This document shows positions 1 to 34,694 of a stretch of 34,694 nt of DNA, piece after piece. A program made the position numbers and the translations under genes. The notes beneath the pieces are model-generated. The model saw only the letters and a program-made list of their open reading frames with translations. It was not told the DNA's origin and ran no database searches. The DNA comes from Rufibacter ruber (GTDB lineage Bacteria; Bacteroidota; Bacteroidia; Cytophagales; Hymenobacteraceae): NCBI RefSeq assembly GCF_001647275.1, contig NZ_LRMM01000059.1, positions 1 to 34,694 on the forward strand, written 5' to 3'. Each line of letters opens with the position of its first letter. Positions within the stretch are counted from its first letter, which is position 1.

Positions 1-36
1 TTCGGGCTAGGTTTTCTAAAAACAGCCCCAAAACAG
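1..36. repeat. Dispersed palindrome, copy 1 (cut by window edge)
   Basis: The right arm AAAACAGCCCCAAAACAG is intact. The left arm is degenerate (GGGCTAGGTTTT in place of GGGGCTGTTTT) and runs off the window start. The copy belongs to the GGGG/CCCC subfamily, like the copy at 4087-4134. It lies directly downstream of the lpxB stop codon, so it could sit in the 3' end of that transcript. Confidence 0.65.
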
Positions 37-42
37 AAATCT

Positions 43-1167
43 TTAATTGCTCTTCTCCTCCTTTAGGTATTGCACCATCAGTTTGGCGGCTGTCTCAGAG
101 GTATTGAAGTCACCAATCAACTTGCGCACTTTGGCGTACCCTTTGAGTTGCGCGTCACGGCCGGCAGGGTTTTCCAATACATTCTTTAGTTCCTTGACCA
201 GGTTCTGCGCATTCAAATCGCTTTGAATGAGTTCTGGCACCACCCGCTCATTGGCAATCAGGTTTACCAGAGAAATATAAGGCACCTTGATCACCGCCTT
301 GCCTATCCAGTAAGAGATGTTGCTGGTACGGTAGCACACCACCTGTGGCACGTTAAACAGGGCTGTCTCTAGCGTGGCGGTGCCAGAGGTTACCAGGGCC
401 ACCTCTGCGTGTGCCAGCAGGTCATAGGTCTGGTCATAGACAATCTTGATGAACGGCTCACGGTTAAAGTGCTCGTAGTACTCTTTAGAAAAGTTGCTCA
501 CCGCGGCCACCACAAACTGGTAATCCTGGAACGGTGGCAGAATGCTCAGCATGATGTAGAGAATGTTCTCTATCTCCTGCTGGCGGCTTCCCGGCAGCAC
601 CGCAATGATAGGCCGGTCATCCAGCCCGTTTTCTTCCCTGAAATTCTTGTTCACCACGTGCGCTGACACAGAGTCAGACACAGGGTTGCCAATATAGTCT
701 GTCTGGTGGTAATCAAACTTCTGGTAGAAGTCTTTCTCAAAGGGCATGATGACAAACATGCGGTCTACCAGTTTCTTGATGGTATGCACGCGCCCCTGGT
801 TCCAGGCCCAGATTTTAGGCGAGATGTAATAGAAGACTTTCAGCCCGTTCGCCTTGGCGAATTTGGCAATGCGCATGTTAAACCCGGCATAGTCTACCAG
901 AATGACCACATCTGGCTGGTACTGCAGCAGGTCCTGCTGGCACTCCTTTAAAAAACGCTTGATTTTGAGCAGGTTGGTGGCCGCTTCCAGAAAGCCCATA
1001 AAGGCCATTTCCTGATAATGCTTCACCAGCTGAGCACCTGCCGCCTCCATCATGTCACCGCCCCAGCAGCGTATGTGCGCCTGCGGATCTTCCTGGTGCA
1101 ATTTCTTGATCAGGTTTGAGGCGTGCAAGTCTCCGGACCGTTCTCCGGCAATGATATAGTACTTCAT
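43..1167 (-). CDS. lpxB: Lipid A disaccharide synthase
   Basis: LpxB is a family GT19 glycosyltransferase. It joins UDP-2,3-diacylglucosamine and lipid X into the tetra-acyl disaccharide of lipid A, at the cytoplasmic face of the inner membrane. The product is 374 residues (E. coli LpxB is 382). Motifs seen are GERSGDLH at the N-terminus, YYISPKIWAWNQGR mid-protein, LPGSRQQEI, and the nucleotide-binding stretch TSGTATLETALFNVPQVV. I chose the ATG at 1167 (MKYYIIAGE); the frame is open to a GTG at 1188, but the family begins with this short beta strand. The gene stands alone here, 167 bases past queD and without the surE neighbour often seen in Bacteroidota. No TAnnTTTG box was found upstream, so it may be read from the btuF promoter. 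Confidence 0.95.
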   Translation of the reverse strand: MKYYIIAGERSGDLHASNLIKKLHQEDPQAHIRCWGGDMMEAAGAQLVKHYQEMAFMGFLEAATNLLKIKRFLKECQQDLLQYQPDVVILVDYAGFNMRIAKFAKANGLKVFYYISPKIWAWNQGRVHTIKKLVDRMFVIMPFEKDFYQKFDYHQTDYIGNPVSDSVSAHVVNKNFREENGLDDRPIIAVLPGSRQQEIENILYIMLSILPPFQDYQFVVAAVSNFSKEYYEHFNREPFIKIVYDQTYDLLAHAEVALVTSGTATLETALFNVPQVVCYRTSNISYWIGKAVIKVPYISLVNLIANERVVPELIQSDLNAQNLVKELKNVLENPAGRDAQLKGYAKVRKLIGDFNTSETAAKLMVQYLKEEKSN

Positions 1168-1334
1168 CAGAAAATAGCAGCCTGCCACCAGGCTTCTTTT
1201 TTAGTTATGGGTGAGCAGTTCAACGTGTGGCAGGTTTGGTGTTCCTGCCCGGTTGGGCAAAAGTGTCAGTCTTCAAGCGTGTAAGCCTTCTGTACTCCTC
1301 CAACTTCTACTCCAAATCCCCTTTCACCACGGGC

Positions 1335-1751
1335 TTACTCCCCAAAATACTCCACAAAATTGCGGGGCGTCTCGTAAAGTTTCAGGCTGTGCAGTTGCGC
1401 ATTTGATATACGGGGAATCTGGGGGTTTAGGATGTTCCAGAACTCCATCACCAGATTCTCAGTGCTTGCCAGCTTGCCTTCCATGAACGGCACGTCCAGG
1501 TTCAGATTCTTATGGTCTACCTTCTCAATGATGTGCTCCCTAATGAGAAGGCTCAGTTTTTTCAGGTCTATCACAAAACCGGTTTCCGGGTCAGGCTTTC
1601 CCTTTACCGTTACTATCAGTTCATAATTGTGCCCATGCCAGTTGGTATTGGCGCACGGGCCAAATACCTCCTTGTTCTTGGCCATAGACCAATTGGGGTT
1701 GTGCAGCTTGTGTGCTGCGTTAAAATGCTCTAACCGGCTTACGTATACCAT
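1335..1751 (-). CDS. queD: 6-pyruvoyl-tetrahydropterin synthase / 6-carboxytetrahydropterin synthase family
   Basis: This is a 138-residue T-fold enzyme that acts on dihydroneopterin triphosphate. Zinc ligands are visible as H14 (NAAHKL) and H39/H41 (HGHNY), and the catalytic cysteine as C33 in FGPCANTN. DHKNLN and the C-terminal ETPRNFVEY match the family. Bacterial members usually make 6-carboxytetrahydropterin for queuosine (QueD). The spacing and the TGFVIDL and DHKNLNLDVPF segments also look much like animal PTPS, so a biopterin-type product is possible. The ATG overlaps the permease stop codon by one base (TAATG), so it is translationally coupled to the ABC transporter genes. No other queuosine gene is in the window. 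The family assignment is firm; the exact product is inference. Confidence 0.88.
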   Translation of the reverse strand: MVYVSRLEHFNAAHKLHNPNWSMAKNKEVFGPCANTNWHGHNYELIVTVKGKPDPETGFVIDLKKLSLLIREHIIEKVDHKNLNLDVPFMEGKLASTENLVMEFWNILNPQIPRISNAQLHSLKLYETPRNFVEYFGE

Positions 1752-2758
1752 TAATTGAATCGGTAATTCTTTCTACGCAGCAAATATACGAAGAAAGGCA
1801 CACCAAAGAACGAAGTCACAATGCCCACCGGTAAACCGGCTGGCGGGTACAGCAGCCGCGAGATCAAATCACACACTACCAGAAACAGGCCGCCCCCTAA
1901 CGCGCAGGCCACCAGGTTCAACCGGCTGGTGGTGCCCAGCAGGGCCCGTATTACATGCGGCACCATGAGCCCCACAAACCCCACAGGGCCGGAAAAAGCC
2001 ACCGCAAAGCCTGTCACCACAGACACCGTCACCAGCATCACCCATCTGATCCTGCGCACATCCAGCCCCAGCGTCTCTGCCCTCTCGGTGCCCAGCAGCA
2101 ATACATTAAGGTGGCGCTGCAGAAAAAAGAACAGCACAAGGGAGAGCACCAGCGCCGTGGCCGGGTATCCCAGGTTGGTCCAATCTGCCTTCTCAAACCC
2201 GCCCATGCTCCAGAACACCACAGATTTTAGCTGGCTCTCAGACTCAGACAGGAACATGATCAGGCTCACCAGCGCCACCAGCAGCGAACTCAAGGCAATG
2301 CCCACCAACAGCATCTGGCTGGGAACCAGCTGCCCACGCCGCGACCCCAGCACCACCACCACCAGCGTTACCCCAAAGGAGCCCAGCAGCGCAAAAAATG
2401 GGGGCATGTACAACCCCAGAAAAGTTAGATCTGCAAACAGGTAAAAACTGATGGAAGCCCCCAGTGATGCCCCAGACGCTGTTCCCAGCAAATAGGGGTC
2501 GGCCAGGGCATTGTTCACCAGCGCCTGCATGAGGTAACCCGCAAACGCCAGGGAGGCTCCCGTTAGAAACGCTAACAGCAGGCGCGGCAACCGCAGGTGT
2601 ATGATGCTGTAATGCGCCGCATCACTGGCCTCATATGAAACAAACGCCTCCAGAATGGTGCTGAACGGCGTGTTAATGCTCCCAACCCGCAGGCTCAGGA
2701 AAAACCCCAGGGTCAGCAACAGCAGCAAACACAGAAATACCCAGGCTGTTTTTCTCAC
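1751..2758 (-). CDS. FecCD/BtuC-type ABC transporter permease
   Basis: This is a 335-residue inner-membrane permease of the iron-siderophore/heme/cobalamin importer family. It starts with a TM helix (VFLCLLLLLTLGFFLSL) and shows about nine or ten hydrophobic segments. The ATPase-contact region GPVGFVGLMVPHVIRALLG is near residue 250, and AGLPVGIVTSFFGVPFF lies near the C-terminus, as in BtuC and FecD. The start is GTG at 2758, in a GTGA overlap with the stop of the upstream binding-protein gene, so the two are coupled. No ATP-binding subunit gene lies nearby; the ATPase must be encoded elsewhere or shared. Substrate is not resolvable between cobalamin, heme and siderophore. Confidence 0.92.
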   Translation of the reverse strand: MRKTAWVFLCLLLLLTLGFFLSLRVGSINTPFSTILEAFVSYEASDAAHYSIIHLRLPRLLLAFLTGASLAFAGYLMQALVNNALADPYLLGTASGASLGASISFYLFADLTFLGLYMPPFFALLGSFGVTLVVVVLGSRRGQLVPSQMLLVGIALSSLLVALVSLIMFLSESESQLKSVVFWSMGGFEKADWTNLGYPATALVLSLVLFFFLQRHLNVLLLGTERAETLGLDVRRIRWVMLVTVSVVTGFAVAFSGPVGFVGLMVPHVIRALLGTTSRLNLVACALGGGLFLVVCDLISRLLYPPAGLPVGIVTSFFGVPFFVYLLRRKNYRFN

Positions 2759-3675
2759 GGCAGCACCTTTTTTAGTTCCTCAATACTTTGCACCACCCGT
2801 GGGCTGGGGCGGGCCAGCAGGTCATCGGTTACCTCAAAAATGCGTTTGTTCTTATAGGCGTTAATGCGCCTAAGCTCTGGGTACAGCGAGAAAAATGTCT
2901 TCTCATAATGGTCAAAGCTGCCCCCAATGATCACATCTGGGTTCATTTTCAGGATATATTCCCGGGTAAGCGCCGGAAAAGCCTGCGCAAATTTTTCCTC
3001 TACGGCATTTCTGGCTCCGGCAAAGGAAAGTTTGTCTGTCAAAATAGTATTGCGGCCATACACGTAAATAGGGTCCCGCCATGTAATAGCCAATACGCGG
3101 GGCTTAGGGGCCCGGCCTGAATCTGCCGCCAGCGCCTTCAGCCGTAGCTGCAGCGAGTCTGCCACTGCGTTTGCCTGCTGCTCCCGCTGCAGCAACCGCC
3201 CCAAGTCCCGTATGCCGCGCAGCACATCTGCCACACTGTCATACGCCTGGTAATAGATAGGAATGTGGAGCTTCTCCACCTGCGCCGCCACCTCTGCTGA
3301 GATGATTCCTTCAGTGGCGAACACCACCTGGGGTTTCAGGGCCAGCAGCCGCTCATAGTCCATGGGGTAATTGTTGAGGACCGGCTTGGCCAGGGCGGCA
3401 GCCGGATAGTCACAGTTCTGGGTTCGGGCAATGATAGTCCCGGTATCAGCCACGGCAAACAGCATTTCAGTCATAGACGGTGCCAACCCCAGAATACGGG
3501 TCGGTTTTACCGGTAGCGTCACCTTACGGCCCAAATCATCTGTCACCGTGTGCAGGGTGGCGTCAGCAGACGTAGCAGGGCCTTGCGTTTTAGATTCACA
3601 GGCGAAAAACAACGCCAGACACAACGCATACAACGGCAGGCTTTTCTTCGCCTTATAGATAATCTGATACTTCAC
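2755..3675 (-). CDS. Helical-backbone ABC substrate-binding lipoprotein (BtuF/FepB-like)
   Basis: This is a 306-residue cluster A binding protein (periplasmic binding protein class III). The N-terminus is a lipoprotein signal with the predicted acylated cysteine in LFFACESK. The mature part shows RILGLAPSMTEMLFAV, ARTQNCDYP and YERLLALKPQVVFAT, which is the BtuF-like pattern (compare TDYCDYP and LALKPDLV). The C-terminal lobe contains NPDVIIGGSFDHY and RPSPRVVQSIEEL. The start is GTG at 3675; there is no ATG before residue 70 in this frame, and the signal peptide begins correctly here. It is the first gene of the btuF-btuC-queD operon, with a consensus -7 box 29-36 bases upstream. The leader is too short for a cobalamin riboswitch and no B12 box was seen, so B12 is not favoured over iron or heme by regulation. 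Confidence 0.88.
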   Translation of the reverse strand: MKYQIIYKAKKSLPLYALCLALFFACESKTQGPATSADATLHTVTDDLGRKVTLPVKPTRILGLAPSMTEMLFAVADTGTIIARTQNCDYPAAALAKPVLNNYPMDYERLLALKPQVVFATEGIISAEVAAQVEKLHIPIYYQAYDSVADVLRGIRDLGRLLQREQQANAVADSLQLRLKALAADSGRAPKPRVLAITWRDPIYVYGRNTILTDKLSFAGARNAVEEKFAQAFPALTREYILKMNPDVIIGGSFDHYEKTFFSLYPELRRINAYKNKRIFEVTDDLLARPSPRVVQSIEELKKVLP

Positions 3676-3703
3676 GTGGGTACTATAAATTCAGGGTAAG
3701 CCC

Positions 3704-3711
3704 CAAAGATA
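3704..3711 (-). promoter_or_regulatory. Predicted Bacteroidota -7 box upstream of the binding-protein operon
   Basis: Reading the minus strand gives TATCTTTG, an exact match to TAnnTTTG. It would start transcription near 3697 and leave a leader of about 20 bases. No convincing TTTG at -33 was seen. Confidence 0.55.
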
Positions 3712-4086
3712 CAGCATTTGCTTCAAGAGAAGTACCCTGTCTGGAACATGAACCCCATGCCAGATTTTCCCCAATGGGAATACTACTTCCCTCCTCCTGC
3801 GGGAGCTTGCTCCGCAGAAGCCGCAGCCCCCCAGGAACTTAACGGGAGCACGGGCAGGCGGCCGAGGTTAACCCCCATAGGTTTGGAAAGAACGGGAGAG
3901 GGCGCACCTGCTCTTAGGAATAACGGGCCAGGGAAGTTCCCACATTCTGACGGAGAACGTTTCGTTTAGCGTAGCGCCCCCAGGCGGGAAAGGAGCAGAA
4001 ATGCGTAGTGCAGCTGGTCTGAACACCTCTTTTTGCCCCTTTTTAGGGGCGAGTAGGGCAACTCTTGAAAAACCCCATGCAGGTAC
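3712..4086. other. GC-rich intergenic segment without a recognised gene
   Basis: This segment lies between the divergent binding-protein and hldD genes. No frame has a convincing coding signature, no tRNA fold was recognised and no cobalamin riboswitch box was found. It holds an imperfect hairpin CTGCGGGAG/CTCCGCAG at 3797-3817 and a perfect one, GCCCCT-TTTT-AGGGGC, at 4035-4050. Either could belong to a small RNA or a decayed repeat; nothing decides this. Confidence 0.4.
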
Positions 4087-4134
4087 ATTCCTGTTTTGGG
4101 GCTGTTTTTCAGAAAACAGCCCCAAAACAGGAAT
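4087..4134. repeat. Dispersed palindrome, copy 2 (perfect, GGGG/CCCC type)
   Basis: Arms of 22 bases (4087-4108 and 4113-4134) are perfectly complementary around the loop TCAG. The core arm is CTGTTTTGGGGCTGTTTT. This is the best-preserved member of the family in the window. It lies about 50 bases upstream of the hldD -7 box. Confidence 0.9.
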
Positions 4135-4183
4135 TGAGGTGGGCACCGCCCTCCCCGCAACATCTCGCCCGCTGAAACTTTCG

Positions 4184-4191
4184 TACCTTTG
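4184..4191 (+). promoter_or_regulatory. Predicted -7 box for hldD
   Basis: TACCTTTG matches TAnnTTTG exactly and lies 33 bases before the hldD ATG. Transcription would start near 4198. There is no clear TTTG about 20 bases upstream, so strength is uncertain. The same octamer precedes rpsF at 31396-31403. Confidence 0.6.
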
Positions 4192-4224
4192 GCTAGCTTT
4201 ACGCTTTGAAATAAAGACAACACC

Positions 4225-5190
4225 ATGATAGTAGTAACCGGAGCCGCCGGCTTTATAGCGAGTTGCATGGTCACCAGACTCAACCTCGCCAACTTCAATG
4301 ATATAGTAGTAGTAGACAACTTCTCCATTGCCAAGAAAATGGCCAACCTGGAGGGGAAAAAAATCAAGGAGTTTGTTGACCGAAACGACTTCTTTGACTG
4401 GCTGGACAAAAACTACGAGGAGGTGGAGTTCATCTTTCACCTGGGCGCGCGCACAGATACCTCTGAGTTCAACTACGAGGTTCTCAACCTGCTCAACCTG
4501 GACTATTCTAAAAAAGTCTGGAACGCCTGCTGCGAATACCAGATTCCGCTGGTGTACGCCTCATCTGCGGCTACTTACGGCTCTGGCACGCTGGGCTATG
4601 ATGATGACGAGAACATGATTCCGTTGCTGCAGCCGCTCAACCCGTATGGCGAGTCTAAGAACGACTTTGACAAATGGGCACTGGAACAGACGGCCAAACC
4701 GTTTTTCTGGGTAGGCTTGAAGTTCTTCAATGTGTATGGCCCCAATGAGTACCACAAGGGCCGCATGGGCTCTGTGGTGATGCACGCCTTCAACTCCATC
4801 AGTGACTCTGGCCGCCTCACCTTGTTCCGGTCACATAACCCAGATTTTGAAGACGGAAAGCAGATGCGGGATTTTGTGTACGTGAAAGACGTGGTTGAAG
4901 TGATGTACTGGCTCATGCACCACCGCAAAAACTCAGGCATCTACAACCTGGGCAGCGGGGAGGCGCGTACGTTCCTGGACCTGGCCTTCAATACGTTTTC
5001 GGCCATGGGCCGGGAAATCAACGTTGACTTCAAAGACACCCCGGAGGATATCAGAGACAAGTACCAGTATTTTACCCAGGCCAACATGAACAAGCTGCGG
5101 TCTATTGGGTATGACCAGCCTTTTCATACGCTGGAGCAAGGGGTGCAGGACTACGTTCAGAACTACCTCACCTCAAACGCTTACTATTAG
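4225..5190 (+). CDS. hldD: ADP-L-glycero-D-manno-heptose 6-epimerase
   Basis: HldD (RfaD) is an extended short-chain dehydrogenase. It epimerises ADP-D-glycero-manno-heptose at C6, giving the heptose donor for the LPS inner core. The product is 321 residues. The Rossmann motif is TGAAGFIAS at residues 5-13, where the third glycine of GxxGxxG is alanine. NAD-adenine contacts are in VVVDNFS, and the catalytic triad is S113/S114 (YASSAATYG), Y141 and K145 (YGESK). The family signatures NVYGPNEYHKGRMGSV and GYDQPFHTLEQGVQDY are present. No SD precedes the ATG, as usual in this phylum. It ends in a strong terminator and is monocistronic. Together with lpxB it gives this end of the window an LPS-synthesis flavour, although the two lie on opposite strands. 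Confidence 0.93.
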   Translation: MIVVTGAAGFIASCMVTRLNLANFNDIVVVDNFSIAKKMANLEGKKIKEFVDRNDFFDWLDKNYEEVEFIFHLGARTDTSEFNYEVLNLLNLDYSKKVWNACCEYQIPLVYASSAATYGSGTLGYDDDENMIPLLQPLNPYGESKNDFDKWALEQTAKPFFWVGLKFFNVYGPNEYHKGRMGSVVMHAFNSISDSGRLTLFRSHNPDFEDGKQMRDFVYVKDVVEVMYWLMHHRKNSGIYNLGSGEARTFLDLAFNTFSAMGREINVDFKDTPEDIRDKYQYFTQANMNKLRSIGYDQPFHTLEQGVQDYVQNYLTSNAYY

Positions 5191-5196
5191 ACCTAT

Positions 5197-5236
5197 CAGC
5201 TGCGCGCCTACCCATAGTAGGCGCGCAGCTGTTTTA
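5197..5236 (+). terminator. Rho-independent terminator of hldD
   Basis: A perfect 15-bp stem (CAGCTGCGCGCCTAC at 5197-5211, complement at 5217-5231) with loop CCATA is followed by TTTTAG. The last four stem bases and the T-run are also the left end of palindrome copy 3, so the T tract appears to be supplied by the repeat. Confidence 0.9.
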
Positions 5237-5269
5237 GGGCTGTTTTTGTAAAAACAGCCCTAAAACGGC
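5228..5269. repeat. Dispersed palindrome, copy 3 (AGGG/CCCT type)
   Basis: The left arm 5228-5247 (GCTGTTTTAGGGCTGTTTTT) pairs with 5250-5269. The only non-Watson-Crick pair is a G-T, which would be G-U in RNA. The stem centre is AGGG/CCCT, so both arms differ from copy 2 in a compensated way. It overlaps the hldD terminator by four bases. Confidence 0.88.
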
Positions 5270-5339
5270 AATGTGTTTGGAGAAGGCAAAGCTGGCGGTA
5301 GCTGCTCGTATAACTACTGATTTTTCTTCTGCCCCGGTA

Positions 5340-5369
5340 TTTGGTTTAACAAGACGCCCCTTAATTTCC
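5340..5369 (+). promoter_or_regulatory. Possible promoter of the FRG gene
   Basis: TTTG at 5340-5343 and TAATTTCC at 5362-5369 are 18 bases apart. The -7 element has two mismatches to TAnnTTTG. Transcription would begin only a few bases before the ATG, giving a nearly leaderless message. Confidence 0.35.
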
Positions 5370-5380
5370 GTAGAAAGGCC

Positions 5381-6214
5381 ATGACCTCAGAGACCACTCC
5401 CACTACATCCCCCTACCTGGAAATGCCCAATGATGTACGGGTAGAGTCTTGGGAAGAACTACAGCGCGAGCTCTTCCGTGATTCCTGGGATGACAAAATC
5501 AACCGGTACCGCTCCCCGTATGTGTTCCGGGGGCTATGGAATAAAAACTACGGCCTCAAGACCAGCCTCATGCGCATTGGCGGCGACTACCCCAAACTGG
5601 AGCCCCACCTGCTCCGGAATTTCAGGAAATACGCCCGTGGCACCAGCTTCACCGAGTCTGGAGAGTCTATCTGGAACTGGCTGGCCGTTGCCCAGCACCA
5701 CGGCCTGCCCACCCGCCTGCTGGACTGGACGTACTCGCCGTACGTGGCGCTGCATTTTGCCACGGCAGACCTGAACAACTTTCATGAAGACGGGGTGATC
5801 TGGTGCGTGAACTACGTAAAGTCAACTGATTACCTGCCAGAGGAATTGAAGAAGGCCATTAGGCAGGAAGGCTCTAACGTATTCACCCCCGAGGTGCTGG
5901 AGCCCGTGGCCCCCACCCTCAAAAGCCTGAGCGAGTTTCAGACAGAGCCGTTTGTGATGTTTCTGGAGCCGCCGTCACTAGATGAGCGCATTGTGCACCA
6001 GTACGCCCTGTTCTCCATGATGTCAACCCCAGACGCCCTGCTCTGCCGCTGGCTCGCAGAGCAGCCTGAACTGTACTACCGGCTCATCATTCCCACTTAT
6101 CTGAAATGGGAAATCCGGGACAAACTGGACCAAGCCAACATTACCGAGCGCGTGCTGTTCCCTGGGTTAACCGGCATCAGTGCATGGCTGAGACGGCATT
6201 ATACCACCACGTAA
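5381..6214 (+). CDS. FRG domain-containing protein
   Basis: This is a 277-residue soluble protein. The name-giving F49-R50-G51 lies in YVFRGLWNKNYGLKTSL. The second conserved block, AQHHGLPTRLLDW, is at residues 105-117 and is followed by SPYVALHFA; both are diagnostic of the FRG domain (PF08867). No signal peptide or TM helix is visible. The biochemical activity of FRG domains is not settled to my knowledge; they recur in toxin-like and mobile-element contexts, so a defence or toxin role is a guess. The gene is solitary: it follows the hldD terminator, runs against the convergent outer-membrane gene, and has a palindromic element on each side (5228-5269 and 6252-6292). That layout would suit a later-acquired gene. 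No partner antitoxin is adjacent. Confidence 0.85.
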   Translation: MTSETTPTTSPYLEMPNDVRVESWEELQRELFRDSWDDKINRYRSPYVFRGLWNKNYGLKTSLMRIGGDYPKLEPHLLRNFRKYARGTSFTESGESIWNWLAVAQHHGLPTRLLDWTYSPYVALHFATADLNNFHEDGVIWCVNYVKSTDYLPEELKKAIRQEGSNVFTPEVLEPVAPTLKSLSEFQTEPFVMFLEPPSLDERIVHQYALFSMMSTPDALLCRWLAEQPELYYRLIIPTYLKWEIRDKLDQANITERVLFPGLTGISAWLRRHYTTT

Positions 6215-6251
6215 TTCATTAAGAATTGGGAATAAAAAATTGAAAATTGGT

Positions 6252-6292
6252 TTCTGTTTTTGGCCTGTTTTCAAGAAAACAGCACAACAGAA
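6252..6292. repeat. Dispersed palindrome, copy 4 (decayed right arm)
   Basis: The left arm CTGTTTTTGGCCTGTTTT at 6254-6271 is intact. The right arm has shrunk to GAAAACAGCACAACAG, about three bases shorter than expected. This is the GGCC type and lies downstream of the FRG gene stop codon. Confidence 0.7.
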
Positions 6293-6314
6293 GGAAGCAT
6301 GCGGTTAGGGAAAA

Positions 6315-6376
6315 CTAATTCCTAATTCCTAATTCCTAATTCCTAATTCCTAATTCCTAATTCCTAATTCCTAATT
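6315..6376. repeat. Heptamer tandem repeat (CTAATTC, about 8.9 copies)
   Basis: Eight exact CTAATTC units are followed by a partial CTAATT. The array ends inside the TAA stop codon (6375-6377) of the minus-strand outer-membrane gene. Read on that gene's strand the unit is GAATTAG. Because seven is not a multiple of three, TAG falls in all three frames. No sequence variation between units is seen, which suggests recent slippage. Confidence 0.95.
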
Positions 6377-9300
6377 AAAAAAGCACTGATACCTGCATTC
6401 TGCCGGTGTGAATGGTTCTGACGCCTTGGGGTTTGCGGCCGTCATAGTCCAGGGTGATGTTGAGGCCGTTGGTGAGGCGCTGCTGTACGGCCAGGTTCCA
6501 GGTGAGGTTGTTGCCGGGCTGGAAACCGTTGAGCATCTCAAACGCCACCGGTGAGTTAATCTGGCCGGTATAGTTAATTTTGATGTATTTCACCACGCCG
6601 GCCACTGTACGCTTGCCTACCTGGCTGAGCCGCACCTCACTGCCGAACTCATGAAACCGGGCCTCCTCCTGCGCCCCCTGCTCGTTTTCCTTGTCCATCC
6701 ACTGGTAGGTGCCGGTGAACCGGATCTTTGTGTTGGGTTGGTAAGACAGCTCAGGCGTGGCCTCCCAGGACCTGATCAGGAAATTTTTGGTGGTCAGGTA
6801 ATTAGAGGAGCTCTCCCGCTTAAAGCGGGTCACGTTGAGTCGGCTGGAAAAAACCTCCGTCAGGTTAACCCTGAACAGCATTTGCTGGCTGCTGTTGAGG
6901 CGTACATCTGTGCCGTTGGTGAGCAGGATTTTCTGCAGGCTCTGCTGCACCGTCCACTCCACCCCGTATTTGGGGTTGCTCCGGTTAAAGTATAATGTAT
7001 TGCGGTAAGAGCGGGTCAGCGAGAGCAGCGATGTATCAGCAAAATTGAGGCTGAACGGGTTGAAGCGGCTGCGCAGGTCATCATCTGTGGTGCGTTTGTC
7101 TATGGCCACAAAAGAGAGGGCAGAGAATTTGGAGGCCATGCGCTTTACCCAGCTTTCTGCGCGCTGCCACTGCCGGGGCAAACTGCTGTTGAGCCGGTAG
7201 GTGAAATTGTTGGTGTAGGCCAGCACATACTCATCTGTGGGAATGAACAACCGCACATAATTTCGCCGGTACGGCGGATCTGTGGGTTGGGCCTCAAAGA
7301 ACTCATTCAGGTCCTGCTGCCCATCCTGGTTCAGGTCTTCAAAATAATGAGTTCCCTGCCCCGGCACCGTTTCCACAAACTGGTATTCGCGCTTCAGCTC
7401 CCTACCGGTGCCAATGGCGTAGCTTAACTCTGAGCGCAGGTTACGGTCAAAGAAGTCTCCCACCCAGTCAATTTTAGAAAGCACGCTGGTTTCTGGCAGG
7501 CTGTCACGGGCCTGCACATTTCTGAAGGTGAGCAGCGCGTTGATCTGGTGGTTGTTCCTGACAATGGTACTGGCGCTGAAGTTGTAGGTGTTGGCCATCT
7601 GCTTGTTGCCCAGCTCCCCGTTCTCTGGCCGCCAATCTACCCGGCGACTGTATTCGGCCCTGAATTTTACCTTTGCCGTATCTGCGCTCTGCAGAAAAAA
7701 CAGGTGGTCATCAAAATAGTTGGCAGAGGCAACCAGCTGTTCATTCAGTTTAGACGTGACCCGGTTTTTATCAAAGCGGTACACGTAGCCGGGGGTGAAA
7801 AAGCGGGTAGGGTACTGCACGCCTATCTCTCCGCGCACCCATTCAGCCTTGGTATCAACCAGCTCATTGTTCATGAGAAACAGGTTGGTTCTGAGTTCCA
7901 GCCTTTTCACGGTCTGCCCTAGTTCCAACAGATGCTGGGTGCCATCTACCTCACTGGGCCGGTAGCGGCGGTTGAGCTTGTAGTTCAGATAATTTCTGGC
8001 ATCCCGCACGCCCCCCACTGAGAAAGAGAGAATATGGTCTTCAATTCTGGACTGCCGGGCTGAGGTGGTGTTGGTGGGGCTGTTCCAGTCACGGTCAAAC
8101 TCAATGTCACGGTAGCGGTCTATGGGCGCGAAGTTAGGATCTGTGTATTCATACGCCAGCGCACTCTGCAGTTTGTACGGCCCCAGAAATTTTATAGTGC
8201 GGTCACCTACCTGATAGCCCACTCTGAGGGCTTTGCCCTGGTCATCTTCAGAATCCTGTTTTGAGAAGCGGTTCAGATCATTCCTGGAACCCGCTACTTC
8301 CAGAAAAACTTCTGCTTTGGGGTCTACAGACCAGATCCCGCCCAGGGTCATCATCTGCTTCTGAATGGGCGTGGGCAGAATACGCACCGGATCATACCGC
8401 CCCTGCGGCACCCCGTTCACCGGCTCCACCCATTGGTACACGCGTCCGTTCACGGTAGTGTTCAGCAGGTTGTAATTGCCCTGCCCAGCCCCTACCTCAG
8501 TAAAACTAACGGCATACAGAGTTACCGTTGAATCTGTGGTGTACTCATAGATGTTGAAACTGCCACTAGCCGTCTGCACCTCTTTTAGCTGGTAGAGCAC
8601 CTGGTTACGGCTGTATTTCACCTGCTCTGCCCCAGAGGAGACCGCCTGCTGCAGGTCATCTCCAATTTGAGTGAGCAGCCGCTTCTGGTCATTGTTCAGG
8701 TTCAGCAGCAGCGGGCTGTTCTGGTTGTCTGCCTCATTGTAGAAGTTACCGTACACCTTGAACCTGCCCATGTTCTGGTAATGGTTGGCGTGCAGCACGG
8801 TGCGGGTGTAATTCTGGTCTGAATATTCAAAATCAACCCTGATGCGGGAGTTGCGCGTGATGATCCACTTTGGGGTAAAGGTAATCTCAGCCTGGTTGTA
8901 GTCAATTACATAGTCATAGTCAAAGCCGCGCGTGAGCAGTTTCCCGTCCAGGTAAACCCGTTCTGAGTTGGCCAGGACAATGATAAACCGTTCCCCGTTG
9001 GGCCCGCGCAGACGGTACGGCCCCTGCACACTTTCAAGCGGCGTGATGATCTCTGAGGCGAATTTCCCCTTGGCCACTGACGCCGCCACCGCCGTAGAGC
9101 TCTCCCAACCCTTCTTGCCCCTGTTCACCTCCAGGGCCCCTCCCTGTACGTTTTTGTAAAACCTTAGGAAATGGGACACCGGCCGGTTCTTCAGGACCAC
9201 ATCACCGCCGGTCAACGTCCAGAGCCGGTGCTGCAGCGTGATGAAAACCCGGTCAAACTCCTGTAGCTGCTGGGTATTGCCTTCGGGCTGAAAGGGAATG

Positions 9301-9935
9301 TTCTGGTCAGTGATAGAGGCGGTGATGTCAATCTCCTCAGTCAGTTTGCCTTCCAGCTGCAGGTTCAGGGCAGAATTCACAAATACGTTCTGCGTGTTCC
9401 CCACTGATACGCCGCGGGAGATACTACCCGTTTTGTTCAGACCCGGTGTTTTGAACAGCTCCTCCCGGGCCGCCTGCGGCTCAAACACATTCTGCCGCTC
9501 AAACTCTGCTGAATCCAGCAGTCTGACGTCCCGTTTAAATTTTACCGCCGCCAGGTTCACCGGCAGCACCCGGTAGCAAACCAACACAGAGTCTGTTTTT
9601 GACCTGTTTTCAGGAAAACGGGCCAAAAACGCCCCTTCTCCCCGGGCAATAAGCGAATCTGGGAAAAGCCTGGGGGTGACGGCAGGCGGGGGCAGATGCA
9701 TGAACTGGAACAGGCCGGAGGTCGGGTCATAGAGAAAGGACATAGGCCGGAGCACCTGCCGGTTGTCAAAGATTTGCACGCTTTCTTCAGCAATAGTCAA
9801 GGAGTCCAGCTGAAAGGCCCCCTCCTGCAGCAGTACCCACTTGCACCGCTGGTTAGAAAGTGTCTGCCCTTGCGTGGAGGAAGCTACTGCCAGGCTTAGC
9901 AGCAGCAACAGCACAATGCCCCACCCGTACCTCAT
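6375..9935 (-). CDS. Large predicted outer-membrane beta-barrel protein (unnamed family)
   Basis: This is a 1186-residue protein with a clear Sec signal (WGIVLLLLLSLAVASSTQGQ, residues 5-24). A poorly conserved N-terminal domain precedes a striking conserved block at about 170-270 (SRGVSVGNTQNVFVNSALN, ASITDQNIPFQPEGNTQQLQ, TGGDVVLKN). I associate that block with large Bacteroidota outer-membrane proteins, including part of SprA; this is recollection, not a search. From about residue 270 the sequence alternates polar and aromatic residues in beta-strand fashion to the very end. It finishes ...MQVSVLF with a terminal phenylalanine, as outer-membrane barrels do. A DLNQDGQQDLNEF stretch (about residue 870) resembles a calcium-binding loop. 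The ATG overlaps the kinase stop (ATGA), so the two are coupled. Residues 102-115 are encoded by a palindromic repeat. Function unknown. Confidence 0.8.
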   Translation of the reverse strand: MRYGWGIVLLLLLSLAVASSTQGQTLSNQRCKWVLLQEGAFQLDSLTIAEESVQIFDNRQVLRPMSFLYDPTSGLFQFMHLPPPAVTPRLFPDSLIARGEGAFLARFPENRSKTDSVLVCYRVLPVNLAAVKFKRDVRLLDSAEFERQNVFEPQAAREELFKTPGLNKTGSISRGVSVGNTQNVFVNSALNLQLEGKLTEEIDITASITDQNIPFQPEGNTQQLQEFDRVFITLQHRLWTLTGGDVVLKNRPVSHFLRFYKNVQGGALEVNRGKKGWESSTAVAASVAKGKFASEIITPLESVQGPYRLRGPNGERFIIVLANSERVYLDGKLLTRGFDYDYVIDYNQAEITFTPKWIITRNSRIRVDFEYSDQNYTRTVLHANHYQNMGRFKVYGNFYNEADNQNSPLLLNLNNDQKRLLTQIGDDLQQAVSSGAEQVKYSRNQVLYQLKEVQTASGSFNIYEYTTDSTVTLYAVSFTEVGAGQGNYNLLNTTVNGRVYQWVEPVNGVPQGRYDPVRILPTPIQKQMMTLGGIWSVDPKAEVFLEVAGSRNDLNRFSKQDSEDDQGKALRVGYQVGDRTIKFLGPYKLQSALAYEYTDPNFAPIDRYRDIEFDRDWNSPTNTTSARQSRIEDHILSFSVGGVRDARNYLNYKLNRRYRPSEVDGTQHLLELGQTVKRLELRTNLFLMNNELVDTKAEWVRGEIGVQYPTRFFTPGYVYRFDKNRVTSKLNEQLVASANYFDDHLFFLQSADTAKVKFRAEYSRRVDWRPENGELGNKQMANTYNFSASTIVRNNHQINALLTFRNVQARDSLPETSVLSKIDWVGDFFDRNLRSELSYAIGTGRELKREYQFVETVPGQGTHYFEDLNQDGQQDLNEFFEAQPTDPPYRRNYVRLFIPTDEYVLAYTNNFTYRLNSSLPRQWQRAESWVKRMASKFSALSFVAIDKRTTDDDLRSRFNPFSLNFADTSLLSLTRSYRNTLYFNRSNPKYGVEWTVQQSLQKILLTNGTDVRLNSSQQMLFRVNLTEVFSSRLNVTRFKRESSSNYLTTKNFLIRSWEATPELSYQPNTKIRFTGTYQWMDKENEQGAQEEARFHEFGSEVRLSQVGKRTVAGVVKYIKINYTGQINSPVAFEMLNGFQPGNNLTWNLAVQQRLTNGLNITLDYDGRKPQGVRTIHTGRMQVSVLF
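9593..9631. repeat. Dispersed palindrome, copy 5, inside the outer-membrane gene
   Basis: CTGTTTTTGACCTGTTTTC at 9593-9611 faces GAAAACGGGCCAAAAAC at 9614-9630. It is read in frame on the minus strand as AFLARFPENRSKTD (residues 102-115). The core has GACC where intergenic copies have GGCC. The same change occurs in the other coding copy at 12671. Confidence 0.8.
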
Positions 9936-12900
9936 GGCTGCACCACCGGCAGTTTCAGGAAGAATGTGGTCCCCACATTCTCCTCGGTCTCAAACCAGAT
10001 AGAACCGCCAATGGCTTCTACCCCTTTCTTCACCACTGCCAGCCCTATGCCTGAACCGGAGTACTTGGTACTGAAATTAGGGACAAAAATTTTAGGCTGC
10101 ACCTCCGGTGGAATACCAGAGCCGTTGTCCTGTACCGCCACCAGCACCCAGTGCGGCTCTGAGGGCTGCACCCGCACCTGAATTTCTGGCCTGCGGGAAG
10201 AAGGTACCGCCTGCAACGCGTTCAACAGTAAATTGTTGAAGATCCTGATGAGCTGGTTTTCATCTGCTTTTACCAGAATAGTTGCAGGCGGCATCTCCAG
10301 CTGCACCCGGTGCTGCTGGGGGTTTAGGTGCAGGTCTGCGGCCCTCTTTACCAGGTCATTCAGTTCCAGCACCTCCAGTTTGAGGTCTGGCATAGAGGTA
10401 AAGTTGGAGAATGAGGTGGCAATATCGCCCAGAACATCAATCTGGGTGATCATGGTCTTGGAAATCTTCTCCACCAGCTCCTCCATGTTGCTGCGGCCCT
10501 CCTGCATGGCCTTTCTCAGGTACTGCAATGAAAGCTTCATGGGCGTGAGCGGGTTCTTTATCTCATGGGCCACCTGCCGGGCCATCTCTTTCCAGGCGGC
10601 CTCTTTCTCCCGAAGCGCCAGTTCCTGCTTGCTTTCTTCCAGCTTCTGTAGCATCTGGTTGTACTCCCGCACCAGCAACCCAATCTCATCTGATGACTCA
10701 TACACCAGTTTCTCATTCTGGCCGGTGAGGGTGGTGCGCTTCAGGCGGTCAGTGAGTAGTTTCAGGGGCACCGTCAGGGCGCGGGTGGCGGCATAACTGA
10801 CCAGCACAAACACCAGGAACAAGACAGTGAAAATGTTCAGGATGGTGGTAATGAGCTGGATGAGCTTCGCATTGAGCTCTTTCTCTGCGTCAAAAAATGG
10901 TATTCCCAGATACCCCTGGGGGCTTTCAGTGGGGCTGTTGCGCAAGGGCACATAGATGGCGCTGTAAGGCAGGCTGCCGGCTTTCTCTTGCAGCAGCACC
11001 CGGTTGAGTCCCTGCTCTTTCAAGACACTGATGGCTTGCGGGTTGAGGCGGGTGGAGATTACCCCGGCCTCAAACAGAGCAGGCTGGCTGGAGATTCTCA
11101 ACTGCCCCTGGGCGTCATAAAAATTCAATTCAGACTGCGCCAGGGCAGCCAACCGGCTAACCCTTCGGCTCAAAGAATCTGGCCTGCTTTTGAACAGCGT
11201 ATGCCCCCAGTTGCTGGTTTGGATGTTCTGCCGCACAAACTCCCCCTGCTCCAGGTAGCTGCGCACCATGTCTTGCCGGTAAGAATCTGTCACCAGACTC
11301 CCAATGGTCAAACTTACTATCACCAAGGGCACCAGAATGCCCAGGTTCAGGAACAGCTGAATTTTTGTTCCGAAGGTAGAGGCAATCACCTGCACCAGCC
11401 GCCCACGGTACAAGATCACCACGGCCAGCAAGGCAAAGAGCACCAGGGTGTGGACCAGAAACTGAAAGGAGAAATTTGAAAGCCAGGACCGGAAACCATA
11501 GGCCGGGGTGCTCACCACGGCCACCGTCCCGTTTCCAGAAACAGCCCCCAGGTGGTGGTAATCTGCCAACGTAAGCCCCTGGCTAAAGAGCAGCGGCACC
11601 TGAAACAGCTGGGGAGAGAAGTACCGGCTGTATTCAAAGTAGCCTTCGGTCTTGAGCCAACGACCGTTTCGCCAGAGCCCATAACTGCTCCCCGGGATAG
11701 AATTAGGCTGTGAACTCTTACGTTCTACCAGCAACTCAGGCAAGACACTGTTGGGAGCGGCTAATTTAGGGGTAACCTCCAGCACCAGGGTCATCCATTG
11801 CACCGGGTTCACCGCCATCCTGATTTCCTGCAGGTAGGTGAATTTGCCTGGCTCCGTCTCAGATTTAATCAGCAACTGCCCTTTCTGATTTGTGTTTTTT
11901 GCTTTTGGGGCCCAGTAGCGGGCGTAAGAATGCCAGTTGGTCAGGGTATCTGTAAAGGAAAGCGCCTGACCGTTGATATCAAACAGCCGAAGTGTAATGG
12001 CGTAATTCTCCTCCAGATTCTGCAGATACTGCCTCCTTATCTTCTGGTCCAGGAAATTCAGGTTGATCCAGGGGGCCCGCAACACGTGCCGGATCATGGG
12101 GTCTTTCCCAATCTCCTCAGCGGCCTGCGCTAAAAAATACTCTGCCTCATCATCCCGGTCTTTCAAGAGCTGACTCACTACCCGCTGCTTGTCCTGCCGG
12201 TGCTGTTGGGCGTGCAGGTCATACAACGCGGCTGCGCCCAGACTGGCCCCCAGAATGTTCAACAGAAATACACTGGAATAAACACCGGCACGCTTGCCTA
12301 ATTCTCTGTGTAACTGCTCCCAGCCCACCAAGGCGGCACTGGCCAGTAAAACCACCCAATTGCCACTGGGGGTATCCCGCCAAAAAGCCCATACCAAGGC
12401 CATGGCCAATACGGTTACCCATGAAAAGGCAAAAGCGCGCTTGCCGCCAGGACTGAACGGCAGCCAGTTCAACAACAGGCGCAGCATCCAGCTTAAAGCT
12501 AAGGTATGCATCACCATGACCAGAAAGATCACGGTTTTTTCTAAGCTGAAGGAGACACTTTTTGAAATATCTAAGGTAGGCTGGGTATTGATCCCAATGC
12601 TGCTATAGGTTTCATACCAGCTAATGATGACCAGGGTGATCAGAGTGCCCAGGCCAATACTTGCCCAAATCTGTTTTTGACCTGTTTTTTGAAAATCAGG
12701 CTGAAAACGGATGGCCCGGCAAAACCAATACACCTGCATGGCAATGGCCAACAGGCAGAGCTCGTTTAACAGCAGATCACCTAAAGACGGGGACCACCAG
12801 CCGGCGGCATATACCCGGGGGCTGAAGAGGTTCATCTCCAGCACGCTGTTGGGGAAATTAAACAGGAGCATTGTTCCCCGGAGGGCAATTACCCCAATGA

Positions 12901-13666
12901 TAGAACTCCACAGGGACCACATGAGATGCCTTTCCTGCTTCCATCTTCTTCGCAGGGTCAGCAGGAAGAGCAGGGCCATCAGCAAGGCCAGCGCATACAA
13001 GGCAAAGGTCCACTTACTGGCGTGCAGCCAATCTGCCGGGTCCATGACAATGATGGAGAACAGGTAATTCCCTTGTGCATCTACCACTGGCACGGCATTT
13101 TTAGACCGCTCAGCCTGCAGAGAGGCGGCATGGTCTTCAAAGATTACCGGGTTTAGCCCGTTGTGGAGAAAGGTATTGCTAATCCCGTACTTAATTTCCA
13201 GGGGAATTACTGCCACCAGGGTATAGGTGTCAGAAGGACGGTAAGTCACGGTGAGAAAACGCCCGAAACGGTTTGCATGCATTTCCACCTCGCGCCGCAG
13301 GTTTCTGAGATCAAGCTCTGGCCGCAGGGTATGGTCAGACCAGAAGACAAGTTTGTTTTTCTGGAAGATAAAAACCGGCAAACTGGCTTTCACCAGGTTT
13401 TTGGAAAAAAAACCAGTCTCTACCGGCAGGGCACTGGCTAATTGGGTGAGCTCCTGCCTGGCCTGTTCCACGTGGTTCTGCACCCGTTCCCGCACCTCTC
13501 TGGCCATTTCCCGCTCAGGTGCCTCTAACAGCTCCCGCTGCACACTTACCTGCAGAAGAAGACCCACCGCGCCAAACAGCACCGCAGCAAACAAGAAGAA
13601 AAAAGGAATATTACGAGTAAACTTCAAGGCCGCCTTTTTTTCCGAATTTAGCCATATTACGGGCAA
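9932..13666 (-). CDS. Large NtrY-like multi-pass sensor histidine kinase
   Basis: This is a 1244-residue inner-membrane kinase. Order: TM 20-40; extracytoplasmic region to about 215; a block of about eight TM helices (219-482); second extracytoplasmic region (about 485-735); two TM helices (about 735-790); third extracytoplasmic region (about 790-930); TM; HAMP (TVPLKLLTDRLKR to DEIGLLVREYNQM); HisKA with phospho-acceptor H1034 in AHEIKNPLTPMKLS; HATPase with N box NNLLLNALQAV, G1 DNGSGIPP and G2 SGSGIGLAVVKKG. The HAMP-to-ATPase half is NtrY-like. No receiver domain or response-regulator gene is in the window. The frame opens at a TTG (13666); another TTG at 13627 begins MKFTRNIPFF just before TM1 and may be the real start. 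No ATG fits. Residues 320-332 come from a palindromic repeat. It is coupled by ATGA to the outer-membrane gene. Confidence 0.9.
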   Translation of the reverse strand: MPVIWLNSEKKAALKFTRNIPFFFLFAAVLFGAVGLLLQVSVQRELLEAPEREMAREVRERVQNHVEQARQELTQLASALPVETGFFSKNLVKASLPVFIFQKNKLVFWSDHTLRPELDLRNLRREVEMHANRFGRFLTVTYRPSDTYTLVAVIPLEIKYGISNTFLHNGLNPVIFEDHAASLQAERSKNAVPVVDAQGNYLFSIIVMDPADWLHASKWTFALYALALLMALLFLLTLRRRWKQERHLMWSLWSSIIGVIALRGTMLLFNFPNSVLEMNLFSPRVYAAGWWSPSLGDLLLNELCLLAIAMQVYWFCRAIRFQPDFQKTGQKQIWASIGLGTLITLVIISWYETYSSIGINTQPTLDISKSVSFSLEKTVIFLVMVMHTLALSWMLRLLLNWLPFSPGGKRAFAFSWVTVLAMALVWAFWRDTPSGNWVVLLASAALVGWEQLHRELGKRAGVYSSVFLLNILGASLGAAALYDLHAQQHRQDKQRVVSQLLKDRDDEAEYFLAQAAEEIGKDPMIRHVLRAPWINLNFLDQKIRRQYLQNLEENYAITLRLFDINGQALSFTDTLTNWHSYARYWAPKAKNTNQKGQLLIKSETEPGKFTYLQEIRMAVNPVQWMTLVLEVTPKLAAPNSVLPELLVERKSSQPNSIPGSSYGLWRNGRWLKTEGYFEYSRYFSPQLFQVPLLFSQGLTLADYHHLGAVSGNGTVAVVSTPAYGFRSWLSNFSFQFLVHTLVLFALLAVVILYRGRLVQVIASTFGTKIQLFLNLGILVPLVIVSLTIGSLVTDSYRQDMVRSYLEQGEFVRQNIQTSNWGHTLFKSRPDSLSRRVSRLAALAQSELNFYDAQGQLRISSQPALFEAGVISTRLNPQAISVLKEQGLNRVLLQEKAGSLPYSAIYVPLRNSPTESPQGYLGIPFFDAEKELNAKLIQLITTILNIFTVLFLVFVLVSYAATRALTVPLKLLTDRLKRTTLTGQNEKLVYESSDEIGLLVREYNQMLQKLEESKQELALREKEAAWKEMARQVAHEIKNPLTPMKLSLQYLRKAMQEGRSNMEELVEKISKTMITQIDVLGDIATSFSNFTSMPDLKLEVLELNDLVKRAADLHLNPQQHRVQLEMPPATILVKADENQLIRIFNNLLLNALQAVPSSRRPEIQVRVQPSEPHWVLVAVQDNGSGIPPEVQPKIFVPNFSTKYSGSGIGLAVVKKGVEAIGGSIWFETEENVGTTFFLKLPVVQP
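12671..12709. repeat. Dispersed palindrome, copy 6, inside the histidine kinase gene
   Basis: CTGTTTTTGACCTGTTTT faces AAAATCAGGCTGAAAACGG, with a slightly decayed right arm. It is read in frame on the minus strand as RFQPDFQKTGQKQI (residues 320-333). This is the loop between two TM helices (about 297-317 and 333-350). The frame differs from that used by copy 5. Confidence 0.75.
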
Positions 13667-13711
13667 AATGCTCAGAAGTCACCCGCAAAACAGAATTAAG
13701 CTGCAGCAGCT

Positions 13712-13753
13712 TTCTGTTTTTGGCCTGTTTTTAAGAAAACAGGCCAAAAACGC
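13712..13753. repeat. Dispersed palindrome, copy 7 (GGCC type)
   Basis: CTGTTTTTGGCCTGTTTT at 13714-13731 pairs with AAAACAGGCCAAAAAC at 13736-13751 around TAAG. It is the only strong hairpin between the end of the respiratory gene run (13810) and the histidine kinase start (13666). It may therefore act as a terminator or processing site, though no separate T-run follows. Confidence 0.85.
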
Positions 13754-13809
13754 AAATCAGGAAAAGCTCTGCGCAAGCCCTGGTGTGACCGTTACATTTA
13801 AACGAAGGC

Positions 13810-14193
13810 TTATCGTTTATATTTGGGGTCAAAGGAGACGCTCCCGAATAAATAAAGCATTAACACGCGGGCATACCGGAAAAGCACAGGCGTTAGCAAA
13901 ATCACGGTACCGGCTACAGCCGTCAAATAAACCCAGGTAGGCGGGTCATTGGCCAGAAAATAAAGGCTCACTCCTACTATCAGCACAATCAGCACAGAAA
14001 GGCCATAGCTCATATACATGGCTCCCCAATAAAAGCCCAGTTCAATCTCATACCTGAAGCCACAAAACGGGCATTTTTCAGGCATCTGGTCAAACTTTTT
14101 AAGGTTCAGGGCAGAATGCGTAAACATTTCACCTTGGTGACATCTGGGGCAACGCATTGCCAAGCCGGCCTTCACATGCTCCCCGGCACCCAT
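13810..14193 (-). CDS. DUF983 family membrane protein with zinc ribbon
   Basis: This is a 127-residue protein. C15/C18 (CPRCHQG) and C41/C44 (CPFCGF) form a four-cysteine zinc-ribbon-like motif, followed by two TM helices (SVLIVLIVGVSLYFLA and VAGTVILLTPVLF). DUF983 proteins commonly sit beside cytochrome oxidase genes; a role in oxidase assembly is inferred from that, not shown. I chose the ATG at 14193, which overlaps the stop of the upstream gene by one base (TAATG). The frame is open 42 bases further up without a better start. It is the last gene of the respiratory run. Confidence 0.85.
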   Translation of the reverse strand: MGAGEHVKAGLAMRCPRCHQGEMFTHSALNLKKFDQMPEKCPFCGFRYEIELGFYWGAMYMSYGLSVLIVLIVGVSLYFLANDPPTWVYLTAVAGTVILLTPVLFRYARVLMLYLFGSVSFDPKYKR

Positions 14194-14438
14194 TATTTCT
14201 TTTTGCTGTAACGGTACCAAAAGAAGCCTACGCACCCAATCAACACGTACGGCACAGCCATTAAATACAGGATCCCTTTGTTCAGCCCGTTCGCAATTGT
14301 GTCTGTGGGACCGCCGCTAGATGACTCAACTGAGGCCCGGCACATTGCGCACTGCGCCTCTGCCGGGGTTACACTTAGCAACAGGGCCATCACCACCACT
14401 ACGCCTGTTAAATAATAGATATAGTTTCTGTTCATCAT
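14193..14438 (-). CDS. Small secreted or membrane CxxC protein of the oxidase cluster
   Basis: This is an 81-residue protein. An N-terminal signal or TM segment (YLTGVVVVMALLLSVTPAEA) is followed at once by QCAMCRA (C30, C33), a short serine/glycine-rich stretch, and a second TM helix (LYLMAVPYVLIGCVGFFWY) ending in YSKKK. The CxxC would face the periplasm, where it could bind copper or exchange disulfides. I know of no assigned function. Its position, between SCO/DUF420 and DUF983 in a cox operon, points to oxidase maturation; this is inference. ATG codons are at 14438 and 14435; either could be used. It lies 47 bases after DUF420 and is coupled to DUF983. Confidence 0.8.
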   Translation of the reverse strand: MMNRNYIYYLTGVVVVMALLLSVTPAEAQCAMCRASVESSSGGPTDTIANGLNKGILYLMAVPYVLIGCVGFFWYRYSKKK

Positions 14439-14485
14439 CGCTTCCCTTTAATCTTTCTCAATAACACGAGCGGCCATCAGAAGTT

Positions 14486-15034
14486 TCACACATAATAAGG
14501 TGAAATCATCAAATATACCAGCACACCGGTTACAGCCACATATAACCATAACGGAAAGGTCCAGCGGGAAACCTTCCTATGCCTGGCGTTCTGTTCAGAT
14601 AACGCAAAATACACTGACAGTAGTACCAATGGCACAATGACGGCAGCCAGAACAATATGGGTAATCAGAATGAAATAGTAAATGCCTTTGATAAGCCCTT
14701 CTCCGCCGTAAGGCGTAGGAGCAGCCTGATAGTGATAGGTTACATAAGAGATTAAAAAGAAAGCAGAAAGCACAAAAGCTGTGGTCATAGCAAACCGGTG
14801 ATACCTTCTGTTCCCTTTCTTAATATACCGGTACCCCACTACCAGTGAAATAGCCGTTAAAGAATTGAGGACCGCATGCAGTTTAGGAAGGAAGGACACA
14901 TCCAGATCTCCTAACTTGCCTGTCTGTGGCATAAAAAGCAAAAATGCCACCAGCAACGGCACCACTACTGAAAGAATGGCAATCAGGATCAAGTACCGGG
15001 AATCGTTTGGGTGTTGAATGGTTTTATTTTCCAT
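14486..15034 (-). CDS. DUF420 (CtaM-like) membrane protein
   Basis: This is a 182-residue integral membrane protein with five predicted TM helices. Conserved histidines sit in LPKLHAVLNSLTA and ITHIVLAAVIVPLV, and YVTYHYQ lies mid-protein. DUF420 includes CtaM of Staphylococcus and YozB of Bacillus, which are needed for active aa3-type oxidase. A role in heme A insertion or oxidase assembly follows by family. The ATG at 15034 overlaps the end of the SCO gene by 11 bases, so the two are coupled. Family assignment is confident; the molecular function is inferred. Confidence 0.85.
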   Translation of the reverse strand: MENKTIQHPNDSRYLILIAILSVVVPLLVAFLLFMPQTGKLGDLDVSFLPKLHAVLNSLTAISLVVGYRYIKKGNRRYHRFAMTTAFVLSAFFLISYVTYHYQAAPTPYGGEGLIKGIYYFILITHIVLAAVIVPLVLLSVYFALSEQNARHRKVSRWTFPLWLYVAVTGVLVYLMISPYYV

Positions 15035-15701
15035 GGTCTGTTTCGTACTCTGAAAGGAGCACGTTAATTTCTGTAATCAATCTGTCAATTTCCTTGGCGC
15101 TGGTTCCATCATAAATGCCGCGTATCCGCTTTTGCTTGTCAACCAGCATTAACTGTTTGTGCAGTTCCAGTTCAGCACTGTCTCCCGCCGCAGCTACAAC
15201 TGGCAGCTTAAACCCTTGAGCAGCTAAGGCCTGGATTTGGGGTTTAGGCCCTGTGAGAAAAATCCACCGGGAGGGGTCTGCCCGAAAGCTGTCACTGTAT
15301 TCTTTCAGTTGCGGGACCTGGTCTTGCTCAGGGTTTACGGTGAAAGAAACAAGCCTTACATCTGGTTGCAACCGAAATGCATCATGCACACGCGCCAGCT
15401 GGGTGCTGACCTGTTTACAGATACCCTGGCAGGAAGTATAGAAGAAATTGGCAACAAACACTTTGCCCTGAAGTTCTTTTTGGGAGAAAGAGGCGCCCGT
15501 CTGGGAAGTGAAGGAGAAGGGGGGAACTTTGTGGTAGAGGGTGTCAAACTGCCACTGACCTTGCACCAAAGTTGAATCTACCGTTGCCGGAAAATAAGTT
15601 CGGAGTGAATATCTATTCACTCCGAACATCTTAAGGAATAAAAAGGCCAATACCGGTACCAATAGAACAGCACCAAGTATCAGGGCTTTTTTTGGACTCA
15701 T
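15024..15701 (-). CDS. SCO1/SenC-type copper chaperone
   Basis: This is a 225-residue membrane-anchored thioredoxin-fold protein. SCO proteins deliver copper to the CuA site of oxidase subunit II. The N-terminal TM helix is ILGAVLLVPVLAFLFL. The copper-binding cysteines are C91 and C95 in TSCQGICKQ, and the third ligand is H181 in ELHKQLMLVD, so all three expected ligands are present. Its ATG directly abuts the stop codon of the subunit IV gene with no gap. Its place just downstream of the oxidase structural genes fits CuA loading of the cox2 product. Confidence 0.92.
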   Translation of the reverse strand: MSPKKALILGAVLLVPVLAFLFLKMFGVNRYSLRTYFPATVDSTLVQGQWQFDTLYHKVPPFSFTSQTGASFSQKELQGKVFVANFFYTSCQGICKQVSTQLARVHDAFRLQPDVRLVSFTVNPEQDQVPQLKEYSDSFRADPSRWIFLTGPKPQIQALAAQGFKLPVVAAAGDSAELELHKQLMLVDKQKRIRGIYDGTSAKEIDRLITEINVLLSEYETDHGK

Positions 15702-16049
15702 TTATTTGAAGTAATTGTACACTGAATCTCCGTAGAAAGTGCCTTCTACCAAAAGAGCCACCAGTAACCAGCATAAAAGAATGGTTGGTACCAGAATAGC
15801 CCAGATTAAGCCTTTAGTCTCATGCTTCAAGTGCATGAATTCCCCAACAATGTAAAACGCCTTCAGGATAGTTAAGCCAATAAAGATGGCATTACGCAAC
15901 GTACCTGCTTCCATCATGAACGCGAAGGCAAATTCAATTGCAGTAATGACGCAAAGGATGACAAAGGTCTTCCAGATAGCTTTGGTCTGTGCTTTAGGAA
16001 TGTCTCCTACATGACCATGATCTTCATTATGATGAGAATGTGCTGCCAT
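15702..16049 (-). CDS. Cytochrome c oxidase subunit IV-type protein
   Basis: This is a 115-residue protein with a histidine-rich soluble N-terminus (AAHSHHNEDHGH) and three TM helices (FVILCVITAIEFAFAFMM, AIFIGLTILKAFYIVGEFMHL, LIWAILVPTILLCWLLVALL). This is the prokaryotic COX IV pattern, in which the small subunit packs against subunits I and III. The histidine cluster may bind metal, but that is speculation. It lies 28 bases after the second cox3 gene and abuts the SCO gene. Confidence 0.87.
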   Translation of the reverse strand: MAAHSHHNEDHGHVGDIPKAQTKAIWKTFVILCVITAIEFAFAFMMEAGTLRNAIFIGLTILKAFYIVGEFMHLKHETKGLIWAILVPTILLCWLLVALLVEGTFYGDSVYNYFK

Positions 16050-16077
16050 ATCTAGTCAAATTATCAAGTCAAACAAA

Positions 16078-16824
16078 TTACACTAAGTAGAAGAAGGTAA
16101 ATACAAACACCCACACCAAGTCTACAAAGTGCCAGTAAAGACCAACTTTCTCTACCATCTCATAGTGTCCTCTTCTATGGTAAACACCGTTCACAGTATT
16201 AAAGAAAATCAGGATCAACAATACTACCCCACTGAATACGTGTGTGCCGTGGAAACCAGTAATGAAGAAAAACAAGTCAGCAAACAACGGGGGGCCGTAC
16301 TGGTTCACAATAAGGTTGGCTCCATAAATCACACTTCCATCTGCCAGTTTCATACCCTCATCTGTTCCGGCAATAAAGTGGCTCCACTCCCATGCCTGGC
16401 AACCAAGGAACATAGAACCAAACAAGATGGTCCACAACAACCATTTCTGCACATCATTCTTGTCCATACGGTGACCTGCCTCAACCGCTAACACCATGGT
16501 AACAGAAGAAAGGATCAGGATCATGGTCATTAGGGCCACAAACGCTAAGGGCCAGTCTACCCCATGGAAAAAAGGAAACGCGTTGAAAACTTTTTCAGGG
16601 ATTGGCCACCATTCTGTAGAGAAAGTGAACGCCTCTGGCGTACCTTCATAGGCATGGTGCCGATGGCGAGCAAGCCCGTAAGTAGTCAAAAAAGCACCAA
16701 AGGTAAAGGCATCTGACAAGAGGAAAAACCACATCATCAGTTTCCCATAACTCGCCTTAAAGGGCTCGTTACCTCCATCCCAAGTGCCGGTTTTAGGCTG
16801 CTCAAATGTTGTTGTTTGCGACAT
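16078..16824 (-). CDS. Cytochrome c oxidase subunit III (long copy)
   Basis: This 248-residue protein has six or seven TM helices. KLMMWFFLLSDAFTFGAF contains the subunit III entry helix. FFFITGFHGTHVFSGVVLL carries the family HGTHV motif, and VGLYWHFVDLVWVFVFTFFYL is the typical C-terminal helix. Subunit III stabilises the oxidase and the D proton pathway. It is one of two adjacent cox3 genes, an arrangement usual in Bacteroidota oxidase clusters. The gap to the upstream copy is 16 bases. Confidence 0.93.
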   Translation of the reverse strand: MSQTTTFEQPKTGTWDGGNEPFKASYGKLMMWFFLLSDAFTFGAFLTTYGLARHRHHAYEGTPEAFTFSTEWWPIPEKVFNAFPFFHGVDWPLAFVALMTMILILSSVTMVLAVEAGHRMDKNDVQKWLLWTILFGSMFLGCQAWEWSHFIAGTDEGMKLADGSVIYGANLIVNQYGPPLFADLFFFITGFHGTHVFSGVVLLILIFFNTVNGVYHRRGHYEMVEKVGLYWHFVDLVWVFVFTFFYLV

Positions 16825-16840
16825 ATGTGTTAGAGAATTA

Positions 16841-17422
16841 TTAATGGTTCAACGTTAGAAAAATATACAGGTAGATCCACAGAGCCCCTAAAAAGTGCCA
16901 GTAGATGGTACATAGTTCAATTCGGGTAAGGTTTTTAGAGTGTACCCGGTACCTGAGCGCCGAAATTACTACAATAATTAGAAAAATTAAGCCAGTGACC
17001 AGGTGAAATGCGTGCACCCCTGTTAATACATACAGAAATGAGCCCGCAGGGTTGGAGGTACTTCCCCCAAAAAACACGTTATTACGCACTAGCTCGGCCC
17101 ATCCCTCCCATTGTCCTATGAGAAAAGCGGTTCCGGCAATAAAAGTAAGGATGAGCCCCAGTCTAACATTTTTGATGTTATCTTTCTTTGCAGACACGTA
17201 GGCCCATTGCATGAACACACTACTCAAAATCAAAATGAAGGTATTGATCAACAAGACAGATGGAAGGTCATACTCCAGCCAGTTGCCTTCTTCCCGCCGA
17301 ACAATATAGGCACTGGTAAAGGCTGCAAACATCATCAGGATGCTTACAATAAGCAACCAGAGAATGAATTTAAGCGGATTAACCCGTCTGTGTTCAGTTT
17401 GTATTTCTGTATTAGCTACCAT
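16841..17422 (-). CDS. Cytochrome c oxidase subunit III (short copy)
   Basis: This is a 193-residue protein with five TM helices. It lacks the first two helices of classical subunit III. LYVLTGVHAFHLVTGLIFL matches the HGxHxxH region, and CTIYWHFLGALWIYLYIFL is the C-terminal helix. It probably forms part of the same oxidase as the longer paralogue just downstream. It begins 12 bases after ctaB. The two copies are clearly divergent in sequence, so this is an old paralogy, not a recent duplication. Confidence 0.9.
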   Translation of the reverse strand: MVANTEIQTEHRRVNPLKFILWLLIVSILMMFAAFTSAYIVRREEGNWLEYDLPSVLLINTFILILSSVFMQWAYVSAKKDNIKNVRLGLILTFIAGTAFLIGQWEGWAELVRNNVFFGGSTSNPAGSFLYVLTGVHAFHLVTGLIFLIIVVISALRYRVHSKNLTRIELCTIYWHFLGALWIYLYIFLTLNH

Positions 17423-17434
17423 GTTAAAACACTC

Positions 17435-18331
17435 TTAAAGTCTATCTACCACAAACGCAATCTGTACTATGGGCAAGTACAGGAATGACCCAAACATAAT
17501 ATTCATGGCCGCACGTTTAGAACAGGTATGCATGAGATAGAAAGTCTGCATTAAAAAAAGAACCCCACATACCACTGCCACAAAAGCAGACGTTTTACCG
17601 GCCATCCCAAACTGCAAAGGCAACAGCCCCAGCGGAATCAGCAGTAAAGTATAGATCATGATCTGAATAGCGGTTTTCAAGTTTTTACCACCCGCCATGG
17701 GGAGCATTTTGAAACCCGCCTTTTTATAATCATCATCTAACACCCAGGCAATAGCCCAAAAATGGGGGAACTGCCAGATAAACTGTATTCCGAACAAGAT
17801 TAAAGCTTCAACCCCTACATAACCTGTTCCCGCTACCCAGCCAATCAGAGGAGGAAGCGCCCCTGGTATGGCCCCCACAAATACACAAATGGGCGAAATA
17901 CGCTTTAAAGGGGTATAAAAAAATCCGTATAACAAAAGAGACAGAAAGGAGAGCATGGCAGACAGCCAGTTGAAATAAAACCCTAACAGGGCTATTCCGG
18001 CAACTCCTAACACCAGACAATACACGGTAGCATCTGTTACTGTCAAAATACCCTTTGGCAAAGGTCTTTTTGCAGTGCGTTTCATCAGTTTATCCAGATC
18101 CTTTTCCAGAATCTGGTTAATAATATTGGCAGAACCAGTCACTAACAAACCGGCTAACATGACCAGGCAAGTATCTACCCAACGCCCATCTGGTCTTCCT
18201 AAAAGAAATCCAATGGCACTGGAAAAAGCCACCACTGAAGATAGCCTCAACTTCAATAACTGTATATAGGCAGATACTTTACTCATGGCCGTTGATGCCT
18301 GCGTACTTGATGCTATTTCTTGTACGAACAT
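17435..18331 (-). CDS. ctaB: Protoheme IX farnesyltransferase (heme O synthase)
   Basis: CtaB is an integral membrane prenyltransferase of the UbiA superfamily. It adds a farnesyl group to heme B to give heme O, the precursor of the heme A used by the downstream oxidase. The first aspartate-rich motif is NIINQILEKDLDKLMKRT; basic residues and RPLP follow, as in CtaB. About nine TM helices are visible. The ORF starts at ATG 18331 (298 residues), but ATG 18286 (MSKVSAYIQLLKLRL) matches the usual N-terminus better and may be the real start. It lies 8 bases after ctaA. Confidence 0.93.
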   Translation of the reverse strand: MFVQEIASSTQASTAMSKVSAYIQLLKLRLSSVVAFSSAIGFLLGRPDGRWVDTCLVMLAGLLVTGSANIINQILEKDLDKLMKRTAKRPLPKGILTVTDATVYCLVLGVAGIALLGFYFNWLSAMLSFLSLLLYGFFYTPLKRISPICVFVGAIPGALPPLIGWVAGTGYVGVEALILFGIQFIWQFPHFWAIAWVLDDDYKKAGFKMLPMAGGKNLKTAIQIMIYTLLLIPLGLLPLQFGMAGKTSAFVAVVCGVLFLMQTFYLMHTCSKRAAMNIMFGSFLYLPIVQIAFVVDRL

Positions 18332-18339
18332 AAACTAGT

Positions 18340-19416
18340 TTATGCCACCAGCTGCGCTGGTTGACGTTTAGGTTTCTGAGCATAGAAGTAATACATGAGC
18401 AGCAGAAATTGAACCCCAAAGAGAGCGGTTCCAAATAAGAGATGTAGAGGCTGTACAACCGCCGGGATCGCAAAATTAGCCAACACCACACCCAATAATA
18501 TTTCCGCCCCTATACAAGTTAAGATCCATACTGCCATCCTTTGCATTCCCCTGTGCCCTAACTGCTTCACAAAATAAAATAGCGCCACATTTAGCAATAC
18601 CACCAAAATGGAGAGCGACCTGTGCACGTAGAAAGATGCTCCTAATTGGCTGATCCACGTCTCCCGCTGCTGATTGCTTAAATTGAAAGCTACTATATCC
18701 ACCTGCTCCCTAACCTGTGTACCCAGAATTACCTGTACAAAAGTCAGAAGCAATGCCCCGCCTAGCATCCATTTTAATGATCCAGATGATAGAACCGGCT
18801 GCTGATAAACTTCATGCCTTTTCGCCCTCACCACAATATAAATGAGAAGAGCCACCAAAAACAACGCCAATGCCATGTGCAGGGTCACCATTTCTGGCAA
18901 AAGGTTTGTTGACACAACCAACGATCCAAGCCAAGCCTGAAAAACAACCAGAAGTAAAGAAGCCACGGCACCCCAAAATAACTTTGGGTCATTTCTTAAA
19001 AAAGGAAATGCGGCAAGAACAGTTAAGAAGATTAAAATCCCAATGACCACTCCCACTAACCTGTTTATATATTCAATCCAGGTTTTGGTGACGTTGAATT
19101 CGGATTCTATATATTGGGAAGGATGGGCAAAAATTTCCTGAGCCACCTCAGAAAAACCTACCCTTTCCAGCACCTTCGCTATTCTTTGATTTTTCTGTAT
19201 GCGTTTCTCTTTGTAGACCTCCAGATAATCAGAAGGCAGCTCGTTTAAACTAGTGGGGGGGACCCACGTTCCAAAGCACTTAGGCCAATCTGGGCAACCC
19301 ATGCCAGACCCAGTACTACGGACGATCCCCCCTACTAGTATTAGAAAATAAACAGAAGCAATGGTTAAAACCCCTATACTTCTAAACCTTTTACTTCTAA
19401 AAGATTCTTTTCCCAT
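18340..19416 (-). CDS. ctaA: Heme A synthase
   Basis: CtaA oxidises heme O to heme A in the membrane. The product is 358 residues with eight predicted TM helices in two repeats. The first helix is followed by GSGMGCPDWPKCFGTW, which holds the extracytoplasmic cysteine pair. The catalytic glutamate is in IEYINRLVGVVIG, and the heme histidines are in the helix pairs (for example TLHMALALFLVAL and YVHRSLSILVVLL). This is the long form common in Bacteroidota and alphaproteobacteria. It lies 3 bases downstream of cox1 and directly upstream of ctaB, so both heme A biosynthesis steps are made with the oxidase subunits. Confidence 0.93.
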   Translation of the reverse strand: MGKESFRSKRFRSIGVLTIASVYFLILVGGIVRSTGSGMGCPDWPKCFGTWVPPTSLNELPSDYLEVYKEKRIQKNQRIAKVLERVGFSEVAQEIFAHPSQYIESEFNVTKTWIEYINRLVGVVIGILIFLTVLAAFPFLRNDPKLFWGAVASLLLVVFQAWLGSLVVSTNLLPEMVTLHMALALFLVALLIYIVVRAKRHEVYQQPVLSSGSLKWMLGGALLLTFVQVILGTQVREQVDIVAFNLSNQQRETWISQLGASFYVHRSLSILVVLLNVALFYFVKQLGHRGMQRMAVWILTCIGAEILLGVVLANFAIPAVVQPLHLLFGTALFGVQFLLLMYYFYAQKPKRQPAQLVA

Positions 19417-19419
19417 TCG

Positions 19420-21249
19420 TTAAAACTCGTCTCTCTCGTGAGGCAAGTTAGAAGACTGTGTCTGTGAATAAGGCACATTTTGAGGAATAAAATCTTCAGG
19501 TGCACCCGGCTTGCTGTAGTCATAAGGCCATCTGTAAACCACTGGTAGCGGTCCAGGCCAGTTTCCATGCCCAGGGTTTACCGGTGTAGTCCACTCCAGG
19601 GTGTTTGATTTCCATGGGTTCTCCGTAGCTCTTCTTCCTCTGAATATGCTGTAAAAGAAGTTAAACAGGAAGAACAACTGTGCAAAGAAAACAGCGATAG
19701 CAGCAATGGAAATGAAGGAGTTCATATCCAGGAAGGTGCTGAAGGTATCAAATCCAGTCCAGGTATAATATCTTCTTGGGAAACCAGCAATACCCATGTA
19801 GTGCATTGGCATGAAGATCAGGTAGGCGCAGATGAAAGTAATCCAGAAGTGAACATAGCCAAGCTTCTCATCCATCATTCTACCAAACATCTTAGGGAAC
19901 CAGTGGTACACCCCGGCAAACATTCCAAAGAATGCGGCACTACCCATTACCAAGTGGAAGTGAGCTACCACAAAGTAGGTATCATGCAACTGGATATCCA
20001 GTGCCGAGTTACCTAAAATGATACCAGTTACTCCACCAGAAATAAACAGTGACACAAATGCCACAGAAAACAGCATGGCTGGTGTGAAGTTGATATTCCC
20101 TCTCCAAAGCGTAGCCAACCAGTTAAACACTTTCACCGCAGAAGGAACTGCAATGATGAGGGTCAGGAACATGAACACAGATCCCAGGAATGGATTCATA
20201 CCTGAAACGAACATGTGGTGAGCCCAAACAATAAAGGAAAGAACGGAAATACCCAACATAGAACCAATCATAGCACGGTAACCGAAAATTGGCTTACGGG
20301 CATTGGTAGTGATGACTTCAGATACAATCCCAAATGTTGGAAGTATTACAATGTACACTTCTGGGTGACCTAAGAACCAGAACAAGTGCTGGAACAACAC
20401 TGGGCTACCTCCCGTGTGAGAAAGCGCCTGCCCCGCTACATAGATATCAGATAAAAAGAAGCTGGTTCCAAATGAACGGTCAAAAATCAGCAACAAAGCA
20501 GCGGAGAAGAGAACCGGGAACGCTAACAGACCAAGAACGGCAGTCAGGAAAAATGACCAAATAGTAAGAGGCATTTTTGACATAGACATACCACGGGTAC
20601 GCATGTTGATAACCGTAGTAATGTAGTTCACCCCACCCAGCAACTGAGATACAATGAACAGCGCCATACTAATTAACCACATTGTCATCCCTGTTCCAGA
20701 ACCAGCTATGGCCTGTGGCAGAGCACTCAACGGCGGATAAACCGTCCAGCCACCACCTGCAGGTCCAGTCTCTAAGAAGAGAGAATAGAACATAATCACA
20801 CTGGCTAAGAAAAAGAACCAGAAGGACAACATGTTCATGAAACCAGAGGCCATGTCACGGGCTCCTAACTGAAGAGGAATCAAGAAGTTACTAAAGGTAC
20901 CGCTCAATCCTGCAGTCAATACAAAGAACACCATAATGGTACCGTGCATGGTTACCAATGCCAGGTAGAACTCCGGATTCAACTTTCCCCCCTCTACCCA
21001 TTTACCTAGCAGGGGCTCTAAAAAGTTGAAAGTTGCTTCCGGAAAGCCAAGCTGCATCCGGAAAAGGCTAGATAAGGTTCCACCAATAATTGCCCAGAAA
21101 ATACCTGCGAACAAAAATTGTTTGGCAATTACCTTATGGTCCTGACTAAAGACGTACTTCGTAATGAAGCTTTCATTGTGATGGTCATCATGATGATCAT
21201 CGTGCTCTAGATGCACATCTTTATGTAATGAAATATCTGTACTAGACAT
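19420..21249 (-). CDS. Cytochrome c oxidase subunit I (aa3 type)
   Basis: This 609-residue heme-copper oxidase catalytic subunit has twelve TM helices. Its histidine-rich N-terminus (HDDHHDDHHNE) is not usual for subunit I. The catalytic centre is clear: WFLGHPEVYIVILPTFG holds the CuB histidine, the glutamate of the D pathway and the cross-linked tyrosine, and HDTYFVVAHFHLVMG gives the heme a and a3 axial ligands. HPEVY places it in the A1 class. It receives electrons through the CuA domain of subunit II and pumps protons. Spacing is 23 bases to cox2 and 3 bases to ctaA. Confidence 0.97.
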   Translation of the reverse strand: MSSTDISLHKDVHLEHDDHHDDHHNESFITKYVFSQDHKVIAKQFLFAGIFWAIIGGTLSSLFRMQLGFPEATFNFLEPLLGKWVEGGKLNPEFYLALVTMHGTIMVFFVLTAGLSGTFSNFLIPLQLGARDMASGFMNMLSFWFFFLASVIMFYSLFLETGPAGGGWTVYPPLSALPQAIAGSGTGMTMWLISMALFIVSQLLGGVNYITTVINMRTRGMSMSKMPLTIWSFFLTAVLGLLAFPVLFSAALLLIFDRSFGTSFFLSDIYVAGQALSHTGGSPVLFQHLFWFLGHPEVYIVILPTFGIVSEVITTNARKPIFGYRAMIGSMLGISVLSFIVWAHHMFVSGMNPFLGSVFMFLTLIIAVPSAVKVFNWLATLWRGNINFTPAMLFSVAFVSLFISGGVTGIILGNSALDIQLHDTYFVVAHFHLVMGSAAFFGMFAGVYHWFPKMFGRMMDEKLGYVHFWITFICAYLIFMPMHYMGIAGFPRRYYTWTGFDTFSTFLDMNSFISIAAIAVFFAQLFFLFNFFYSIFRGRRATENPWKSNTLEWTTPVNPGHGNWPGPLPVVYRWPYDYSKPGAPEDFIPQNVPYSQTQSSNLPHERDEF

Positions 21250-21272
21250 ACAATACTGTTAAGAGATTATAA

Positions 21273-22325
21273 CTATTGTTTTGTAGCAAGACTTGCAGCA
21301 CCGGCTTCTGAATTTACAGCAACTGCTGCACTGTCAGAGCCACCTCCCTGCAAGGTGGTAGCAAATGTTTTCTTTGACTGAGCCTCTACCCACTTCTTAT
21401 ATTCTTCAGGCTCATCAACCACAAGGATAGTTTTCATGGCAAAGTGACCACGTCCGCACACTTCAGTACAGGCCAGTTCATACTGGAAATCAGGATTACC
21501 TGTCTCTGTCTGCATTTCAGCGGTAGTCTTGGTTGGGATAAACCAGAAAGATGTAGGCATACCAGGTACAGCATCCATCTTTACTCTGAAGTGCGGAAGG
21601 AACACACTATGAATCACATCTCTTGATCTGATTTTCAATAATACCGGCGTGCCCTTAGGAACGTGGAAAGCACTTGGCTCACCCGGAAAATCATCTGCTG
21701 AATTCTGATCAGTCAAATCAATACCAAATTCATTTTCAGCAGTGATCAAAGTATGTTTAACCACACCCAATTTATTGTCTGCCCCAGGGTAGCGGGTCAA
21801 CCAGTTAAACTGCTTACCCATGATCTCCACCACCACAGCATCCTGAGGGGCCGGGCTGGTAATTTTTGCCCAGGTTTTCCAACCTGAGAAAACCAGCAAC
21901 GCCATTACAACCGCAGGAATAACTGTCCAGATAATTTCGATCTTGTTGTTATGCGGATAGAAATACGCGCGCTTGCCATCTTGGTGTTGGTACTTGTAGG
22001 AGTAAACAAAAAGCAGAATGTGTGTGATGACAAACACAATTCCAATAACCGCCATGGTTAACCAGAACATTTGGTCAATGTCAATTCCATGTACAGAAGC
22101 ATTAGGAAGAATCATATCTTCTTTGGCATCCATAAAAGACCAAATGAAAAGCCCTCCCATCACAAAGAAGAATACCAATAGAAGAACGGCATTCACTTTG
22201 TTGCTTTTGCCAACATCACGTCTATAGCTACCCTTGAAGATAGAAGCCAGAATCTGGATTCTAAATAACAGGTAGAGCGTGACCAGTAATAGGATGATTG
22301 ATAGTGCTACAGCAATCGTAATCAT
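21273..22325 (-). CDS. Cytochrome c oxidase subunit II
   Basis: This 350-residue protein has an unusually long membrane part. Four hydrophobic segments (about 1-20, 47-69, 86-110 and 131-150) precede the periplasmic CuA cupredoxin domain; classical subunit II has two. The CuA ligands are intact in ELACTEVCGRGHFAMKT. No CxxCH occurs, so unlike caa3 oxidases this subunit has no fused cytochrome c. The electron donor must be separate, plausibly the monoheme domain of ActA. The C-terminal tail is alanine/serine-rich. The gene lies 24 bases downstream of actF. Confidence 0.95.
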   Translation of the reverse strand: MITIAVALSIILLLVTLYLLFRIQILASIFKGSYRRDVGKSNKVNAVLLLVFFFVMGGLFIWSFMDAKEDMILPNASVHGIDIDQMFWLTMAVIGIVFVITHILLFVYSYKYQHQDGKRAYFYPHNNKIEIIWTVIPAVVMALLVFSGWKTWAKITSPAPQDAVVVEIMGKQFNWLTRYPGADNKLGVVKHTLITAENEFGIDLTDQNSADDFPGEPSAFHVPKGTPVLLKIRSRDVIHSVFLPHFRVKMDAVPGMPTSFWFIPTKTTAEMQTETGNPDFQYELACTEVCGRGHFAMKTILVVDEPEEYKKWVEAQSKKTFATTLQGGGSDSAAVAVNSEAGAASLATKQ

Positions 22326-22349
22326 TATCTGTATCTTTTAAAATGAGTC

Positions 22350-23627
22350 TTAAACGTGATGATGAACACTTTCTTCCAGGAATGGGTGGTTCACTGGAAC
22401 CAGAGAGGCTTTGGTCAGCTCTTTAGTATATCTTACCAGGAAGATTCCCAGGAAAGTCAAAGCAGTACCTATCTCTATTAATCCAAAACCACTTTCGGCA
22501 CGCATAGTTCCCGGCATAATCATCATATAGAAGTCAAACCAGTGTCCAATCAAGATGGCAATACATACAATCTTCAGAACCAGCATCTGTCGCTTTGCGT
22601 CTCTGGTCATCAGAACCAGGAACGGGAAAGCAAAGTTGATAAACAGGTTGAAGAAGAAAATCCAGGTGTAATGGTTGTTATTACCTCCTAAACGCTCAAT
22701 GAAATAGATGGCTTCTTCAGGAATGTTTGCATACCAGTACAGCATGAACTGGGAGAACCAGATGTACGTCCAGAAAATACTGAAACCAAACACAAATTTA
22801 CCAAGGTCATGCAGGTGATTGGAAGTGACCATTTTCAGGTAGCCATTCTGCTTCAGGAAAATTACGGTCAAGGTGATGGCAGCCAATCCGGAAACCCACC
22901 AGCTGGCAAACACATACCAGCCAAACATGGTACTGAACCAGTGAGTGTCAATTGACATCACCCAATCCCAGGCAGACATGGAAGACGTTACCCCAAAGAT
23001 AACCAGAAAGGTTGCTCCTAATCTAATGCTCTTATTATAATGGTTTAACCCGCCATTCAGATCTTCTGCCAATGATTCTTTTCTCAACCACTTGAAAAAT
23101 AAGAACCACAACGTGAAATAGGCGATCATTCTGATAGTATAGAACGGAACGTTCAGGAAACCAGATTTACCCGCAATAACAGGGTCATATTTAGGGTTTC
23201 CCACCTCAGTGAGTGCATGATCAGTCCAGTGCATGAGGGTGTTGTGCCCTGTAAAGATGATAGGAAGGAGGAACACAAGAAGCATGATGACTCCACCTAC
23301 TAACAGGTAGCTGCCAAGTGCCTCAGGAACTCTCTTAATCACCACAGACCAACCTGCGTAAGCCACATATTGTATAGCCACAAATAGTATACCTACAACA
23401 GAGATTCCTGTAAAATACACATTGTTCATCCATAGGTTGGCCATTAAACGCTGTACCCATCCAGCTCCATGCCCACCAGTTTCAGCTCCGTGGGCATCTC
23501 CATGCCCACCGCTAAAATTGGCAGCAATCACAAGACCGGCAACCAGCAGCACCAACCCTATAGCTATCATGAAGAAGAACCTGTTGGTGGTTCTTTTTGA
23601 GATACTAAGTCTTTCTTCAGTTATCAT
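22350..23627 (-). CDS. actF: Alternative complex III subunit F (NrfD/PsrC family)
   Basis: ActF is a membrane subunit of quinol:cytochrome c oxidoreductase, a paralogue of ActC. The product is 425 residues with about ten TM helices and a short cytoplasmic N-terminus (SISKRTTNRFF). A histidine/glycine-rich loop (GGHGDAHGAETGGHGAGW) follows the first helix. FGWYVFASWWVSGLAAITL and RLGGNNNHYTWIFFFNLFI are typical of the family. In known ACIII structures ActC carries the quinol site and ActF may form a proton path. It is the last act gene before cox2, consistent with an ACIII-aa3 supercomplex. Confidence 0.93.
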   Translation of the reverse strand: MITEERLSISKRTTNRFFFMIAIGLVLLVAGLVIAANFSGGHGDAHGAETGGHGAGWVQRLMANLWMNNVYFTGISVVGILFVAIQYVAYAGWSVVIKRVPEALGSYLLVGGVIMLLVFLLPIIFTGHNTLMHWTDHALTEVGNPKYDPVIAGKSGFLNVPFYTIRMIAYFTLWFLFFKWLRKESLAEDLNGGLNHYNKSIRLGATFLVIFGVTSSMSAWDWVMSIDTHWFSTMFGWYVFASWWVSGLAAITLTVIFLKQNGYLKMVTSNHLHDLGKFVFGFSIFWTYIWFSQFMLYWYANIPEEAIYFIERLGGNNNHYTWIFFFNLFINFAFPFLVLMTRDAKRQMLVLKIVCIAILIGHWFDFYMMIMPGTMRAESGFGLIEIGTALTFLGIFLVRYTKELTKASLVPVNHPFLEESVHHHV

Positions 23628-23647
23628 TTCAAAAATACCTTTTACGG

Positions 23648-24361
23648 TTAATTACTACGAATATCCTTAGTAGGATGAACAGTGGTTCCGGTCACCTCGT
23701 TGGTGTTTGCATTGGTGCTGGGGCCGTTAGGAGCGTCTTGTACGAGAGATCCGGTATCTGCTTCGGTGTCTGCCTCTACATCAACTTTCCCCTTTTGCAA
23801 CTGCTGCACATACATCACAATCTTCCAGCGCTCTTCCGGGTTTACCTGCGTACCGTGAGGCATCATACGTCCGCGACCGTTTACAATCACGTGGTAAATG
23901 TGGCCAGCGGGCAATGCAGCGTAACGGCCCTGGGTATAATTGGGTACACCTTTAAACTTAGCACCCACTAACCCGTCCCCTGTTCCAGAATCACCATGGC
24001 AAGGCGAGCAGAAACGTAGGTATAACACTTTTCCTTCTTCAAGGTTTTTCTGGTTCGCCCGTAACGGATTTGACAATTCACGTCCGGCCACCTCAGCACT
24101 GTCTTTAGAAATATGGGTATAGAACCCTAGTTTACCGCGGGCAATAGTATTGGCAGCAGGTACGCGCATATTCAACCCCCCGGGGTTAATGGCGTTGTTA
24201 TTTCCTTCCAGTTGTTTCAACGGCTCATATGATACCGGATAGTACATATCAGGCGCATACTCCAAGCCTGGATCCTGCGTATCTTGTCCGCAGGAAGCAA
24301 AGAGTGCAGAAGAAAGAAGAATCAAAGAGGCTTTAGCCCCAGTTCTGAAGATATTGTTCAT
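23648..24361 (-). CDS. actE: Alternative complex III subunit E, monoheme cytochrome c lipoprotein
   Basis: This 237-residue protein has a lipoprotein signal with the acylated cysteine C24 in ALFASCGQD. A single heme site C118-SPC-H122 lies in FCSPCHGDSGTGDG, with the likely methionine ligand at M166 or M167 (GRGRMMPHGTQ). It caps the periplasmic side of ACIII beside ActA and ActB. The C-terminal 50 residues (EADTEADTGSL onward) are acidic and threonine/asparagine-rich, with no recognisable fold. The ATG overlaps the actD stop codon by one base (TAATG). Confidence 0.92.
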   Translation of the reverse strand: MNNIFRTGAKASLILLSSALFASCGQDTQDPGLEYAPDMYYPVSYEPLKQLEGNNNAINPGGLNMRVPAANTIARGKLGFYTHISKDSAEVAGRELSNPLRANQKNLEEGKVLYLRFCSPCHGDSGTGDGLVGAKFKGVPNYTQGRYAALPAGHIYHVIVNGRGRMMPHGTQVNPEERWKIVMYVQQLQKGKVDVEADTEADTGSLVQDAPNGPSTNANTNEVTGTTVHPTKDIRSN

Positions 24362-24885
24362 TATTTAACTACCTCCTTCTCGTTTACTTCGATTGCCCCG
24401 TTTGAACGGAGAAGATCATTGAGTTTATTAATATCTGTTCCTTCTTTCAACTCAATGGCCATTACGTATTTGTCATCAGTTGACCGAACATCCATCACTG
24501 GCACTTTCAACGTTGGGCGGAGACCACTAATCACAAAGAATGTGATCACCATACCAAACGCCGCACAAAGTACAGTTAATTCAAAGGTAACCGGAATGAA
24601 GGCAGGAAGGGCTACGTGCGGCTTACCACCAATTATCATTGGCCAGTCAAAGCCCAGCATGTAGATCTGCATCCAAAGGGCGAAAGAGGTACCACACAAG
24701 CCGCACAAGAAGGCCACAATAGGCAGTCTTGACCGCTGAATCCCTAACACATCATCAATGCCGTGTATAGGATAGGGCGAGAATACATCATAGATTCTGG
24801 TGCCTGCCGCGCGTGTTTTCTCAATGGCGTTCAGCAGCACATCCTCGTCATCAAATACTCCGAGTATATATTTCTTACTAGTCAT
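24361..24885 (-). CDS. actD: Alternative complex III subunit D (DUF3341)
   Basis: This 174-residue membrane subunit has a cytoplasmic N-terminal domain ([20 protein letters not shown] and [13 protein letters not shown], the DUF3341 signature). Two TM helices follow ([19 protein letters not shown] and [20 protein letters not shown]), then a soluble C-terminus. I chose the ATG at 24885 ([10 protein letters not shown]) because it matches the family start. It overlaps the actC stop as ATGACTAG, an 8-base overlap. The frame continues nine codons upstream. ActD packs against ActC and ActF. Confidence 0.93.
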
Positions 24886-26296
24886 GTTTGTGGGTGTTAG
24901 GAGCTGTGCCATGCATAGATGCGTCAGGGTTGTGGGTGTGGTTTACCCCTCTAGACGACTTCAAAATAGATTTCACCTCTGCCATGTTCACCACTGGGAA
25001 GAATTTGGCAAACAGGAGGAATAAAGTAAAGAACAAGCCCATGGTTCCTACATAGACGCCTATGTCAATACTCGTTGGGGAGAACATTACCCAGCTGGAT
25101 GGCAGGAAGTCACGGTGCAGAGACGTTACAATGATCACGAAACGCTCAAACCACATACCAATGTTCACAAAGATGGAGATGATAAAGGTGGCGGTAAGGC
25201 TTCTGCGGATTGATCTGAACCAGAAAAGCTGAGGCGTAATTACGTTACAAGTCATCATAGACCAGTATGCCCACCAGTATGGGCCTGTAGCCCGGTTGAT
25301 AAATGCATATTGCTCATACTCCACCCCTGAATACCAGGCGATAAAGAATTCTGTGATATAAGCCACCCCTACAATTGATCCTGTTAAGGTGATTACCTTG
25401 TTCATAGACTCAACGTGCTCCAGGGTAATATAATCTTCCAGTTTGAAAGTCTTGCGGGTAATGATCATCAAGGTCAATACCATGGCAAACCCTGAGAAGA
25501 TAGCTCCAGCCACAAAGTATGGAGGGAAGATGGTGGTGTGCCAACCAGGAATTACCGAAGTGGCAAAGTCCATTGATACAATGGTGTGCACTGAAAGTAC
25601 CAGTGGCGTTGCCAAGCCGGCCAAGATCAATGACACTGTCTCATAACGAGACCAGTGTTTGGCAGATCCTGTCCAGTTCATGCTTAACAAAGCATACGCT
25701 CTGCGGGCAATTGGACCGGTAGCTCTGTCTCTGATGGTTGCAAAGTCTGGGATCAAACCTATGTACCAGAAAACCAGTGACACTGAGAAATAGGTACTGA
25801 TGGCAAACACGTCCCAAAGAAGTGGGGAGTTAAAGTTCACCCACAGGGAGCCAAATGTGTTTGGAAGAGGCAATACCCAGTACGCCAACCAAGGTCGGCC
25901 CATGTGTAAAACAGGGAACATGGCCGCACAGATTACCGCAAAAATGGTCATCGCCTCAGCGGCGCGGTTAATAGAGGTTCTCCATTTCTGACGGAACAAA
26001 AGCAAGATGGCCGAAATCAGAGTACCGGCGTGGCCAATACCTACCCACCATACGAAGTTGGTGATATCCCAAGCCCAACCTACTGTTTTGTTGAGTCCCC
26101 ATTCCCCAATCCCAAACCACAAGGTACGGTATACAGAGTAAATAAAGATTCCAAGAAATACCAAAGAAACCCCCAGGGCCACCATCCAACGGACGTTCGG
26201 CTTGGCTTCCACCTGCCGACAAACGTCCTCCGTGATGTCTGCATAAGTTTTCCCTCCGGTTACTAAGGGTTCTCTTATCGGAGATACGTGCTGCAT
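24878..26296 (-). CDS. actC: Alternative complex III subunit C (NrfD/PsrC family, quinol-binding)
   Basis: This 472-residue integral membrane protein has about ten TM helices. Family landmarks include [53 protein letters not shown] and [22 protein letters not shown]. ActC provides the quinol oxidation site near the iron-sulfur domain of ActB. Electrons then pass to the hemes of ActA and ActE. It begins 18 bases after actB and overlaps actD. The product is a paralogue of ActF, as in all ACIII complexes. Confidence 0.95.
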
Positions 26297-26314
26297 ATAT
26301 CTTTCTGTGTTAAA

Positions 26315-29300
26315 TTAAGCTTGGTTTCTGATTTTGGTTAAGTAAGTCACGTTTGGCTGAGTGTTCAACTCTTCCAACACGTGGAACGCACGCTCCCCTT
26401 CTTCACGCTTCAGGATTTGTGATACCTGGCTGTTAGGATCCAGCATATCTCCAAAGATGATGGCGTTGGTTGGGCAAGCCTGGGCACAAGCAGTAACTAT
26501 CTCACCATCTTTAGGACGACGGGCTTCTTTCTTGGCCTCTAACTTACCTGCCTGTATACGCTGTACGCAGAACGAGCATTTCTCCATTACACCACGCGAA
26601 CGAACGGTAACATCTGGGTTTAACACCATCTTACCTAGGTCGTTGTTCATGTTGTAGTCAAACTTCTCATTGTTCGCATAGTTGAACCAGTTGAAGCGAC
26701 GTACTTTATATGGGCAGTTGTTTGCGCAGTAACGGGTACCCACACAGCGGTTGTACACCATTTGGTTGATACCCTCAGTGCTGTGCATAGTTGCAGCCAC
26801 CGGACAAACCGTCTCGCACGGAGCATGGTTACAGTGCTGGCATAGCATTGGTTGGAACACCACTGCAGGATTAGCAGACGGGTCTTCCATTTTCTCAAAC
26901 CCACCGTCTTCACGGGTAGCATCACTGCTATAATAGCGGTCAATACGCAGCCAGTGCATTTCACGGCGGTTCAATACTTCCTGCTTACCTACTACAGGTA
27001 TGTTGTTCTCTACCTGGCAGCTTACTGTACAAGAACCACAACCAATACAGGAGTTCAGGTCAATGACCATACCCCAGTGGTGGTTCTTATATTCGTAATC
27101 TTGCCAAAGAGATACTTTCTGCGGCTTTTGAGGTCCGTCTGGCGTAGCAATTTTAATATACTCTGTTACGCTCTTAGGATCTTGCTTGTACTTGCCTAAG
27201 GTTGACTCCTGAACCACATTACGGCCCATTACCGTGTGGTGGGTCTGGGTTTGGGCAATAGGCTTATCAGTACCCGCCTTTTCAATAGTGACAGTATTGG
27301 TATACTGTAACGCATTGTCAGAAACGGTTACCAACGGGTACACATTAGCGCCAACATTGTTAGCAGCCTGTCCGCCATGGGTACGGCCATATCCAACGGC
27401 AATACCAACAGTCCCCACTGCTTGGCCGGGCTGGATCAAGGCAGGCAATTCAATGGTTTTACCTTTTGCAGTTACCCGCAGCACATCATTTTGTTCAATG
27501 TCCTGTGCTTTGGCATCTGCCTGGGAGATGGTAACGTAATTATCCCAAACTGCTTTGGTGGTGGGGTCAGACATTTCCTGCAACCATGGGTTGTTGGTAT
27601 GCTGGCCAGTTCCAATAGCTACCTTCTCGTAAATTTCAAGCTCAAAGGCACCTTTACCGGCTGCCGCGCGGGCAGCTTTGTTAATGCCTACCGCGGCACC
27701 CGCCAAGGTGACAGGAGCAACAGCGGCTGTTGGCTCGTTCAAACCGGTAGTTCCTTGCGCAACACCATCATGAACGGCTTTATCCCATCCGGCGGCGCTT
27801 CCCACTACACCTGACCAGGTTCTCTGAATCACATTGTAGTAGTCTGTGGTAGAGCCGGCCCATACCAACAGGGATTGCTGGGCCTGTCTGGTGTTATAAA
27901 TTGGCGTGATAGCTGGCTGAGCCAAGCTCAAGAAACCTCTTTTGGGCTCGTAGTCATTCCAGGACTCCAGGAAATGGCTGTCTGGGCAGATATAGTCAGC
28001 TAAGGAAGCGGTCTCATCAGCTCTGTCAGCAAAGGAGATCTTCACGCCCACCTTCTTCAGCCCGCTTACAATCTGCTGGCTTAACGGGTGATCATAAACA
28101 GGGTTGGCACCATAGAAGATCACAGCCCCTACACCGCCGTTGTTCATGTCCTGAACAAGACGAAGCATACGGGCATCATCTCCCTGACGCACATAAGAAG
28201 GGGCAGCGGTATTGATAGTGCTACCTTCTGCGCCTAATGCTCTGTTTATACCGGCCACTAACGCTTGAACAGACGCATCATTAGAGTCAGATACCACTAA
28301 GGCAGCGCCACGGTTAGCCAACAATTCTTTGGCAGCCGCTTCTACCTGTTTCGCATAGGCGTTATTTGGAGCAGTGATTGCCTCTGCACCGGCACCTCTG
28401 GCTACTGCATTGTATAAGGCAGCTACCACCGCCCCATACTCAGAGGGCTTCACCGGTACCCGCACGTCGGCGTTGGCCCCGGTTAAGCTCAAGAAGCTCT
28501 CAAACTGGATGTGACGAGACATGGTAGGGTTCTCAGCCGTCACTTTCCGGTTAATGATATATTGTTTTGAATACTCTACCGGAGAGATCCAGGATCCTAA
28601 GAAGTCAGCGCCAACAGAAACAATGACTTTGGCTTTGCTGAAATCGTACCCAGGTACCAGACCACCGTTAGCACGTAACAAGCCATAAGCAGACTTTGGA
28701 TCATAGGTTACGTGTTCAAACGAAGGAAACTGGGCTCCAAACTCCCTGATCACCGTTTTGGTACTCGGGCTGATGATGGTGTTTGACACCAACACCACTT
28801 TCCCCTGTACGCCGGTGAGGCGGGTTCTGATTTTTTGGTCAACCTCTTTCCAGGAAACCTCCTTGCCGCCAGCCATTGGGCCTTTCAGTCTGGACTGGTC
28901 ATAAAGTCCCAGCAAAGAAGCCTGTGACCGGGCGTGCGTACCGCCCTGGGTGATGGGAGAAAGCGGGTTCCCCTCAATTTTGATTGGACGCCCTTCTCTT
29001 GTTTTCACCAACACGGGGTTGTAGAAATCCCCCATAAAGTAAGTAGAGGCATACCAGTTGGCTACACCCGGCTCTACTTCTTCTGGTTTATGCAGGTAAG
29101 GGATCGCTTTACGAACCGGGGCCTCACAAGAGGCTAGCGTAACCGCTGCCATCCCAAAACCCAACAGTTTTAAGAAATCACGTCTTGGAGCTACAGGAGA
29201 GGAAGAATCATCTCCGTTGGCTTCACTTACTGGCAGGAACTCAGGAAACTCGTTATGAGCATGCTGCTGGAATTCCGGAGTGTTGTTTAACTCCTCTACC

Positions 29301-29329
29301 CCTCTCCAGTATTTAATTGTTTCTTGCAT
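26315..29329 (-). CDS. actB: Alternative complex III subunit B (molybdopterin-like plus iron-sulfur protein)
   Basis: This is a 1004-residue peripheral periplasmic subunit. A twin-arginine motif (RRDFLKLLGFG, RR at 49-50) and a lipobox cysteine (LASC, C68) indicate Tat export and lipid anchoring. The long middle part is a catalytically empty molybdopterin-oxidoreductase fold. The C-terminal part is ferredoxin-like, with cysteine clusters CIGCGSCTVSC, CQHCNHAPCETVC, CVGTRYCANNC, CSFCVQRI and CAQACPTN, enough for several FeS centres. The start is ATG 29329 (MQETIKYW); the frame is open to a TTG nine bases upstream, which I do not favour. It lies 36 bases after actA. Confidence 0.95.
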   Translation of the reverse strand: MQETIKYWRGVEELNNTPEFQQHAHNEFPEFLPVSEANGDDSSSPVAPRRDFLKLLGFGMAAVTLASCEAPVRKAIPYLHKPEEVEPGVANWYASTYFMGDFYNPVLVKTREGRPIKIEGNPLSPITQGGTHARSQASLLGLYDQSRLKGPMAGGKEVSWKEVDQKIRTRLTGVQGKVVLVSNTIISPSTKTVIREFGAQFPSFEHVTYDPKSAYGLLRANGGLVPGYDFSKAKVIVSVGADFLGSWISPVEYSKQYIINRKVTAENPTMSRHIQFESFLSLTGANADVRVPVKPSEYGAVVAALYNAVARGAGAEAITAPNNAYAKQVEAAAKELLANRGAALVVSDSNDASVQALVAGINRALGAEGSTINTAAPSYVRQGDDARMLRLVQDMNNGGVGAVIFYGANPVYDHPLSQQIVSGLKKVGVKISFADRADETASLADYICPDSHFLESWNDYEPKRGFLSLAQPAITPIYNTRQAQQSLLVWAGSTTDYYNVIQRTWSGVVGSAAGWDKAVHDGVAQGTTGLNEPTAAVAPVTLAGAAVGINKAARAAAGKGAFELEIYEKVAIGTGQHTNNPWLQEMSDPTTKAVWDNYVTISQADAKAQDIEQNDVLRVTAKGKTIELPALIQPGQAVGTVGIAVGYGRTHGGQAANNVGANVYPLVTVSDNALQYTNTVTIEKAGTDKPIAQTQTHHTVMGRNVVQESTLGKYKQDPKSVTEYIKIATPDGPQKPQKVSLWQDYEYKNHHWGMVIDLNSCIGCGSCTVSCQVENNIPVVGKQEVLNRREMHWLRIDRYYSSDATREDGGFEKMEDPSANPAVVFQPMLCQHCNHAPCETVCPVAATMHSTEGINQMVYNRCVGTRYCANNCPYKVRRFNWFNYANNEKFDYNMNNDLGKMVLNPDVTVRSRGVMEKCSFCVQRIQAGKLEAKKEARRPKDGEIVTACAQACPTNAIIFGDMLDPNSQVSQILKREEGERAFHVLEELNTQPNVTYLTKIRNQA

Positions 29330-29365
29330 ATATCTCAAAAACTCAAATTCAGGATATGGAATTGA

Positions 29366-30682
29366 TTAGTAGTGGCACTTAGAACATTCAGTACCACCGT
29401 TAGACGCCACAATGAAAGCGCCTTTTGACTGCTTCTCATGCAACTTCACCAAGTTGTCATAATAAGCGTTTCCTTCTGTGTTCAGAGGAGTGTTGCGGTG
29501 ACAGTCAATACACCAGCCCATGGTCAATGGCGAGTACTGGGCTACCACTTCCATGGTCTCAATAGGACCGTGGCACGTCTGGCACTCCACCCCACCCACT
29601 TTAGTGTGCTGAGAGTGGTTGAAGTAAGCCAACTCAGGCAGGTTGTGTACCCGTACCCACTCAATAGGCTTGTTATTTTCAATAGCGCGGTAGATTTTCT
29701 GAATCTCTGGAGACTCCTTCTTGATCTGGCTATGGCAGTTCATACAGATGTTTGCCGAAGGAATGTTTGCTTTCTCGCTCTTGTAAACCGAGGTGTGGCA
29801 GTAGTTACAGTTGATCTGGTGATCACCGGCGTGCAGTTTATGGGAGAAAGCTATAGGTTGTCTGGGAGCGTACCCTTGCTGAATACCCACTCCCATTACT
29901 TTATCAATGGAGATATCCACCAACACTACTATAAAGATCAGACCCACAATCACCCGTACCGCTTTTGACTTGTAGATATTGGCAAAGTTGGTGCGGCGCT
30001 CCAGCATTTCCTGCTCAGCACCCGTAAGGTCTGTTTTGTTCTTCAGGTAGTTCTTCAGAACTGAGGCAATGATCAGCAACGTGATCACTAGTACAATCAG
30101 CACCACTACCAGCACTATTAAGAGCATGTCTACGTAGCCGCCTACCGCATCAGGAGCGTTAGTGCCAACCTGAGCGCCAGCTTCAGCACCCGGCACGCCA
30201 CTTGGCGCCATGTCAGTGGCCGCACTCTCACTTTCCTGCTTAATGTAAGCAATGATGGCGTTCAGCTCATCATCAGAGAAGGCGAAAGAAGGCATCTGCT
30301 GCTTAGCATATTCATTGTAAACGGCTACCGCATCTTTGTCGCCGCTTTGAATGAGAGCACTTGAGTTCTTGATCCATTTCTGCAGCCAAGACTGTGATCT
30401 TCTCTTGTGCACATCCTTCAGACCAGGACCTACTACAACTTCTGCGGTTACAGCGTGACACTGCGCACAGTTATTCTTGAAAAGGGTACTCCCGGCATCA
30501 ATTACAGCCGCATCAGCACCACCACCGCCCCCGGCAGCCGGAGCCGCCTCAGCAGAACCTGGCGTTACACCCGCAGTACCTACCTGTGCCGTTTCCTGCG
30601 CAAAAGCACTGGAAACCACAAAGAAGATAAAGATAAAAGGGAGTAGGAAGGTAGATTTTGCTCTCTTTTTACAGCTAATCAT
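29366..30682 (-). CDS. actA: Alternative complex III subunit A, six-heme cytochrome c
   Basis: This 438-residue protein has a Sec signal (FLLPFIFIFFVVSSAFA). A low-complexity alanine/glycine linker leads to a monoheme cytochrome domain with CAQCH at 72-76. A strong TM helix (about 186-212) and a second (about 243-261) follow. The C-terminal multiheme part has five CxxCH motifs: CNYCH, CMNCH, CQTCH, CIDCH and CSKCH. Six heme sites result, one more than the pentaheme core. In Bacteroidota ACIII the extra monoheme domain is thought to pass electrons to the aa3 oxidase in a supercomplex. That fits the lack of a cytochrome domain on subunit II here. It is the first gene of the respiratory run, just downstream of a near-consensus promoter. 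Confidence 0.95.
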   Translation of the reverse strand: MISCKKRAKSTFLLPFIFIFFVVSSAFAQETAQVGTAGVTPGSAEAAPAAGGGGGADAAVIDAGSTLFKNNCAQCHAVTAEVVVGPGLKDVHKRRSQSWLQKWIKNSSALIQSGDKDAVAVYNEYAKQQMPSFAFSDDELNAIIAYIKQESESAATDMAPSGVPGAEAGAQVGTNAPDAVGGYVDMLLIVLVVVLIVLVITLLIIASVLKNYLKNKTDLTGAEQEMLERRTNFANIYKSKAVRVIVGLIFIVVLVDISIDKVMGVGIQQGYAPRQPIAFSHKLHAGDHQINCNYCHTSVYKSEKANIPSANICMNCHSQIKKESPEIQKIYRAIENNKPIEWVRVHNLPELAYFNHSQHTKVGGVECQTCHGPIETMEVVAQYSPLTMGWCIDCHRNTPLNTEGNAYYDNLVKLHEKQSKGAFIVASNGGTECSKCHY

Positions 30683-30725
30683 AGCTTAAATGTAGTGTTA
30701 GTATATTGAAAGTACATTACGGGCA

Positions 30726-30756
30726 CAAATCTACTACCCGATAACCATTATTCAAA
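30726..30756 (-). promoter_or_regulatory. Promoter of the act-cox operon
   Basis: On the minus strand TTTG (30756-30753) is followed after exactly 19 bases by TAGATTTG (30733-30726), the Bacteroidota consensus. Transcription would start near 30720, giving a leader of about 38 bases to actA. No other strong promoter was noticed in the short gaps of the 17-kb run. Confidence 0.75.
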
Positions 30757-31096
30757 CACAATATTTCTTCTTTTTCCCTCAGTAATAACACGTACTAAAG
30801 CCCTCATAAACAGGCTTCAAATCATGCTGCAGGGCTCTTTTTACCCTATTTAGAATTCTTATAAATTACTGTCATTTTGCTCGCAAACACCCCGTTTCAG
30901 CCCCCTTTTTACGTTCTCCCACCTGTCTTTCCTGCAGCTGCCCCGCTTATGCCCCCTCAGGCCCCCTCCCTAGGCCTCTGGCCACTCCTATTATATTAAG
31001 GTGCAACGCAAGGCGATGATAACACCTTTCTTCACCCATGACCTGTATCATTTTATATCTGCTTAGCCCCAGTTGGAAACTTCTCTGATTGTCTGG

Positions 31097-31142
31097 TTTC
31101 TGTTTTTGGCCTGCTTTTCTAAAAACAGGCCAAAAACAGAAA
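31097..31142. repeat. Dispersed palindrome, copy 8 (GGCC type)
   Basis: Arms of 22 bases (31097-31118 and 31121-31142) pair with a single C/A mismatch. The core is CTGTTTTTGGCCTGcTTTT. The copy lies in the 750-base divergent spacer between actA and rpsF. Apart from this repeat, the two promoters and the hairpins at 31281-31341, I see nothing else in that spacer. Confidence 0.88.
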
Positions 31143-31280
31143 ACGGGCTTCTTCATTCAGGTGCCAACCCATCATACTCAATATTAAATAGGGAATCCCC
31201 TTCCCTGCTTCTGGCCTGTGCCACCCCTGTTGCGCATCTTATACCCCAAACCACTAGCCTCACATCAGGGCCAGTCTTTA

Positions 31281-31341
31281 TTTCAGGGCTGTTTTGCGAC
31301 AGCCTGAAACGCACTTTCAGGTGAGCATCCGGTCACCTGAA
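31281..31341. repeat. Two consecutive hairpins upstream of the rpsF promoter
   Basis: TTTCAGGGCTGT (31281-31292) faces ACAGCCTGAAA (31299-31309) with one bulged base. A perfect 9-bp inverted repeat TTCAGGTGA/TCACCTGAA (31316-31324, 31333-31341) follows and is trailed by TTTATTTAG. They end 30 bases before the -33 element. They could be protein-binding operators or a terminator guarding the ribosomal operon. The first may be a distant relative of the dispersed palindrome. Confidence 0.5.
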
Positions 31342-31371
31342 TTTATTTAGCCGCACCAGTTGCAAAGTTTG

Positions 31372-31403
31372 TTTGTTTTGTGCTGGAAATAGGCGTACCT
31401 TTG
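31372..31403 (+). promoter_or_regulatory. Promoter of the rpsF-rpsR-rplI operon
   Basis: TTTG at 31372-31375, a 20-base spacer and TACCTTTG at 31396-31403 match the Bacteroidota consensus. A second TTTG at 31377 gives a 15-base spacing. The leader to the rpsF ATG is about 23 bases and AT-rich, without an SD. Confidence 0.75.
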
Positions 31404-31432
31404 CCGCTTCGAACCAAATAATCATTTTAACC

Positions 31433-31804
31433 ATGTCGTTAAAAAACTACGAAGTTCTCTTCATCATGACCCCGTTATTGAACGAGGTTCAGATGCAGGA
31501 GACGGTCGAGAAGTTCAGACAGGTGCTTAAGGAAAATAGCGCCGACATTATCCATGAGGAGAATTGGGGTCTAAAAAAACTGGCTTACCCAATTGAGAAG
31601 AAAAACACCGGCTTCTACCACCTCATGGAGTTCCAGGGCCCTTCTACCGTGGTAGACGCGCTGGAACTAGCATTCCGTCGTGATGAGAAAATCATCCGCT
31701 TCCTGACCACCGCCCTTGACAAGCACGCTGTTGCTTACAATGAGCGCCGCAGAAACGGTGAGTTTAAATCATCTAAAAAAGAGAAGGAGGCACAAGCATC
31801 ATGA
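31433..31804 (+). CDS. rpsF: 30S ribosomal protein bS6
   Basis: This 123-residue protein of the 30S platform dimerises with bS18. Signatures are [12 protein letters not shown] at the N-terminus, [25 protein letters not shown] and [18 protein letters not shown]. The tail is lysine-rich ([13 protein letters not shown]). I chose the ATG at 31433 (MSLKNYEV), which fits the family and lies after the promoter. The frame extends 20 codons up to 31373, but that start falls inside the -33 element. It overlaps rpsR by ATGA. In Flavobacterium ribosomes bS6, bS18 and bS21 together shield the anti-SD of 16S rRNA. Confidence 0.97.
31784..31790 (+). promoter_or_regulatory. Shine-Dalgarno site of rpsR
   Basis: AAGGAGG lies in the last codons of rpsF, 10 bases before the rpsR ATG. 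Most genes in this window have no such site, so it stands out. Confidence 0.8.
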
Positions 31805-32052
31805 GTTTAGTAAACGAAAAAATCCACAAGCAAGACACGCGCAAGAAATACTGCCGTTTCAAGAAAAACGGAATCCAGTATATTGACTACAAAGACGGCA
31901 ACTTCTTATTGAAGTTTGTGAACGAGCAAGGCAAAATCCTTCCTCGCCGCCTGACCGGTACTTCTTTGAAGTTCCAGCGCAAAGTAGCTCAGGCCGTGGC
32001 TAGAGCTCGTCACCTGGCAATTCTGCCTTACGTAACGGATTCTTTAAAATAA
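31801..32052 (+). CDS. rpsR: 30S ribosomal protein bS18
   Basis: This 83-residue protein binds bS6 on the 30S platform. Signatures are [25 protein letters not shown] and [27 protein letters not shown], matching the bS18 core. Its ATG overlaps the rpsF stop (ATGA) and it has a full SD, AAGGAGG, 10 bases upstream. It is followed by rplI after 14 bases. Because bS18 is one of the proteins that shield the anti-SD in Bacteroidia, a strong SD here may allow feedback on its own synthesis (inference). Confidence 0.97.
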
Positions 32053-32058
32053 GGAGGT
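32051..32058 (+). promoter_or_regulatory. Shine-Dalgarno site of rplI
   Basis: AAGGAGGT begins right after T32050; the rpsR stop TAA (32050-32052) shares its two A bases. It lies 8 bases before the rplI ATG, at good spacing for 16S pairing. Confidence 0.8.
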
Positions 32059-32066
32059 AAAGAACG

Positions 32067-32510
32067 ATGCAAGTTATTCTGAAAGATGACGTGAAAGGCG
32101 TTGGCTATAAAAACGATGTGGTTGACGTAAAACCAGGGTACGGCCGTAACTACCTGATCCCTCAAGGACTGGCGGTAATGGCAACCCCTTCTGCTAAAAA
32201 AGTAGTGGAGGAGAACGTACGCCAGGCTGCCCACAAAGCAGATAAAATCCAGAAAGATGCTCAGGAACTGGCAAACCGTATTGGTGAGACCGTGTTGAAC
32301 ATCCCTGCCAAAGCCGGTGAAACCGGTAAAATCTTTGGTGCGGTAACTACCCTTCAAGTTTCTGAGGCTTTGAAGAGCCTTGGGTATGAGGTAGACCGTA
32401 AGCGCATTGACTTTGACCAGGAGGTGAAGTCTTTGGGCGAATACACCGCCACACTGAACCTGCACAAAGAAGTGAAGCACCAGGTTCGCTTCAACGTTGT
32501 AGAAGCTTAA
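32067..32510 (+). CDS. rplI: 50S ribosomal protein bL9
   Basis: This 147-residue protein sits at the base of the L1 stalk. The N-terminal domain is MQVILKDDVKGVGYKNDVVDVKPGYGRNYLIPQGLA, given here in full only to residue 20 as MQVILKDDVKGVGYKNDVVD. A long charged connecting helix follows (about 45-80). The C-terminal domain begins at GKIFGAVTTLQVSEAL and ends in LHKEVKHQVRFNVV. It is the last gene of the bS6-bS18-bL9 operon, with its own SD overlapping the rpsR stop and a strong terminator 21 bases after its stop. Confidence 0.97.
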   Translation: MQVILKDDVKGVGYKNDVVDVKPGYGRNYLIPQGLAVMATPSAKKVVEENVRQAAHKADKIQKDAQELANRIGETVLNIPAKAGETGKIFGAVTTLQVSEALKSLGYEVDRKRIDFDQEVKSLGEYTATLNLHKEVKHQVRFNVVEA

Positions 32511-32531
32511 TTCCTACACAACGATCTTTTT

Positions 32532-32570
32532 AAACATCCTGCCGTAAAACGGCAGGATGTTTTTGTTTTA
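32532..32570 (+). terminator. Rho-independent terminator of the rpsF operon
   Basis: A perfect 14-bp stem (AAACATCCTGCCGT at 32532-32545, complement at 32549-32562) with loop AAA is followed by TTGTTTTA; with the stem's own Ts the tract is TTTTTGTTTTA. Confidence 0.92.
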
Positions 32571-32597
32571 AGCCGGTTCTAGCAGGGCCCTTAAAAG

Positions 32598-32635
32598 CTG
32601 TTTTCGCTGTTTTGCCCAAAACAGGCCGAAAACAG
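32598..32635. repeat. Dispersed palindrome, copy 9 (left arm two bases shorter)
   Basis: CTGTTTTCGCTGTTTTG faces CAAAACAGGCCGAAAACAG. The outer segment CTGTTTTCG/CGAAAACAG and the inner CTGTTTTG/CAAAACAG pair, with GC unpaired in the right arm. The C/G at the stem centre differs from other copies but is compensated. It lies between the rplI terminator and the HAD gene. Confidence 0.78.
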
Positions 32636-32693
32636 AAACTTCGCCGGCTTCTCACCTGATCAGCCACCCACCAGACCCCATTATCCTACTGCC

Positions 32694-33383
32694 ATGCTTC
32701 CCTACCAGGTGCTCATCTTTGACTTTGACGGCACGCTCTGCGCCACCCAGGACTCTATCCTCTACACGTTTCAGAAGACGTTTGAACACCAAGGGGTGAC
32801 CCCGCCCGGAGAACAGCAGGTAAAAGAAGGCATTAGCACCGGGGCCAATCTCTGGGAAATGCTGCCGCTCCTTCACCCGCCCCTGCGGGAGGAAGAAAAA
32901 CATGCGGAGCTGGCCGAATGGGTGCACCTGTACCGCACCATCTATGACACTGACGGCGGCCGCCTCACCACCCTGTTTGACGGCGCTGAGCCTCTGCTCA
33001 AAAACCTCAAAGAATTGGGCCTGGCCTGTGCGGTGATCAGTAACAAAGGCCAGCAGGCCATTGAAGATGCGCTGCTCAAATTCAACCTGCGCCCCTATTT
33101 TGACCTGGTCATTGGGGACAATCCGGCCCTGCCGCTCAAGAAAAAGCCCCACCCCATGGCGTTTCACCAGGTGATACAGCCCCACTACCCGCAGGCAAAG
33201 AACAACCAGTTCCTGATGGTGGGAGACACCCATGCAGATCTGGAGTTCGCCAACAACGCAGGCATTGCCTCCTGCTGGGCCACCTTTGGGTACGGCAACA
33301 CGGCCCTGTGTCACAAAGCCAACCCTACGTTTGCCATTGACCGCCTCCCCCAGCTTCTGCCGTTATTAAATCCAGACGGTTAA
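32694..33383 (+). CDS. HAD-superfamily phosphatase (phosphoglycolate phosphatase-like)
   Basis: This is a 229-residue soluble hydrolase of HAD subfamily IA. The nucleophile and acid/base are D10 and D12 in IFDFDGTLC. Motif II serine is S116 in CAVISNKG, motif III lysine about K151 in KKKPHP, and motif IV D178/D182 in MVGDTHADLEFA. The helical cap lies at about 16-85, typical of Gph-like enzymes. Substrate cannot be told from sequence; phosphoglycolate, pyrophosphate or a nucleotide are all possible. It follows palindrome copy 9, and the GSCFA gene follows after 43 bases. Confidence 0.9.
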   Translation: MLPYQVLIFDFDGTLCATQDSILYTFQKTFEHQGVTPPGEQQVKEGISTGANLWEMLPLLHPPLREEEKHAELAEWVHLYRTIYDTDGGRLTTLFDGAEPLLKNLKELGLACAVISNKGQQAIEDALLKFNLRPYFDLVIGDNPALPLKKKPHPMAFHQVIQPHYPQAKNNQFLMVGDTHADLEFANNAGIASCWATFGYGNTALCHKANPTFAIDRLPQLLPLLNPDG

Positions 33384-33426
33384 GGAGGTTTTTACGTATT
33401 TTGTAGCTGCACCTTCTTTTTGGTTC

Positions 33427-34407
33427 ATGCAGTTCCGTACAGAAATACACATTCCACCCGCCCCCATTCGTTTTTCCCGCACCAAAGGCATCTTTACCAT
33501 AGGCTCCTGCTTTGCAGAGGTCATAGGCCGCAAGCTCCGGCTGGTGAAGGCCAACGCACAGGTGAACCCGTTTGGCACCATCTTCAACCCGCTTTCGGCC
33601 CATAAACTCATAAGAGCCGCCGTTACCGGTGATACCGCAGGCCTGGCAGATGGGCTGGTGGAGCGGCAAGGCCTGTGGTTTCACCATGACTTCCATTCGT
33701 CTTACCGCCATGCAGAACCGGAGGGCTTGCTCCAGATGCTCAGGGAGGCTCTGCAGGAGGCCGGCCATTTCCTTAAACAGGCGCAGGCCCTGCTGCTGAC
33801 CTGGGGCACCGCGTATGTGTACGAGCGCAATGACAACGGCACCTTGGTTGCCAACTGCCACAAGGTACCGCAGCGGTCTTTCAGCCGGCGCCTGCTCACC
33901 CTGGAAGAAATCACCCAAGACGCCCGCCAAACCCTGCAACTGCTGCAGGAACACTGCCCTACCCTGCAAGTGATCCTGACTGTTAGCCCGGTACGCCACG
34001 TGAAAGACACCCTGGTGCTGAACAATGTGAGTAAAAGCATTTTACGGCTGGCGGCCCACCTGGCGCAGGAGCAGCACCCTATGATTTCTTATTTCCCGGC
34101 CTATGAGCTGCTGCTAGATGACCTGAGAGATTACCGCTTCTATGGCGCAGACCTGATCCATCCGTCAGAAATGGCAGAAACCTATATTTGGGAGAAATTT
34201 ATTGACGTGTACGCAGACCAGGCCTTCTCCCATTTCCTGGAGCGCTGGGCAGAGGTGCAGCGGGACTTGACCCACCGCGCCTTCAACCCTGACAGTTCAG
34301 CCCACCAGCAGTTCCTGCAACAGCTCCTGCAGAAGCTCCAGGCCATGGCGTTAGAAGCCAATGTACACGAAGAAATTGCCACCGTGCAGCGTCAGTTGCG
34401 TACATGA
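33427..34407 (+). CDS. GSCFA domain-containing (SGNH-like) hydrolase
   Basis: This 326-residue protein opens with FRTEIHIPPAPIRFSRTKGI. The family-defining GSCFAE follows (G26, S27, C28, F29, A30), then VNPFGTIFNP. LTVSPVRHVKDTLVLNNVSK lies mid-protein, and ADLIHPSEMAETYIWEKF is near residue 240. The serine and the DxxH suggest an SGNH/GDSL-type esterase, with S27 and the histidine of DLIHP as the catalytic pair. No signal peptide is seen. The substrate is unknown; GSCFA proteins are common in Bacteroidota. It is probably read with the HAD gene. An AAGGAGGT at 33382-33389 just after the HAD stop is too far (37 bases) to serve this ATG. Confidence 0.9.
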   Translation: MQFRTEIHIPPAPIRFSRTKGIFTIGSCFAEVIGRKLRLVKANAQVNPFGTIFNPLSAHKLIRAAVTGDTAGLADGLVERQGLWFHHDFHSSYRHAEPEGLLQMLREALQEAGHFLKQAQALLLTWGTAYVYERNDNGTLVANCHKVPQRSFSRRLLTLEEITQDARQTLQLLQEHCPTLQVILTVSPVRHVKDTLVLNNVSKSILRLAAHLAQEQHPMISYFPAYELLLDDLRDYRFYGADLIHPSEMAETYIWEKFIDVYADQAFSHFLERWAEVQRDLTHRAFNPDSSAHQQFLQQLLQKLQAMALEANVHEEIATVQRQLRT

Positions 34408-34412
34408 ACTTC

Positions 34413-34452
34413 CTGTTTTTGGCCAGTTCCAGAAAAAGTAAGCCGAAAACGC
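34413..34452. repeat. Dispersed palindrome, copy 10 (degenerate)
   Basis: CTGTTTTTGGCCAGTTCC is recognisable as the left arm. The right arm GTAAGCCGAAAACGC is much decayed. It lies six bases after the GSCFA stop codon. Confidence 0.55.
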
Positions 34453-34475
34453 ATTCTAAGGATTATTGAGGTTTC

Positions 34476-34518
34476 AAGGAATTCTGAATTTAAAGGAATT
34501 CTGTAGTTAAGGAATTCT
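34476..34518. repeat. Three near-regular copies of AAGGAATTCT
   Basis: The decamer occurs at 34476-34485, 34493-34502 and 34509-34518, with repeat periods of 17 and 16 bases. It directly precedes the large inverted repeat. It may be a degenerating tandem repeat or a binding-site array. Confidence 0.7.
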
Positions 34519-34519
34519 C

Positions 34520-34596
34520 ATGGCGCAAGCGTCCGCTTGTGCCTGCACGGATTTTGGTCTGCAATACCTATAGGCACAAGCGGACGCTTGCGCCAT
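34520..34596. repeat. REP-like perfect 25-bp inverted repeat
   Basis: The arms at 34520-34544 and 34572-34596 are exactly complementary, with a 27-base loop. Each arm is itself palindromic around GCAAGCG-TC-CGCTTGTGC, so the arms could fold alone or together, as in bacterial interspersed mosaic elements built from two REP units. No RAYT/TnpA-REP transposase gene is in the window. Confidence 0.88.
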
Positions 34597-34651
34597 AAGA
34601 AAACATGAGAAGTCAAAAGAATCAAGGAATACTTAGTTAGCCAACCAATTT

Positions 34652-34692
34652 CTGTTTTCGCTGTTCGCAATTGGCCAAAACAGAACGAACAG
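34652..34692. repeat. Dispersed palindrome, copy 11 (rearranged)
   Basis: CTGTTTT (34652-34658) pairs with AAAACAG (34677-34683), and CTGTTCG (34661-34667) pairs with CGAACAG (34686-34692). The order of units is altered compared with other copies. It reaches almost to the window end. Confidence 0.55.
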
Positions 34693-34694
34693 CA

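Follow-up and report, generated by a model that had tools for sequence, protein, structure and literature searches.

The DNA analysed here, referred to as the window, is a stretch of 34,694 nucleotides from Rufibacter ruber. It contains eleven palindromes, each of about 40 bp, which lie between genes and inside reading frames (genes were called with our own simple caller). A first-pass annotation had picked them out by eye, and all are real: a covariance model matches each of the eleven places. Six of the eleven window copies, together with nine from contig C1, make up the alignment of the model, and five window copies are therefore independent of it. The best E values range from 1e-16 to 5e-7 for the nine copies at 4087, 5228, 6252, 9593, 12671, 13712, 31097, 32598 and 1; the weakest two are at 34413 (1.4e-4) and 34652 (8e-4). 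Arms of 22 nt are 100% matched at 4087 and 95% matched at 31097. The copies are given below without strand; fractions are the other species of the genus with an element at the orthologous place.

1..41: copy truncated by the start of the window (E 5e-7 / 2e-6), directly past the stop of an LpxB-like gene (43-1188, minus strand)
4087..4134: copy with perfect 22-nt arms, covariance-model match (14/15), in the divergent gap between a periplasmic-binding-protein gene (minus) and an epimerase gene (plus)
5226..5273: copy, covariance-model match (12/15), in the tandem gap between the epimerase gene and an FRG-domain gene
6249..6295: copy in a convergent gap, covariance-model match (11/15)
9590..9637: copy in a 1186-aa ORF (6375-9935, minus strand), covariance-model match (12/15)
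12666..12715: copy in a histidine-kinase ORF (9932-13666, minus strand), covariance-model match (14/15)
13709..13758: copy upstream of the kinase gene, between it and the next gene of like orientation, covariance-model match (11/14)
31095..31144: copy in a divergent gap, covariance-model match, upstream of an alternative complex III / cytochrome oxidase gene cluster
32593..32640: copy between two plus-strand ORFs, left arm 2 bases short, covariance-model match
34408..34457: weaker copy directly past a plus-strand ORF ending at 34407 (E 1.4e-4)
34647..34688: weak copy near the window end (E 8e-4 / 1.6e-3)

Two extra weak matches in the window, at 31275 (E 0.33) and 31851 (E 0.68), were not counted as copies. 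Rfam gave 0 matches above the gathering score in the window. The first-pass annotation had seen no transposase gene, and none is found among the 17 window proteins scanned with Pfam.

The copy at 9590..9637 encodes GAFLARFPENRSKTD in frame. It lies in extra residues that are present in 16/16 Rufibacter orthologues and absent in 14/14 outgroup orthologues, an ancient in-frame addition to the gene within a linker whose length varies. The copy in the histidine-kinase ORF is also in frame and brings no extra length compared with the outgroup orthologues.

Abundance and layout of the family

An 18-nt arm pattern with at most 2 mismatches has 1,626 and 1,609 matches on the two strands of the 5.5-Mb genome, and the reversed pattern, used as a control, has 6 and 1. 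Two-arm elements number 197 in 425 kb of this genome, compared with 0 in the control. In the genomes searched, Rufibacter is the only genus that carries the family (one genus-range scan scored 138 candidates per genome, and its counts are not copy numbers). Species-specific models, which were trained on the sequence they scanned and accept a false rate of about 5%, put the density at 3.5-9 elements per 10 kb in each of the 16 Rufibacter genomes, of which seven were sampled over just 20 kb; larger samples give about 4-6 per 10 kb. An apparently low copy number in G012 (14 and 16 matches) and G008 (34 and 20) was rejected, since the low counts arise because the spelling differs, and the species-specific models restore normal density. 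Viral contigs have 0 exact matches of the strict 40-nt form and plasmids have no match to a 62-nt query. No description of such a palindrome family was found in the literature searched, a scope outside which most subscription journals lie, so the family can still be called dense and apparently undescribed, as it had been at first, and is in addition limited to one genus.

The element consists of an 18-nt arm, a 4-nt loop and a second 18-nt arm. In this genome (G000), 96 of 97 strong plus-strand arms have a partner at 5 or fewer mismatches, compared with less than 2% of random positions. The outer and inner parts of the arm change separately between species, and the unit is therefore one 18-nt arm rather than two heptamer repeats. 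The earlier description of four CTGTTTT units per element is correct for this genome and does not extend to the family, because other species differ.

Fixed positions and species dialects

At six window sites, an element is found in 74/89 orthologous regions of 15 species (control, 0/89); the other 15/89, about one in six, have no recognisable element. When a gap between genes holds an element, another species has one in 394/477 comparisons, and when it does not, in 70/278, both being pairwise counts among five species which are not independent. Across eight species, 581 elements have one or more anchored comparisons; for 535 of them, one or more other species carry an element at the orthologous site. 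This figure is taken from the stricter threshold, as the looser one (540/581) is reachable by chance. When sister species are left out, 390/441 elements are matched. Three loner elements that were aligned all fall within larger stretches that were inserted or rearranged. In two sister pairs, 38 apparently missing cases (26 further elements had no two-sided anchor) were rejected as true absences: 35 of the 38 were aligned, and about 28 of these, judged by eye, clearly hold a diverged element. No clean empty site occurs among the 35, those beyond the 28 being ambiguous by eye. Poor copies, previously taken for decayed remnants, need not be such; many orthologous sites are just spelled more loosely or differently.

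Unless noted otherwise, the distance, near-identity, linkage, tract, loop, strand-mismatch and U-run counts below refer to elements with a 4-nt loop only, and unequal-loop pairs and pairs with multiple candidates were left out of the distances and compensatory changes. In orthologous alignments (those with flank identity below 0.6, namely 4/53, 9/59, 11/52 and 10/53, were left out), the T/A tracts are 93-95% identical compared with 78-83% for the flanks, and gaps make up about 1% of the elements compared with 8-11% of the flanks. Outside the tracts, element positions in G003 and G014 have changed faster than the flanks (73-74% vs 82-83%). Compensatory changes in the arms number 25 against 11.9 (sd 3.5) in G003/G014 and 33 against 17.2 (sd 3.8) in G006/G013, and arms are closer to their own partner than to random arms in 9/9 genomes (z -2.0 to -6.2, mostly for 4-nt-loop elements only). 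The spacing and the four T/A tracts are conserved beyond the flanks, and the arms stay matched by paired changes.

The spelling differs from species to species. The arms of G012 have CCGTTTT outside and CTCATTT inside, and those of G004 have CGTTTAGGGG outside. Of 100 arms in G012, 78 have CA as the inner dinucleotide and 0 have GT, which is the most frequent one in the other four tabulated genomes. Different sites of the G012 genome are 6.4-7.7 of 40 letters apart, and G012 differs from other species by 12.7-14.4 of 40 letters at orthologous copies and by 12.6-14.7 at non-orthologous ones (17 to 21 pairs in each comparison); its orthologous copies elsewhere are no closer than unrelated copies. 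The spelling is loose in G003 and G014, with a within-genome distance of 16.6 of 40, and their orthologous distances are overdispersed (mean 8.3, sd 4.7). Near-identical pairs (at most 2 differences) exceed a column permutation, a control that ignores quality differences between sites, in G000 (38 vs 1.4), G004 (17 vs 0.1), G012 (30 vs 4.8) and G013 (15 vs 2.2), and the excess is not clear in G006 (4 vs 1.1) or G005 (0 vs 0). Such copies do not share flanks. Variable positions are strongly linked within an arm, and the linkage between the two arms of an element is much weaker. An asymmetric subfamily in G004 is not clearly distinct.

The letters of the 4-nt loop also follow the dialect. Exact loop flips between sisters number 8/71 in G006/G013 and 0/63 in G003/G014, and unrelated pairs give 7.4 and 0.7. 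Complementary loop centres are avoided in G000 (25 vs 60), an avoidance that is absent in G003, G005 and G008.

Candidate explanations

Interspersed bacterial palindromes are usually explained as mobile leftovers or as RNA hairpins. The palindromes described here resemble a common set of sites that change their spelling together more than they resemble a hopping element. Our preferred reading, held tentatively and with a little less than even confidence, is that they are constrained DNA sites, old and vertically inherited, which are probably recognised by a putative factor whose changes drag the sites along. The sites would mark the boundaries of transcription units. The putative factor, specific for both sequence and symmetry, would recognise them as double-stranded or extruded DNA, and as its specificity shifted the sites would follow. 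The paired changes may arise by template switching between the two arms as the DNA is replicated. Multi-base paired changes and the homogenisation of arms have been described as a mutational process of this type, and hairpin maintenance by it for RNA genes and yeast genes, in the available parts of PMC8794818 and PMC8604942. It would explain the matched arms of the elements and neither their shared spelling nor their fixed positions. The preferred reading is favoured by the positions fixed genus-wide, the constrained length and T/A tracts, the obligate pairing and matching of the arms, the spelling that sites of one genome have in common, the lack of an overall strand preference and the mostly intergenic placement, most regular in convergent gaps. 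The loose spelling and the fast non-tract positions in G003 and G014 speak against it, as they leave little sequence specificity there. So do the near-identical copies without common flanks in some genomes of tight spelling, the loop letters that follow the dialect, the G.T lean in G003, G014 and G004, and the 15/89 regions that lack a recognisable element.

A broader form of the constrained-site reading, possible but rather doubtful, is a genus-wide address system: each genome would hold two to three thousand palindromic sites, in place since the genus arose and read by one putative factor whose shifts in specificity have rewritten them. On that reading most sites were rewritten in the G012, G004 and G006/G013 dialects, including a coding site in G012. 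It would be the palindromic, boundary-marking counterpart of uptake-sequence dialects, a type of site not described in the literature searched. Thousands of short palindromes keep their addresses as their spelling turns over jointly within a lineage, even in reading frame. Whether a trans-acting factor imposes the spelling or copies overwrite each other in place, either answer would be informative, and with sixteen sequenced species of differing dialects the question is testable by ordinary methods.

The second of these possibilities, in-place copying, is the main rival to the constrained-site reading, and we regard it as unlikely. A self-copying element that now rarely moves would be overwritten by other copies through gene conversion or hairpin exchange; as dispersed copies overwrite each other in place, positions would stay, spelling would be homogenised and a function for the host would not be needed. 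Such rewriting fits the surplus, in G000, G004, G012 and G013, of near-identical copies whose flanks are unrelated, the loop letters that track the dialect, the strong linkage within arms and the overdispersed orthologous distances of G003/G014. It also fits the gaps with locally unmatched flanking genes, which hold elements in 9/13 cases (G004, G005, G012) and 3/16 cases (G003, G014), the matching of flanking genes being judged within sampled sequence blocks only. However, the T/A tracts and the length are conserved above the flanks even where the spelling is loose, and G012 has kept GT in none of its 100 arms. The linkage between arms is so much weaker than that within arms that whole units are not simply copied, and we know of no enzyme for rewriting of this kind.

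RNA hairpins at mRNA 3' ends, acting in stability, processing or termination and conserved by happenstance, are quite improbable. Elements lie mostly between genes, most regularly in convergent gaps: among gaps of at least 60 bp, they occupy 141/164 convergent, 373/662 tandem and 110/178 divergent ones. Among tandem elements, 42% are no more than 40 bp from the upstream stop and 13% no more than 40 bp from the next start. Hairpins of mRNA ends would show this closeness to stops, and the paired arm changes suit RNA as well. Arm mismatches on the sense strand lean to G.T over A.C in G003, G014 and G004 (244 vs 175; G003 and G014 share sites), which hints at RNA pairing in part of the genus. Against this, there is no overall strand preference (G.T 626 vs A.C 596, p 0.41), nor a significant one among the 199 elements that directly follow a stop (279 vs 244, p 0.14). 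On the sense strand, the common loops occur in either orientation with about the same frequency; the exceptions, such as CCAG (6 to 0 in G014) and CAGA (1 to 5 in G004), have small counts. Only 7% of 875 elements have 5 or more T among the 8 nt that follow on the plus strand, with 8% for the mirror image. Divergent gaps and some coding sites carry the element, and separate, ordinary terminator-like hairpins adjoin it in several alignments, as judged by eye. The elements resemble intrinsic terminators in being hairpins after genes, but they lack the U-run, are two-sided and occur also in divergent gaps and inside genes. Together with the lineage-wide respelling, these features fit poorly with ordinary terminators or operators, the fallback of the first-pass annotation.

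That annotation had favoured a family that spreads and then erodes. The copies are at fixed orthologous positions throughout the genus, the outcome it had itself named as contrary, and the mobile-element reading thereby fails the test set for it. A non-autonomous element of the REP or MITE type, still spreading by a RAYT or IS200-type transposase, is very improbable. It is favoured by the in-frame segment added at 9593 and by Y1 transposase matches in 15/16 genus genomes, with elements within about 1.5 kb of the match in 26/31 loci (on both sides in 9/31). The 31 loci, of about 3.2 kb each, contain 48 elements, or about 5 per 10 kb; this equals the genome-wide density, and there is therefore no enrichment near Y1 genes. 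No presence or absence with clean borders is seen between relatives. In G006, which is 99% complete, no Y1_Tnp match is found at E 0.001, but the genome has a tight dialect and 88 elements in 220 kb. In 8 species sets, a GTAG end tag occurs at background frequency or close to it (for example 12/454 ends vs 12.4 in G000, 4 vs 3.7 in G004); a CGTC tag is at or below background in 6/8 sets, and the other two give 5 vs 3.9 (G013) and 2 vs 1.5 (G005). The mobile-element reading is largely refuted for recent times. As for the past, the sites may first have been planted by insertion, to judge from the one in-frame addition, which predates the radiation of the genus; to that extent the insertion origin first proposed stands, without present-day spread. 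A different palindrome flanks the Y1 match in 2/31 loci (L032, L241), too few to tie RAYT-like genes to a second palindrome in general, an idea that was rejected.

Membership in the REP, terminator or uptake-sequence classes fails in each case on a tested feature. GTAG REPs, associated with RAYT, are short high-copy palindromes, mostly between tandem or convergent genes and some in genes, according to the available part of PMC3733652. As far as that text goes, the elements resemble them in shortness, copy number and mostly intergenic location with some copies in genes; they differ in the absence of a GTAG tag above background, in the positions fixed genus-wide and in G006 without a Y1 match. 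The same part of PMC3733652 describes CGTC-tagged REPs and Rickettsia palindromic elements (RPE), which have no known dedicated transposase, in-frame copies in genes and stems of 8-9 bp. The first two features are shared by the elements, within the limits of that source, but their arms are of 18 rather than 8-9 bp, and CGTC does not exceed chance as an end tag. Fixed sites with dialects are a feature of Rufibacter, and are not described for CGTC REPs or RPE in that part of PMC3733652.

The uptake sequence of Neisseriaceae is a short non-palindromic word. It occurs in thousands of copies with dialects that track phylogeny, according to the available part of PMC3630211, and to that extent resembles the Rufibacter elements. 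That the elements are a DNA uptake sequence with dialects, accumulating because an uptake machinery prefers them, is the least probable reading: the thousands of copies in one genus, the dialects, the fixed positions and the in-frame copies in genes agree with it, but single arms are essentially never alone in this genome (96/97 paired), and the unit is an obligate 40-bp palindrome with matched arms.

Distribution and fixed sites of the palindromes

The eleven palindromes listed in the first-pass annotation are all present where it had placed them, and a covariance model recovers every one. In the 5.5-Mb genome of the window, the arm pattern CTGTTTTNGGNCTGTTTT has, at up to two mismatches, 1,626 and 1,609 matches on the two strands, whereas the same pattern reversed, used as a control, has 6 and 1. 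A total of 197 two-arm elements were found in 425 kb of this genome (contig C1, 140 kb of contig C112 and the window) versus none in the control. The strict 40-nt form occurs in at least 16 stretches of the named-genome collection; among the matches listed, 15 are from Rufibacter and one is from Sabulibacter. An arm search at one mismatch gave 30 to 898 matches in each of the 15 genus relatives and 0 to 4 in 43 genomes outside the genus; controls gave 0 to 3. A covariance-model search matched 16 of 16 genus genomes and one of 28 others (G022, two matches). Inverted repeats listed for samples from seven outgroup genomes mostly resemble ordinary terminators when inspected by eye, and no common family was seen among them. 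With a separate model for each species, element density is 3.5 to 9 per 10 kb across all 16 genomes; in the nine where 120 kb or more was sampled it is 3.8 to 5.9, which extrapolates to roughly 1,600 to 3,400 elements per genome. No description of this palindrome family was found in the literature searched. By kind, the family belongs among the small interspersed palindromes; what is unusual is that fixed sites occur together with dialects, the spellings common to the sites of one genome.

The palindromes had been interpreted as a family that spreads and then erodes, a view that the orthologous regions do not support for recent times. At six window sites in 15 species, an element (up to 9 mismatches of 32 specified letters) is present in 74 of 89 orthologous regions, versus 0 of 89 in the control. 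Where a gap of at least 100 bp holds an element, the other genome has one in 394 of 477 comparisons among five genomes; for gaps without an element the count is 70 of 278. For elements of eight species with an anchored comparison, the orthologous place was checked in the other species: 535 of 581 are matched there by a species-model element in one or more of them, and 390 of 441 when sister species are left out. In the two sister pairs (G003/G014 and G006/G013), 38 elements at first sight are missing from the partner. When 35 of them were aligned and inspected by eye, about 28 clearly held a diverged element and there was no clean empty site. Three unmatched elements that were aligned all lie within larger inserted or rearranged stretches, and many of the 21 unmatched elements listed match only weakly and fall in conserved coding sequence. 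At block position 129501 of G013, roughly 500 bp lie between two elements where G006 has a single one; it looks as if recombination between elements added or removed the stretch.

Two window copies lie in coding sequence. At 9593 the encoded residues resemble GAFLARFPENRSKTD; this stretch is kept in 16 of 16 Rufibacter orthologues and missing from 14 of 14 outgroup orthologues, which are shorter there, the spot being a linker whose length varies. At 12671 the copy is in frame in all 16 genus genomes and adds no length relative to the outgroups; therefore, of the two, only that at 9593 is evidence of insertion.

Anatomy, symmetry and dialects

The element is comprised of two 18-nt arms and a loop, which is 4 nt long in 210 of 227 cases in the window's genome; 96 of 97 strong plus-strand arms there have a partner. 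In comparisons of sister species, identity is 93-95% in the four T/A tracts, 73-78% at the other element positions and 78-83% in the intergenic flanks, and gaps occupy about 1% of element columns versus 8-11% of flank columns. The spacing and the tracts are thus constrained, the remaining positions changing at the flank rate or faster.

In all eight species pairs, paired changes that keep the pairing are more numerous than under permutation. The excess is weak in G012/G006 (43 vs 35.9, sd 3.7) and clear in the other seven pairs, for example 25 vs 11.9 (sd 3.5) and 33 vs 17.2 (sd 3.8). In each of nine genomes, arms are closer to their own partner than to one drawn at random (z -2.0 to -6.2). 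Such paired changes can, as reported in PMC8794818, also arise as a mutational process, by template switching between arms, so symmetry alone is no proof of a selected structure. We conclude that the role is mainly at the DNA level. An RNA role may exist in part of the genus: sense-strand arm mismatches lean to G.T over A.C in G003 (102:78), G014 (100:71) and G004 (42:26). The other six genomes have no such lean, however, and overall the counts are 626 and 596 (p 0.41), with 279 and 244 (p 0.14) for the 199 elements just after a stop; a separate count in five genomes gave 226 and 233.

The spelling is CCGTTTTcGGGCTCATTT in G012, CCGTTTAGGGGCTgTTTT in G004 and CGTTTTTGGCCTGTTTT in G006 and G013. 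Of 100 G012 arms, 78 have CA as the inner dinucleotide and 14 have CG; GT, the commonest in all four other genomes tabulated, occurs in none. Different sites within G012 are 6.4-7.7 of 40 letters apart. They differ from the orthologous sites of three other species by 12.7-14.4 letters and from non-orthologous sites by 12.6-14.7, or by 11.9-14.0 when the better of the two orientations is taken, so in G012 orthology is visible in position only. A slight likeness is left among G003, G004 and G005 (orthologous 12.7-14.3 vs non-orthologous 14.8-16.4), and far more in the sister pairs (7.1 vs 10.9 and 8.3 vs 17.9). The spelling of G003 and G014 is loose (16.6 of 40 within a genome), with tracts, length and symmetry still kept. 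G004 is mixed: the outer letters TTTA stand on both arms in 27 of 56 elements, on one arm in 25 and on neither in 4.

Candidate mechanisms and identities

Two models fit the observations. Because of the conserved tracts, the fixed length and the obligate pairing, we tentatively favor constrained sites that follow a changing predicted factor: the factor would shift its specificity and the sites would change after it. In the second model, which is less likely, copies overwrite one another in place; in its favor, near-identical copies with unrelated flanks occur in some genomes, the loop letters follow the dialect and variable positions are linked within arms. Weaker support comes from locally unmatched regions, where elements occupy 9 of 13 gaps in G004, G005 and G012, in contrast to just 3 of 16 in G003 and G014. 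Should the factor cut or nick its sites, site-following and overwriting may be one and the same process.

Identity as REP elements was rejected, as G006 has no match to the Y1 transposase, the type tied to REP palindromes, and neither GTAG nor CGTC tags are commoner at the element ends than expected by chance. Against this rejection, 26 of 31 Y1 loci have an element within about 1.5 kb of the gene, 9 of them on both sides, but at a density equal to that found everywhere (48 elements in about 100 kb). The elements also fail the features tested for terminators and for uptake words, the latter with arms paired in 96 of 97 cases in the window's genome.

Gene context and neighboring repeats

Among the gaps of 60 bp or more in nine genomes, an element is present in 141 of 164 convergent gaps, in 373 of 662 tandem ones and in 110 of 178 divergent ones; 86 of 875 elements lie inside predicted ORFs, some of which are probably false. 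In tandem gaps the median distance is 54 bp from the upstream stop versus 123 bp to the next start. One copy lies upstream of the same-strand cluster of alternative complex III and cytochrome oxidase genes (window 14486-30682), and the covariance model has no match inside it. From the occupancy of the gap types, the nearness to stops and the element-free cluster we infer that the elements mark transcription-unit boundaries. Codon-usage scores of the cluster genes, from our own gene caller, are below those of their neighbors.

The window also contains a second palindrome:
34515-34601, two copies in inverted orientation, GCACAAGCGGACGCTTGCGCC

At up to two mismatches it has 49 matches in the window's genome, 68 in G007, 41 in G009, 33 in G021, a genome of another genus, and at most 11 in the other 31 genomes searched. 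Patchy in distribution and distinct from the CTGTTTT element, it flanks two of the 31 Y1-transposase loci, L032 and L241, and therefore may be the REP of these two genes. By eye, L032 has three composites around a RAYT-like gene (about 603-705, 1960-2060 and 2335-2425), in each of which the CTGTTTT palindrome is followed by a similar spacer of about 35 nt and then by the CGGACG palindrome; L241 may have the same arrangement. An array of 8.9 copies of CTAATTC is located at window 6315-6376, and similar stretches match at other places in several Rufibacter genomes.
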